From: a virus
IMG/VR virus record: IMGVR_UViG_3300033993_001957
Location: 1-36,739 of that record
DNA: 36,739 bases
Reading direction: 5' to 3' (one strand)
Part shown: positions 1-36,739 of the stretch, piece after piece
How the letters are laid out: each line of letters begins with the position of its first letter
Numbering within the stretch: position 1 is the stretch's first letter
Made by a program: the position numbers and the translations under genes
Notes under the pieces: model-generated
The model's database searches: none
Told to the model about the DNA's origin: nothing
Seen by the model: the letters and a program-made list of their open reading frames with translations, nothing else

Positions 1-319
1 CAGGATTGGACACCACATCCACTATTATATTGTTCACTCGCGGCTCGTTCTTACGAATGGTTTCCAAGATTCTGTCGCGTATTTCAAAAGCGGTAATTGA
101 ATCCACAGGCTCAAACAGCAGCGGACGAAGCGAGGCTCCAATCTGTGGCTGAAACAGCCGTTCACCAAAAGCCGTAGACAGCAGGTTTTGAACCGCTACC
201 TTGATGGCTTTGGTGTCTTTGGTTGCAACCACATCGCTGGTTTTGGGATTTCGGGTAAACAGCGGGTCTATATCGGTATAGACAGGCTCTTGTGGTGTTG
301 AATTTATTTTAAGAGGCAT
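1..319 (-). CDS. 25: Baseplate wedge protein, gp25-like (3' part cut by window edge)
   Basis: I translated this gene directly: the ATG is at 319-317 and 106 codons are visible before the window ends. It resembles the T4 gp25 / GPW_gp25 family, a small protein of the baseplate wedge core that helps trigger sheath assembly. Visible family features are a DPLFTRNP stretch near residue 18, the segment FGERLFQPQIG around residues 53-63, and NEPRVNN near residue 95, where the family has a conserved helix followed by N-x-P-R-V. The start overlaps the end of the preceding gene by 11 nt, which fits translational coupling. It is the last wedge gene of the minus-strand tail cluster seen here. Confidence 0.88.
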   Translation of the reverse strand, partial: MPLKINSTPQEPVYTDIDPLFTRNPKTSDVVATKDTKAIKVAVQNLLSTAFGERLFQPQIGASLRPLLFEPVDSITAFEIRDRILETIRKNEPRVNNIIVDVVSNP

Positions 320-974
320 GGCGTTTACCCATAGTTAGGTGTGAATTTATTGTTTTAGTGGACACCGAAACCACCTCTGAAAGTGAACTTTCGGGTATCC
401 CTTCGTCGTGAACTGCGTCCAAATCGCCAATATCACACCAATGGCAGCACACAAATCCCATAGGAGTCAGCCCGTCTTCGCATTTCAAGGGGCTAACCGC
501 AAAGAACAGTACATTATTTATTTCAAGTCCGTAACGAAACGAGCACTGGGGCAGATCAGAAACCTTGATTATTTGATTAGACCGATTTTCTAAAATATCA
601 ACCATTTCTCGGTAACGGTTCAGTAATACATCTTGTGATTCCAACAACATGCCCTGAACCCCTGTACCACAAGACTCGTGGGTAACAGAAAAGCGTTTAA
701 TGGAACTGCCGTCAGCAAATCGCCCACCGTTGTGGAACTGAAACACCATTGCCCGAGACGCACGAACAAGCAGACGCAATTCTGTCAGAGTTTCGTGAAC
801 TTGGCTGTGTGCTTGTGCCACTTTTTGCTCTTTCTTTATTTCAAGCAAAGCAGTAAACTTTTTCTTCTTTAGCATAGTCCACAACCCAACAACAATACCA
901 ACGCCAAACACACCAATAATCTCACCTATGGAGTACACCAAATCTGAATACGATGAGATGGAAGACGCTATCAT
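309..974 (-). CDS. Membrane-anchored protein with GAF-like domain
   Basis: The 221-aa product has a hydrophobic segment at about residues 17-34, followed by a KKKK stretch and a charged helix (about 35-70) that could form a coiled coil. A globular domain follows, with the pattern RASRAMVFQFHNGG near residue 71 and a later NNVLFFAVSPL strand. The FQFHNGG / FS-x-THE pattern is seen in small GAF-like proteins of T4-like phages; I recognise it only loosely. Its position between a structural gene and gp25 suggests a virion or late role, but a membrane anchor is unusual for a baseplate part. The start overlaps the end of the 971-1801 gene (ATGA). Confidence 0.6.
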   Translation of the reverse strand: MIASSISSYSDLVYSIGEIIGVFGVGIVVGLWTMLKKKKFTALLEIKKEQKVAQAHSQVHETLTELRLLVRASRAMVFQFHNGGRFADGSSIKRFSVTHESCGTGVQGMLLESQDVLLNRYREMVDILENRSNQIIKVSDLPQCSFRYGLEINNVLFFAVSPLKCEDGLTPMGFVCCHWCDIGDLDAVHDEGIPESSLSEVVSVSTKTINSHLTMGKRHAS

Positions 975-1801
975 CTGGTTGTTGTGCTCCCTGAACTTGC
1001 GAATGGAGACGCTACCGATGCGTTTGCTGCACCCGCTAACTGCTGAAACTCTGGTGTTAGCAATCCTCCCTGATTGACCGCAACACTCATTTTGTTACAC
1101 GGATCGTTTGCTTCTCCGATTAGATTGCTGAAAAAATTGATCTGGCTATATTTTGATATTGCACCTGCTGCTTGACTAATCATGTTTACACTATCACCTG
1201 TAACTTTGTTTAGTGCTCCTGTTGCGTCGTTTATTTTTGAAGTTATTCCCTCTAGTGCGGTATTGAATTCTTTTGCAGCGTTTTCCATACCAGCACCAGA
1301 CGGATTTCTTGAAAAATTATCTATGATGCGATCCAAATCAACCTGAACACCACCAGCAACACTAATTGCGTTTTGACCGTTTCCAGTCAGTACGCCAATA
1401 GAAACGGTAACATCAAGTCCCTCAATCCCAAGAGCACACCCCAAATTTGCGTAAAAATTCATGCTACCAATCACGCCCATAAGAGTTTGAGGGTTGCTTA
1501 ATCTATCTGCTTGGGATTTAAAAGCATTAACTGCGCTTTGCATATTGGTTGTGTCGGCTATAATTTTATTGAGTCTGTTAACATCAACACCGCTGTTTCC
1601 AAGAGCAGAGCCAACAGTTCCTATTGTTGGTGTTTGAATAGCAGTAGCAAGAGCACCGAGTCTTCCAATAGACTGACCAAGAGCACTACTAACGCCTCCA
1701 GCCTGTCCGCCTGTAGTGTTTTGCACAAAAGACTTGCCCGATTGGCTATTGACCAAATCTTTTTGTTCGTCTGTTAGTTTTTGTTTACATGGACACGCCA
1801 T
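971..1801 (-). CDS. Putative virion structural protein, unknown function
   Basis: The 276-aa product starts with MACPCKQKLTDEQ and contains long Ala/Gly/Asn/Ser-rich stretches with few charged residues. It looks like an elongated, low-complexity structural protein with helical amphipathic segments in the middle. Residues 4 and 6 are cysteines, as is a Cys near 118. It lies 3 nt downstream of the PAAR gene within the baseplate hub/spike cluster, so a role in the central spike or hub is plausible. I do not recognise the family. Confidence 0.55.
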   Translation of the reverse strand: MACPCKQKLTDEQKDLVNSQSGKSFVQNTTGGQAGGVSSALGQSIGRLGALATAIQTPTIGTVGSALGNSGVDVNRLNKIIADTTNMQSAVNAFKSQADRLSNPQTLMGVIGSMNFYANLGCALGIEGLDVTVSIGVLTGNGQNAISVAGGVQVDLDRIIDNFSRNPSGAGMENAAKEFNTALEGITSKINDATGALNKVTGDSVNMISQAAGAISKYSQINFFSNLIGEANDPCNKMSVAVNQGGLLTPEFQQLAGAANASVASPFASSGSTTTR

Positions 1802-1804
1802 AAA

Positions 1805-2065
1805 TTACCCCACTATTACTCGTGCTGAACCGCTTGGAACATCACCACACGATGCCTGACTTGCTTCTGTGCAGACAGGAATCCCGTTTACTACAACTCG
1901 TGGATTGCCATTAATCATTGTTGCTGCGTCGTGCTCGTTGTTTCCGTGATCTTCGACAGGATTTCCCTCTACTACTATGGGATTTCCTTCTACCAAAACC
2001 GAAGAGTCTCCAACCAAAATAGTACCTCCAGCAGTATCTATGAATGCTCTACAAACCCCTGGCAT
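1805..2065 (-). CDS. PAAR-motif spike tip protein
   Basis: The 86-aa product has the PAAR-family layout of short Gly/Pro-rich beta repeats (VLVEGNPIVVEGNP, then NGNPRVVVNGIPV), plus conserved His and Cys residues (DHGNNEHD, CTEASQASC) that in the family bind a metal at the cone tip. PAAR proteins cap the gp5/VgrG needle and sharpen it for piercing the outer membrane; T4 gp5.4 is the equivalent. It lies just after the gp5-like gene and a 73-aa gene, as expected for a spike tip. Length is normal for the family. Confidence 0.88.
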   Translation of the reverse strand: MPGVCRAFIDTAGGTILVGDSSVLVEGNPIVVEGNPVEDHGNNEHDAATMINGNPRVVVNGIPVCTEASQASCGDVPSGSARVIVG

Positions 2066-2286
2066 TAGATCAGTCCTCCGTCTATAATACTTGGATTTGG
2101 CGAAGGATCAACAGTCAGAGACATGAGAGTAAATCCTGATTCTGTTTCGCTTGGCAAATACCCATAAGATTGGGTAACTCCACATATCCAAAACTTACCT
2201 TCACGAGACACCACATCTCCGTAAGCGTATACACGATATACGGAACTGTTTGGCTCGTACTTGCGGTGGTCGCCACGATAGTTCAT
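2065..2286 (-). CDS. Small beta protein between spike and PAAR tip
   Basis: The 73-aa product has a YGDVVSREGKFWICGVTQS core followed by P-x-E-T-E-S-G-F. This resembles the short aromatic beta domains (carbohydrate-binding module 5/12 style: Y-x-GDVV-x-Y-x-G-x-x-Y) often attached to phage fibres. The resemblance is by eye only. It overlaps the gp5-like gene's end and its own stop overlaps the PAAR start by one base (TAATG), so the three are probably translated together. A role in sugar binding or in linking needle to tip is inferred. Confidence 0.5.
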   Translation of the reverse strand: MNYRGDHRKYEPNSSVYRVYAYGDVVSREGKFWICGVTQSYGYLPSETESGFTLMSLTVDPSPNPSIIDGGLI

Positions 2287-3380
2287 TGCAACTGCACCTT
2301 GCTTGGGCGAACAGACGGCTGACCAGAGTTCAACTCAATACGGCTACCCACCACAGCCACAGAGCCATCAGATATGAATTCCACAGTCTTGCCCGAGAAC
2401 GCAATACTATCAGCAGCAAAAAATTCCATCTGTTTGCCTGAAGCACGGAACTTGCCTTCGCATTGCAGATTTACTTCAGCCTTTGCAAAAATATTAATGT
2501 TGCCGTCTATTTGAATATTGCTGCCGTTGCCGTTGACTGTAAGGTTGACTGGCCCATCAACCACGACATTAAGTCCTTCTTTGCCACCAATATACACCTT
2601 TTTGTTTCCCAAACATATTTCGTAATCGTCACCCACGATTTTCTGAACTCGGGTTCCATCAGGATTATTTGTCCACCCGTTTCCAACCTCTGTGAAAGTG
2701 CCTGATGTGTGATACTCGTGGATGCGTTCTGCTCCAGGGGTATCGTCATATTCTTTTACATGACCGCTTTCGGTATACAGTACATGATTTTTTGGATACA
2801 CGGCATTGTATGGGGTTTGTGGCTCGCTCCATTGGCTCTTACCGTCTTTGATTCCAGGAGCACTTTGAACATTTTGTTTGACTGTTCTTGCCCGTCTTTC
2901 TGCGACAGTTCCTTGCCCATTATTTTCTCCATTGTTTCTAGCAAGTCTGTTTGTGTCGGCTTCACCAACAACAGACACGCCAACAGGAAACACTCCATTG
3001 TTCACATCTTCGGCTTTTGCAGGATAGATTCCGCTAGGATCATCAAATCCTTTAGATGTATCAGCGTTTGCTTGTGGCACACCACCAAAAGATCCCATCA
3101 TTACAGGCTCTTGTGCGTCGTCTCCGTCTCTAAAGAATCCAAACACATGAGAGCCGTTCAGGAGTCCTGTGGGAGACTGTCCAATACCAGACAGAGCAGC
3201 ACTTGTAATTGGCTGCATAGGATACGCCCACGGCAGGGCTGCGGTAGGCAACTCTACTTTGTTGTCGCTATGAAATCCAAATATGCGAACTCGGCAGCGT
3301 CCAAGATACAACGGATCAGCGTTGTCCTCAACGACACCGTGCCACCACACAAATCCTTCTCGTCCTGAAAAGCCTTTCAT
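2283..3380 (-). CDS. 5: Baseplate central spike, gp5-like (OB fold plus needle, no lysozyme)
   Basis: The 365-aa product starts with a gp5/VgrG OB-fold domain: WWHGVVEDNADPLYLGRCRV at about residues 12-31, then LPWAYPMQP and FGFFRDGDDAQEPVMMGSFGG up to about residue 105. The C-terminal part (about 240-345) is a repetitive V-x-G beta stretch typical of the triple-stranded needle. T4 gp5 carries a lysozyme domain between these parts; no such domain is visible here, so this is a cyanophage-style lysozyme-less spike. It sits between a gp27-like hub gene and the PAAR gene. The start overlaps the stop of the hub gene (TAATG). Confidence 0.88.
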   Translation of the reverse strand: MKGFSGREGFVWWHGVVEDNADPLYLGRCRVRIFGFHSDNKVELPTAALPWAYPMQPITSAALSGIGQSPTGLLNGSHVFGFFRDGDDAQEPVMMGSFGGVPQANADTSKGFDDPSGIYPAKAEDVNNGVFPVGVSVVGEADTNRLARNNGENNGQGTVAERRARTVKQNVQSAPGIKDGKSQWSEPQTPYNAVYPKNHVLYTESGHVKEYDDTPGAERIHEYHTSGTFTEVGNGWTNNPDGTRVQKIVGDDYEICLGNKKVYIGGKEGLNVVVDGPVNLTVNGNGSNIQIDGNINIFAKAEVNLQCEGKFRASGKQMEFFAADSIAFSGKTVEFISDGSVAVVGSRIELNSGQPSVRPSKVQLQ

Positions 3381-4705
3381 TATACCCCCATCGCATTTCT
3401 TGAAAGTTCAAGTTTGCAACTGTAAGCAGTTCCAAAGGTGTGTCGCACCGATGTAATCAGATAATTGCCGCTAAAATTCTTGTCTGCTTTATCACTTTTT
3501 ATCGCATGATCTGCCGAAAACTTTGGAGTGTACAGGTTTACAACCTGACCAACACGCTTGGTGCTGTCTCCGTATATGTCTATGGCAATTTTCTGTGTCA
3601 TTATAGCATTCACATGATATTTTCGTTTCAAGAAATACGATTCAACTCCAACATTATCTACGATGTTATTTTGCTCGGTGTAAGCCGTGTAACTATTAGA
3701 CGGCAAAAAGTAATACGAGCACGGTTGATTGTAGAAATACTCATCATCGTTTTTTGAGTTCTTGTAGTGTGGTTTAGAACCCAATTTCTTACAGTCTTCA
3801 AACACATCGCTCTCTCTAAACTGTATCTCTCGTTGCTCTTTACGCAGCATATCGTGAACAATCAAACGCGAAGACACAACACCACCAATAATGTTTTCTG
3901 CCATGTTAAACCGCGACACCTCTTCTAACGCCTGAACTCGGTGAAACACAGCACTCAATGGTCCATCTGTTGGAAGACTTGATGGACCTCCATCGGGTGT
4001 AGCGAGTTTATCTTTTATAAAATAGTAGTCTTGAACAACTTTTGACCCGTCTTCGATTATTTTAGTCAGGCTCTTAAAAGAGTATCCGTCAAATGTCTCG
4101 TAAAAGAAAAACGGACTGTAATCATCAACCGCATCGCTTATTCCTTTTCCTGCCAACCACGATATGGCTTTGAATGGTGTATAACTTTTTGGAAGAACAA
4201 ACGAGTAATTGTCAACTGTTGGTTGAACATCAAAACGGTTTTCCCATATATGGGACGGAAAATGTTTTGTTACAACAGTTTCTATCATTTTAGAAACCGA
4301 ACCGTTTACAGCATATCCGCAGCGTTGGGAATGGTTTATCATTCCACCTTCGCTTATTAGGTGCAAAGTATATTGCTGTCCTTTTCCGTTAGGATCTGGG
4401 CTGTGTTTATCCAGTTTGTAAACTCTAAAAGTTTTCTTTACTGGTTTTACATTCTGAACATCAGTCTTAAACTCTACATCTAAAAACTCTTGCCCAGTGA
4501 TTGGAAGGATTTCAGGAGCATTAAACGATTCGTTCATGTACACCATTCCACTCATGTACGGAGAAAACAGGTCTTCAAACAATTCAAACTTTGAGTACAG
4601 ATTAGATACATCCAATTCTTTATTGGTAACAGAAGAGCGGAGCAATAACTTGGTGAGTTTATAATCACCAGCCTTGATTAGATTGCTGCCTATCTGTTGT
4701 GCCAT
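3380..4705 (-). CDS. 27: Baseplate hub protein, gp27-like
   Basis: The 441-aa product follows the plan of T4 gp27 and related hub proteins: an N-terminal beta domain (LELFEDLF / MSGMVYMNESFNAPEILPITGQE around residues 38-75) and a middle region with PKSYTPFKAISWLAGKGISDA near residue 170. The C-terminal barrel ends with NYLITSVRHTFG near residue 420. In T4, gp27 forms the ring joining the gp5 spike to the tail tube. Gene order (gp53-like, this gene, gp5-like, PAAR) supports the call. A good ribosome site (AAAGGTG) precedes the ATG. The match is by context and layout rather than strong sequence identity. Confidence 0.78.
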   Translation of the reverse strand: MAQQIGSNLIKAGDYKLTKLLLRSSVTNKELDVSNLYSKFELFEDLFSPYMSGMVYMNESFNAPEILPITGQEFLDVEFKTDVQNVKPVKKTFRVYKLDKHSPDPNGKGQQYTLHLISEGGMINHSQRCGYAVNGSVSKMIETVVTKHFPSHIWENRFDVQPTVDNYSFVLPKSYTPFKAISWLAGKGISDAVDDYSPFFFYETFDGYSFKSLTKIIEDGSKVVQDYYFIKDKLATPDGGPSSLPTDGPLSAVFHRVQALEEVSRFNMAENIIGGVVSSRLIVHDMLRKEQREIQFRESDVFEDCKKLGSKPHYKNSKNDDEYFYNQPCSYYFLPSNSYTAYTEQNNIVDNVGVESYFLKRKYHVNAIMTQKIAIDIYGDSTKRVGQVVNLYTPKFSADHAIKSDKADKNFSGNYLITSVRHTFGTAYSCKLELSRNAMGV

Positions 4706-4709
4706 AATA

Positions 4710-5627
4710 TTACACCTTTAGGAGATTTTCTATCTCTCGCTTTACACTATCCGCATAGCGTGGATGCAACACCTTTATTTTTCTTCGCAGTTCGTTTCGT
4801 TCTGTTTCATAGGTGAAATTAGAAACCGCGTATTGATTCACAGCATCTCCAGAAATTCCCATATACCCGCCAATGTAAGTTTGCCACAACGCTACCGATC
4901 CTGTGGTTCCGCTTGTTGTGCGAATTCCTACTACGGGATACCCACCACCAACCACACCTAATTGAGTGTAATCAGAATACTGATTGGTCTGTTTAGCCAA
5001 AGGATCAAGAGACGGAATCTCGTCTGTTCCGTTTTCTCCTGTTGGTCCTATTGTGGCAGTAAGACCATATGCTCTAAAATAGTTTACAGCAGTATACGAA
5101 GGCAAGACCCGTTGAATTTTGATTTGTATGCTGCTTCCGCCAGAAAGACCAACTGTTGCGGTTCCTGTCGTGAAAGAAGGCGAGTCAACAACCAACTTAC
5201 ACAGGGTGGGATGATATTCTGTTATGGAAGAGAATGCTCCATTTTGCTCAAGAGTTGAACCAACAAACAGATTAGTATTGTATACAAATGCGTCACTTGT
5301 ATCTGTAAAAAACACAGAAAAGCCTCCGTACTTTTTCGAGATATACTCTTCCATAGCAGAGGAAGACTTATACCAATCGTGATACGGATCAATAATATCG
5401 TTGGACAAAAGAACTATCCAGTGGTCTTCTGGATTGCCGTAAACTCTATCTGCTATATGCTCGGGACGCTCTCCATCTTTTATATGGTATTCCACAAACG
5501 CACCGCGAGACGCTTTGGTTTCTTCGGACATGACCACTCTGCGAAGAATATTTCGTGCAGCAATATTTTTTGTAGCATCACCAATCTGATAGGGATACAA
5601 AAGGATTGGAAAGTTGCTGAAATACAT
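4710..5627 (-). CDS. 53: Baseplate wedge subunit gp53-like
   Basis: The 305-aa product has the gp53 signature EYHIKDGERPEHIADRVYG followed by HWIVLLSNDIIDPYHDWY at about residues 46-86. This matches the T4 gp53 pattern in which a short N-terminal LysM-like fold holds the wedges together. The protein is longer than T4 gp53 (about 196 aa), with an extra beta-rich Gly/Ser/Thr part in the middle. Its start overlaps the stop of the upstream gp48-like gene (TAATG) and its stop is 4 nt before the hub gene. Confidence 0.87.
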   Translation of the reverse strand: MYFSNFPILLYPYQIGDATKNIAARNILRRVVMSEETKASRGAFVEYHIKDGERPEHIADRVYGNPEDHWIVLLSNDIIDPYHDWYKSSSAMEEYISKKYGGFSVFFTDTSDAFVYNTNLFVGSTLEQNGAFSSITEYHPTLCKLVVDSPSFTTGTATVGLSGGSSIQIKIQRVLPSYTAVNYFRAYGLTATIGPTGENGTDEIPSLDPLAKQTNQYSDYTQLGVVGGGYPVVGIRTTSGTTGSVALWQTYIGGYMGISGDAVNQYAVSNFTYETERNELRRKIKVLHPRYADSVKREIENLLKV

Positions 5628-7117
5628 TAGTATCCAGCCTCCACATGCTCACGAGTCATCTGTGTTACTTCACTCATTGTAAGAGTAAAAGTAACAGCAG
5701 TAGGAGCATTGTTTTGGAAAGTAGAGAATATACTGTTTGGAGTATAGTCGGCTTGGATATCCGTGATTACACACCGCCCAACCTTTGGAATGTATTCGTT
5801 TTCGGTGTATCCCACAATTCCAGGGTTTGGGGTTGAAGATAAAAATCGCACCTCAAATTCGGCAGGAACGCGAAGCATTATTTTGGTGTGTGCTTGTTTC
5901 TGTTCTGCTGATGCGTCTTTATGGGCATCAGAATCCATAGAAATGGCTGGGTGAGAATGGTATCGGAATGTATCAATGATTGCCTTGATGTTTTCTACTT
6001 CAACTGGGTTTCGTGGATAGAAATCCCAAGAAAAAGTGAATGTTCTGATACCTTTTTGTTGGAATATCTTTTCGAGACGGGGATTGATTACTGTGCCTGT
6101 AAAAGCAGAAACAGCGTCTCCCAATCCTTTAGTGTCACCAACTTTTGTAGCAAGAGCCTGAACTCCCTGAACCAGTGATTCTTTCATAGGTCCACCCAAA
6201 ATATCCATTAGCCCACCAGCAACCGCCATGTTTGCTTCTTTGTAAGAAAACACATCGGTTTGATTTATTTTGGTACACATAGGCAGATAAATGGACACCA
6301 TCTGGTCGTATACTGGTTCAGCCTGTAAATATTTTCCAAGTGCTGTTGCAACTGCCGTTCCTGCTCCGACCACTAGTCCAGTCTTCAAACCACTTATGCC
6401 TGCTTTCCTCAAACGAGAACCAACCGTTCCACTGGTGCTACGGAAACTTGTAACCGCTTGACCAAGCGCAGCAAGACCTCCTGCTTTTGCTCCTGTCTCA
6501 AGAGGATCAAGGTTTGCTAACTGCTCATTGAATCCGCTTCGTAACGCCAGTCGCTCATCTGAATCTGGCGTGGTTTTGCCTAAAAGTTCTGCACGATACG
6601 CACTAATTGTATCAACCTTTGCTTGTTCACTTTTAAGAGTTTCTTCTAGAATAGATTTTGCTTCCCATCCTTCCAAATCACCACGCTCAAACAGCCCACG
6701 AATATTGTTTTGATCTATTATTTTTGAAACTCGTTGATCGTTTAACACTTCAGATGCAAAGTCTGAAGACTCGCTGTCTAGTGTTGAAAGACTTGTTTGT
6801 AGAGCCTCTATATTGGTTTGGCTCTCTTGCTTTAGGGAGTCCAGTCGATTTGCCAAGTCTGGCCGTTCCCACCGCCAAAATATTTTGAACTGCATGACAT
6901 GAGGAACTTCTGATTGACCAATAGCATCAGGATATTTCATAACAGACGGCTGATTTCGTGAACCACGATGTGGTCTTGGTGTGTTTTCAAGAGCAGAGAT
7001 TATGGTGTCTCCGCTTTGAGGACCAACTACTCCATTTCGTATTCCACCGTAGTTTTGGGGTCTGTTGGTGGCACCAACAGGCTTGGACGATAGATTTTCT
7101 GGTGTGGATTCAGCCAT
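5627..7117 (-). CDS. 48: Baseplate tail-tube cap, gp48/gp54-like
   Basis: The 496-aa product has an N-terminal SVMKYPDAIGQSEVPHVMQF motif (about 58-77), a helical middle including a hydrophobic Gly/Ala segment (about 240-265), and a C-terminal domain with FTFSWDFYPRNPVEVENIKA then FRYHSHPAIS. The F-x-PRN-x-x-EV-x-x-I and H-x-H-P pattern is that of T4-like gp48 and gp54, the tube-like proteins that cap the hub and nucleate the tail tube. It is larger than T4 gp48 (364 aa) because of the helical insertion. It opens the minus-strand cluster; a TATAGATA late-promoter-like sequence lies about 30 nt upstream. Confidence 0.75.
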   Translation of the reverse strand: MAESTPENLSSKPVGATNRPQNYGGIRNGVVGPQSGDTIISALENTPRPHRGSRNQPSVMKYPDAIGQSEVPHVMQFKIFWRWERPDLANRLDSLKQESQTNIEALQTSLSTLDSESSDFASEVLNDQRVSKIIDQNNIRGLFERGDLEGWEAKSILEETLKSEQAKVDTISAYRAELLGKTTPDSDERLALRSGFNEQLANLDPLETGAKAGGLAALGQAVTSFRSTSGTVGSRLRKAGISGLKTGLVVGAGTAVATALGKYLQAEPVYDQMVSIYLPMCTKINQTDVFSYKEANMAVAGGLMDILGGPMKESLVQGVQALATKVGDTKGLGDAVSAFTGTVINPRLEKIFQQKGIRTFTFSWDFYPRNPVEVENIKAIIDTFRYHSHPAISMDSDAHKDASAEQKQAHTKIMLRVPAEFEVRFLSSTPNPGIVGYTENEYIPKVGRCVITDIQADYTPNSIFSTFQNNAPTAVTFTLTMSEVTQMTREHVEAGY

Positions 7118-7146
7118 TGGCTATTTTTTCCTCGTGGACTTCTACA

Positions 7147-7154
7147 TATCTATA
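7147..7154 (-). promoter_or_regulatory. Candidate late promoter for the baseplate cluster
   Basis: TATAGATA on the minus strand differs by one base from the T4 late box TATAAATA and lies about 30 nt upstream of the gp48-like ATG, with GAGGA as ribosome site between. It sits in the 36-nt divergent gap and overlaps the ATG of the plus-strand gp4-like gene. The same octamer occurs on the plus strand before gp26. No test is possible from sequence alone. Confidence 0.35.
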
Positions 7155-7597
7155 TGCCCTACAAAGGATATTTTAGCCCAACCAACCCATCCAAATACAT
7201 GGGCAACCCCACCCAAATAGTGTACCGTTCTATGTGGGAACGGCGGTTTATGAAATTCTGTGACCTGAGCGAAACTGTGCTGCGATGGGGGTCAGAAGAG
7301 GTGGTGATACCATATATCAGCCCACTTGACCGAAAACCGCACCGCTACTTTGTGGATTTTATCGTGGAGATGCGTACTACCGATGGTGGGGTAAAAACCA
7401 TGCTGATTGAAGTAAAACCAAAAAAACAGACACAGGAACCAAAGAAACCAAAAAAGCGTAGCCGCAATTACCTGTATGAAGCCCAAACATGGATCACCAA
7501 CAAGGCTAAATGGGCAGCGGCTAAAACTGCTGCGGAGTCTCGTGGTTGGGAGTTCCGAGTGCTTACCGAAGACGATCTGTTTAGACACAAGACATGA
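7154..7597 (+). CDS. 4: Head-completion nuclease gp4-like
   Basis: The 147-aa product matches the T4 gp4 (head completion) family of TnsA/restriction-endonuclease-like proteins. Visible elements are YRSMWERRFMKFCD (about 25-38), WGSEEVVIPY, and the catalytic-type motif with PHRYFVDFIVE (Asp near 72) followed by IEVKPKKQ (E-x-K near 89-91). Length fits the T4 protein (about 150 aa). The product trims or completes DNA packaging before tail joining. It begins the plus-strand block and overlaps the next gene by 4 nt (ATGA). No convincing ribosome site precedes the ATG. Confidence 0.85.
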   Translation: MPYKGYFSPTNPSKYMGNPTQIVYRSMWERRFMKFCDLSETVLRWGSEEVVIPYISPLDRKPHRYFVDFIVEMRTTDGGVKTMLIEVKPKKQTQEPKKPKKRSRNYLYEAQTWITNKAKWAAAKTAAESRGWEFRVLTEDDLFRHKT

Positions 7598-8190
7598 TAA
7601 CCCCGCAACAACCAAAAGAACTAAAAGCCCTACTAGAAGAGACTATTGCTGGTCTTGGTGGCACAGACCAATCGTATCTGCAATTACTGAAGTATTTGAA
7701 TACCATTGGAGAACTACGCACTCCGTCACGGCTCATGGCAGGGCAGATGGTATTTTTTAAATATAAACCACAAGACGACAGATTTTTAAATTCATCTAAA
7801 GCCTACGATGTGTTTCCACTAGTAATCGTAACCAAAGTACACAAAGACGGGTTTGAAGGACTGAATCTGCACTATGTTGCCCAAAAATGGAGACGGCAAT
7901 TGTTCGGTGCCATAGAAACAAATTTACCAATGCGTAGAAGCGGTGACGAGTCTCTTACCCGTTTGGGAGTTTCATACGACCGACTAAACGGATCACGAAA
8001 ATTTGGTTTTTTCAAGCCCTGCTACCGACGCTATGTAATAGGTGGACTTCGTAGGCGACCCATACAGATTCCTATGGAATTTTGGGATGTGTTGGTGGAT
8101 GTTGACCTTGCCCTGTTCGTGAAGGGGCGAAAGATGGGCGTTCGTCGTATGGCATACAACTCATATGTTCGTTCGGGAAACACTCCATGA
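7594..8190 (+). CDS. Conserved T4-like late protein, unknown function
   Basis: The 198-aa product has the pattern MAGQMVFFKYKPQDDRFL, then YDVFPLVIVTKVHKDGFEGL with NLHYVAQKWRR, and near residue 140 FGFFKPCYRRYV. This arrangement is a recurring conserved protein of T4-like cyanophages and relatives next to baseplate genes, so it is probably a structural or assembly factor. I cannot assign it to a T4 gene with certainty. The start overlaps the gp4-like stop and its own stop overlaps the next start, so the three genes form a coupled set. Confidence 0.6.
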   Translation: MITPQQPKELKALLEETIAGLGGTDQSYLQLLKYLNTIGELRTPSRLMAGQMVFFKYKPQDDRFLNSSKAYDVFPLVIVTKVHKDGFEGLNLHYVAQKWRRQLFGAIETNLPMRRSGDESLTRLGVSYDRLNGSRKFGFFKPCYRRYVIGGLRRRPIQIPMEFWDVLVDVDLALFVKGRKMGVRRMAYNSYVRSGNTP

Positions 8191-8924
8191 CATACATTCC
8201 ATCCAATATTAATGAAATGATGGGCGAAATATATCGGGACAGCCTGATATACGCCAACCGTTTTGAAATGGTGTTAAACACACCCGCAATATTTGGATAT
8301 CGTCCAGCATCACAAAAGCAACTAACTCTACGGTGCACTTCTGCTTCTGTTCCTGGAAGATCACTCACCACACAAAACTACAGGTTCTACGGACCACAAA
8401 GACAGTTTCCAACCGAACCTCTATACTCTGGAGACTTGACGCTTTCGTACATACTATCGGGCGATCTAAAAGAACGAGCATTTTTTGAAGAGTGGTTAAA
8501 CTTTATCTGCAATCCTTTCAACTATAAGTTCGCATTTTATGACGAATACATCACAGATGGAGTAATCAATGTTTTAGACAAAAGCGATCAAGTGGTGTAT
8601 TCCGCAGTAATTGAAGAAATGTATCCAAAGCAAATAGGAGAACTCATGCTTGGATACGAAAAAGACAACGAAATACTTACACAAGACATTGTGCTTGCGT
8701 ATAGAAAATACACACCCGCTGTTACACTTCTACCAAATCCGCCGTCAACTACTCCTTCTGCTGCACAACAACAAGTTTCTCCGTTTGGACTAAACCTACC
8801 GCAGCAGATTCTTCCATCGCCACAACCAAGACAAACAGCATTCGCAGTAAATCCCAAAACAGGGAGAATAAATCGCTACGGCAGCGACGGAACCGTTAAT
8901 GGAGTAATAAACGGACAGCAGTAA
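8187..8924 (+). CDS. Tail-tube-fold protein (gp54/gp19-like)
   Basis: The 245-aa product has the T4-like tube fold pattern: LRCTSASVPGRSLTTQNYR-x-YGP near residue 48, a DLTLSYILSGDLKERAFFEEW stretch near 83, and NPFNYKFAFYDEY near 112. An alternating beta region LDKSDQVVYSAVIEEMYPKQ follows. These are features of tail tube and tube-initiator proteins (gp19, gp54). The last about 60 residues are Pro/Gln/Asn-rich and probably disordered. Because the gp48/54-like protein is encoded divergently next to it, this is more likely the initiator gp54 or a paralogous tube protein than the main tube. Confidence 0.65.
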   Translation: MTYIPSNINEMMGEIYRDSLIYANRFEMVLNTPAIFGYRPASQKQLTLRCTSASVPGRSLTTQNYRFYGPQRQFPTEPLYSGDLTLSYILSGDLKERAFFEEWLNFICNPFNYKFAFYDEYITDGVINVLDKSDQVVYSAVIEEMYPKQIGELMLGYEKDNEILTQDIVLAYRKYTPAVTLLPNPPSTTPSAAQQQVSPFGLNLPQQILPSPQPRQTAFAVNPKTGRINRYGSDGTVNGVINGQQ

Positions 8925-8932
8925 TATAGATA
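8925..8932 (+). promoter_or_regulatory. Candidate late promoter before gp26
   Basis: TATAGATA, one mismatch from the T4 late box, lies 30 nt before the gp26 ATG in the only real gap of the plus-strand tail block. The same octamer occurs on the other strand at the head of the baseplate cluster. Confidence 0.35.
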
Positions 8933-8962
8933 CTATACACTCTTTATTTGAACGGAGATAGC

Positions 8963-9673
8963 ATGGAAAAACTGAAACTGACCTCTTCGCAATTGCCGTC
9001 TTATACAATGACTCTGCCAATATCTGGCATAGTAGCAAAGTATAGACCCTTTCTAGTCAAAGAAGAAAAGGTGCTTCTAATTGCTGCACAATCTGGTGAC
9101 ATGAACCAGATCGTAGATGCTATGCGTAACATAATTTCTGCTTGCACCAACGGACTGCTAGACACCAAGAAATTGTGCACAGCAGACGCAGAATACGCAT
9201 TCCTACAGATTCGCATGAAGTCTGTTGGTGAAGAAGTAAAACCACAGATTGCTTGCTCTACCTGCCAAACAAAAACTGGAATACGAATCAATCTACAAGA
9301 AGTCAAAGTTAAGAAAGTTGAAAAGGAAAGCGTAGACTCCACCGTAAAAATCAACGATCAGATATCATTGGTGCTGCGGTATCCGTCCATGCACGATGTA
9401 GACTACAGCAAGAGTGAAATTGATGCAATTTTTGGAATAGCAAAAGACTGTATAGAGAGCGTAATTTTTGGTGACAATGTGTACGGTAAAGACGACATTG
9501 ATCCCAAAGAACTAGCAGACTTCGTGGACAACTTGCTACCCGAGCAATTTGAGCAGATTATGAAATTTGTGAAAACCACCCCAGAACTAGTATACGGCTT
9601 CAAATACACTTGTCCGTCGTGCAAGAAATTGGTGGAAACGGAGGTAAAGTCTGTTTCCGATTTTTTTCAATAA
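8963..9673 (+). CDS. 26: Baseplate/tail assembly protein gp26-like (zero-frame product)
   Basis: The 236-aa product resembles the T4 gp26 baseplate hub family (T4_baseplate). It contains two CxxC pairs (CSTC near residue 93 and CPSC near 218) that could hold one zinc, and a run of amphipathic helices around residues 140-205. The ATG at 8963 is chosen over an upstream TTG because GGAG lies 5 nt before it. The last codons are GAT TTT TTT CAA TAA. The T TTT TTT run makes a textbook -1 slippery heptamer, and a second frame continues beyond the stop (next entry). The gene lies immediately upstream of the tape-measure candidate, the same position as lambda G. Confidence 0.82.
   Translation: MEKLKLTSSQLPSYTMTLPISGIVAKYRPFLVKEEKVLLIAAQSGDMNQIVDAMRNIISACTNGLLDTKKLCTADAEYAFLQIRMKSVGEEVKPQIACSTCQTKTGIRINLQEVKVKKVEKESVDSTVKINDQISLVLRYPSMHDVDYSKSEIDAIFGIAKDCIESVIFGDNVYGKDDIDPKELADFVDNLLPEQFEQIMKFVKTTPELVYGFKYTCPSCKKLVETEVKSVSDFFQ
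9661..9667 (+). promoter_or_regulatory. -1 ribosomal frameshift slippery site
   Basis: Seven consecutive T form T TTT TTT in the gp26 reading frame, two codons before its stop. P- and A-site Phe codons can both re-pair after a -1 slip. I did not find an obvious strong stem just downstream, so stimulation by structure is uncertain. Confidence 0.65.
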
Positions 9674-9855
9674 CGGTCTGCCACAACACACTGGCAGCGT
9701 ATTACAACACCAATTTTTCACTAATACAGCACCACAAATACTCTTTGGCTGAAGTAGAGTCTCTCATACCTTGGGAGCGTGAAGTATACATAAATTTATT
9801 GATCCAATTCTTGAAAGAAGAGAAAGAACGAGCCAAGCGGCAAGGGCATCAGTAA
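9667..9855 (+). CDS. -1 frameshift extension of gp26 (gp51-like tail chaperone part)
   Basis: From the slippery heptamer T TTT TTT at 9661-9667, a -1 slip reads 62 further codons to the TAA at 9853-9855, giving a 297-aa fusion. The extension contains AAYYNTNFSLIQHHKYSLAE and IPWEREVYINLLIQFLKEE, a pattern conserved downstream of gp26 in T4-like phages of this kind. After the slip site this frame has no ATG or GTG. The only starts in frame are a TTG at 9610 and a GTG at 9619 inside gp26, without ribosome sites. Expression by frameshifting is therefore the simplest reading. The tape-measure candidate starts at the base after the stop. Confidence 0.7.
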   Translation, partial: SITVCHNTLAAYYNTNFSLIQHHKYSLAEVESLIPWEREVYINLLIQFLKEEKERAKRQGHQ

Positions 9856-11985
9856 ATGGCAAAAAAAGGTCCAGGTAGGGGTAGGCGAGGGGCAGTTCCA
9901 CGAGTAGGTGGACGGTTTGCTCCCACCAAAGCATCACCGTCTGCGCCTGCTGCACCTGAAATACCGCTTCCACCAGAAGTGGAAAAAGAATACACAGAAG
10001 TTGACTCAAAAATTGGTCTACTTGAAGCACTATTAGAACAACAGCGTGAACTATCTGGTGGAGACACCGAACTGTCTATGGCTGTATTGGGCAAAGGCGG
10101 TGCAAAAGGTGTTCGTGCCCAAATTGAAGAACTGGTTAGAAGTGAAAGAGGGAGGCTTCAAGACCTAGACGACCCAAATAACGCAGCAAACTTTGCAGTT
10201 ATTGAATCTGCTCTGTCTCTATCTGAACAAGCAGTTCGCTCAAAAGACCGAAGAGAACAATTAGACATATACAACAAACTAAAATTCATACGAGAAACTG
10301 CTGAAAAGACAACTGGAGAAAAATCTGATATTACAAAAAAGATAGCAGAAATCATAAAACCAGTTGAAGATGTATTGCAAAAGAAAACTGGATTTGCTGC
10401 ATTCGCCAAAGAAAGAATGGTATCAAAATTAAAGGCTGCTCCAGAAGCCATCGTTCGTCAGATTCCTCTTGTTGGAGGACTACTTGGCGACTATATGGCA
10501 GAAAAACGAGCAGGGCGAGAAGAACTAGAAGCGTTTGCTGGACGCAGAGTCGAAAGTATTTCTCAAGCAGGACGAAAGCAAAACGAACTGGAACGAATCC
10601 TGATGGGCAGAGGAATGGGTGGAGGTATTGCAGGAGCACCAACTCCTCCATTCCCAGGAGCAAGAACAGTAGGTAGTGTGTTTGGTGGAGCCGCAGGTGG
10701 ACGATTAGCAGGCATGGCAGGTGGTGATGTTGGAGTGCTTGGACAAATTGCTGCTGATGTGCGAGTCATCAAAGAAGGAATAGTTGGTAAAAAGTCAGGA
10801 ACAGAATCACTTAAACAAAAAGAAGCAGCCATAAAAAATATGACTAACGCTGCTAAAGCGGATGAAAAACAAAAAGGGCTATTTGGGGGTCTTGGAAAAA
10901 CTCTTTCTGGTTTGCTTGGTGGTGGCGGACTCTTGGGCATGATGGGCGGAATGTTTGGAATGGGTGGAGGAGCAGGAGCAGAGGGGCAACCTGGAATGCT
11001 GTCCACCGTAACAGATTGGGCATCAGACAAAGCAACAGATTTGGGTCTAAAAAAGGCATGGCAAGGCACAAAAGGCATGGCTTCAAAAGCATGGCAAGGC
11101 ACCAAATCTATGCTTGGTTTTGGTGCAGAGAGTGCTGCTGAAACAGCATCAAAAAGCAAATCATGGTGGAGCAGTGCATGGGAAGGCACAAAAAATCTAG
11201 CGTCTAAAGGATTGGAAGGTGCAAAGTCTGCTGGAAGTGCAGTAGTACAAGCAGGCAAATCTGTTGCAACCGAAGCAGCAGCAATAGCAGAAGCGGTTGC
11301 AAATCCAGGAGCATTTCTAAAATCCAATATGGGTAAAATTTTGGGTGGAATGAAATCCCTCGGCCCAATCACTGCTGCACTTGAGGGAATAATTGGTGCT
11401 TTCAATATATACAGCATAAAAAACGACCCGTCTCTTGGACCAGAAGAGAAAAAGCAAGCAATTGGTGCAGAAATATCTAAAAGATTTGGTGCCGCAATTG
11501 GAGGAATAATAGGAGGCGGATTAGGAACTGCCATAGGTCCAGTTGGAACCGTTCTTGGAGGAGTCGCTGGTGCTATGGGAGGAGAATGGGTAGGAAATCA
11601 AATTGCAGAATTGATTGGACCTAAAGGAATATACGATTTTGTGTCTTCCATTCCTGCTGTCGGTGATTTGATTAAAGTTGAAGGCGGAACACCAACAGCA
11701 ACAACTCCTGAACAAACAACTGGTTCTGTTGCTCCTGCTTCAACTGCTTCAACTCCAGTTGGACAACAGGCTAACGCTATGGAAATAAACAGAAGAGGAA
11801 CAGAAGAAGTTCGTGCGTATGCAGAAAACCAAGCAAAAGCACAAGCACAGTTTGCAAATCAACAAAGAGCGGCAGCGGCTACCATGTACAACCAAAGCAA
11901 TACTGTTGTAAATAATTACAACGACGATCTGCGAGTTCGCAACAGCGAAGCCACTCTAAAAAACATGGAACGCAGCACACTATAA
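9856..11985 (+). CDS. Tape-measure / baseplate hub protein candidate (gp29-like)
   Basis: The 709-aa product starts with a basic Gly/Arg-rich tail. It continues with long charged helices (about 35-190), Gly/Met/Ala-rich hydrophobic stretches (about 345-375), repeats of the type KAWQGTK near 395-420, and a Gly-zipper segment IGGIIGGGLGTAIGPVG around 550. The C-terminus is Gln/Ala-rich and ends in NNYNDDLRVRNSE. Helical repeats plus Gly-rich membrane-like segments fit a tail tape measure that becomes part of the ejection channel. Its place right after gp26 and its frameshift extension fits as well. T4 gp29 is 590 aa. The assignment rests on context and composition, not on a conserved motif. Confidence 0.6.
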   Translation: MAKKGPGRGRRGAVPRVGGRFAPTKASPSAPAAPEIPLPPEVEKEYTEVDSKIGLLEALLEQQRELSGGDTELSMAVLGKGGAKGVRAQIEELVRSERGRLQDLDDPNNAANFAVIESALSLSEQAVRSKDRREQLDIYNKLKFIRETAEKTTGEKSDITKKIAEIIKPVEDVLQKKTGFAAFAKERMVSKLKAAPEAIVRQIPLVGGLLGDYMAEKRAGREELEAFAGRRVESISQAGRKQNELERILMGRGMGGGIAGAPTPPFPGARTVGSVFGGAAGGRLAGMAGGDVGVLGQIAADVRVIKEGIVGKKSGTESLKQKEAAIKNMTNAAKADEKQKGLFGGLGKTLSGLLGGGGLLGMMGGMFGMGGGAGAEGQPGMLSTVTDWASDKATDLGLKKAWQGTKGMASKAWQGTKSMLGFGAESAAETASKSKSWWSSAWEGTKNLASKGLEGAKSAGSAVVQAGKSVATEAAAIAEAVANPGAFLKSNMGKILGGMKSLGPITAALEGIIGAFNIYSIKNDPSLGPEEKKQAIGAEISKRFGAAIGGIIGGGLGTAIGPVGTVLGGVAGAMGGEWVGNQIAELIGPKGIYDFVSSIPAVGDLIKVEGGTPTATTPEQTTGSVAPASTASTPVGQQANAMEINRRGTEEVRAYAENQAKAQAQFANQQRAAAATMYNQSNTVVNNYNDDLRVRNSEATLKNMERSTL

Positions 11986-11993
11986 AAGAAAAA

Positions 11994-12016
11994 GGCACGC
12001 CGAAGCGTGCCCTTTT
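11994..12016. terminator. Bidirectional intrinsic terminator
   Basis: GGCACGC (11994-12000), loop CGAA, then GCGTGCC (12005-12011), flanked by an A-run on the left and TTTT on the right. It lies between the convergent tape-measure candidate and gp32 genes and can serve both strands. Confidence 0.85.
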
Positions 12017-12036
12017 CGTGCTGCTAGGCAGGTGGC

Positions 12037-12984
12037 TTACTCGTCGCCAGCCAACTTCTCAAAGTAAGAGAGCGAATCCTCTACCTCGTCATCGGACTCA
12101 ACCACCCGCTTCTGCTCCTTCTTTGGGGCAGGAGCAGCCGTCACGGGCTTACGCACGGGACGCGGTGTCTCGTCTTCATCATCAAAAGAGGCAGTCTCCG
12201 CACCGCCCTTTGCAGCGGACTCGTTGACACTGGCACGGATATCACCACCAAGCACCTCGTGGAGCCGTGCCTTCAACTCGTCGTAAGACTTGAAATTCTT
12301 CGGATCGGTGAACTCCTTGAGAGGATGCTGCTTCTTCCACAACTCCTCAAGAGCCTTGTCATCACCGCCGAACAGAGGAGCAGAATCAGCAAACTCACTA
12401 CGCTCGTAGTTCACATACCCGTCCACCTGACGAATCTTCAACTTGAAGTCTGCTCCGCTCCAGAAGTCAAACGGATTCAGGGGCTTCTCGTCCTGATACT
12501 CGGGATTCATAGCACTCTGAATTTTCTCAAAAATCTTCTTGCCGTATCGGAACAGGAACACCTTGCCCTCGTTCTCTGGGTTCTTGGGATCGCTGACCAC
12601 AAGAATGTTGCTGACATACGACAGGCGACGCTTTCGGTCACGAGCCAACTTCTTGTCGTCATCGCTACCGCTATTCCACAACTGTGAATTCAGTTCGGAA
12701 ACAGGGTCTTTCAGACCAATGGTGGTGAGAGAATTCTCAATGTACCAACCACCTGGACCACGGAAACCGTGATTCCACACCCGTGCCCACGGCAAGTCTT
12801 CGCCTTCAACAGCGGGTAGGAAGCGGATCACCGCGTAGCCGTTGGAAGCCTTGTCCAATGCAGGCTTCCAAAAACGGTCATCCTTGTACGACTCTGACCG
12901 CTTGTTCAGTTTCTCCATTTCAGCCGCGAGAGACTGGTAGGAGGTGGGCGACTTGGAACGACTCTTCATATCCTTGAAACTCAT
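12037..12984 (-). CDS. 32: Single-stranded DNA-binding protein gp32
   Basis: The 315-aa product matches the T4 gp32 layout. A basic N-terminal arm (MSFKDMKSRSKSPTSYQSLA) carries the Lys/Arg/Ser-Thr motif used for cooperative self-binding. A central OB core follows, with FWKPALDKASNGYAVIRFLP at about 38-57, GGWYIENSLTT, and the NPFDFWSGADFKLKIR stretch near 170. The C-terminus is an acidic Ser/Asp/Glu tail that recruits replication partners (DDEVEDSLSYFEKLAGDE). It coats single strands in replication, recombination and repair. T4 gp32 has a zinc-binding Cys/His set; no such set is visible here. Tandem early and late promoters lie upstream. Confidence 0.93.
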   Translation of the reverse strand: MSFKDMKSRSKSPTSYQSLAAEMEKLNKRSESYKDDRFWKPALDKASNGYAVIRFLPAVEGEDLPWARVWNHGFRGPGGWYIENSLTTIGLKDPVSELNSQLWNSGSDDDKKLARDRKRRLSYVSNILVVSDPKNPENEGKVFLFRYGKKIFEKIQSAMNPEYQDEKPLNPFDFWSGADFKLKIRQVDGYVNYERSEFADSAPLFGGDDKALEELWKKQHPLKEFTDPKNFKSYDELKARLHEVLGGDIRASVNESAAKGGAETASFDDEDETPRPVRKPVTAAPAPKKEQKRVVESDDEVEDSLSYFEKLAGDE

Positions 12985-13046
12985 GTGTATCTCCTTGTAC
13001 TTGATGTACTGTGTGTTGATGTGTTGACGAACAATTCAGACACAGG

Positions 13047-13053
13047 TATTTAG
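13047..13053 (-). promoter_or_regulatory. Late promoter box of gp32
   Basis: CTAAATA on the minus strand, a variant of the T4 late box, lies 63 nt upstream of the gp32 ATG and just downstream of the early -10 box. This gives gp32 tandem early and late promoters. Confidence 0.6.
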
Positions 13054-13056
13054 GTA

Positions 13057-13085
13057 ACTATACCCCAAACCCCGTGGGCTGTCAA
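13057..13085 (-). promoter_or_regulatory. Early sigma70-like promoter of gp32
   Basis: TTGACA (13080-13085), 17 nt spacer, TATAGT (13057-13062) on the minus strand. It reads through the late box into gp32. A second TTGACA overlaps upstream. Confidence 0.75.
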
Positions 13086-13088
13086 GTG

Positions 13089-13304
13089 TCAAATAGGAAG
13101 TTTTGCCTTCTTTGGTAGCAGATTTAGATTCTGTCCCTCTGCCCGTATCTTTTCAATTATGGGCTTGTTCAAAAATTTAGCGGCTACTTGTGGTTCAATG
13201 CCGTAGCGTTCGCAAACCGCAATCACGGAGTCAATATACGAAACTCCGAATTTTTGAGCGTGTACTTCTACTTCTTTAGGGAATCGTGCGTTATTGACTT
13301 CCAT
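13089..13304 (-). CDS. Small protein, possible gp33 late-transcription co-activator
   Basis: The 71-aa product contains GVSYIDSVIAVCERYGIEPQ, then KFLNKPIIEKIRAEGQNLNL and LPKKAKLPI. The helical pattern and its place next to gp32 resemble the small gp33-type co-activators that bridge host RNA polymerase and the sliding clamp in T4-like phages, but identity is not certain. The ATG at 13304 is preferred over one at 13331, because AGTAGG precedes it and the late box CTAAATA at 13342-13348 would leave only 10 nt before the upstream ATG. The C-terminal hydrophobic end could be a clamp- or polymerase-binding tail. Confidence 0.5.
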   Translation of the reverse strand: MEVNNARFPKEVEVHAQKFGVSYIDSVIAVCERYGIEPQVAAKFLNKPIIEKIRAEGQNLNLLPKKAKLPI

Positions 13305-13341
13305 TTCAGACCTACTTTCAATTTTATACATAAGTTAGCAG

Positions 13342-13348
13342 TATTTAG
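13342..13348 (-). promoter_or_regulatory. Late promoter box
   Basis: CTAAATA on the minus strand, 37 nt upstream of the preferred ATG (13304) of the gp33-like gene. Confidence 0.5.
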
Positions 13349-13383
13349 GAACCCGATACCCCCAAAACGGAGCAAAATGTCCA

Positions 13384-15120
13384 ATGGGAGCAACCAGCGA
13401 CAACTACAACATTGTTACTAGCGGCACTACTTATACCATAGCCAGCGATTATGTCAAGCCCGTAGGTGCAGGAGAAACTGCACATCACCAGATTGTCAAG
13501 GTTGCTTACGGCACAAACGATACTGTAAATTATGTGTCATCCAATGCTCCACTACCTGTTGGGCTTTGTGGTTCGTGGGCAACCTATAATCTAGCCAATG
13601 GCATCTATAGCACCATTGCCACTACTGTTGTTGGTTCATTGGGCACAATACCAATTGCAGGTATTTCTGGCGGAACTGCAATCGGCATTACTGTAGGAAC
13701 TGTGACCGTAACTCCATACAGCGGTGCTACTTTTAGTATTAGATATTTGGCTGGTGGAAACGGTTCGGGCGATACTGCTGGTGATTATATTGCTATTCAA
13801 GGCTTGAGCGGTGGATTCCCTGTCGGCATAACTGTAGGCTCTGCTGTTCCTGTTACTGGTTCTTTTGGAATAACAGGAGGAGTTGCAGTTTACGGTGTGA
13901 GCGGTGCAACTGCTATTGGCATTACCGTTGGAACAGTTTCTATTCGCGGGCTAACTGCGGCAAGCGATACCGTAACGGTTTACGGTGGTGGAACTGCGTC
14001 AACTGTTTCTGTTGGACTTTTCGGATTTACAGGAGCAACCGCTTCTGCCATCTACGCAGACAACAACGCACTTAATGTAAATGTGAAATCTTTTGGTGTT
14101 GGAATTGATGGAGTAACTGTTAGTGCAACCAATTTGGATATTCGTGACCTAGACTACACCACAGACGATATTACTGTGGTTGGTCAGGGTGCCTCTGATG
14201 ACGCTTCGCTAGCAACTGTTCCCACCTATATTAATGCAAGAGCAGCGAACGGAAATCTGTACAGAGTTGGTGGAATTACTGGTGCAGGATGGTGTGGTGC
14301 TGCCATCAACACTTATCTTGTAAACAGCGGTTTTTCTTTTACTGCTAGTGTGACTCTTGGCACAGCAGTAGGTATTTCTCAAGAATACAACAACCCAATT
14401 CAAGTAGCGGGTTCTACCTATGCTGTAACAGGAGTGTGGGTTGCGGGTGATACTGCAAACGGTCCCGTATTGGTCAAGGGCTACTCAGGTGGAGTGCTGC
14501 CTGTTGATCTTCAATCTTCTACTCTTGTAACAGAGAGCAATTTCGATACCAAGATTGCACAACTAAAGACCAATAGCGACTTCTTGATTGCAACCAAGAA
14601 AGCACTATACGATCCAACTGTGAGTGTTGGAGCACTAGACTTTAATGATGCTCTGTCCATCTACAGCCTAATCAAGAGTGCAGTAAATACACAACTACAG
14701 ACTATTGCTGACACTGTAAACACTTCTACAGGAACCATCGGAGTAGCAGTTGAATCGTACACGCTACAACCGTCGTTCATGTCTCGTACCAATTATGTAA
14801 GCAACACCGCAAAGAACCTGACTGAATACAACGGAAACGCAGGATTCACCTGTGCAAACGGTATCCGCATCAAGGTGTCACGAGTGGCAACAGGAGCAAA
14901 CGCTTCACAAAATGAAATCCTGTGTGTGATTTCTGAAGCAGACGCAGCACTTTACGGTGCTACAGCAGGAACCGCTTCGTACACCATGTATCACGGCGAT
15001 GAAATGTTCTTTGAAGTAGACAACATCAATAAACTCAAAGTTTTCTATCCACCGTATTCGTTGAGTTTTGCTCCACACAACACAGGAAGCGGCATCACCT
15101 TCTCGTTCTACGCTTCGTAA
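13384..15120 (+). CDS. Large beta-rich virion/fibre-type protein with GITVG repeats
   Basis: The 578-aa product is rich in Gly, Thr, Ser and Val and poor in Lys. It has recurring units such as SGGTAIGITVGTVTV (near residue 95), SGGFPVGITVGSAVPV (near 140) and SGATAIGITVGTVSI (near 177), which suggest stacked beta turns of an extended fibre or capsid decoration. A helical stretch lies near 385-450. The last about 110 residues form a compact domain with NGIRIKVSRVATGAN and YHGDEMFFEVDNINKLKVFYP. GGAG lies 11 nt before the ATG, a long spacing; an ATG 7 nt upstream is out of frame and gives only 14 codons. Function is inferred from composition and neighbours. Confidence 0.65.
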   Translation: MGATSDNYNIVTSGTTYTIASDYVKPVGAGETAHHQIVKVAYGTNDTVNYVSSNAPLPVGLCGSWATYNLANGIYSTIATTVVGSLGTIPIAGISGGTAIGITVGTVTVTPYSGATFSIRYLAGGNGSGDTAGDYIAIQGLSGGFPVGITVGSAVPVTGSFGITGGVAVYGVSGATAIGITVGTVSIRGLTAASDTVTVYGGGTASTVSVGLFGFTGATASAIYADNNALNVNVKSFGVGIDGVTVSATNLDIRDLDYTTDDITVVGQGASDDASLATVPTYINARAANGNLYRVGGITGAGWCGAAINTYLVNSGFSFTASVTLGTAVGISQEYNNPIQVAGSTYAVTGVWVAGDTANGPVLVKGYSGGVLPVDLQSSTLVTESNFDTKIAQLKTNSDFLIATKKALYDPTVSVGALDFNDALSIYSLIKSAVNTQLQTIADTVNTSTGTIGVAVESYTLQPSFMSRTNYVSNTAKNLTEYNGNAGFTCANGIRIKVSRVATGANASQNEILCVISEADAALYGATAGTASYTMYHGDEMFFEVDNINKLKVFYPPYSLSFAPHNTGSGITFSFYAS

Positions 15121-15130
15121 TAGGAACACT

Positions 15131-15850
15131 ATGCTTCACTCTAGATATCGCAATAATTACTCTAGTTCGCGGTTAACTCACGATGTAACACCCACCGTGA
15201 GGGTAACGATATATGGAGCAGACGGAAACATCGACACATACATCACCAATAAAATATCACTCAACCCTGTCAAGGCATTTGAACCAGTAAGTTCTAAATT
15301 TATAGATTTAAGTGATATCACGGAAGTTCGTGGTAAAGGAAACTATATGATAAATCAAGATTCAAATCCCAATCCAACTTTGACGCTAATGGAAGGAGAA
15401 ACTTATACATTTAACATAAACGCATTAGGACATCCATTTTGGATTAAAACTGTAAGGTCAACAGGTACTGAAAACGCATACAGTAGTGGTGTAACTAATA
15501 ATGGAATTGCTAATGGAACAATAACATTTACAGTTCCATATGATGCACCTTCCACTCTTTATTACAATTGTGAAGTTCATTCTAGTATGGGAGGTATCAT
15601 TAATATAATAGATGTACCCGCACCCGCACCACCAGAACCAACTCCAACTCCACCCGCACCACCAGAACCAACTCCAACTCCACCCGCACCACCAGAACCA
15701 ACTCCAACTCCACCCGCACCACCAGAACCAACTCCAACTCCACCCGCACCACCAGAACCAACTCCAACTCCTACACCTGCTCCAGCACCTACTCCAACTC
15801 CACCCGCGCCACCTTCCCCGCCACCATCCTACGGTGGATATGGATATTAA
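15131..15850 (+). CDS. Virion-type protein with cupredoxin-like domain and Pro/Thr repeat tail
   Basis: The 239-aa product has a basic N-terminus and an Ig/cupredoxin-like domain (about 70-158) with GHPFWIKT and, about 45 residues on, YYNCEVHSSMGG. The order His ... Cys-x-x-His-x-x-Met matches the ligand set of type 1 copper sites. The C-terminus is a Pro/Thr/Glu linker made of repeated PAPPEPTPTP units, encoded by tandem 30-bp DNA repeats, ending in GGYGY. The ATG at 15131 follows AGGAAC, and the earlier in-frame reading overlaps the previous gene and is discarded. Similar cupredoxin-like domains occur in phage fibre proteins; copper binding is inference. Confidence 0.6.
   Translation: MLHSRYRNNYSSSRLTHDVTPTVRVTIYGADGNIDTYITNKISLNPVKAFEPVSSKFIDLSDITEVRGKGNYMINQDSNPNPTLTLMEGETYTFNINALGHPFWIKTVRSTGTENAYSSGVTNNGIANGTITFTVPYDAPSTLYYNCEVHSSMGGIINIIDVPAPAPPEPTPTPPAPPEPTPTPPAPPEPTPTPPAPPEPTPTPPAPPEPTPTPTPAPAPTPTPPAPPSPPPSYGGYGY
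15620..15775 (+). repeat. Tandem 30-bp repeats coding a Pro/Thr linker
   Basis: The unit begins CACCCGCACCACCAGAACCA and continues with a CAACTCCAACTC-type end. About five near-identical copies are visible, each coding ten residues (PAPPEPTPTP). The near-perfect DNA identity points to recent expansion and length variability. Confidence 0.9.
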
Positions 15851-15855
15851 AACAG

Positions 15856-15863
15856 GATAAATA
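15856..15863 (+). promoter_or_regulatory. Late-promoter-like box before the 410-aa gene
   Basis: GATAAATA, one base from the T4 late box, ends 6 nt before the ATG at 15870. No ribosome site lies between. If used, the mRNA would start at or near the ATG. Confidence 0.35.
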
Positions 15864-15869
15864 TATCAA

Positions 15870-17102
15870 ATGGCTGCAACAAATTTTGATATAACCAATG
15901 GCTACTTCGCACCAGAAGAATTGTATTCGGGTGGGAACAGCGGCAACTTACTGTATAGTGCTAGAAATATATTGAAAGTAGGCGGGAATACTTTAGAAAA
16001 TTATCGGGCTGTGATTATTTTAGAACCCACCACGGCTATATCTGCTGCCCTTGCCACCGTTACAGGCTATACGGCAGGAGCAGCGTACAGCGTGGGCAAT
16101 GCCACCCTAAATCTGTCCGTGCAGTCAGGAGCCACAGGAACCGCCCTAGAAGCCGTTCTACTGCCTCTAGGAACCACCGTGGACGCTTCTGTATCGTGGT
16201 ATAAGCCGTCAGAAGGGGCAGGAACGACATGGGGGGTAGCAGGAGGGGATACGGAGCCGTCTGCGGTAGGGATCGTTTCTACGGGCGCATGGAGCGGGTC
16301 GAATATTTCATTCGATCTGACTCCATTCTTAAATATTTGGAACACCAGCGGAACCCCAAAACTTGCAGTATTAATTAAACCCTCAAATTCAAATTCAGCA
16401 ATTACCCAATTCCACTCGTGGGAATCACAGGGAACTCCAATCGGAGGAACACCTCTGACAAATTGTAGATTCTTGGTCGGGGGCGATTCAAACACTGTTC
16501 AAACTGAAGGCATACGAGTTTTGGTTTCCACATCAGGCGTAACAGGAGCAACTGCAACCATTGCACTTGCAGACGACCGCACAACAACAGTGAGTCAATG
16601 GAATTCTTTTGGTGCTGCAACATCTGTTGGCAGTACTTTTACTTTCTTTTCTCCTGATTCGGAACAAGGCGTTGTACTTGGAACCGTTTCATGTGCCTTG
16701 TTGGGCAGAGTTTCTGATGCTGTTGGATCAGCACTTGTTGTTTCAGGATTTACTCTTGGCGGAATAACTCAATACTACACCACAGCAGAATTTACAAGCA
16801 GTTCAACTCTGCCTTCAGGAACAGGAATAATTGAACTGTCTTCGCCTTCAACACAAACACTAGAAGACATCAGCGGATTGCAAAGCGGACAAAACATTTA
16901 TGTTGATTATCGTGCGGGTTCTGCCACCAATAATGTGCGTTCGTTTACCGTAAAATTTACGGCAGACGAAACACAAAAACAAAGCAGGGCAAAAATCTAT
17001 TTGAACGAGACTCCCGTTTCAGAAAACAGAAACGGATTGCCCACATCTATTACTGTGGTGCAAACCAAACCATCGCTAGTTATGGATTTGTTGTTAGGAT
17101 AA
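15870..17102 (+). CDS. Beta-sandwich virion-type protein
   Basis: The 410-aa product is rich in Gly, Ser, Thr and Val, with alternating beta patterns throughout. The first half (about 40-210) resembles tandem beta-sandwich folds of the DNRLRE kind: STGAWSGSNISFDLTPFLN, then PKLAVLIKPSN and FHSWESQG. The second half has VVLGTVSCALLGRVSDAVGS and ends with FTVKFTADETQKQSRAKIYL. No enzymatic motif is seen. It is the last of three consecutive virion-type genes on the plus strand and overlaps convergently with a small minus-strand gene by 23 nt. Fibre or capsid-surface function is inferred. Confidence 0.55.
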   Translation: MAATNFDITNGYFAPEELYSGGNSGNLLYSARNILKVGGNTLENYRAVIILEPTTAISAALATVTGYTAGAAYSVGNATLNLSVQSGATGTALEAVLLPLGTTVDASVSWYKPSEGAGTTWGVAGGDTEPSAVGIVSTGAWSGSNISFDLTPFLNIWNTSGTPKLAVLIKPSNSNSAITQFHSWESQGTPIGGTPLTNCRFLVGGDSNTVQTEGIRVLVSTSGVTGATATIALADDRTTTVSQWNSFGAATSVGSTFTFFSPDSEQGVVLGTVSCALLGRVSDAVGSALVVSGFTLGGITQYYTTAEFTSSSTLPSGTGIIELSSPSTQTLEDISGLQSGQNIYVDYRAGSATNNVRSFTVKFTADETQKQSRAKIYLNETPVSENRNGLPTSITVVQTKPSLVMDLLLG

Positions 17103-17274
17103 ACCTGTTCTTTTTGGATTCTCGTTCAGCCGCCTTCCACAAGCCCTCGCTGAATCCTGCGTGGCGACCGTGTGCGTGTCCTGTGGAGTACGCCCAACGG
17201 TAGAACCACACCTGAAAAGCGGTGAAAGCGGACAGTCCTGAAACGATAAGAGCAATGGTCTGTAGGTCTTCCAT
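17080..17274 (-). CDS. Small single-pass membrane protein
   Basis: The 64-aa product begins MEDLQTIALIVSGLSAF. It has one transmembrane stretch (about 6-25) and an amphipathic, basic C-terminus (GHAHGRHAGFSEGLWKAAER). The ATG at 17274 is chosen because the longer reading upstream runs into a Pro/Arg-rich, tRNA-flanking sequence. It is the last gene of the tRNA-bearing operon and overlaps the convergent gene by 23 nt. Function unknown. Confidence 0.55.
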   Translation of the reverse strand: MEDLQTIALIVSGLSAFTAFQVWFYRWAYSTGHAHGRHAGFSEGLWKAAERESKKNRFILTTNP

Positions 17275-17327
17275 ACTGGTATATTGGTGTGGGTAGAGGC
17301 TTGAACCGCGTCTTAACAATCAAAAAG

Positions 17328-17400
17328 TGGCGAAGGTTGGAATTGAACCAACGACTTATCCCGTATGAAAGGATTGTTCTGCCAACTGAACTACTTCGCC
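17328..17400 (-). tRNA. tRNA with CAT anticodon (Met, or Ile if lysidine-modified)
   Basis: Acceptor GGCGAAG pairs with CTTCGCC, discriminator A. The anticodon loop TTCATAC gives CAT, and the T-loop is TTCAATT. Whether it is elongator Met or an Ile2 needing lysidine cannot be decided by eye. CCA is not encoded. Confidence 0.9.
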
Positions 17401-17403
17401 AAA

Positions 17404-17475
17404 CTGGCTCGGATGGATTCGAACCATCAACCTATCCGTTAACAGCGGATCGCACTGCCGTTGTGCTACGAGCCA
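17404..17475 (-). tRNA. tRNA-Asn (GTT)
   Basis: Acceptor TGGCTCG pairs with CGAGCCA, discriminator G as usual for Asn. The anticodon loop CTGTTAA gives GTT, and the T-loop is TTCGAAT. Three nucleotides separate it from the CAT tRNA. Confidence 0.92.
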
Positions 17476-17479
17476 AAAG

Positions 17480-17566
17480 CGGGCAGGGAGGGATTCGAAC
17501 CCACGATGCGATTACTCGCATACAGCATTTCCAATGCTGCTCCTTCAACCGCTCGGACACCTGCCC
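17480..17566 (-). tRNA. tRNA-Ser (GGA)
   Basis: Acceptor GGGCAGG pairs with CCTGCCC, discriminator G. The anticodon loop TTGGAAA gives GGA. A long variable arm (ATGCGAGTAATCGCAT) marks a class II tRNA. Length 87 nt. Confidence 0.93.
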
Positions 17567-17572
17567 CGAAGT

Positions 17573-17737
17573 TCAGATGCCCTTTTCAGTCTTTACCCAA
17601 GCAGGAAGCCGATCAAAAGTTTCCAACTTGCGGAGCGTTTCCTTCTTGGCATTCAACAGAGCGGCTTGACGAGTCTTCTTGCGAGCCTCGTACTTGCGCT
17701 TGCGACGACGATTCAGTTCACGAAACTTGTTGACCAT
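17573..17737 (-). CDS. Small very basic protein within tRNA cluster
   Basis: The 54-aa product is Lys/Arg-rich (NKFRELNRRRKRKYEARKKT, then LLNAKKETLRKLETFD) and probably one or two helices that bind nucleic acid. The ATG at 17737 is preceded by AGGAGAATCGCA, a strong ribosome site, so the longer TTG-initiated reading is rejected. It lies between tRNA-Glu and tRNA-Ser in the same transcript. Unknown function. Confidence 0.7.
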   Translation of the reverse strand: MVNKFRELNRRRKRKYEARKKTRQAALLNAKKETLRKLETFDRLPAWVKTEKGI

Positions 17738-17759
17738 TGCGATTCTCCTGTTAGGCAAG

Positions 17760-17832
17760 TGAGCCTACGGGGATTCGAACCCCGATCAAGGGCTTGAAAG
17801 GCCCCTATCCTAAACCATTAGACGATAGGCCC
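17760..17832 (-). tRNA. tRNA-Glu (TTC)
   Basis: Acceptor GGGCCTA pairs with TAGGCTC (one G-T pair), discriminator A. The anticodon loop CTTTCAA gives TTC, and the T-loop is TTCGAAT. It follows the exported Gly-rich gene by 14 nt. Confidence 0.93.
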
Positions 17833-17846
17833 AGATTTGGGTCAGT

Positions 17847-18260
17847 TCAACGCACCCACGCCTGACCACAGCCGCCACCGTAGACCACGGGAGCAACCAC
17901 GACAGCAGGAGGATAACACGGATTGCCGTAACCACGAGTGAATGGCGAGTACGGCACATACGCAGGTGCACAGCCGCCGTAGTACGGCAGCACAGAAGGA
18001 GCAACCGCTCCACCGTAATAGCCACCGTAGCCACCGCCGTAGCCGTAGCCGTAACCGCTTCCGTATCCCACATTGATGCCACCACCAAGTGTGGTGTTGG
18101 TAATGGTAGTGTTTCCACCATAGGGACCGCTGATACTGGTGCGACTGTACGAGCCGCCAAAGCCCACACCAACAGAGCCACCGCTCCATTGGGCAGAAGC
18201 ACTGCTAGAAAAAGCGGAGAGCGAGAGGGCGGCAGAAACGATAAGAGACTTGAGGTTCAT
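17847..18260 (-). CDS. Exported Gly/Tyr-rich protein with signal peptide
   Basis: The 137-aa product has a clear Sec signal (MNLKSLIVSAALSLSAFSSS, then ASA before QWSGG, cleavage near residue 23). The mature part is dominated by Gly and Tyr, including repeated GYG units at about 70-90. It also has four Cys (GGCAPAY, NPCYPP, GGGCGQ region) that could form disulfides. The ATG at 18260 follows AAAGGAAACACATCT. An early promoter lies just upstream with a normal leader. Such a protein would end up in the periplasm or outside the cell; a role in envelope change or surface coating is a guess. Confidence 0.7.
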   Translation of the reverse strand: MNLKSLIVSAALSLSAFSSSASAQWSGGSVGVGFGGSYSRTSISGPYGGNTTITNTTLGGGINVGYGSGYGYGYGGGYGGYYGGAVAPSVLPYYGGCAPAYVPYSPFTRGYGNPCYPPAVVVAPVVYGGGCGQAWVR

Positions 18261-18282
18261 AGATGTGTTTCCTTTCACTACT

Positions 18283-18310
18283 ATATTACCATGTTTTAGT
18301 GTGATGTCAA
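18283..18310 (-). promoter_or_regulatory. Early sigma70-like promoter of exported Gly-rich gene
   Basis: TTGACA (18305-18310), 16 nt, TAATAT (18283-18288) on the minus strand. An upstream box CAAATATTCAGAAT begins 27 nt before TTGACA at 18337. The leader carries AAAGGAA, so this mRNA is not leaderless. Confidence 0.75.
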
Positions 18311-18314
18311 GACT

Positions 18315-18446
18315 TCAACGCGGATTCTGAATATTTGGTTTGGGTTTGCTGCACCCACAGCGTCCACCGTTCCGTATTTTTTGAACAGCATTTTTTAAGA
18401 GCAGACTTTTTAATTTGTCCCGAGACTGCTTGGGGTTTTTAGACAT
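18315..18446 (-). CDS. Small basic late protein (43 aa)
   Basis: I read this ORF directly: MSKNPKQSRDKLKSLLLKNA continues to a Cys-x-Cys (GRCGCSKPKP) and stops after 43 codons. AGGAG lies 4 nt before the ATG, and the late box CTAAATA (18460-18466) lies 4 nt before AGGAG. The early promoter of the next gene sits within and just after its 3' end. Lys/Arg-rich; function unknown. Confidence 0.65.
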   Translation of the reverse strand: MSKNPKQSRDKLKSLLLKNAVQKIRNGGRCGCSKPKPNIQNPR

Positions 18447-18459
18447 TTTGCTCCTAAAC

Positions 18460-18466
18460 TATTTAG
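18460..18466 (-). promoter_or_regulatory. Late promoter box with minimal leader
   Basis: CTAAATA-GTTT-AGGAG-CAAA-ATG on the minus strand. The box overlaps the stop codon of the upstream 285-aa gene. With T4-like spacing the mRNA would begin at or next to the ribosome site. Confidence 0.65.
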
Positions 18467-19320
18467 GAATTTTCGTTGTCTAAATCCTCAAAAATTGTGA
18501 TCCACTTGGGTTCTTCACCGCGACGCAGATACGCAGCCTTGGCAAATCCCCACTCTTCACGCTCTTGAATGCGGTAGCCTGCCTTGTGCTTTTTGGCGTA
18601 ACGCATGGCAGACTCTTTGTCTTCAAAGTACTCGTAGTTGCCTTCGTTGTCCATAGCACCAAACAGTCCACTTGAAGTTTTCCACACATCGCCAGGACGG
18701 TGCTTCTGTGCAGCAGCAGCACTCTCTCCGCTCTTATCGCTTTCACCGCCCTGTTGTTGTGGCTCGTCCTTGACATTGAACACAAACTTCTTGCCAGCGT
18801 GTGGTCCCTTACGCAACTGCGAGAAAAACTGTACAACCTTGTGCTTGGCAAGTTCAAGATTATTTTGCCCTTCCCCCTTCTTGAAACGCATCAGTACTTT
18901 GCCAATACCAGCACTTTCGTTGGTGCCAATGTAATAAAAGTCCTGATCGTTCTTGTACATGACCGAATGCTGCTTGTAGTGGCGACCCAACTTGACAATT
19001 TCTTCTTTCTTGATGTTGGGGATTAGCAGACTCAATTCCTCAACAACACCACCTTCTTCTTGATAGCCACCCTTCATCTCAATATACCCGTATCCCATGT
19101 CACGGACACGCTTCTTGAGGTCATCGTGGAGTTTCTTGTTCTCTTCTCGTGAGTTTTCGCCACGGAAAGCACTAACAATACCAAAATCCTTCTTGTCGTC
19201 TTCCACATACTGGAAAACGCGAGACAGTTTAGCCTCTACAATTGGAGTTTCACCCACTTCACGACGCGAAATCCACTCGTTTAGTCCGTTTTGGTCAAGG
19301 TATTGTGAAAACTTCTTCAT
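18463..19320 (-). CDS. Late protein with DUF3293-like N-terminal region
   Basis: In the 285-aa product, residues about 40-160 contain FGIVSAFRGENSREENKKLH, then YGYIEMKGGYQ followed by VVEELSLLIP, and GRHYKQHSVMYKND. The order (dispersed pair of helices, G-Y, E-x-S, K-Q-x-S-V) is reminiscent of DUF3293. A Gln/Ser/Ala-rich linker (about 195-215) precedes a C-terminal part with DVWKTSSGLFGAMDNEGNYE and a Lys/Arg-rich helix. A late box lies 31 nt upstream, and AGGAG precedes the ATG, so it is probably expressed late. Exact role unknown. Confidence 0.5.
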   Translation of the reverse strand: MKKFSQYLDQNGLNEWISRREVGETPIVEAKLSRVFQYVEDDKKDFGIVSAFRGENSREENKKLHDDLKKRVRDMGYGYIEMKGGYQEEGGVVEELSLLIPNIKKEEIVKLGRHYKQHSVMYKNDQDFYYIGTNESAGIGKVLMRFKKGEGQNNLELAKHKVVQFFSQLRKGPHAGKKFVFNVKDEPQQQGGESDKSGESAAAAQKHRPGDVWKTSSGLFGAMDNEGNYEYFEDKESAMRYAKKHKAGYRIQEREEWGFAKAAYLRRGEEPKWITIFEDLDNENS

Positions 19321-19741
19321 TTGTGTGCTTCTCCTGATGTGGTAATACTATATTTAGCGGCAGTAGACACTCGCCGTGCAGCATTACGCCCTCGTCAGTA
19401 GTGTACCAAATCTCCGAAAACGCTCCAACGCACCACGGCATGCACCTTTCGCATGGACGAGCCATCCGCATCTGTCCAAAACTGTTGAAACGGGCATTGA
19501 ACATCACCAAACCCCGTTCAGGAGCGTCCAATTTCAAAAATGCGTCCAATTCAGAGTGCATTTCTTCAAACATATACCCCTTTTCTTTGGCTTGGGGGTG
19601 AGTTTTGAAGCGGTTGCAGCCGATAGACACAATTCGCCCCTTGCGGAGAATGATGGAAATGTGCTTTTTCTGCCGTTTGATGTCCAAACACAGCGGATGG
19701 GCAATTTCCAACAGTCTTTGAATGCGTTTTGCGTTCATCAT
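19295..19741 (-). CDS. Cytidine/dCMP deaminase-like protein
   Basis: The 148-aa product has the two zinc motifs of the deaminase fold: HSELDAF near residue 63 (His and catalytic Glu) and RPCERCMPWC near residue 95 (PCxxC). Other segments, such as RKGRIVSIGCNRFKTHP before the first motif, match the usual strand before the active site. Such enzymes convert cytosine to uracil in nucleotides or RNA; the substrate is not evident. The start is uncertain: two adjacent ATGs (19741, 19738) follow a terminator T-run with no visible ribosome site. Its end overlaps the next gene by 26 nt. Confidence 0.7.
   Translation of the reverse strand: MMNAKRIQRLLEIAHPLCLDIKRQKKHISIILRKGRIVSIGCNRFKTHPQAKEKGYMFEEMHSELDAFLKLDAPERGLVMFNARFNSFGQMRMARPCERCMPWCVGAFSEIWYTTDEGVMLHGECLLPLNIVLPHQEKHTNEEVFTIP
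19351..19357 (-). promoter_or_regulatory. Late promoter box inside deaminase gene
   Basis: CTAAATATAG on the minus strand lies 31 nt before the ATG at 19320 and inside the upstream reading frame, so the 285-aa gene can be transcribed separately late in infection. Confidence 0.6.
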
Positions 19742-19751
19742 ACAAAAAGAC

Positions 19752-19775
19752 GGCAAGAGGCGTTAGCCCCTTGCC
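19752..19775 (-). terminator. Intrinsic terminator before deaminase gene
   Basis: GGCAAG and GGC arms (19752-19761), loop GTTA, then GCC and CTTGCC arms (19766-19775) with one mismatch. On the minus strand the hairpin is followed by GTCTTTTT. It ends the membrane-protein transcript, and the deaminase ATG follows directly. Confidence 0.7.
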
Positions 19776-19790
19776 GCCCAAAATGTGAAA

Positions 19791-20177
19791 TCAGAGAGCC
19801 TTGCAGCAGGTATCGGTCTTGGAGCAGTCGGCATCACGCTCAATCCGCTCAAGTTCACGAAAAACAATGTTGTACTCTGAATCAATGCGACGAGCAATCT
19901 TCTCATTCTCATCGTCAATGTACCGATACGCAGCCTCAACATCACGACCACGCTCACTCATTTCGCTCTGAATCGCATCAAATGCGTGGTCAATGCTCTG
20001 CTTCTGACTAGCGAGAACATAGAACACCACCGTGGTGCACAGGAAACTGTAGAACGCAAGGAAAGTCTCCGCAGCGTTCATGCTTTCCCCACCCTTCGCC
20101 CCAAACCACCAAAAACCACCAAAACCAATCACGCTCACTAGAGCGTAAGTGCTGAAAATCGAAGTCTTGTTACGCAT
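19791..20177 (-). CDS. Membrane protein with two helices and cytosolic coiled coil
   Basis: The 128-aa product has two hydrophobic helices (about 7-25 and 36-58, with GFGGFWWFGAKGG between) followed by a charged helix rich in Glu/Arg (about 66-118) and a Cys-rich end (CSKTDTCCKAL). The ATG at 20177 follows AAAGGAG, so the longer reading is rejected. The plan resembles small holin-like or spanin-like phage membrane proteins, but the polar C-terminal coiled coil makes lysis function only one option. A 14-bp hairpin lies upstream. Confidence 0.6.
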   Translation of the reverse strand: MRNKTSIFSTYALVSVIGFGGFWWFGAKGGESMNAAETFLAFYSFLCTTVVFYVLASQKQSIDHAFDAIQSEMSERGRDVEAAYRYIDDENEKIARRIDSEYNIVFRELERIERDADCSKTDTCCKAL

Positions 20178-20222
20178 GCTCAATCTCCTTTTGAATTTGT
20201 TGTGAGTCTGAAAACACCTGAA

Positions 20223-20262
20223 GGGTGGGTGTGTGGAGAATTTAGCAGCCACACACCCACCC
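20223..20262. terminator. Strong GC-rich hairpin (attenuator or terminator)
   Basis: Perfect 14-bp stem (GGGTGGGTGTGTGG with CCACACACCCACCC) and a 12-nt loop between the 85-aa and 128-aa genes. There is no long T-run, so it may be a pause/attenuator or an RNA end-protecting hairpin. Confidence 0.55.
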
Positions 20263-20286
20263 ACCTGATGTCAGTTACGCCTGAAA

Positions 20287-20544
20287 TTAGGCGGGGATGA
20301 CGGACACGCTGGTGTTCGCCATGCCGCGACCGAGACGCTCAGTCCAACGGTCGAGCAGGATCGCCACACCGCTCTGGGTGCAGTCGAAGGTGTAGTTGCG
20401 AACACGCTCACCCACCTTGCTGGTGCTGTCGATCAGGTCGATGTTCTGACCGCTCAGATCGGCGGCAAAAGTATCGAACTTGTTCTTGCGACCATTGCCA
20501 TAGAGGCTGACGCGAACGGTGACGGTGTAGTTACGAGTCTTCAT
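20287..20544 (-). CDS. Small early protein, unknown
   Basis: The 85-aa product begins MKTRNYTVTVRVSLYGNGRK, is beta-patterned at the N-terminus, and ends with LGRGMANTSVSVIPA. A central sequence DLIDSTSKVGERVRNYTFDC repeats the RNYT idea of the start. GGAGA lies 8 nt before the ATG at 20544. A strong early promoter (TTGACA-N16-TATACT at 20629-20656) precedes it with an 80-nt leader. No family recognised. Confidence 0.6.
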   Translation of the reverse strand: MKTRNYTVTVRVSLYGNGRKNKFDTFAADLSGQNIDLIDSTSKVGERVRNYTFDCTQSGVAILLDRWTERLGRGMANTSVSVIPA

Positions 20545-20628
20545 AGTGAAATCTCCGAAAAGCGGGCTTGTGATTAGAAGAGCCGTGGATGCTGCCCGTA
20601 AGCATCGTTGGCTGACTTGTACTCCCAT

Positions 20629-20656
20629 AGTATAGCGTCTGTTGGCGTGATGTCAA
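20629..20656 (-). promoter_or_regulatory. Early sigma70-like promoter
   Basis: TTGACA (20651-20656), exactly 16 nt, TATACT (20629-20634). The upstream box CAAATATAGAAAA begins 27 nt before TTGACA (20683). It lies just after the purA-like gene and drives the 85-aa and membrane-protein genes. Confidence 0.85.
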
Positions 20657-20698
20657 TACCCTTGGGAGAGTTTTCTATATTTGTTTTGAGTACTTGAA

Positions 20699-21691
20699 TC
20701 AAATAGTCTCGGCGTTGCCCGACCACTTGATGTCGTGCAGGTATTCAAGATTTGCAGTAATTAGTTCACTAGTAATAAATGCCTGCATTTCAGAAAAACT
20801 CTTAAATTCACGCAGACAACCGCTGCTGTAAACTTTAAACAATCCCAAAGTTTTAAGCACATCGCATTTATTGATTACCAACTCCGTGCAACCTGATACT
20901 TGAACGGATTGCTTCAGGAAATCAAGATTCAACCAATTTACCAATCGCTTACGCCCTGTGGTTGAACCGTATTCACCACCCAATTCAATAATTCTGTTCA
21001 GCGCAGGATCGTCCCACAGGGATTCAGAGAACAGCGGATCAACACCACTCTTGGTGTCGTATGCTTTTGCAACTCCGATCAGACGCTTAATTTTCTGTGT
21101 GGGAAATCCAAGAGAGCAAGCACCGTAAGGCATGGTTGTGCTGCTTGTCACATACGGGTAATCGCCGTAGTCAATATCCAACCACACGCTCTGTGCGCCT
21201 TCACACAGCACCTTGCCGTCCAATTCTCCGTCCCACAGCCATTGGGATTCAAACACATCAACTGCTCGCTTGCCGCAGCGAATCATCTTGTCTGAATAGC
21301 ACGGTGCAATACCCTGCCCTGTGGTTCCAAGATGCCCCAAGTGCCGCTTGTCGTAATCAATGTGTGCTTCGGTAATGATATGTGCAGCAGGAGAAATCTT
21401 TACAAGTGAAGTATCAAACCCTTCGCTGCGAAGATACCGAATCTCTTTGAAAAACTTGTCCGTATTTATTACACAACCTGCACCAATCACACACCGCTTG
21501 CCTGCAAAAATGCCTGAAGGAATAATATGGGTCTTGTGCTTCTTGCCGTTTACCCATACGGTGTGTCCTGCGTTTGGTCCGCCGTTCCATCGGCACACCC
21601 AATCGTATTTGGGGGCAAGAGCAGCGGCAATCTTTCCCTTGCCTTCATCGCCCCACGCAAGACCGTATACCACATCAACGGTTTCAATCAT
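20699..21691 (-). CDS. purA: Adenylosuccinate synthetase (short phage PurA)
   Basis: The 330-aa product makes adenylosuccinate from IMP, Asp and GTP. It shows WGDEGKGK (about 13-20), which keeps the catalytic Asp that is changed to Ser in PurZ of 2-aminoadenine phages. It also shows NGGPNAGHTVWVNG, THIIPSGI, LGTTGQGIAPCYSDK, CEGAQSVWLDIDYGDYPYVTSS and GEYGSTTGRKRL. Bacterial PurA is about 430 aa, so this is about 100 residues shorter, mainly in the C-terminal half, similar in size to archaeal and PurZ-type enzymes. It ends an operon that also encodes GMP reductase. Start overlaps the upstream stop (ATGA). Confidence 0.93.
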   Translation of the reverse strand: MIETVDVVYGLAWGDEGKGKIAAALAPKYDWVCRWNGGPNAGHTVWVNGKKHKTHIIPSGIFAGKRCVIGAGCVINTDKFFKEIRYLRSEGFDTSLVKISPAAHIITEAHIDYDKRHLGHLGTTGQGIAPCYSDKMIRCGKRAVDVFESQWLWDGELDGKVLCEGAQSVWLDIDYGDYPYVTSSTTMPYGACSLGFPTQKIKRLIGVAKAYDTKSGVDPLFSESLWDDPALNRIIELGGEYGSTTGRKRLVNWLNLDFLKQSVQVSGCTELVINKCDVLKTLGLFKVYSSGCLREFKSFSEMQAFITSELITANLEYLHDIKWSGNAETI

Positions 21692-22068
21692 TGTAGCCCC
21701 AACTCCTCGTCAAGTTCCGCTAGACGCTTCATTGCGTCTTGACCGTTCTTGTATCGTTCTGCTGCTGAATCCAAATTGGGTTCTGCGTCTTCCAAATACT
21801 CTATCTGTATTGGCTCGCCGTTATCAAACACAAATACGGGACGCTCATACGCTTCTAACATTCCTCTAATGCGAGCGTAGTCTGCCTTGACTGCATCAAA
21901 CGCTGCTGCAAGATCGGAGTAGTGTGTTTTTGCTGCGTCTATTCGGTCGGCTACAGCAAACAGATTTACACCTTCGGGCAGATACTTGCCGTCAATATTG
22001 TAATCGTTTTGTGCAAGGTAACGCAAAAATTCTGCGTCGCCCAATTCTGTGTAAGGGTTTTCGCTCAT
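21688..22068 (-). CDS. Small acidic early protein, unknown
   Basis: The 126-aa product begins MSENPYTELGDAEFLRYLAQ and is helical and acidic. It has ADRIDAAKTHYSDLAAAFDA in the middle, and ends in a Leu/Glu helix (AMKRLAELDEELGLQ). GGAGA precedes the ATG. It is translationally coupled to purA downstream and separated from tRNA-Lys upstream by 16 nt. A partner or regulator of the purine genes is only suggested by position. Confidence 0.6.
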   Translation of the reverse strand: MSENPYTELGDAEFLRYLAQNDYNIDGKYLPEGVNLFAVADRIDAAKTHYSDLAAAFDAVKADYARIRGMLEAYERPVFVFDNGEPIQIEYLEDAEPNLDSAAERYKNGQDAMKRLAELDEELGLQ

Positions 22069-22084
22069 AGTAATCTCCGTTTAG

Positions 22085-22157
22085 TGCCCCCAGCAGGACT
22101 TGAACCTGCAACCTACGAATTAAAAGTTCGCTACTCTACCAATTGAGTTATGGAGGC
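22085..22157 (-). tRNA. tRNA-Lys (TTT)
   Basis: Acceptor GCCTCCA pairs with TGGGGGC (one T-G pair), discriminator A. The anticodon loop CTTTTAA gives TTT, and the T-loop is TTCAAGT. It lies inside a protein-coding operon. Confidence 0.92.
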
Positions 22158-22166
22158 TGAATGTCT

Positions 22167-22379
22167 TTAGAACAGGCTAGGCTGTTGTGAATCCTTTTCC
22201 ACCTGAACACGCACACGCAGATCGTCCAGTGCATCAGTCAACTTGAAAATCAAGTTTTCTAGTTCTGCAAGGGTGTAACTGTCCACCATCTCAATGGTGT
22301 CTACACCAAAAATTGCCATGCACGGCTTGTTGCCCTTGTGAGGATTCCGAACAATCTGTGTCTTGAAATGATTATCCAT
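22167..22379 (-). CDS. Small early protein, unknown
   Basis: The 70-aa product is MDNHFKTQIVRNPHKGNKPC followed by beta and then a helix ending in a charged tail (LENLIFKLTDALDDLRVRVQ). The ATG at 22379 follows AAGGAGAACACCA, the same leader as the upstream gene, so the longer reading is rejected. It overlaps the upstream gene's end by 8 nt. No family recognised. Confidence 0.55.
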   Translation of the reverse strand: MDNHFKTQIVRNPHKGNKPCMAIFGVDTIEMVDSYTLAELENLIFKLTDALDDLRVRVQVEKDSQQPSLF

Positions 22380-22623
22380 TGGTGTTCTCCTTGTAGCAAT
22401 CCCATTCACGGGAATCTGCAATTTCATACACTTCCTTCATGTCATGTGGATATGAAGTGGAACGGAACTGACAGATTTCCCTACGAGCCTCGTCACGCTC
22501 CTTGCGGAGGCGTTCAATCTCAACAATCGCTTCATCAATGTTTGTGAAGTCGCTGTCGTTGTACGGTCTACCGTCCATCATCAGATCGGACAGTTCGGTA
22601 AGTCTTTCAATGATGTCACTCAT
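22372..22623 (-). CDS. Small early protein with charged helix
   Basis: The 83-aa product begins MSDIIERLTELSDLMMDGRP. It contains AIVEIERLRKERDEARREIC, a helix pattern frequent in small phage early proteins. It ends ADSREWDCYKENTNG. The ribosome site AAGGAGAACACCA before its ATG is identical to that of the next gene. It overlaps the upstream gene by 8 nt. Function unknown. Confidence 0.6.
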   Translation of the reverse strand: MSDIIERLTELSDLMMDGRPYNDSDFTNIDEAIVEIERLRKERDEARREICQFRSTSYPHDMKEVYEIADSREWDCYKENTNG

Positions 22624-22879
22624 TGGTGTTCTCCTTGTTTAGCCACTTGTGTCTAGCAACCAATCCAAATTCTTGCCTGATGGGCTTGCCTTCACGAAAC
22701 GCTTCCATCATGTCCATCAGGAACATTGTAGTGTGTTCGTTTCCCGAAATCAAGACCTCATCGTGAAGAATCTCAAACATGTCTATAAGTGCATTCAGAG
22801 TAACAGGGTAACGCTCATCATTGTGGTGGTGATACCACACAGGCTTATTTTTTGTTTTCTTCTGCACAGGCTTCTTCAT
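22616..22879 (-). CDS. Small early protein, unknown
   Basis: The 87-aa product begins MKKPVQKKTKNKPVWYHHHN with a basic N-terminus, then a helical core (LNALIDMFEILHDEVLISGN and TTMFLMDMMEAFREGKP). The ATG at 22879 overlaps the stop of the upstream gene (ATGA), which fixes the start. No family recognised. Confidence 0.55.
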   Translation of the reverse strand: MKKPVQKKTKNKPVWYHHHNDERYPVTLNALIDMFEILHDEVLISGNEHTTMFLMDMMEAFREGKPIRQEFGLVARHKWLNKENTNE

Positions 22880-23130
22880 CGCTTGAACAGATACTTTAGT
22901 CTGCTCCAAAAGTTTTGATACGGAGGAAATCCTAAAACTCCACGCTTCAGACTGTCTTGCCACCCACACCCATCAGTTGCTCGGGTATATTTCAGAATAG
23001 TTGCGGGCGGATACCGATCACTTATTTCTCGCCACGCATGGCATTCATCAGACAGGATACGAACCTGCCGCAGCAGTTCTTCCTGCCGTTCCAAAAACCG
23101 CTCTTGGCATTGGCGGTCGCACAGGCACAT
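22876..23130 (-). CDS. Small Cys-rich early protein
   Basis: The 84-aa product begins [20 protein letters not shown], with three Cys in the first eight residues plus DECHAW and DGCGW later, so zinc binding is possible. The ATG at 23130 overlaps the stop of GMP reductase (TAATG), giving coupled translation. The C-terminus is basic (FWSRLKYLFKR). No family recognised. Confidence 0.55.
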   Translation of the reverse strand: MCLCDRQCQERFLERQEELLRQVRILSDECHAWREISDRYPPATILKYTRATDGCGWQDSLKRGVLGFPPYQNFWSRLKYLFKR

Positions 23131-24188
23131 TAGCCGTTGCCCCACACAGTATTGAGTTGACGGTTTACGCGAATGAAAGTTGTGCACTTGCTCAAGTCCT
23201 TGAGACGAGACGCACCCACATAGGTACACGCAGACCGCACACCGCCAAGAATCTGCTGCATGACTCCATCCACAGCACCCACATGGGGCACCACAACCCG
23301 CTTACCCTCTGCTGCACGATAGGTGGCAACGCCTCCCGAATACTTGTTCATGGCTTCTGCGGAACTCATTCCGTAGAACACCTTGCCGTCCTCGGTTTCC
23401 TCGCCTGCGGCTTCATCCGTTCCCGCAAACATACCACCAATCATAACAAAGTCCGCACCCGCTCCAAATGCCTTGGCTACATCTCCTGGACAGGTGCACC
23501 CACCGTCCGAAAGCACATAGCCACCTAGTCCGTGTGCGGCATCAGCACACTCCATTATGCACGACAGTTGCGGGTAGCCAACACCTGCAACCTTTCGCGT
23601 CGTGCAGACTGATCCTGGACCGATCCCGATCTTGACAATATTTGCACCTGCCAAAATCAGGGCTTCGGTCATTTCTCGTGTCACCACATTGCCTGCAATC
23701 AGGATATGGTTGGGGAAAGTCTTGCGAACAAACTCCACATACTGCACAAACTTTTCCGTGTATCCGTTTGCCACATCAATACAGATAAATTGAATGTGGC
23801 GATGGGCATCAAGCACACTCTGTGCCTTTTGCAATTCGTTCATGTTGGAATTGGCATCACCCATGCCCATTGTGTACACCACACCACATTGCCCCGAATT
23901 GTTTCGGAGCCACCAAGACATTTTCGTGTCCCACTCGTCCTTGGTGTAGTACTTGTGAACAGCACATAACGCTCCGTGTGCCTGTAGAGCAGTTGCCATT
24001 TCAAATGTTCCAATGGTATCCATGTTGGATGCCATGATGGGCACACCACTCCACAAAACTTCTCCGCTGTGGGTCTTGAACTTGAAAGTGCGATTCAGAT
24101 TCACTTTGCTTCGGCTATCCAATGTAGACCGCTTGGGGCGAATCAGCACATCAGCAAAATCCAACTTGATATCGTCTTCAATCTTCAT
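23130..24188 (-). CDS. guaC: GMP reductase
   Basis: The 352-aa product converts GMP to IMP with NADPH, releasing ammonia. It has [20 protein letters not shown] near residue 10, [18 protein letters not shown] near 48, and the catalytic loop [20 protein letters not shown] with Cys at about 188. The phosphate loop around [20 protein letters not shown] and the [14 protein letters not shown] flap are also present. The length fits E. coli GuaC (347 aa). IMP dehydrogenase shares this fold, but the lack of a CBS domain and the short length favour GMP reductase. AAAGGAG precedes the ATG. It lies 18 nt after tRNA-Gly and shares an operon with purA. Confidence 0.92.
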
Positions 24189-24206
24189 GGTGTACTCCTT
24201 TCACAA

Positions 24207-24278
24207 TGCGGGTTGGGAGAATCGAACTCCCGTGACGGGTTTGGAAAACCCGCGTAATAGCCTCTATACGAAACCCGC
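24207..24278 (-). tRNA. tRNA-Gly (TCC)
   Basis: Acceptor GCGGGTT pairs with AACCCGC, discriminator A. The anticodon loop TTTCCAA gives TCC, and the T-loop is TTCGATT. Located inside the purine operon. Confidence 0.92.
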
Positions 24279-24284
24279 AAGTAC

Positions 24285-24497
24285 TTATCTCGCTCGGGCA
24301 CTTACCCGAACTGCCCTCCGAAGGTTCTCGCGGTCATCTGCACGAACTGCAACAAATTCAGGTGCAGTCTTGTGCGACCAATCCATGAATCCCACAAAAC
24401 CAACTTCACGCGAGCACCCCACACAGGTCGTAGTATGTGGCAGTGCTTCAAGCCTGAGTGGCGGGATGGTGTTTCCACAAGTATCACAATTACGCAT
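24285..24497 (-). CDS. DksA/TraR-type zinc-finger protein
   Basis: The 70-aa product has CDTCGNTIPPLRLEALPHTT followed by CVGC, the four-Cys finger of DksA/TraR proteins with the R-L-x-A-x-P spacer. It lacks the long coiled coil of DksA, so it is a short finger-only form. Family members bind the secondary channel of RNA polymerase or act as small zinc proteins; which applies is unknown. The ATG at 24497 follows AAAGGTACGCCC. It overlaps the end of the upstream 66-aa gene by 8 nt. Confidence 0.72.
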   Translation of the reverse strand: MRNCDTCGNTIPPLRLEALPHTTTCVGCSREVGFVGFMDWSHKTAPEFVAVRADDRENLRRAVRVSARAR

Positions 24498-24690
24498 GGG
24501 CGTACCTTTCAAACTTTTGCTTCACGGTGCGGCACTCAACACGGGCTTCCCCGTCCTTGTGCATTCGTCGCTGCTTCAGGATTGCCTTGTTCCACCCGTA
24601 GGGCTTGCACACCTGTTGGCGGCTACGGGATACTGCTGCGCCTTCACGCTCGGCTTCAAGATCAATGGGGTCTAGGACTCGCTTGGGCAT
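24490..24690 (-). CDS. Small basic early protein on a leaderless mRNA
   Basis: The 66-aa product begins MPKRVLDPIDLEAEREGAAV and is rich in Arg/Lys (SRSRQQ, KQRRMHKDGEARVECR), compatible with nucleic-acid binding. The ATG starts exactly 6 nt after TATACT of a strong early promoter, and no ribosome site precedes it. The gene opens the operon that runs through the DksA-like, tRNA-Gly, guaC and purA genes. No family recognised. Confidence 0.62.
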   Translation of the reverse strand: MPKRVLDPIDLEAEREGAAVSRSRQQVCKPYGWNKAILKQRRMHKDGEARVECRTVKQKFERYAHA

Positions 24691-24696
24691 ACAGAG

Positions 24697-24724
24697 AGTA
24701 TACCCTAGAAAGAGCCTGTGTCAA
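24697..24724 (-). promoter_or_regulatory. Early promoter of purine operon (leaderless start)
   Basis: TTGACA (24719-24724), 16 nt, TATACT (24697-24702), 6 nt, ATG. A TAAATATT box begins 28 nt before TTGACA and a CAAATAC box 15 nt before it. Confidence 0.85.
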
Positions 24725-24749
24725 GTGGCAGAGTATTTGATTGTAATAT

Positions 24750-25061
24750 TTAATACAGTTCGTAAATTTGTATACCATTAGGAGCACCTGCTCTACTTAA
24801 ATTGTACATTCTAATAGGTAAAATCAAATTGCTAGTAGGTGCTACTGTAATAGATGTGGTTTCATAATTTCTGATTTCATCGAATTCATCAATAAAAGGT
24901 TGAGTATAATAAGTCAGTGTAACAATCCTTGCTACAGCATCAGAATTTTTTATAAGTATTCCTTTATTTGAAGACGGAAAAGAGTAATCTCCAAATGGAA
25001 TACCAGCACCAGTCCACGGAACAAGAACTGCTTTACTATAAAAATCAAAAGCACCAAACAT
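24750..25061 (-). CDS. Small beta-rich late protein, paralogue of its neighbour
   Basis: The 103-aa product begins MFGAFDFYSKAVLVPWTGAG. It shares with the neighbouring 88-aa protein the order KGIL-x-x-N(S), an alternating strand, T-x-I-x-V and a C-terminal Y-x-L-Y-type end (GIQIYELY). These look like tandem copies of one small beta-sandwich virion protein. The ATG at 25061 lies one base after the upstream stop. It is transcribed from the late box at 25351. Confidence 0.6.
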   Translation of the reverse strand: MFGAFDFYSKAVLVPWTGAGIPFGDYSFPSSNKGILIKNSDAVARIVTLTYYTQPFIDEFDEIRNYETTSITVAPTSNLILPIRMYNLSRAGAPNGIQIYELY

Positions 25062-25062
25062 T

Positions 25063-25329
25063 TCAATACAGTCCAATCACTCTAACATTTGATCCGCTGG
25101 TTGAAGCACCAGCAATTTTAAGAGGAAGAATAAAAGTTCCAACAGAAGCACTGGCACCAACCGCAATTTCTGTCTGAAAAGTTGTTCCGCCAGTAGCCCC
25201 CCATAGGTGAATGGTGGCACTGCCCGCTGCTCCACTATTTGTGAGTAGTATGCCCTTTACCTTTTTATCAGAAACATTCACGAAAGTTGTTGAGTTGGCA
25301 ATAAATCTTCCTTGGCTGTAGATATCCAT
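25063..25329 (-). CDS. Small beta-rich late protein
   Basis: The 88-aa product begins MDIYSQGRFIANSTTFVNVS, continues DKKVKGILLTNSGAAGSATI, and ends VRVIGLY. It is Gly/Ser/Thr-rich with alternating hydrophobics, as in small head- or fibre-attached proteins. The ATG at 25329 follows AAGGAGAACCCCT, so an ATG 21 nt upstream (overlapping the late box) is rejected. TATAAATA (25351-25358), the exact T4 late box, lies 21 nt before the ATG. Confidence 0.65.
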   Translation of the reverse strand: MDIYSQGRFIANSTTFVNVSDKKVKGILLTNSGAAGSATIHLWGATGGTTFQTEIAVGASASVGTFILPLKIAGASTSGSNVRVIGLY

Positions 25330-25350
25330 AGGGGTTCTCCTTGTGTCCAT

Positions 25351-25358
25351 TATTTATA
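25351..25358 (-). promoter_or_regulatory. Late promoter, exact T4 box
   Basis: TATAAATA on the minus strand, just after the tmRNA terminator and before the paralogous beta-protein pair. Confidence 0.8.
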
Positions 25359-25368
25359 CAAAAAGAAA

Positions 25369-25388
25369 GGACGGCATTTCTGCCGTCC
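25369..25388 (-). terminator. Intrinsic terminator of tmRNA gene
   Basis: GGACGGCA, GAAA loop, TGCCGTCC, followed on the minus strand by TTTCTTTTT. Confidence 0.88.
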
Positions 25389-25624
25389 GTTCCGCCCGTT
25401 CAGATGCGGGAGGGCTTTCCCCACGGCTTCAAGCCGCCATTGCCAGTCTGTTGGCAATTATGGTTTACAACCCGTTTTTAACGAGGCGTGTTGCAGACCC
25501 CGAATGCCTCTTGTTTCTGTACTCCACGCCAGTCGAATGCCTATACAGCCCCAATGGGATTTAGTGGAGCCGAGGGGAATCGAACCCCTGTCCTGATCGT
25601 GTTTCTATCCACCGTCAACAGCAT
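25389..25624 (-). ncRNA. ssrA: Circularly permuted (two-piece) tmRNA
   Basis: On the minus strand the tRNA-like 3' part comes first: T-arm AGGGG-TTCGATT-CCCCT (25573-25589), then CGGCTCC and A (25565). A 12-nt spacer follows, then the 5' part GGGGCTG (25546-25552). All seven acceptor pairs form. The 5' part continues GCATTCGAC, as in tmRNA D-arm regions. Helix 2 pairs CTGGCGTG (25525-25532) with CACGATCAG (25593-25601) with one bulge. A resume site ATAATT-GCC opens a tag reading ANRLAMAA and TGA (25429-25455), with the stop in a hairpin. The T-arm-before-D-arm order is the mark of permuted tmRNA. Termini are approximate. Confidence 0.88.
25429..25455 (-). other. tmRNA proteolysis-tag reading frame
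   Basis: Eight codons GCC to GCT then TGA encode ANRLAMAA. With the charged Ala this gives AANRLAMAA. The end in small hydrophobics plus AA is what ClpXP/ClpAP recognise in known tags. The six bases before the resume codon, ATAATT, fit the A-T-A-R-T-Y pattern of E. coli (ATAGTC). Confidence 0.75.
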
Positions 25625-25815
25625 TACTGATATTTAGCCAACTCCCGCTTCCACTTCTCGTCCACCCTGTGTGGCATGGGAAAGTGCTTACACAAGCGGT
25701 GGGCACGGAGCCGCACCTCTCGCGGCACACGAGGAGTTTTCTTGGGATCAAGCAGATCGTAAAGAAACTGCCGAACTCCATTCAGGCTGTGGACTTCTTC
25801 ATACGGTAGTGTCAT
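25624..25815 (-). CDS. BPSL0761-family small protein
   Basis: The 63-aa product reads MTLPYEEVHSLNGVRQFLYD, then LLDPKKTPRVPREVRLRAHR and a LCKHFPMPHR end. The order M-T-x-P-x-E, helix, P-x-V-P-x-x-V-R-x-x-A, H-x-P is typical of the short BPSL0761 family found in proteobacteria and their phages. No function is known for it. AAGGAAGCCCAAA precedes the ATG, which lies inside the end of the upstream gene. The late box of the tmRNA overlaps its stop region. Confidence 0.65.
   Translation of the reverse strand: MTLPYEEVHSLNGVRQFLYDLLDPKKTPRVPREVRLRAHRLCKHFPMPHRVDEKWKRELAKYQ
25631..25637 (-). promoter_or_regulatory. Late promoter box driving tmRNA
   Basis: CTAAATA on the minus strand overlaps the 3' end of the BPSL0761-like gene. 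A start about 6 nt downstream would lie just before the acceptor half of the tmRNA. Confidence 0.6.
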
Positions 25816-26074
25816 TTTGGGCTTCCTTGAGTGCCTTGAGCAGATCAGAATACATTTTCTTCCAAGTCTTTAGAGGAATAAATGCAGGGTGTCCTGCGGT
25901 TTCATCCCATATCCACCAGCCCTTGGCAGTTTCAGACAAGTACTTGAACATCGCAGCATCAAGAGCGTGAACACCCTCGTCGCCACTTTCCCATTTGAGA
26001 ATCATGCCCCAAATGGTTACTTCAAGTCCGTCTTGCCAACCTGCCGCATAAGCGTCTTCGCTCCAATCACGCAT
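25799..26074 (-). CDS. Early protein with WSEDAYAAGW motif
   Basis: The 91-aa product begins MRDWSEDAYAAGWQDGLEVT and continues with Trp-rich helices (TAKGWWIWDETAGHPAFIPL). Phage proteins with W-S-E-x-x-x-A-A-G-W are common; the family has no named function that I can give. The start is uncertain. ATG 26074 overlaps the stop of the upstream 52-aa gene, while a TTG at 26140 with GGGAGG 8 nt before it would add 22 residues and overlap that gene in another frame. The stop overlaps the next start. Confidence 0.55.
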   Translation of the reverse strand: MRDWSEDAYAAGWQDGLEVTIWGMILKWESGDEGVHALDAAMFKYLSETAKGWWIWDETAGHPAFIPLKTWKKMYSDLLKALKEAQNDTTV

Positions 26075-26225
26075 CACTCGGAGGAGTGCGTGTCTTGCGA
26101 TTTCGCTTTCGCTTGGCTTGCTTTTTCTTGTCTTTGCCAAAAATAGCCTCCCAATTCTTTGACCAAGTGCTGTAATCAACGGGACGATACCTGTCACCTT
26201 TGCCTGCTGAATGCTTGCCGCCCAT
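26067..26225 (-). CDS. Small conserved phage protein (GGKHSAGKGDRYRPVD)
   Basis: I read this 52-aa ORF directly. It begins MGGKHSAGKGDRYRPVDYST, then W-x-x-NWEAIFGKDKKKQAKR and a basic tail. The HSAGKGD-x-YRPVD ... W-x-x-IFGK pattern is a widely spread short phage protein of unknown role. Its ATG overlaps the stop of the upstream gene (TAATG). Its 3' part overlaps a possible TTG-initiated extension of the next gene. Confidence 0.72.
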   Translation of the reverse strand: MGGKHSAGKGDRYRPVDYSTWSKNWEAIFGKDKKKQAKRKRNRKTRTPPSDA

Positions 26226-26416
26226 TAGCGTACAGGGGTAACAGGAGCAGTCACGGGAACCACCGTCTGCCGCTCCACAGCATCAACTAGCAGTTTGTTC
26301 ACCATTTCATTAAAGGTGCAATCGTGGCTATGAGCCAGTTTTGCAATCTTGAGAAAGGTGGCATCGCCCACCTGCATGTCTAGAGTAACGGTTGTTGTTT
26401 TCTTTGGTGTTGCCAT
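26225..26416 (-). CDS. Ribbon-helix-helix-like small DNA-binding candidate
   Basis: The 63-aa product begins MATPKKTTTVTLDMQVGDAT, then LKIAKLAHSHDCTFNEMVNK and LLVDAV. A short strand (TTTVTLDM), two helices and the AH-x-x-D-x-TFN-x-M turn resemble small phage proteins with a ribbon-helix-helix-like plan. DNA binding is inferred. GGAGG lies before the ATG at 26416, one base after the upstream stop. Confidence 0.58.
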   Translation of the reverse strand: MATPKKTTTVTLDMQVGDATFLKIAKLAHSHDCTFNEMVNKLLVDAVERQTVVPVTAPVTPVR

Positions 26417-26417
26417 T

Positions 26418-26684
26418 TTAGCCTCCAATATCTCGTCCGTTCAGACTGTACGAAACCACTTCACGAGCACACTCACTCACCCACAATTCGTGTGGGTTGC
26501 ATCCCCATTCCTTTACGGCACGGAGTACAAGAGTATTTAGATCGGTATCACGATCAATGATTTCATCAACCATTCCCTCACGGGCTGACTCACGGGTTGC
26601 AAGGCACAAGCCCCACAGCCCCCGATCAATGTAATCAATAATTGCGTGCTTGGTGTATGCGTCTTCGTATGCGTTAGTGTGCAT
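26418..26684 (-). CDS. Small early protein, unknown
   Basis: The 88-aa product begins MHTNAYEDAYTKHAIIDYID, is mostly helical and acidic, and includes ATRESAREGMVDEIIDRDTD and VKEWGCNPHELWVSE. AAAGGAAACC precedes the ATG. It follows tRNA-Ile in the same transcript. An internal CTAAATA at 26534-26540 could be an internal late promoter or chance. No family recognised. Confidence 0.55.
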   Translation of the reverse strand: MHTNAYEDAYTKHAIIDYIDRGLWGLCLATRESAREGMVDEIIDRDTDLNTLVLRAVKEWGCNPHELWVSECAREVVSYSLNGRDIGG

Positions 26685-26700
26685 GGTTTCCTTTCGTGAA

Positions 26701-26771
26701 TAGGCGGTTCAGGTGTCGATCCTGAATGAACCTGGTATAAGCAGGTCTGCGAAGCCGTCCGCCCACCGCCC
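26701..26771 (-). tRNA. tRNA-Ile (TAT)
   Basis: Acceptor GGGCGGT pairs with ACCGCCT (one G-T pair), discriminator A. The anticodon stem is ACCTG/CAGGT with loop CTTATAC, giving TAT, and the T-arm is TCAGG-ATCGACA-CCTGA. T-loop position 54 is A instead of T and the D-arm is short, so it is slightly irregular. It is transcribed directly from an early promoter 13 nt upstream. Confidence 0.75.
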
Positions 26772-26783
26772 AGTGGTTGCCCT

Positions 26784-26812
26784 AGTATAGACGCATTTAG
26801 GCGTTCTGTCTA
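26784..26812 (-). promoter_or_regulatory. Early promoter of tRNA-Ile operon
   Basis: TAGACA (26807-26812), 17 nt, TATACT (26784-26789). The upstream box AAAATATAGAAAAA begins 28 nt before TAGACA. Confidence 0.7.
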
Positions 26813-26873
26813 TGGGCAAGTGTGTATTTTTCTATATTTTACGGAAGAATTTTGGCACCCGTAACTTTAGCAA

Positions 26874-27152
26874 TTACCGACCCCGACGAGTGCTCTTGCG
26901 AGACGGCTTGCGAACAGGCTTCTTGCGAGACGCATTCCGCTTGACCCGACGAGTCGTTGTTGCCTTCTCCTCAACATGGGTAGGAGTGTAGTAATGAAAC
27001 GAAAAATCGTTTTCCTTTTCGCCGTAGTAGTCCTTCAGATCATAAGCGGTGTATGTTCGCTCGGGTGTGTTGTAATACCAATTCCATACAATAAGCCCAA
27101 GCAAACCCGCAGCAGCCGCACCAAACATGAAAAAAGCAATATCAACCAGCAT
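26874..27152 (-). CDS. Single-pass membrane protein with basic tail
   Basis: The 92-aa product has one transmembrane helix (about 4-24: DIAFFMFGAAAAGLLGLIVW). A polar middle part (YNTPERTYTAYDLKDYYGEK) is followed by a strongly basic tail (RVKRNASRKKPVRKPSRKST). The ATG at 27152 has GGAG 6 nt before it, so the earlier in-frame starts are rejected. A membrane-anchored nucleic-acid- or phospholipid-binding protein is plausible. The start lies 11 nt inside the upstream gene. Confidence 0.6.
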   Translation of the reverse strand: MLVDIAFFMFGAAAAGLLGLIVWNWYYNTPERTYTAYDLKDYYGEKENDFSFHYYTPTHVEEKATTTRRVKRNASRKKPVRKPSRKSTRRGR

Positions 27153-27393
27153 TTGCATCTCCAAAAGAAACTCTAGACTTTTTGTTCACGACATGACCTG
27201 AAGCGGTCTTGAGCAGGTAGTTACTTTTCTGCCTGTCTTCGTCGTGTCCTAGTCTGTAATTAAATTCGCTAACTCCCGCCTCACACAGACGAGCCGTAAC
27301 TGCCGCTAGCGTAGCGTCAACCACTTCACGAGTCAAGGCAGCAGCCCCCGACTCGTCCAACGGCAACGGAATATCAATGTGCAGACGAAACAT
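27142..27393 (-). CDS. Small early protein, unknown
   Basis: The 83-aa product begins MFRLHIDIPLPLDESGAAAL with a helix (REVVDATLAAVTARLCEAGV) and a basic end (VVNKKSRVSFGDANAG). The strand-helix-strand order resembles a compact alpha/beta fold. The ATG follows the 35-aa gene's stop by 3 nt. No family recognised. Confidence 0.5.
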   Translation of the reverse strand: MFRLHIDIPLPLDESGAAALTREVVDATLAAVTARLCEAGVSEFNYRLGHDEDRQKSNYLLKTASGHVVNKKSRVSFGDANAG

Positions 27394-27396
27394 TTT

Positions 27397-27504
27397 TTAC
27401 TTTCGTAAACCCTTGAACAGTAGATTGTAGGCAAGCCATCCGCAAGCCACCACCACAACCACAGCCATTAGTGACTGCCACAGACCCCAAACAATCTCAC
27501 CCAT
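27397..27504 (-). CDS. 35-aa single-pass membrane peptide
   Basis: I read this ORF directly: MGEIVWGLWQSLMAVVVVVA, then CGWLAYNLLFKGLRK and a stop. It is nearly all transmembrane with a basic C-terminus. The ATG overlaps the end of the upstream coiled-coil gene (AATGGGTGA), so translation is coupled. Confidence 0.6.
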   Translation of the reverse strand: MGEIVWGLWQSLMAVVVVVACGWLAYNLLFKGLRK

Positions 27505-27736
27505 TGGTCTGCTTTCCTAACGCCTTGTTGATGCCTTCAAGCAAGCCTTCAACATGACCACGGAGCCGTGCGTTCTCACGACGCAGCCCACTCAAATCCT
27601 CAATAGCCAATTGCAGAGAAGCGTTTTCAAGAACCAGTGTTTCGTGAGCCTTGCGAAGTTCAGCAAGTTCTGCGGTCAGAGTTTGAATCTTGCCCAACGC
27701 TGCATTCATTTGGCTTGCGTATCCGTTTGCACTCAT
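27497..27736 (-). CDS. Coiled-coil protein
   Basis: The 79-aa product has continuous heptad-like Leu/Ala spacing (about 15-72: LGKIQTLTAELAELRKAHET, then LRRENARLRGHVEGLLEG), i.e. one long coiled coil. GGAGGAAATGCC precedes the ATG, which overlaps the stop of the upstream gene (ATGA). It lies directly before a membrane peptide; together they could form a spanin-like or membrane-anchoring pair, but this is only a guess. Confidence 0.6.
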   Translation of the reverse strand: MSANGYASQMNAALGKIQTLTAELAELRKAHETLVLENASLQLAIEDLSGLRRENARLRGHVEGLLEGINKALGKQTNG

Positions 27737-27936
27737 GGCATTTCCTCCGTTGTGGGGTAATCGTATCGGGCTTCAGCCCAACTGCGGTGCACCAACATCC
27801 CGTCCCATGCAGGACTCCAGTACCAACCCGCTCGCTGCTCACCCGCAGTAAGCGTGAGTTCGGTACTGTTCATCAGGGCGTTGTATCGCTCTTCACACAT
27901 ACCTGTGCCTGCGAAATGGTCTGGTTGAGGACTCAT
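27733..27936 (-). CDS. Small early protein, unknown
   Basis: The 67-aa product begins MSPQPDHFAGTGMCEERYNA and contains GWYWSPAWDGMLVHRSWAEA. The ATG at 27936 overlaps the stop of the leaderless gene upstream (TAATG). It is aromatic-rich with no recognised family. Confidence 0.5.
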   Translation of the reverse strand: MSPQPDHFAGTGMCEERYNALMNSTELTLTAGEQRAGWYWSPAWDGMLVHRSWAEARYDYPTTEEMP

Positions 27937-28295
27937 TACACAGTCTCCACAAGCACATAAGCGTAGTCGGGCTTGTCCATAGCCGTGACCCAATGGGAAC
28001 CTGTCAGCCCAAGCAGTTCCACTGCTGTTTCTGGGTCTACACTCTTGACGCTCTTGATAATCGCACCTTCACGCACACACGGCAGATCACCCACAGCAAC
28101 CGCGAGAGGATCACCAGTCATCAAGAACGGACCACCTTCAAAATCCACCATAGTGGAACCTGTTTGTGGATCACCACCACCACGCAGGTAGTGGGTCTGA
28201 CCGTCAATCAAGTACCGCTTGGAATCCAATCGGGTAATGGAACGGTGTTGACCGTATCTAGAACTAAATGCGTAGGATGGAGAAGGTGTGTTCAT
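27936..28295 (-). CDS. Early protein on a leaderless mRNA, unknown
   Basis: The 119-aa product begins MNTPSPSYAFSSRYGQHRSI and is beta-patterned (RYLIDGQTHYLRGG and GAIIKSVKSVDPETAVELLG). The ATG at 28295 lies exactly 6 nt after TATGAT of an early promoter, with no ribosome site. A longer reading would start inside the -10 box and is rejected. First gene of a six-gene early operon running to 26874. Confidence 0.58.
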   Translation of the reverse strand: MNTPSPSYAFSSRYGQHRSITRLDSKRYLIDGQTHYLRGGGDPQTGSTMVDFEGGPFLMTGDPLAVAVGDLPCVREGAIIKSVKSVDPETAVELLGLTGSHWVTAMDKPDYAYVLVETV

Positions 28296-28301
28296 GGTGT
28301 A

Positions 28302-28329
28302 ATCATACCACAAAATTCGTTGCTGTCAA
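28302..28329 (-). promoter_or_regulatory. Early promoter with leaderless start
   Basis: TTGACA (28324-28329), 16 nt, TATGAT (28302-28307), 6 nt, ATG. The box CAAATATTCAGAAT begins 27 nt before TTGACA (28356). Confidence 0.85.
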
Positions 28330-28377
28330 TCCATCCTGTAGTATTCTGAATATTTGTTACCAGTGTTTATCACCAGT

Positions 28378-28444
28378 AGTATTTGAATACTATCATCCTT
28401 CATACCAGACACTGTTAGTTATACATCTCAAAAAATGGTATGAA
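28378..28444. repeat. Palindromes in intergenic region (operator-like)
   Basis: AGTATTTGAATACT (28378-28391) is a 6-bp inverted repeat with a 2-nt centre. TTCATACC (28399-28406) faces GGTATGAA (28437-28444) across 30 nt. The region (28330-28460) has no gene and separates two early operons; it may hold regulator sites or RNA hairpins. Confidence 0.5.
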
Positions 28445-28460
28445 TATCTAAATCAATACT

Positions 28461-28640
28461 TTAGCGAGATTGTATTTTTGATTCGTAGGCAAGAATCTTT
28501 TCGCGTAGCACTTCCATTGTTTGTGCTAGTTCTCGCCACCCCACGCTGTCCATCAGATACGCCTCGTAGTCCTTTACAGCCGCTCGTGCAGCGTCTAGGA
28601 GTTCCTCTGTGGGGTTCTTGTCTTTGTCGTGGCGTGGCAT
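28461..28640 (-). CDS. Small helical late protein (59 aa)
   Basis: I read this ORF directly: MPRHDKDKNPTEELLDAARA, then AVKDYEAYLMDSVGWRELAQ and a helical Lys/Glu end. The perfect ribosome site GGAGGTGATCC precedes the ATG. It lies 3 nt after the 113-aa gene and shares its late promoter. No family recognised. Confidence 0.65.
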   Translation of the reverse strand: MPRHDKDKNPTEELLDAARAAVKDYEAYLMDSVGWRELAQTMEVLREKILAYESKIQSR

Positions 28641-28643
28641 GGA

Positions 28644-28985
28644 TCACCTCCATAGGAATCGTTTGAGCAGCCTTTCCCACCACGACAGGAAGGGCGGCAT
28701 CAGGGGCGGCTCTTCCTTCGCTTTTAAATAACCTAACCGTTTGAGTTCTCGTGTCTCCAAAAATTCGTACTTGAGTAATTCCCGAATCTGCTGGGGCAGT
28801 ATCATTTGAGTACTTTCGGAATACGCTAACTTTGCAAATTCCAAAAGTCCGTCAATGCTCCGACCCTCGTGAACAACCTTCCAAGTCTCTCCTCCGTCAT
28901 GTGATTCGCATAAACCGTAAAGCCCACCCCCGTCGTCGTTGCTCAACAAATCAATGCCGACGATTGGGATGGGCTTTTCACTCAT
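28644..28985 (-). CDS. Small late protein, unknown
   Basis: The 113-aa product has a strand-rich start (IPIVGIDLLSNDDGGGLYGL, then ESHDGGETWKVVHEGRSIDG) and a helical middle. A Trp/Arg-rich end (SWWERLLKRFLWR) could bind membrane or nucleic acid. AGGAGG precedes the ATG. The late box CTAAATA lies 3 nt before that ribosome site. Confidence 0.55.
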   Translation of the reverse strand: MSEKPIPIVGIDLLSNDDGGGLYGLCESHDGGETWKVVHEGRSIDGLLEFAKLAYSESTQMILPQQIRELLKYEFLETRELKRLGYLKAKEEPPLMPPFLSWWERLLKRFLWR

Positions 28986-29000
28986 GCGTAGCCTCCTGAT

Positions 29001-29007
29001 TATTTAG
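29001..29007 (-). promoter_or_regulatory. Late promoter box with minimal leader
   Basis: CTAAATA-ATC-AGGAGG-CTACGC-ATG on the minus strand. The box overlaps the stop codon of the upstream gene. Confidence 0.65.
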
Positions 29008-29273
29008 GAAGGCGGTTGGGTTTCACCCCAAAATTGTGCGAGTTCTGACAACCGCAGAGGAGGGTGTTTCATGGCATCACGCATTCGGCTCATGCACCCG
29101 TACAGCCCTTCTGCCGTATCGGCAAGCACACCCACAGGAAGTTGGGTGGCTCCCATCACGGTGTCGCCTTCAAAGTACACCTCGTGAATGGCGTACCACT
29201 CGTTGTCGGGGTCGGTGTCGTGGTGAACTACGCGGTAGTCCCATGTCATGGGTTTTTCGCTTTCGTTGCTCAC
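29004..29273 (-). CDS. Small conserved phage protein, GTG start
   Basis: The 89-aa product begins MSNESEKPMTWDYRVVHHDT, then AIHEVYFEGD followed by GATQLPVGV. The TW-x-YRVV ... IHEVY pattern is recurrent in small phage proteins of unknown role. It starts with GTG, fixed by AAGGAGAAC upstream and by the GTGA overlap with the previous stop. Confidence 0.6.
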   Translation of the reverse strand: MSNESEKPMTWDYRVVHHDTDPDNEWYAIHEVYFEGDTVMGATQLPVGVLADTAEGLYGCMSRMRDAMKHPPLRLSELAQFWGETQPPS

Positions 29274-29626
29274 TTGATGTTCTCCTTTATTGAGTTTATC
29301 TCCACTCGCCCGTATGCGTCAAAACAGCGGAAGTCCTGCATTGTGAGTGAATTCCACAGAATGCGAGCAGTGTCTTTGGGCATGTGTTCTATGAACAAAG
29401 TATTAAATCCCACCATGTTCTTTGGAGTGCCATTGGTGAGAGCCTTGGCAGTATCCACCATTATGCCATCGTACATCTGTTCTCCGCGACACGGCTTGCC
29501 GTCAACATACGGAATCGTGGTTATGGAATCGTTGAGGTGCAGCATGAAACAAATACTCATGCGAATCCTACCCAAACGGTAGTGGTCGTAGTGCTTTTCA
29601 AGAGTGTACATGGATTGTGAACTCAT
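29270..29626 (-). CDS. Early protein, unknown
   Basis: The 118-aa product begins MSSQSMYTLEKHYDHYRLGR, then ICFMLHLNDSITTIPYVDGK and MVDTAKALTNGTPKNMVGFN. It looks like a compact alpha/beta fold. GGAGG lies 12 nt before the ATG at 29626, a long spacing. A TTG at 29644 would be an alternative. It lies in the operon that starts at 30403. Confidence 0.52.
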   Translation of the reverse strand: MSSQSMYTLEKHYDHYRLGRIRMSICFMLHLNDSITTIPYVDGKPCRGEQMYDGIMVDTAKALTNGTPKNMVGFNTLFIEHMPKDTARILWNSLTMQDFRCFDAYGRVEINSIKENIK

Positions 29627-29644
29627 TTTGTTTTTTGCCTCCAA

Positions 29645-30403
29645 TTACGCGACCGAATCGCAGGGAGTGAATCCATTAGAAACGGAATTGTCCCAAAGTG
29701 AACGAGCGTCTTGCACATTCAAGAAATTGTGGTCTATGCCCATGATGTCAGTCCTCACCACGCCGTTCTCGTAACGGGTAATCATCACCGTATTGTCGTT
29801 GTTCTCGTTGTGAACGAATTCGATAACGGTGATGTCCCGACGCAGGTAGAACACTTTCTTCGTGGGCTGTTGAGCCGCAGCGGTGGCAGCACCCGTGCCC
29901 ATGTCATCAGTCAAAAACATGAGCCGCGATGGCGTGTTGTTTCCTGGGTAGATGACGCGACTAATTGCCTTCATGCCCGCGTACTTGTTGAACAGGGCTT
30001 CGGTAAAAGCCTTCTTGGGGAAGTACCACGCCTTCTCGTAGGCATCCCAAAACGCACCGTCACACTTGGCAATGTTCTTCTGCTCATACGGCAGACACAG
30101 CATGACCGTGAACGGCTTGGTGTGGTCAATGTCGCTCCACTTGATGTTCGTGTTGAACACAGGAGCCTGACGCTCGCCCACGATGGCATTCACGCTGTTG
30201 AACCAGTCAATCTTGTCTTGCGTGATGAAACGGCACGGAAGCCACCACTGATAGGGCTTCGCGTTGGGCAGGAAGCGAGCACCAAATGCCTTCGCCTTGG
30301 AGCGAATGGCAGTGCTGCCCTTCGTGCGGAACGGCAGGTCAAGCCACAGACCGTAGGGAAGGGGTGCGGACGGGTTCGGCGTGTAAGTGCGAGAGTTCTG
30401 CAT
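29645..30403 (-). CDS. DUF5710-type protein on a leaderless mRNA
   Basis: The 252-aa product appears to carry two DUF5710-like units, a small domain defined by a Pro-Phe/Tyr start and an aromatic end. Residues about 22-55 show DLPFRTKGSTAIRSKAKAFG then YQWWLP, and about 105-140 show LCLPYEQKNIAKCDGAFWDA then KAWYFPKKAFTEAL. A beta-rich C-terminus follows. Function unknown. The ATG at 30403 lies 6 nt after TATACT, no ribosome site precedes it, and the longer reading would cross the promoter. Confidence 0.62.
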   Translation of the reverse strand: MQNSRTYTPNPSAPLPYGLWLDLPFRTKGSTAIRSKAKAFGARFLPNAKPYQWWLPCRFITQDKIDWFNSVNAIVGERQAPVFNTNIKWSDIDHTKPFTVMLCLPYEQKNIAKCDGAFWDAYEKAWYFPKKAFTEALFNKYAGMKAISRVIYPGNNTPSRLMFLTDDMGTGAATAAAQQPTKKVFYLRRDITVIEFVHNENNDNTVMITRYENGVVRTDIMGIDHNFLNVQDARSLWDNSVSNGFTPCDSVA

Positions 30404-30409
30404 GTTTCT

Positions 30410-30437
30410 AGTATACCAGAACGGGAAACAAAAACAA
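30410..30437 (-). promoter_or_regulatory. Early promoter with leaderless start
   Basis: TTGTTT (30432-30437), 16 nt, TATACT (30410-30415), 6 nt, ATG. The -35 is weaker than in the other promoters. Confidence 0.7.
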
Positions 30438-30506
30438 GCCCCAATAGGAGCCTGTTTTCGCATAATAAATTACCGAGTTATCGGACGCTCCTGAAAACGC
30501 GGTGGT

Positions 30507-30767
30507 TCAGAAGGGAGGATGCACCTCGACCGCCTTCAAAGAGTCGGGCTTGAATGAACGCCAACCCTTTGCCTCCAAATCGTAAACAGGAAGCGTATCG
30601 CTCTTGCGAGACTGCTCGCTGCCCTTGGGATGGTGGTCGGGCGGAATCATCGTGGTGTTCCGTGTGCCAACCAACACTCGTTCCGTTCCGTCCTTCTTGG
30701 TAAACACCAAGCGAACGACTGCTCCATCGTCAAGGTACTGCTTCGCGGTTTCGTAGAGAGATGTCAT
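30507..30767 (-). CDS. DUF2693-like SH3-barrel protein on a leaderless mRNA
   Basis: The 86-aa product has VRLVFTKKDGTERVLVGTRN followed by TTMIPPDHHP and YDLEAKGWRSFKPDSLKAVE. The K-K-D-G-T-x-R, G-T-R-N, I-P, Y/F-D ... W-R-S-F order matches the DUF2693 family of small SH3-like barrels common in large phages. Family function is unknown. The ATG lies 6 nt after TATACT, and no ribosome site precedes it. It is the only gene of its transcript before the next promoter. Confidence 0.72.
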   Translation of the reverse strand: MTSLYETAKQYLDDGAVVRLVFTKKDGTERVLVGTRNTTMIPPDHHPKGSEQSRKSDTLPVYDLEAKGWRSFKPDSLKAVEVHPPF

Positions 30768-30773
30768 GTGAGT

Positions 30774-30801
30774 AGTATAGCGTGTTGTGAGTCGTTGTCA
30801 A
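30774..30801 (-). promoter_or_regulatory. Early promoter with leaderless start
   Basis: TTGACA (30796-30801), 16 nt, TATACT (30774-30779), 6 nt, ATG. The box TAAATATAGAAAA begins 27 nt before TTGACA (30828). Confidence 0.87.
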
Positions 30802-30830
30802 GTGGATGGGTGGAGTTTTCTATATTTAAA

Positions 30831-31319
30831 TCATCCACCGTACAGATCGCCAATGTCCTCTTCCCAAATGTCTTCAGGTTCAGGAATGGGAGACGCATCA
30901 CCGTCTGCAATTAGTGAAATCATAAATGCGTCAAATGCGTAGAACGCAACAGGTCGAGCAGAGTAGCCACCCCTCTGCAAAATCTGAACCATTCGCATTC
31001 GCCCCACAGGATTCATGGAGTGGCAAATAGCCGCATCAATCTGTGGAGTGTGCTCACGAATCCAGTCGGCAATAGCCGTGCCGTCACGCCAGCCTTCCTT
31101 TTGGTTGTACTCGGTGGGGTCTTCAAGATCGTGATCCAAAAACACCACATCCCACTTTCCGTTTTGGAGTTGTGTGATTGCTTCGTCGTAATTCTGTGCC
31201 CACACAAATTCCACATGGGCAGTTTCAGGCTGCTTGTATAGATCGTTGAAAATCTCCCAACGCTCAGGCATGTCGTCCACGAAAAGAACTCTACGATTTT
31301 TCTTTAATCCATTGACCAT
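30831..31319 (-). CDS. Cyclic-phosphate-processing receiver-domain protein
   Basis: The 162-aa product has a response-regulator-like fold with VLFVDDMPERW (about 11-21) and DVVFLDHDLEDP (about 57-68). The ICHSMNPVGRMRMVQIL segment (about 98-114) is not found in ordinary response regulators. The LDHDL plus HS-x-NP-x-G combination marks the cREC / cyclic-phosphate-processing receiver family, linked by comparative studies to RNA end repair. A Glu/Asp-rich tail follows. AAGGAAATGAAGA precedes the ATG. No kinase or RNA ligase gene is seen in this window. Confidence 0.72.
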   Translation of the reverse strand: MVNGLKKNRRVLFVDDMPERWEIFNDLYKQPETAHVEFVWAQNYDEAITQLQNGKWDVVFLDHDLEDPTEYNQKEGWRDGTAIADWIREHTPQIDAAICHSMNPVGRMRMVQILQRGGYSARPVAFYAFDAFMISLIADGDASPIPEPEDIWEEDIGDLYGG

Positions 31320-31438
31320 TCTTCATTTCCTTTTTTTGTTTGTTTTGGTTTGTTGTGATTTGGCATAAAAAACCAAAACAGAATCACCCAAAACAGGAAC
31401 CGTCCAAAATTTGTCCAATTTATTTCAGGAAATTCCAT
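31304..31438 (-). CDS. 44-aa membrane peptide
   Basis: I read this ORF directly. It is MEFPEINWTNFGRFLFWVIL, then FWFFMPNHNK and a Lys-rich end. It has one transmembrane helix rich in Phe/Trp. GGGAG precedes the ATG, which lies one base after the stop of the 196-aa gene, and its own end overlaps the cREC start by 16 nt. Confidence 0.58.
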   Translation of the reverse strand: MEFPEINWTNFGRFLFWVILFWFFMPNHNKPKQTKKGNEEWSMD

Positions 31439-31439
31439 T

Positions 31440-32030
31440 TTAGGCTCCCAACGCATAGTTGTCAAAAGAATTGGGGTAATAGTTCTTTGTTACGGTGCTG
31501 TTCTTTAGCACGGTTCGGTATGAACGCCTTGTGTTTTGCCTGTCTGCTCTTGGGTTTCGTGGCATGCCAGTAACAGGATGCAAACGCAGATCCTCAACGC
31601 TTATGATGCCACCGTAGTCATTAACAAAAAACAGTGCACACTTTGGATCAGAATGGGGAAAGTCTCCCAAGTACAGTCCGCTGAAGTGCCCGCTCGTATT
31701 GTTGGTAAGGGTATGGCGGTACTCAATTGCACGATACGCCTTGCAAGCAGAATCACATCCACTTGGGTTGTCTGCGTCCACAGGCTTCCACCCGTCTGCT
31801 ATGAAAGCATCCCACAGTCCTCGTGCGGTAATGATTCCACAACGGTGCACACACACGGGAGGTAGGTAGTTGGTTTGGCTGTTGCCGTCGTATTCAAACA
31901 GATCAGAGTACTGTACAAACACAAATATGTCTTGTGTTTTGATAACGGACAGGCAGTTGGGCAGAGACGGCTCAATGCCCTCACGCACAAGAATCCATTG
32001 GTCAGCAAGCAGCAAGTCCGAGTGGTTCAT
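31440..32030 (-). CDS. Early protein on a leaderless mRNA, unknown
   Basis: The 196-aa product begins MNHSDLLLADQWILVREGIE and contains QDIFVFVQYSDLFEYDGNSQ, CVHRCGIITARGLWDAFIAD and a Cys pair (SGCDSACKAYRAIEYRH). The C-terminal 50 residues are basic and polar. No family recognised. The ATG at 32030 lies exactly 6 nt after TATATT, and no ribosome site precedes it. It opens the operon containing the membrane peptide and the cREC protein. Confidence 0.58.
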   Translation of the reverse strand: MNHSDLLLADQWILVREGIEPSLPNCLSVIKTQDIFVFVQYSDLFEYDGNSQTNYLPPVCVHRCGIITARGLWDAFIADGWKPVDADNPSGCDSACKAYRAIEYRHTLTNNTSGHFSGLYLGDFPHSDPKCALFFVNDYGGIISVEDLRLHPVTGMPRNPRADRQNTRRSYRTVLKNSTVTKNYYPNSFDNYALGA

Positions 32031-32036
32031 GCCACA

Positions 32037-32064
32037 AATATACCACATATCCGCCAACAGTCAA
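32037..32064 (-). promoter_or_regulatory. Early promoter with leaderless start
   Basis: TTGACT (32059-32064), 16 nt, TATATT (32037-32042), 6 nt, ATG. A GAAATATTC box begins 16 nt before TTGACT. Confidence 0.82.
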
Positions 32065-32112
32065 GCCCTACGAATATTTCTTTTCTAAAGTAGACAAAAC
32101 AAATATTACCCA

Positions 32113-32156
32113 CGAGTTGTTGAGGTATTAAACCATTACTGTAATGCCTCAAGTAC
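32113..32156. repeat. Inverted repeat between divergent transcripts
   Basis: TGAGGTATTA and TAATGCCTCA are inverted with one G-T pair around a short spacer, just upstream of the plus-strand promoter candidate at 32171. It could be an operator or a short hairpin. Confidence 0.4.
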
Positions 32157-32170
32157 TTCTCATAAATTTT

Positions 32171-32198
32171 TTGGTGCGTGTAGCGTGCTCTGTATACA
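32171..32198 (+). promoter_or_regulatory. Plus-strand promoter candidate for a small RNA
   Basis: TTGGTG (32171-32176), 16 nt, TATACA (32193-32198). It has the same 16-nt spacing as the minus-strand early promoters but is isolated on the plus strand. Confidence 0.45.
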
Positions 32199-32204
32199 TA
32201 ACCT

Positions 32205-32278
32205 TTACCCGTATATTGAAATGTAGCGAAGCATCACTCCCGTAGAGCAGCCCCTCCGCAAGAGGGGCTGTTTCTTTT
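32205..32278 (+). ncRNA. Candidate plus-strand small RNA
   Basis: A transcript from the promoter candidate would be about 75 nt and end in a strong terminator. It contains no ORF (ATG followed by TAG). The 5' half is unstructured by eye; the 3' half is the terminator hairpin. Evidence is only promoter plus terminator. Confidence 0.42.
32248..32278 (+). terminator. Intrinsic terminator, plus strand
   Basis: CAGCCCCTC (32248-32256), loop CGCAA, GAGGGGCTG (32262-32270), then TTTCTTTT. The stem is 9 bp and GC-rich. Confidence 0.8.
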
Positions 32279-32291
32279 GTGAAAAGAAAAA

Positions 32292-32311
32292 GGGCGGCAT
32301 TTCTGCCGCCC
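32292..32311 (-). terminator. Intrinsic terminator after the 51-aa gene
   Basis: GGGCGGCA, loop TTTC (GAAA on the minus strand), TGCCGCCC. On the minus strand it is followed by TTTTTCTTTTC. The hairpin resembles that of the tmRNA terminator in loop and tail. Confidence 0.85.
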
Positions 32312-32336
32312 CTTTCGTTTGTAACCTGTTTACGAA

Positions 32337-32492
32337 TTACTTGCAGCAGGCTGCTAGAGCAGCACCCACGGCATTCCACGCCCATACAGTACCCTTCACA
32401 GCGAAGGGGAGCAGAGCGAGGAAACCAGCGAGTTGAAGAGGATTCTTCCAGCAGAAGCAACCAGTGACGGGGCAATTGTTAGTCTTGTTCAT
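32337..32492 (-). CDS. 51-aa Cys-rich membrane peptide
   Basis: I read this ORF directly: MNKTNNCPVTGCFCWKNPLQ, then a hydrophobic helix (LAGFLALLPFAVKGTVWAWN) ending AALAACCK. There are five Cys. AAAGGAG precedes the ATG. It follows the outer-membrane protein gene by 21 nt and ends before a terminator. Function unknown; a periplasm- or inner-membrane-located partner of that protein is possible. Confidence 0.68.
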   Translation of the reverse strand: MNKTNNCPVTGCFCWKNPLQLAGFLALLPFAVKGTVWAWNAVGAALAACCK

Positions 32493-32513
32493 GTGATTCT
32501 CCTTTCAAAAGAA

Positions 32514-33260
32514 TTAAAACTTGATTCCTAGACCGAGAGTAACAGCCCACGAGTTCTCGTTGGCAGCGTTTACTTCCTGCCACACGGGAACGCCGAAGCC
32601 TGCACTCAGGTCAACATTGTTGGCTACAGCCCATTCAGCCTTTGGCCCAAGGTAAGCCACATTGCTACCATTGGTGTACCACTGGTTCAGGTCTGCACCC
32701 AACGCAAAGCCACCCCACTTGTAAGCCACAAACGATTCGGCGTTTAGACCGTAATCGTTGAATGTGCCAAACACAGGAGTGTACGCGTACCCACCCACCC
32801 AACGAACATCGAAGGTCTGGGTGTATACGAGCGAACCCCAAGTCATGTCGTAATTAAATCCAACATGGGGATTCACATTGTCGGCACCGAAACCAGCAGA
32901 GCCAGTCGGTAGCCACGCACCACCCTCTACGCCGAGGTTGGTGACTGCACCAAGGAACTTTGCGTCCTTGACCAGAGCGTAGTCAACACCAATGTCGATC
33001 TGACCGTAACCAGTGGTGTCCTGAGAGTACACAGGAGCGGTTACATGCCAGCCGAGCAGATCGTACAACTTGCCTGAAACAGTTGAGTCAAGTTCCACGA
33101 TGGTGTCAGCGTTCTTCTTGCCCCAGAAGGTCAGCGTCTCGTTCACGCTAACGCTGTTGATGGCAGCGGGAGCAGGAGCGGGTGCTGGTGCTGGAGCAGT
33201 CTGTGCACTAGCCACGGTGGCAAGTGCTCCGAGTAGTAAAGTTGCAATAGTGGTCTTCAT
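32514..33260 (-). CDS. Outer-membrane beta-barrel protein with signal peptide
   Basis: The 248-aa product has a Sec signal (MKTTIATLLLGALATVASAQ, cleavage after ASA) and an Ala-Pro linker of about 15 residues. A series of about eight to ten amphipathic strands separated by polar turns follows (YGQIDIGVDYALV, HVGFNYDMTWGSLVYTQTFD, GLNAESFVAYKWGGFALGAD). It ends SWAVTLGLGIKF, with the C-terminal Phe and alternating pattern used by the BAM machinery. Phage-encoded outer-membrane proteins are known (for example lambda Lom). Here it could change phage adsorption or permeability. AAAGGAG precedes the ATG, and an upstream hairpin lies in the leader. Confidence 0.78.
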   Translation of the reverse strand: MKTTIATLLLGALATVASAQTAPAPAPAPAPAAINSVSVNETLTFWGKKNADTIVELDSTVSGKLYDLLGWHVTAPVYSQDTTGYGQIDIGVDYALVKDAKFLGAVTNLGVEGGAWLPTGSAGFGADNVNPHVGFNYDMTWGSLVYTQTFDVRWVGGYAYTPVFGTFNDYGLNAESFVAYKWGGFALGADLNQWYTNGSNVAYLGPKAEWAVANNVDLSAGFGVPVWQEVNAANENSWAVTLGLGIKF

Positions 33261-33381
33261 CAAGTCTTCTCCTTTAAGAAATTCCCCTCACATTGAGGGG
33301 TAGTGTATCTAGCACCTGTTCGCGGGTTCGGGATTTCTAACACCATACTTTAAAACACGAATGGCATTTTTACAGCAAAAA

Positions 33382-33399
33382 GGGAGCCTTGCGGCTCCC
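33382..33399 (-). terminator. Intrinsic terminator upstream of beta-barrel gene
   Basis: GGGAGCC, loop, GGCTCCC, followed on the minus strand by TTTTTGC. It ends the transcript of the 50-aa and 206-aa genes. The stretch 33261-33381 also holds a hairpin (CCCCTC/GAGGGG) in the beta-barrel leader, but no clear promoter. Confidence 0.78.
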
Positions 33400-33423
33400 T
33401 TTGCAATTTTTATTTTGATGTAG

Positions 33424-33576
33424 TTATTTTTTAGTTTGTGCCCGCAACTGTGCGTCCACATGCGGCGGGTATATTTTTGGCAGTCCACTACGGGACACGC
33501 CAGCAGGTCGTTTGCTGCGGTGTGTTTTGTAACCGCCCTTGGTCATGTTTCCCATCTTGCCACGAACTCGTCCCAT
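33424..33576 (-). CDS. Small basic late protein (50 aa)
   Basis: I read this ORF directly: MGRVRGKMGNMTKGGYKTHR, then SKRPAGVSRSGLPKIYPPHV and a basic end. The ATG at 33576 is one base after the stop of the 206-aa gene. A second in-frame ATG 21 nt on is possible. Strong Lys/Arg content suggests DNA or RNA binding. No family recognised. Confidence 0.6.
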   Translation of the reverse strand: MGRVRGKMGNMTKGGYKTHRSKRPAGVSRSGLPKIYPPHVDAQLRAQTKK

Positions 33577-33577
33577 G

Positions 33578-34198
33578 TTAACAATTCCACTTTCTCAAAC
33601 TCTTGTTGATGCGAGACTCAGGATCATTAGCAGTTTTGGCAGAAGTGAGTTTGCTCTTCATGCCCTGCATACGCGAACAAAAACTCTTGCGACGCTTCCA
33701 CTTCTTGGAGCCGTGCTTGAGTTTGGACGGCTTGGTTGTTACAGCAGTCTGTAGTTTGCTGCCAGGGTTGGCACGGCGGTACGAGGCTACACCCGCTTTG
33801 TTCAAGCCGCCTTCAGGGTCTTTGCCTGCACTACGCTGCCACGCAGGAGAGGCTTCTTGTACGGGAACGCAGTTAGGAACTTGCCGACCACTTTTAAGTT
33901 TTGTGCCTTTGGCTGTATAGCCTTTCCAACACGCTTCGTTCACGGTGTCGCCCACCATGTAGTTGCGAACACTTGAAACATAGTCTGCTGCCTTGGTGAT
34001 TTTGCTCTGCACCCACGCTTCAATTTCGTCGTCTTCGCCAAGCATCTTGAGAAGTTCTTGTGCGTTGGCAATCAGTGCCTTGAGTTCGCCACGAGTCATT
34101 TCGCCTTCGTAGTCGCCCTCCACCCCGCTGCTGGGAGCCTCTTCCAGACGGGAAACGCTTTCATTCAGGCTTTGAAATCGGTTTGAGTCAAATCGCAT
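33578..34198 (-). CDS. Late conserved protein with DUF6321-like C-terminal region
   Basis: The 206-aa product has an acidic helical N-terminal half. Residues about 110-206 contain NEACWKGYTAKGTKLKSGRQ, then KDPEGGLNKAGVASYRRANP and KRRKSFCSRMQGMKSKLTSA ending LRKWNC. The K-x-P-x-GGLN-x-x-G-x-x-SY ... RR-x-SFC-x-RM-x-GM ... R-K-W pattern is a conserved family in phages (DUF6321-like) of unknown function. The late box CTAAATA lies 16 nt before the ATG with GGAGG between, so it is probably expressed late. Confidence 0.7.
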   Translation of the reverse strand: MRFDSNRFQSLNESVSRLEEAPSSGVEGDYEGEMTRGELKALIANAQELLKMLGEDDEIEAWVQSKITKAADYVSSVRNYMVGDTVNEACWKGYTAKGTKLKSGRQVPNCVPVQEASPAWQRSAGKDPEGGLNKAGVASYRRANPGSKLQTAVTTKPSKLKHGSKKWKRRKSFCSRMQGMKSKLTSAKTANDPESRINKSLRKWNC

Positions 34199-34214
34199 GG
34201 GGTTCCTCCACCTC

Positions 34215-34221
34215 TATTTAG
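34215..34221 (-). promoter_or_regulatory. Late promoter box
   Basis: CTAAATA on the minus strand, followed by GAGGTGGAGG and the ATG at 34198. It lies right after the terminator of the upstream transcript. Confidence 0.65.
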
Positions 34222-34237
34222 TCTGTAAAAAAATAGA

Positions 34238-34266
34238 GGGGAGTCCCGTTACCCGTGGGACTCCCC
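34238..34266 (-). terminator. Intrinsic terminator
   Basis: Stem GGGGAGTCCC / GGGACTCCCC with a 9-nt loop, followed on the minus strand by a T-run (A-run 34227-34233 on plus). It ends the 35852-34391 early transcript. Confidence 0.82.
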
Positions 34267-34352
34267 CTACTATGGCGGTCGAAAGGTAGCGAAGTTCCTT
34301 TGCATGAGCAGCGTAATCTGTTCGCACAGTCCACGCCAACCCAGACCGTAAC

Positions 34353-34359
34353 TATTTAG
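34353..34359 (-). promoter_or_regulatory. Late box without a clear gene
   Basis: CTAAATA on the minus strand lies between the 156-aa gene's stop and the terminator. Downstream I see only an 11-codon ATG ORF (MQRNFATFRPP) and no ribosome site, so 34267-34390 holds no supported gene. Confidence 0.35.
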
Positions 34360-34390
34360 GTTTTCTACAGTTACCGTTTTGCGATTTTTT

Positions 34391-34861
34391 TTACCGCAGT
34401 TTTCGTCTGCCGCAAAAAATTGCTGCACACACCAGTAGCACCATTGGTGCAGGTGTGGGCAGCACCATTGGTGCAGGTGTGGGCACAGGAGCAGGTGTGG
34501 CCGCGTCCACACTCACCCCGCTTGGCGTGAGCCACACACTCATGCACACTCCCTCCACCCGATCAAAATCCGCAGGCACACAAAACACCTGATCCTGAAA
34601 CTGGTAGGTGCCCACCAAATCGCCGCCCTTGAACAAGCGGTAAATCCACAAGCCGTGGGCTTCGCCACTAAACACACCACACGAGTACTCTGCAATGGGC
34701 ACGGTGTTGCCGCCAATGCTGTCACCGAATTCTGTGGTCATGGTGTACGCCAGTTTCCACTGTGGCGGTTCGCAGTAGGTTTGTGTGCTGTAGGTAGAGC
34801 CGCCAGAATACGAAACAAAATGGGGCTTGTTGCCGATGCCGTAAAGTGTTGTGGTTGCCAT
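34391..34861 (-). CDS. Beta-rich protein with Pro/Ala repeat tail
   Basis: The 156-aa product begins MATTTLYGIGNKPHFVSYSG. It has Gly/Tyr-rich strands (SGEAHGLWIYRLFKGGDLVG) and a Pro/Ala/Thr repeat (PAPVPTPAPMVLPTPAPMVL, about 122-141). The repeats arise from an imperfect 24-bp DNA duplication near 34441-34488. A Cys-rich basic end follows (CAAIFCGRRKLR). AAAAAGGAAAAAA precedes the ATG at 34861. The last about 15 residues may result from the duplication shifting an older end. No family recognised. Confidence 0.52.
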   Translation of the reverse strand: MATTTLYGIGNKPHFVSYSGGSTYSTQTYCEPPQWKLAYTMTTEFGDSIGGNTVPIAEYSCGVFSGEAHGLWIYRLFKGGDLVGTYQFQDQVFCVPADFDRVEGVCMSVWLTPSGVSVDAATPAPVPTPAPMVLPTPAPMVLLVCAAIFCGRRKLR

Positions 34862-34884
34862 TTGAGTTTTTTTCCTTTTTGTGT

Positions 34885-35385
34885 TTAAATGTTTTGCGGA
34901 ACCAATGCTGTCCACGACTCACGCAACGGGTGCTTGACTCGTGTGCCGTTCGTGTTTTCGCCCACCCACATGAGCCACCCGTGAGTTGCTGCCACCCACA
35001 GTACCCGTGCACACCCCACAGGCATGTACGCAACCCAGCCGTCCCGTGCGTCCAGTGTCCACTCCACGCCGTAGGCGTTCAGCCCTGTGGGGTCGCTCTG
35101 CAAGTACTCCACACATTGGGGAATGTGTGTGTTCAGCACCAATCGCACCGTATCAGTGCTACACAGCCCGTGCGGAGTTCGCTCGTGTTCGTGGTGCTTG
35201 GTGTCCAATACCAGTGCACCGCGAGGTGTGACTCGTACTTCGCTGTAGCCCCAGCGTCCACCCCACTTCCCATCGCGTCCCCATACAGGTGTAAATTCCA
35301 GTGTGCTGTGCCCACTGGTGCCACGCACCCCACTTTCAAGCAGGTGGCTGGTTGCGGTGCTGGGTTTGAGTGTGGCGGCTGTCAT
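34885..35385 (-). CDS. Early protein, unknown
   Basis: The 166-aa product begins MTAATLKPSTATSHLLESGV. It is Gly/Trp-rich (WGRDGKWGGRWGYSEVRVTP) and beta-patterned, with DARDGWVAYMPVGCARVLWV near residue 112. The ATG overlaps the stop of the upstream gene (ATGA). No family recognised. Confidence 0.52.
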   Translation of the reverse strand: MTAATLKPSTATSHLLESGVRGTSGHSTLEFTPVWGRDGKWGGRWGYSEVRVTPRGALVLDTKHHEHERTPHGLCSTDTVRLVLNTHIPQCVEYLQSDPTGLNAYGVEWTLDARDGWVAYMPVGCARVLWVAATHGWLMWVGENTNGTRVKHPLRESWTALVPQNI

Positions 35386-35852
35386 TGTGTGTTTCCCGTA
35401 TTAAAGGTTTCCGTTGTGTCGTGTGCCCCTGCACAATCGTCCACAAATGCCTGTGTGTGGAGTTCGCCCCATCCGTTCTGGTGTGCGTACTCCAGTGCTT
35501 CTGCCAAATTGGTGCTCCACGGGTACCCCCTGCCCCGTTGCGTCAGCATACCCCAAACCACTCGTGCGGTTTGCGTTGCCATCCACACGAACGGCATGCC
35601 GTTGGGATCAGCCTGTCCTGCAACCAGTACAGAACCCGCAACAGGCACCCGCTTCCACTCGTGCAGGTTTGCAAGCGTGGTGGGCGTACTCCCAATACTC
35701 TTGAACCATACCCCCACACGCTCCCCACACGGTTGCGGCATGAACACCAAGCAGTACACTTGTGCTGCGGGATGCGTGTTGTACCTGCGGTTTTCACCAA
35801 ACTGTGCCCACAGGGTGTACTGAGGGGGTGGCGTGTAGCGGGGGGTGTCCAT
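35382..35852 (-). CDS. Early protein, probable leaderless mRNA, unknown
   Basis: The 156-aa product begins MDTPRYTPPPQYTLWAQFGE and contains VPVAGSVLVAGQADPNGMPF and STNLAEALEYAHQNGWGELH. The ATG lies 7 nt after TATATT of an early promoter, with no ribosome site. It opens a three-gene operon running to the terminator at 34238. No family recognised. Confidence 0.53.
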   Translation of the reverse strand: MDTPRYTPPPQYTLWAQFGENRRYNTHPAAQVYCLVFMPQPCGERVGVWFKSIGSTPTTLANLHEWKRVPVAGSVLVAGQADPNGMPFVWMATQTARVVWGMLTQRGRGYPWSTNLAEALEYAHQNGWGELHTQAFVDDCAGAHDTTETFNTGNTQ

Positions 35853-35859
35853 ACGCACA

Positions 35860-35887
35860 AATATACCACAGGGCGTGGATAGTGCAA
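35860..35887 (-). promoter_or_regulatory. Early promoter with near-leaderless start
   Basis: TTGCAC (35882-35887), 16 nt, TATATT (35860-35865), 7 nt, ATG. A TTAAATAATAAA box begins 27 nt before TTGCAC. Confidence 0.75.
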
Positions 35888-35914
35888 GAGGGCGTGGCGC
35901 AGTTTATTATTTAA

Positions 35915-36540
35915 ATGCGTTTGCAGTATGCGTTTCAAGTAATCCCAGAACAGCCCCCGTCCAGCGTGCATCAACTTAAAGGGTTTCCGTAATCCGTAAA
36001 GTGCTTGAGTAAAGTGCTTGAATCCAGTGCGTCTGCTGTGCAAAACCAGGAGCCGTTTGTGGTGGCTATATTTGAAACTGTGGTGGGAAGTGTGGGGAAC
36101 AGGTTCCGTGCGGAGCAGGCAGAGGGGCTACGAGTCGCTATACGGGGTTGCCCCGTGGGGGTGGGGGGCTGATGGGGGTACAGGCAGGGCAGAGCGTGTG
36201 GCGGAACGCCGCTGCGTGGGCTGGTGAATATTTGAAAATGTGGAAGTTAAAGTTCCATAAAAGCACATTCCGTAAACGAATATTTGAAATCTTGAGAGAG
36301 GCTCATAGGAGTCCCAATATTTGAAATCTACTTTACGGATTTCTAGGAGTCCCAATTTTTGAATTTGCTCGTTCAGAATTGCTCGGGCTGTGCTAGCCGC
36401 CTAGCCCCCCCTACCCCCCACCCCAAAAACACTCTTTTCCGATGCCCCTAGCGTCCGCCCACGCAGAAGCCCACGCACCCGTAACAACCCTGTTTCTCGC
36501 GTTTCTACAGGCTTTCGCACCACGCAGCAAAACCGCGTAG
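35915..36540. other. Long non-coding region with AT-box repeats
   Basis: No supported gene is seen here. ORFs in it cross the repeats and have no ribosome site. It holds four copies of an ATATTTGAAA motif (36067, 36226, 36278 and 36316 onwards) and a degenerate fifth. There is also a direct repeat beginning TAGGAGTCCCAAT (36306 and 36344) and a repeated AAAGTGCTTGA (about 35998 and 36012). A G-rich stretch lies near 36140-36180. On the minus strand the motif reads TTTCAAATAT, the same core as the box upstream of the early promoters. Confidence 0.6.
36306..36366 (+). repeat. Direct repeat pair
   Basis: TAGGAGTCCCAATATTTGAA (36306 onwards) and TAGGAGTCCCAATTTTTGAA (36344 onwards), start to start 38 nt. 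Confidence 0.8.
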
Positions 36541-36551
36541 AAATAAAAAAA

Positions 36552-36576
36552 CCCTGACCGCACGACGCGATCAGGG
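36552..36576 (-). terminator. Intrinsic terminator of tRNA transcript
   Basis: CCCTGATCG / CGGTCAGGG stem (one T-G pair), followed on the minus strand by TTTTTTTATTTC. It ends the transcript carrying tRNA-Leu and the partial tRNA. Confidence 0.85.
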
Positions 36577-36610
36577 CTGTTGCCCACAGAACTCTACTAA
36601 TGGGGCAAGT

Positions 36611-36617
36611 TATTTAG
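36611..36617 (-). promoter_or_regulatory. Late-box-like sequence after tRNA-Leu
   Basis: CTAAATA on the minus strand just 3' of tRNA-Leu. Nothing but the terminator lies downstream, so it may be chance or a remnant. Confidence 0.3.
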
Positions 36618-36619
36618 AA

Positions 36620-36704
36620 TGCGAGAAGTGGGATTCGAACCCACACGCCCTTGCGGGCAGCGGATTTTGAATCCGCCGTGTATGCCAATTCCAGCCATTC
36701 TCGC
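36620..36704 (-). tRNA. tRNA-Leu (CAA)
   Basis: Acceptor GCGAGAA pairs with TTCTCGC, discriminator A. The anticodon loop TTCAAAA gives CAA, and a long variable arm (TGCCCGCAAGGGCG) marks class II. Confidence 0.93.
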
Positions 36705-36707
36705 TAG

Positions 36708-36739
36708 TAGGGCCGATGGGAGTCGAACCCACACTTTGC
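36708..36739 (-). tRNA. Partial tRNA (3' half), identity not visible
   Basis: T-arm GTGGG-TTCGACT-CCCAT followed by acceptor half CGGCCCT and discriminator A. The anticodon lies outside the window. Confidence 0.8.

Follow-up and report, generated by a model that had tools for sequence, protein, structure and literature searches.

What does it mean that start codon after start codon in a viral genome falls where transcription is predicted to begin? The window, that is the whole stretch of 36,739 nucleotides analysed here, contains six promoters whose -10 hexamer is followed within a few nucleotides by an ATG. The preliminary description took these for a leaderless class of early genes, perhaps insulated from changes to initiation factors or to the anti-Shine-Dalgarno (anti-SD) sequence during infection. 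For phages whose hosts are of Gram-negative type, leaderless translation is usually regarded as a minor and uncommon pathway. As set out below, the geometry is a property of a lineage of uncultured, aquatic T4-like phages, not of one genome, and the predicted 5′ ends make it very probable that a 5′-terminal AUG serves throughout that lineage as a mode alongside SD initiation.

The T4-like assignment comes from the ssDNA-binding protein (phrog_224), tail tube cap (phrog_230) and tail (phrog_350) matches, and T4-type late promoters are seen as a TATAAATA-like box upstream of late genes. The nearest named ssDNA-binding proteins, at 55%, are those of cyanophages; psbA was not found in 28 relatives.

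Promoters and start codons in the window

Five minus-strand ATGs (24690, 28295, 30403, 30767 and 32030) lie 6 nt past the -10 hexamer and a further one (35852) 7 nt past it, the -35/-10 spacer is 16 nt at all six and, when the sites are read directly, an SD sequence is absent ahead of each ATG, all as first described. The promoters are sigma70-type (a TTGACA-like -35, with a -10 at 16-18 nt), four having a strong -35, TTGACA or TTGACT, and they show the TA-led layout of a -10-like TANNNT about 10 bp ahead of the start codon. The other two, at 30403 and 35852, are missing from the promoter scan because their -35 elements, TTGTTT and TTGCAC, match at only 3 of 6 positions each. Paired -10 and discriminator sequences are TATACT/CTCTGT (24690), TATGAT/TACACC (28295), TATACT/AGAAAC (30403), TATACT/ACTCAC (30767), TATATT/TGTGGC (32030) and TATATT/TGTGCGT, the last of 7 nt (35852). 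The predicted leaderless genes and their promoters are as follows.

24490..24690, minus strand: leaderless gene, 66 aa, MPKR family, ATG 6 nt past the -10
24697..24724, minus strand: promoter TTGACA-N16-TATACT
27936..28295, minus strand: leaderless gene, 119 aa, distance kept in relatives G005 and G001
28302..28329, minus strand: promoter TTGACA-N16-TATGAT
29645..30403, minus strand: leaderless gene, 252 aa, DUF5710 match; same layout in locus L118, protein identity 54%
30410..30437, minus strand: promoter TTGTTT-N16-TATACT, weak -35
30507..30767, minus strand: leaderless gene, 86 aa, WYL_2 / phrog_1086
30774..30801, minus strand: promoter TTGACA-N16-TATACT
31440..32030, minus strand: leaderless gene, 196 aa; 7 nt in the L118 orthologue
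32037..32064, minus strand: promoter TTGACT-N16-TATATT
35382..35852, minus strand: leaderless or 1-nt-leader gene, 156 aa, distance 7 nt
35860..35887, minus strand: promoter TTGCAC-N16-TATATT, weak -35

Writing d for the distance from -10 (or late box) to ATG, the binomial P for six sites at d = 6 or 7 is about 7e-8 among nine window promoters, these being the six noted sites and three others picked by the analyst; the strict pattern alone finds nine promoters in the window, four of them at d = 6. SD sites had also been placed inside the same operons, and they are indeed present at the next genes 24497, 27936 and 29626, with none obvious at 35385.

From this geometry we infer both the 5′ ends and the ribosome route: host-type sigma70 promoters would start transcription on the A of each ATG, or possibly one base upstream of it at 35852, and ribosomes (70S or 30S) would take the leaderless route into the first gene of each operon at its 5′-terminal AUG, later genes using SD sites.

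The sigma70-type promoters of the window are not all leaderless, since those at 18310, 20656 and 26812 differ. The first precedes an SD-led gene whose leader all 8 listed relatives retain, the second combines an ATG that abuts the -10 with a conserved leader, for which an Rfam search gave no match, and the third lies upstream of tRNA-Ile. An upstream box was also seen, and boxes like it begin at 28355, 24751, 20682, 18336 and 26839. In the close group around the window, 17 of 36 strict promoters have AAATA at offset 26 or 27 (0.07 expected per offset), and the box is confined to that group.

17847..18260, minus strand: contrast gene with SD leader, sigma70-type promoter at 18310, distance 22 nt
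30822..30827, minus strand: AAATAT box, 26 nt upstream of the -35

Conservation of the geometry in related phages

Among the 191 distinct strict promoters of 16 T4-like records, 67 are followed by an ORF that begins at +6 or +7, where about 2.6 would be expected (d = 6 accounts for 52 and d = 7 for 15, against a background of 1.32 per position), a peak about 25 times background, although the loci are related to one another and Poisson values overstate their independence. Seven non-Thermus control phages show no peak, with 1 start at d = 6 and 2 at d = 7 among 162 promoters (3/162). The value d = 6 is found equally at 16-nt and 17-nt spacers, so that the ATG tracks the -10, and in 54 of 59 cases at d = 6 a C or T immediately precedes the ATG, as expected of a start with pyrimidine at -1 and purine at +1. 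Leaderless genes in the relatives include UvsY-like, DnaB-like helicase, primase, exonuclease and dUTPase genes.

The relatives were found through GMP reductase and so cover a single sector of phage diversity. Some records have little or none of the pattern (G002 1/7, G003 1/16, G013 0/5, G025 0/3), and twelve GMP-reductase kin loci of about 67-70% identity gave no strict site (0/5 promoters), their six loose d = 7 matches being one conserved coding stretch. Loci L083-L156 were fetched because they hold the promoter pattern, and were left out of the promoter, orthologue and late-box counts; hence L090, L104, L111 and L118 lend no independent support to promoters that fit it (30767, and MPKR in L090, L104 and L111), while 30403 and 32030 in L118 lie outside the pattern and stand as support. 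A search for relatives with the 252-aa product of 30403 gave none. Variable spacing among relatives had been named as what would tell against the class; the distance is instead conserved, and predicted leaderless or 1-nt-leader mRNAs are a regular feature of these phages.

We consider it possible but unlikely that the phages simply mirror a host whose genes are typically leaderless. Such genes are common in some bacteria, according to passages of PMC3160421 and PMC12340547, and the Thermus phage phiYS40 has the same geometry. Against this, the host was not found: GMP reductase searches of bacterial and archaeal genomes gave best matches of 60-62% identity in many unrelated taxa. Caulobacter and Sinorhizobium have leaderless mRNAs, and neither the Caulobacter phage Cr30 nor the Sinorhizobium phage phiM12 has a peak.

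Late promoters and tRNA ends

Late boxes of the same T4-like records tell a similar story: of 412, 32 have an ATG at d = 5, 12 at d = 6 and another 12 at d = 7 (background 2.45), a peak exactly 5 nt past the box, in keeping with the geometry of late promoters. The peak recurs in the cultured Pelagibacter phage HTVC008M (12/64), where all 14 ATGs at d = 5-7 are annotated starts, structural genes among them. It is absent from late boxes of the close group to which the window belongs; the window has a candidate at d = 6.

15857..15863, plus strand: late-type box ATAAATA, 6 nt ahead of the ATG of a candidate leaderless late gene
15870..17102, plus strand: candidate leaderless late gene, 410 aa, ATG 6 nt past ATAAATA
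33578..34198, minus strand: contrast gene, SD-led, DUF6321, late-type box at 34221

Across 89 loci, here including L083-L156, an ORF begins 0-7 nt past 43 of the 250 tRNAs of relatives, in 38 cases without an SD; only 3 of the 250 encode CCA. Named phages have an adjoining ORF start at 2 of 73 tRNAs, and none of the window's 8 tRNAs has one within a few nucleotides of its 3′ end. The AUG would be put at the RNA 5′ end whichever end-maker is used, whether sigma70 (-10 plus 6), late promoter (TAAATA plus 5) or, in relatives, probably tRNA 3′ maturation (tRNA plus 0-7).

The true transcription start may lie 1-4 nt upstream of the ATG, and one might suppose that compaction sets the spacing and that the RNAs carry very short leaders of 1-10 nt. 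Sites at d = 7 (15/191), nonzero tRNA distances of 1-7 and the longer distances that, read by eye, are common at sigma70-type sites of HTVC008M and Melnitz would fit. We nevertheless think this improbable, since the peaks are sharp and single, at 6 for sigma70 and 5 for late promoters, the distance to +1 of each promoter type, and a pyrimidine immediately precedes the ATG.

Less probable still is a host-takeover scheme for early genes, whose leaderless mRNAs would go on being translated as the phage alters initiation factors or the anti-SD. All six window sites are sigma70-type, and G014 has about 20 leaderless promoters ahead of short ORFs in a 13-kb stretch, as such a scheme would have it. 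Late boxes give leaderless geometry too, however, including at HTVC008M structural genes and, at d = 6, at window site 15857, so that an early-only purpose is too narrow; late-type boxes also precede SD-led ORFs (89/347, against a scramble median near 2%). An SD-like motif is present in 30 of 45 next-in-operon genes, so the same cell must be capable of SD translation during infection; the proposed independence from changes to the anti-SD or to initiation factors is accordingly not supported. Use of leaderless mRNAs for an altered ribosome was rejected likewise, no supporting gene being found (a bS21 gene was sought in 29 relatives without success) and SD genes coexisting.

Orthologues that switch initiation mode

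The MPKR family, which has no match in named phages, is promoter-leaderless at 11, SD-led at 7 and tRNA-adjacent at 3 of 21 loci, several of them repeats of loci already in the set or near-identical (L603-L605, L606/L607, L611/L612, L614/L615). GMP reductase is leaderless in 6 loci and SD-led in the window and most others. In both families the mode switches while the N-terminus is unchanged, alignment beginning at the promoter-linked Met. Orthologue classes given for d of 5 or 8, as well as the L031-L046 families, are false or doubtful and were not used as evidence.

Chance ATGs in A+T-rich promoter surroundings, with true SD-led starts downstream, can be dismissed: early genes do include short ORFs and d = 0 ATGs do occur, but the promoter peak and its lack in seven controls, the N-termini aligned across modes and the lack of excess of in-frame alternative starts with an SD (6/67, against 9/67 in a control stretch) all contradict it.

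ATGs directly behind a -10 (d = 0) occur without a clear gene. A separate case is a gene whose start is 2 nt past the T-tract of a hairpin, with 5 nt to the aligned Met.

19295..19741, minus strand: gene without SD behind a terminator-like hairpin (19748-19779)

Its family (123-148 aa) starts, depending on the phage, at promoter +1, after a tRNA or behind a terminator-like hairpin. Such hairpins were rejected as a general leaderless device, recurring in this one family only. Whether one general 5′-terminal-AUG mode unites three 5′-end makers (host sigma70 promoters, T4-type late promoters and phage tRNA excision releasing almost leaderless mRNAs as in mitochondria), with the 19295-19741 family never clearly SD-led, we regard as evenly balanced.

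Known systems and biological significance

Leaderless transcripts of the Thermus phage phiYS40 were reportedly described by Sevostyanova et al. 2007. In its genome (DQ997624), 10 of 42 strict promoters are at d = 6 or 7 (8 and 2), beside SD-led genes. Like the phages here it is a tailed phage with -35, -10, 6 nt and ATG; unlike them it has a Thermus host, where leaderless genes are usual. Its leaderless class is said to be middle/late.

Mitochondria offer a parallel in tRNA punctuation, where the mRNA 5′ end adjoins an excised tRNA and almost no leader is left, whereas for the phages it is genomic tRNA-ORF adjacency that is known, from sequence. TA-led bacterial genes, with TANNNT about 10 bp ahead of the start and no SD, and the -10-adjacent ORFs of Deinococcus-Thermus, of the same layout, are described in passages of PMC3160421 and PMC12340547, respectively; both sit on bacterial chromosomes, and the phages add T4-type late boxes and tRNA ends. 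The lambda cI mRNA, named as leaderless in a passage of PMC9031893, shares the 5′-terminal AUG in a phage mRNA but is a single gene and no class. Passages of the AR9 paper (PMC5312081) call phage transcripts ‘often leaderless’, in agreement that they exist, give AR9 itself leaders of 26-491 nt and contain no T4-like example. Leaderless phage mRNAs are already known; what looks new is the scale of their use, their occurrence at late genes and the link to tRNAs.

Since start codons lie at predicted RNA starts, translation of many genes seems to dispense with the leader to which ribosomes usually bind. We infer timing and benefit, and favour for the latter compact, movable promoter-gene cassettes that would need no leader. 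For this T4-like lineage, leaderless initiation would be a conserved, genome-wide second mode. The same gene occurs in leaderless and SD forms, making natural comparisons possible, and the late-promoter form is present in cultured HTVC008M and therefore open to testing. Gene callers that expect an SD would misplace leaderless starts, and tRNA-adjacent genes may be another reason why phages carry tRNAs.

The window and its promoters

By its sequence the window, a 36.7 kb virus record from IMG/VR, is a fragment of a T4-like phage; PHROG matches to this group were found for an ssDNA-binding protein (55% identical to cyanophage counterparts), a tail tube cap and a tail protein. The preliminary description placed six start codons 6 or 7 nt behind -10 hexamers with a constant -35/-10 spacing, and both points were borne out on the minus strand: the gap to the ATG is 6 nt in five cases and 7 nt in one, and the spacing is 16 nt in all six, two of which have a weak -35 element (TTGTTT and TTGCAC).

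24690, minus: ATG after 6 nt
28295, minus: ATG after 6 nt
30403, minus: ATG after 6 nt
30767, minus: ATG after 6 nt
32030, minus: ATG after 6 nt
35852, minus: ATG after 7 nt

Sigma70-type promoters at 18310 (with a Shine-Dalgarno, SD, leader), 20656 and 26812 do not have the leaderless layout. The leader following the sigma70-type promoter at 20656 (20540-20656, minus) begins GGGAGTACAAGTCAGCCAACGATG, with an ATG directly behind the -10 hexamer; it is conserved in two relatives (G002 and G025), less similar in a third (G008), and has no match in Rfam. AAATA boxes are also present:

30822-30827, minus: AAATA box
28350-28355, minus: AAATA box
26834-26839, minus: AAATA box
24746-24751, minus: AAATA box
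20677-20682, minus: AAATA box
18331-18336, minus: AAATA box

Such a box lies 26-27 nt 5' of the -35 element in 17 of the 36 strict promoters (fixed -35/spacer/-10 pattern) of the window's close group, and only in that group. An UP-like element and a regulator site are candidate roles for it.

Start codons at the expected transcription start

Relatives were found via the GMP reductase gene, and 16 records (857 kb) were examined with a sole promoter definition, TTGACA/T, a spacer of 16 or 17 nt and TANNNT, counting ORFs of at least 40 codons. Among 191 distinct promoters, related loci not being independent in this or the other counts from relatives, an ORF starts after 6 nt in 52 and after 7 nt in 15, the background being 1.32 per position. 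Seven control phages (T4, HTVC008M, Cr30, phiM12, BUCT-ZZ01, DSL-LC02 and pf16) gave 1/162 and 2/162 at these distances, with a background of 2.06. Thermus phage phiYS40 was useful as a positive control because leaderless transcripts are reportedly known there; 8 and 2 of its 42 strict promoters show the 6 and 7 nt gaps. The combined share is uneven among records (G014, 25/46; G024, 8/22; G011, 7/22; G003, 1/16; G013, 0/5), and sigma70-type sites of Melnitz appeared intermediate in a pattern scan judged by eye. Starts were assigned from ORFs and orthologues, annotated starts being available only in HTVC008M and Melnitz.

The 6 nt distance in relatives is kept with both 16 and 17 nt spacers, and a pyrimidine (C or T) stands immediately 5' of the start codon in 54 of 59 cases. 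SD-bearing in-frame alternative starts at codons 4-25 showed no excess (6/67 versus 9/67 in a control stretch), and 30 of 45 next genes found within the same operons carry an SD-like motif. Conservation of the distance, proposed earlier as a check, was found for 28295, 30403 and 32030 in gene-bearing relatives, for 32030 as 7 nt.

Genes involved

A protein-only search with the 66-aa family of 24690 gave 21 loci: a promoter followed by the ATG after 6 or 7 nt is present at 11, an SD at seven, and at three the start lies 2-3 nt after a tRNA. GMP reductase keeps its N-terminus between predicted leaderless (six loci) and SD-led forms, the window copy being SD-led. All eight listed relatives, three of them near copies, retain the SD leader of the gene at 18260. 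Among the predicted leaderless genes of the relatives are those for a UvsY-like mediator, DnaB-like helicase, DNA primase, exonuclease, dUTPase and a peptidase family with additional matches to cobalamin biosynthesis models; six of ten proteins scanned from this set have a PHROG match. G014 holds about 20 promoters of the leaderless layout within 13 kb, ahead of short ORFs.

Other window genes were noted:

20699-21691, minus: adenylosuccinate synthetase-like protein, 330 aa; PurA models outscore PurZ, all below cut-off
23130-24188, minus: GMP reductase, above its own NCBIfam cut-off
32514-33260 and 17847-18260, minus: two products that seem to carry signal peptides and look outer-membrane-like by eye, neither with a Pfam family above cut-off
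19295-19779, minus: 148-aa ORF ending at 19295, together with the hairpin before it

The first two could possibly form a GMP-to-AMP route. A strong terminator-like hairpin with a T-tract immediately precedes the start of the 148-aa ORF; several relatives' orthologues occupy the same position behind hairpins of unrelated sequence, and others follow either a promoter of the leaderless layout or a tRNA.

Starts adjoining tRNAs

The distance to the next ORF start was surveyed for 250 distinct tRNAs at 89 loci of relatives.

Distance from tRNA to the next ORF start
0-7 nt: 43/250 (38 without SD)
8-12 nt: 9/250
13-25 nt: 63/250 (54 with SD)
26-59 nt: 26/250

Adjacent starts numbered 2/73 in named phages, 1/23 in bacterial contigs and 12/215 in other viral contigs, the last fetched by promoter pattern. 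The adjacent genes represent twenty protein families, among them SpoU methylase, UvdE-like endonuclease, C5 DNA methylase and epimerase. CCA is encoded in only 3 of the 250 tRNAs, so that cleavage by RNase Z is predicted to fall directly behind them. ARAGORN ends often lie one base beyond the Rfam end, so that real tRNA-linked leaders could be one base longer. None of the window's own eight tRNAs has a closely adjoining ORF start. The window also encodes a permuted, two-piece tmRNA:

25429-25625, minus: Rfam tmRNA_permuted, 79 bits; ARAGORN tag ANRLAMAA

Two-piece tmRNAs are reported in aquatic phages in the available text of PMC9004378.

Late promoters

Of 347 T4-type boxes, [CA]TAAATA, 89 lie ahead of an SD-led ORF (median of 40 scrambles, about 2%). 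For the same boxes in the 16 records (412 boxes, ORFs of at least 50 codons, background 2.45 per position) there is a second peak, with starts after 5 nt in 32, 6 nt in 12 and 7 nt in 12. The T4 late box covers -13 to -6, so that a gap of 5 nt places the ATG at +1. This gap was seen in 2/318 boxes of six control phages and 12/64 of HTVC008M, a cultured Pelagibacter phage in which all 14 ATGs at 5-7 nt are annotated gene starts, including those of tape measure, DNA end protector, head closure, tail tube cap and baseplate wedge; in Melnitz it was 4/60, three being annotated starts. The window has one late-type site:

15870: 410-aa ORF, ATG 6 nt after the box

A ribosomal protein S21 gene is annotated in both HTVC008M (locus L617) and Melnitz (L619), and is absent from 29 relatives of the window.

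In two promoter types that are unrelated, the ATG falls on the expected +1, 6 nt from the -10 in one and 5 nt from the late box in the other, which lends strong support to predicted leaderless RNAs. The preliminary description had read the arrangement as a scheme for early expression; the late-promoter ATGs at the expected +1 speak strongly against this as its sole aim.

Relation to known leaderless expression

Bacteria are known to have leaderless genes whose -10 element lies about 10 bp upstream of the start codon (PMC3160421 and PMC12340547, available text), and an available portion of the AR9 paper describes phage transcripts as 'often leaderless' (PMC5312081). Neither a leaderless class in T4-like phages nor tRNA-linked leaderless phage mRNAs were recognised in the portions of the open-access literature that were consulted. 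On the sequence comparisons made here, we file the putative system as a new form of known leaderless expression.

Follow-up and report, generated by a model that had tools for sequence, protein, structure and literature searches.

A complete phage-borne gene for a circularly permuted (two-piece) tmRNA, from an undescribed lineage of a known kind

The minus strand of a stretch of viral DNA of 36,739 nucleotides (IMG/VR record IMGVR_UViG_3300033993_001957, here called the window) carries, at about 25625-25360, a complete phage-borne gene for a circularly permuted, two-piece tmRNA, and this tmRNA belongs to an undescribed phage lineage of the known two-piece kind. The best overall explanation of the results is that the gene is a working one, which we consider very probable. 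The parts of the gene, together with the gene that precedes it, are as follows.

25624..25815, minus strand: upstream gene for a BPSL0761-family protein of 63 aa (NCBIfam NF041728, 38.7 bits, cut-off 35)
25631..25637, minus strand: CTAAATA, putative late-type promoter box (motif counts and conserved position in relatives)
25565..25625, minus strand: acceptor piece (RF04321, covariation)
25553..25564, minus strand: intervening segment of 12 nt, presumably removed (sequence, CTAAATCCCATT)
25389..25552, minus strand: coding piece (sequence, RF04321, covariation)
25429..25455, minus strand: tag frame ANRLAMAA with stop TGA (ARAGORN; peptide identical or nearly so in 16 relatives)
25360..25388, minus strand: intrinsic terminator with 8-bp hairpin, GAAA loop and T-run (sequence; hairpin kept in relatives)

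The gene matched the Rfam model RF04321 (tmRNA_permuted) over model positions 1-213 of 213 with 79 bits, in comparison to a gathering cut-off of 47 bits, and with an E value of 1e-13 (2.4e-17 on the record), while an independent ARAGORN call gave a permuted tmRNA with the tag ANRLAMAA. The signature pattern of the tmRNA was found at a single place in the window, and no match was obtained in 100 shuffles. The best of the older Rfam subtype models was RF01850 (beta_tmRNA), which gave a partial match of 44.8 bits, far under its cut-off of 84, and the subtype is therefore left unassigned. The covariance-model search proposed in the preliminary description of this DNA thus placed the gene in the merged permuted family and not in the beta subtype.

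In transcript order, the T-arm and the acceptor 3' strand (25589-25565) lie ahead of the acceptor 5' strand (25552-25546), which is the permuted layout that the preliminary description had read from the letters and on which RF04321 and ARAGORN agree. The T-arm, AGGGG-TTCGATT-CCCCT (25589-25573), is followed by the acceptor 3' strand CGGCTCC (25572-25566) and the discriminator A (25565), all on the minus strand, and the acceptor 5' strand GGGGCTG is found 12 nt downstream of this A. All seven acceptor pairs form, as had been proposed, two of them as G-U pairs, namely the alanine identity pair G3-U70 and U6-G67. Helix 2 joins the two pieces by pairing CACG..CAG (3' strand, 25601-25593) with CTG.CGTG (5' strand, 25532-25525; CUGGCGUG as RNA), and a second cross-piece helix is formed by AAUGC (25625-25621) and GCAUU (GCATT in DNA, 25507-25503). 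Pseudoknot 1 occupies 25502-25466 and pseudoknot 2 occupies 25422-25394. The resume region, AACCAUAAUU-GCC, leads into the tag, whose codons GCC AAC AGA CTG GCA ATG GCG GCT TGA (25455-25429) open with alanine and close at a TGA in the loop of CGGCT-TGA-AGCCG (stop hairpin 25436-25424), so that the tag and its hairpin stop are the same as first read and the ARAGORN tag is identical. CCA is encoded neither by the tmRNA nor by any of the eight tRNA genes of the window. The clean terminator described earlier is present as GGACGGCA-GAAA-TGCCGTCC followed by a T-run at 25388-25360, but the span then given to the gene started at 25389 and excluded it; in the relatives the hairpin is retained with a different stem sequence.

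Relatives were found among IMG/VR contigs via the neighbouring purA-type gene, the resume-region pattern and the tag pattern. The lineage thereby gained ten more tmRNA copies (L101, L102, L112 and L225-L231), all of which keep the layout; there are near-duplicates among them (e.g., L225/L228 and L226/L230), and many relatives are mutually close. In the alignment of 11 rows, 90.9% of the cells were paired in the proposed structure and changes on both sides were observed at 17 pairs and 56 cells, in comparison to at most 6 pairs, 17 cells and 55% paired for slid controls in which the partners were moved by 1-3 columns. The covarying parts are the acceptor stem, the T-stem, helix 2, the second cross-piece helix and pseudoknot 2. 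The cross-piece helix AAUGC/GCAUU, for instance, becomes GGUAU/AUACC, GGCAU/AUGCC or GAUAC/GUAUC in relatives, while G3-U70 is a G-U pair in 11 of the 11 sequences. A model match and covarying acceptor and helix-2 pairs, whose joint absence had been named beforehand as evidence against a tmRNA, were thus both seen. The weak point of the structure is stem 2 of pseudoknot 1, with only 42% of the cells paired at the register used; the relatives inspected visually do pair when the register is shifted. Weak matches of RF00023 in L112 and L229 were attributed to misalignment of the T-arm with an unsuitable model. No near DNA relative was found among named phages, for which the weak matches listed cover the T-arm region only, and the DNA comparison (BLAST) of the tmRNA with 398 Pseudomonadota genomes gave matches around the T-arm only.

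The tag was ANRLAMAA or ANRMAMAA in all 11 sequences, a result favoured by the tag-pattern search that was used for some of the relatives. Six further loci found without the tag pattern carried ANQLAMAA, ANKLAMAA, ANELAMAA or AAPMRMAA, and the wider kin mostly carried AN(R/K/Q/E)(L/M)AMAA, with many of the codon differences being synonymous. By inspection only, the first tag codons (25455-25442 in the window) could fold as a small hairpin GCCA...UGGC. Two separate branches, L352/L358/L361 and L353, retain it as GCUA...UAGC, the changes C3 to U and G12 to A being found together in both. In our scans, ARAGORN called 210 permuted tmRNAs, among which 111 different tags were represented, counts which are not readable as frequencies because the scans were pattern-selected, some loci overlap and a few contigs are bacterial. 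LAA is the ending of 65 of the 111 tags and MAA, the second commonest, that of 22; the commonest length is 10, and the shortest are five 8-aa tags, all from the window's lineage. The tag pattern was found in 0 of the 398 sampled Pseudomonadota genomes, and the host's own tag may or may not be a different one. For ClpXP, the terminal Ala-Ala matters most and a YALAA tail suffices on GFP (PMC7652416), and degradation of proteins tagged with ANRLAMAA is thus the default expectation. The earlier suggestion that the tag may direct proteins to a different fate found no support, the terminal Ala-Ala being kept and the MAA ending being the second commonest among the phage tags compared.

These tag data also bear on the reading of the RNA as a decoy or regulator, which would draw SmpB or ribosomes away from the host tmRNA, or whose tag would alter protein fate. 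Such a role has a precedent in the tag-less tmRNA-like RNA of phage DS6A, which is cited in PMC11915505 as inhibiting the host tmRNA on expression in E. coli, and it would fit the lack of the short tag in all 398 Pseudomonadota genomes, but the reading frame, the stop hairpin and the terminal Ala-Ala, the last being the main ClpXP signal (PMC7652416), are all retained, and we consider this reading improbable. Less probable still, and in our view very unlikely, is a decayed fragment of a host tmRNA that was taken up by the phage, e.g., at an integration site, and is no longer functional: prophages often integrate in ssrA and take pieces along (PMC9004378), but here both halves, the promoter box and the terminator are complete, the gene is retained in ten relatives, and the covariation together with the largely synonymous tag changes shows selection. 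An assembly of tRNA-like pieces by chance, favoured by nothing except the general abundance of T-arm sequences, is already refuted by the E value of 2.4e-17, the lack of any match in 100 shuffles and the covariation.

With regard to expression of the tmRNA gene, the minus strand of the window has ten copies of CTAAATA and the plus strand none, in comparison to an expected 3.1 for both strands together; the orientation of the genes in this region, most of which are also minus-strand, may contribute to this bias. Several of the copies lie a short way upstream of gene starts. The copy at 25637-25631 falls within the last codons of the BPSL0761-family gene, whose end coincides with the start of the tmRNA gene, and a TAAATA box stands at the same place in nine of ten relatives, though the genes upstream differ. 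T4 late promoters have a usual spacing between box and start, and this spacing, counted from the box, gives a predicted transcription start at about 25625, which is also the start of the Rfam match. The motif statistics support CTAAATA as a probable late promoter, and the late-type box that had been noted at 25631 is upheld by both its minus-strand enrichment and its conserved position.

The surroundings are those of a T4-like phage, with baseplate hub and tail proteins and eight tRNA genes, and the gp32-type single-strand binding protein is nearest to those of cyanophages, at about 55% identity. Two purine-pathway genes, an adenylosuccinate synthetase relative and a GMP reductase, were found at 20699-21691 and 23130-24188 (minus strand), the former bearing the PHROG name 2-aminooxy adenylosuccinate synthetase and scoring below the NCBIfam PurZ cut-off. 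The gene at 18463-19320 (minus) matched the Pfam S-adenosylmethionine lyase family with 44.1 bits; S-adenosylmethionine lyases are of the kind used by phages against restriction. Directly after the tmRNA terminator lies a small gene (25063-25350, minus) that matched no Pfam or NCBIfam family, and ahead of it TATAAATA (25358-25351) is found as the only exact copy in the window. A search for the host that started from the BPSL0761 gene reached no more than scattered contigs of MAGs from unrelated phyla, several of which are probably phage contamination. One MAG (L193, Rhodobacteraceae bacterium Water_Bin34) gave nine permuted tmRNA matches, which probably come from co-binned phage contigs.

From these features, a route from gene to tagged protein may be proposed. 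A precursor would start at about 25625 from the late promoter at CTAAATA and end at the intrinsic terminator (25388-25360). Host RNase P would cut at GGGG and a 3' nuclease would trim after the discriminator A, so that the 12-nt segment is removed, and the host CCA-adding enzyme would complete the acceptor 3' end, with the acceptor stem, helix 2 and the second cross-piece helix joining the acceptor and coding pieces. The RNA would be charged by host AlaRS through G3-U70 and, with host SmpB, would enter stalled ribosomes and add Ala followed by ANRLAMAA, the Ala-Ala end of which would be recognised by ClpXP. SmpB was found in none of the 12 phage records searched, all of which are possibly fragments; the SmpB used is therefore presumably that of the host, and the function of the tmRNA would depend on fitting it. 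The likely use is that ribosomes would be kept free and fragments cleared late in infection.

The least expected observation of the analysis concerns relatives of the window, in most of which the segment between the tmRNA halves consists of 71-123 nt of conserved, structured RNA. Across the lineage, this intervening segment measures 12, 71-109 or 122-123 nt, the 12-nt form being found in the window and L101. In L102 (123 nt, 1563-1685) and L112 (122 nt, same place), a cloverleaf-like RNA lies between the halves, with a fold of -39.1 kcal/mol (z -2.9) for the L102 segment and with two stems compensated between the two loci, AGUUAG/CUAACU to GGUUAG/CUAACC for the outer stem and GAAGG/CCUUC to GAUGG/CCAUC for the other; neither ARAGORN nor Rfam called a tRNA in it. 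The 13 other members (L225-L231, L352-L355, L358 and L361) have segments of 71-109 nt that share the motif UCAAG.CCUC..UGCAG.GGGG, and a hairpin upstream of the motif shows CUGC(A), complementary to UGCAG; most members of the lineage carry such a pair of hairpins, in which the loops are complementary (CUGCA/UGCAG). In an alignment of five of these sequences, two pairs were changed on both sides, which is modest evidence because the events are few. A scan of IMG/VR with the motif returned 17 contigs, 13 within tmRNA intervening segments and 4 apparently by chance, and the pattern was present in 0 of 398 Pseudomonadota genomes. No known Rfam RNA was found in the intervening segments of the loci searched, and self-cleaving ribozyme motifs were also considered and dropped, as none matched. 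In the tmRNA-core tree, rooted at the midpoint only, the four motif-less loci group (93/95) inside the motif-bearing sequences, which is explained more simply by loss or replacement of the segment in the clade of the window. We tentatively suggest, as a possibility on the less likely side, that the intervening segment of the lineage functions as an RNA in its own right, which was lost in the window's phage, leaving 12 nt.

In comparison to RF04321, the window tmRNA shares the layout, the acceptor with T-arm, helix 2 and the resume region in a full-length match, and differs in its 8-aa tag, the lack of an encoded CCA and the 12-nt intervening segment. The tmRNAs of Mycobacterium phages (e.g., Alice and HyRo) are also phage-encoded and match the window's in the T-arm region; they have the one-piece layout and are annotated with a 25-aa tag (ATDTDATVTDAEIEAFFAEEAAALV), in comparison to 8 aa here. 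RF04321 merges the alpha, beta and cyano two-piece tmRNAs and was supplied by the tmRNA database paper, which screened RefSeq viruses (PMC11915505). A two-piece tmRNA in a phage, the novelty of which was implied by the preliminary description, had already been published in 2022 for Methylophilales phage Melnitz and other aquatic phages, again T4-like myophages; that study counted 402 phages with tmRNA and 133 unique structures, 53 of them two-piece and 50 of these aquatic (PMC9004378). Such genes are common in IMG/VR, where our scans gave about 200 more permuted calls beyond the published set. The Melnitz tmRNA has a riboswitch and early action was proposed for it (PMC9004378), whereas a late-type box and no riboswitch was found in the window.

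In general, the two-piece tmRNAs of phages, which have been little studied, gain a further lineage with good support. The Melnitz tmRNA was proposed to act early, whereas the late-type promoter found here points to a late role in infection. Between the tmRNA halves of the relatives, though not in the window itself, the structured segments may represent an undescribed RNA element; if they are functional, a second structured RNA would be set free during tmRNA processing or would guide it. With the shortest of the 111 phage tags and the nearly fixed pattern AN(R/K/Q/E)(L/M)AMAA, this lineage would make it possible to test, with one small gene, what a phage may gain from a tmRNA of its own.
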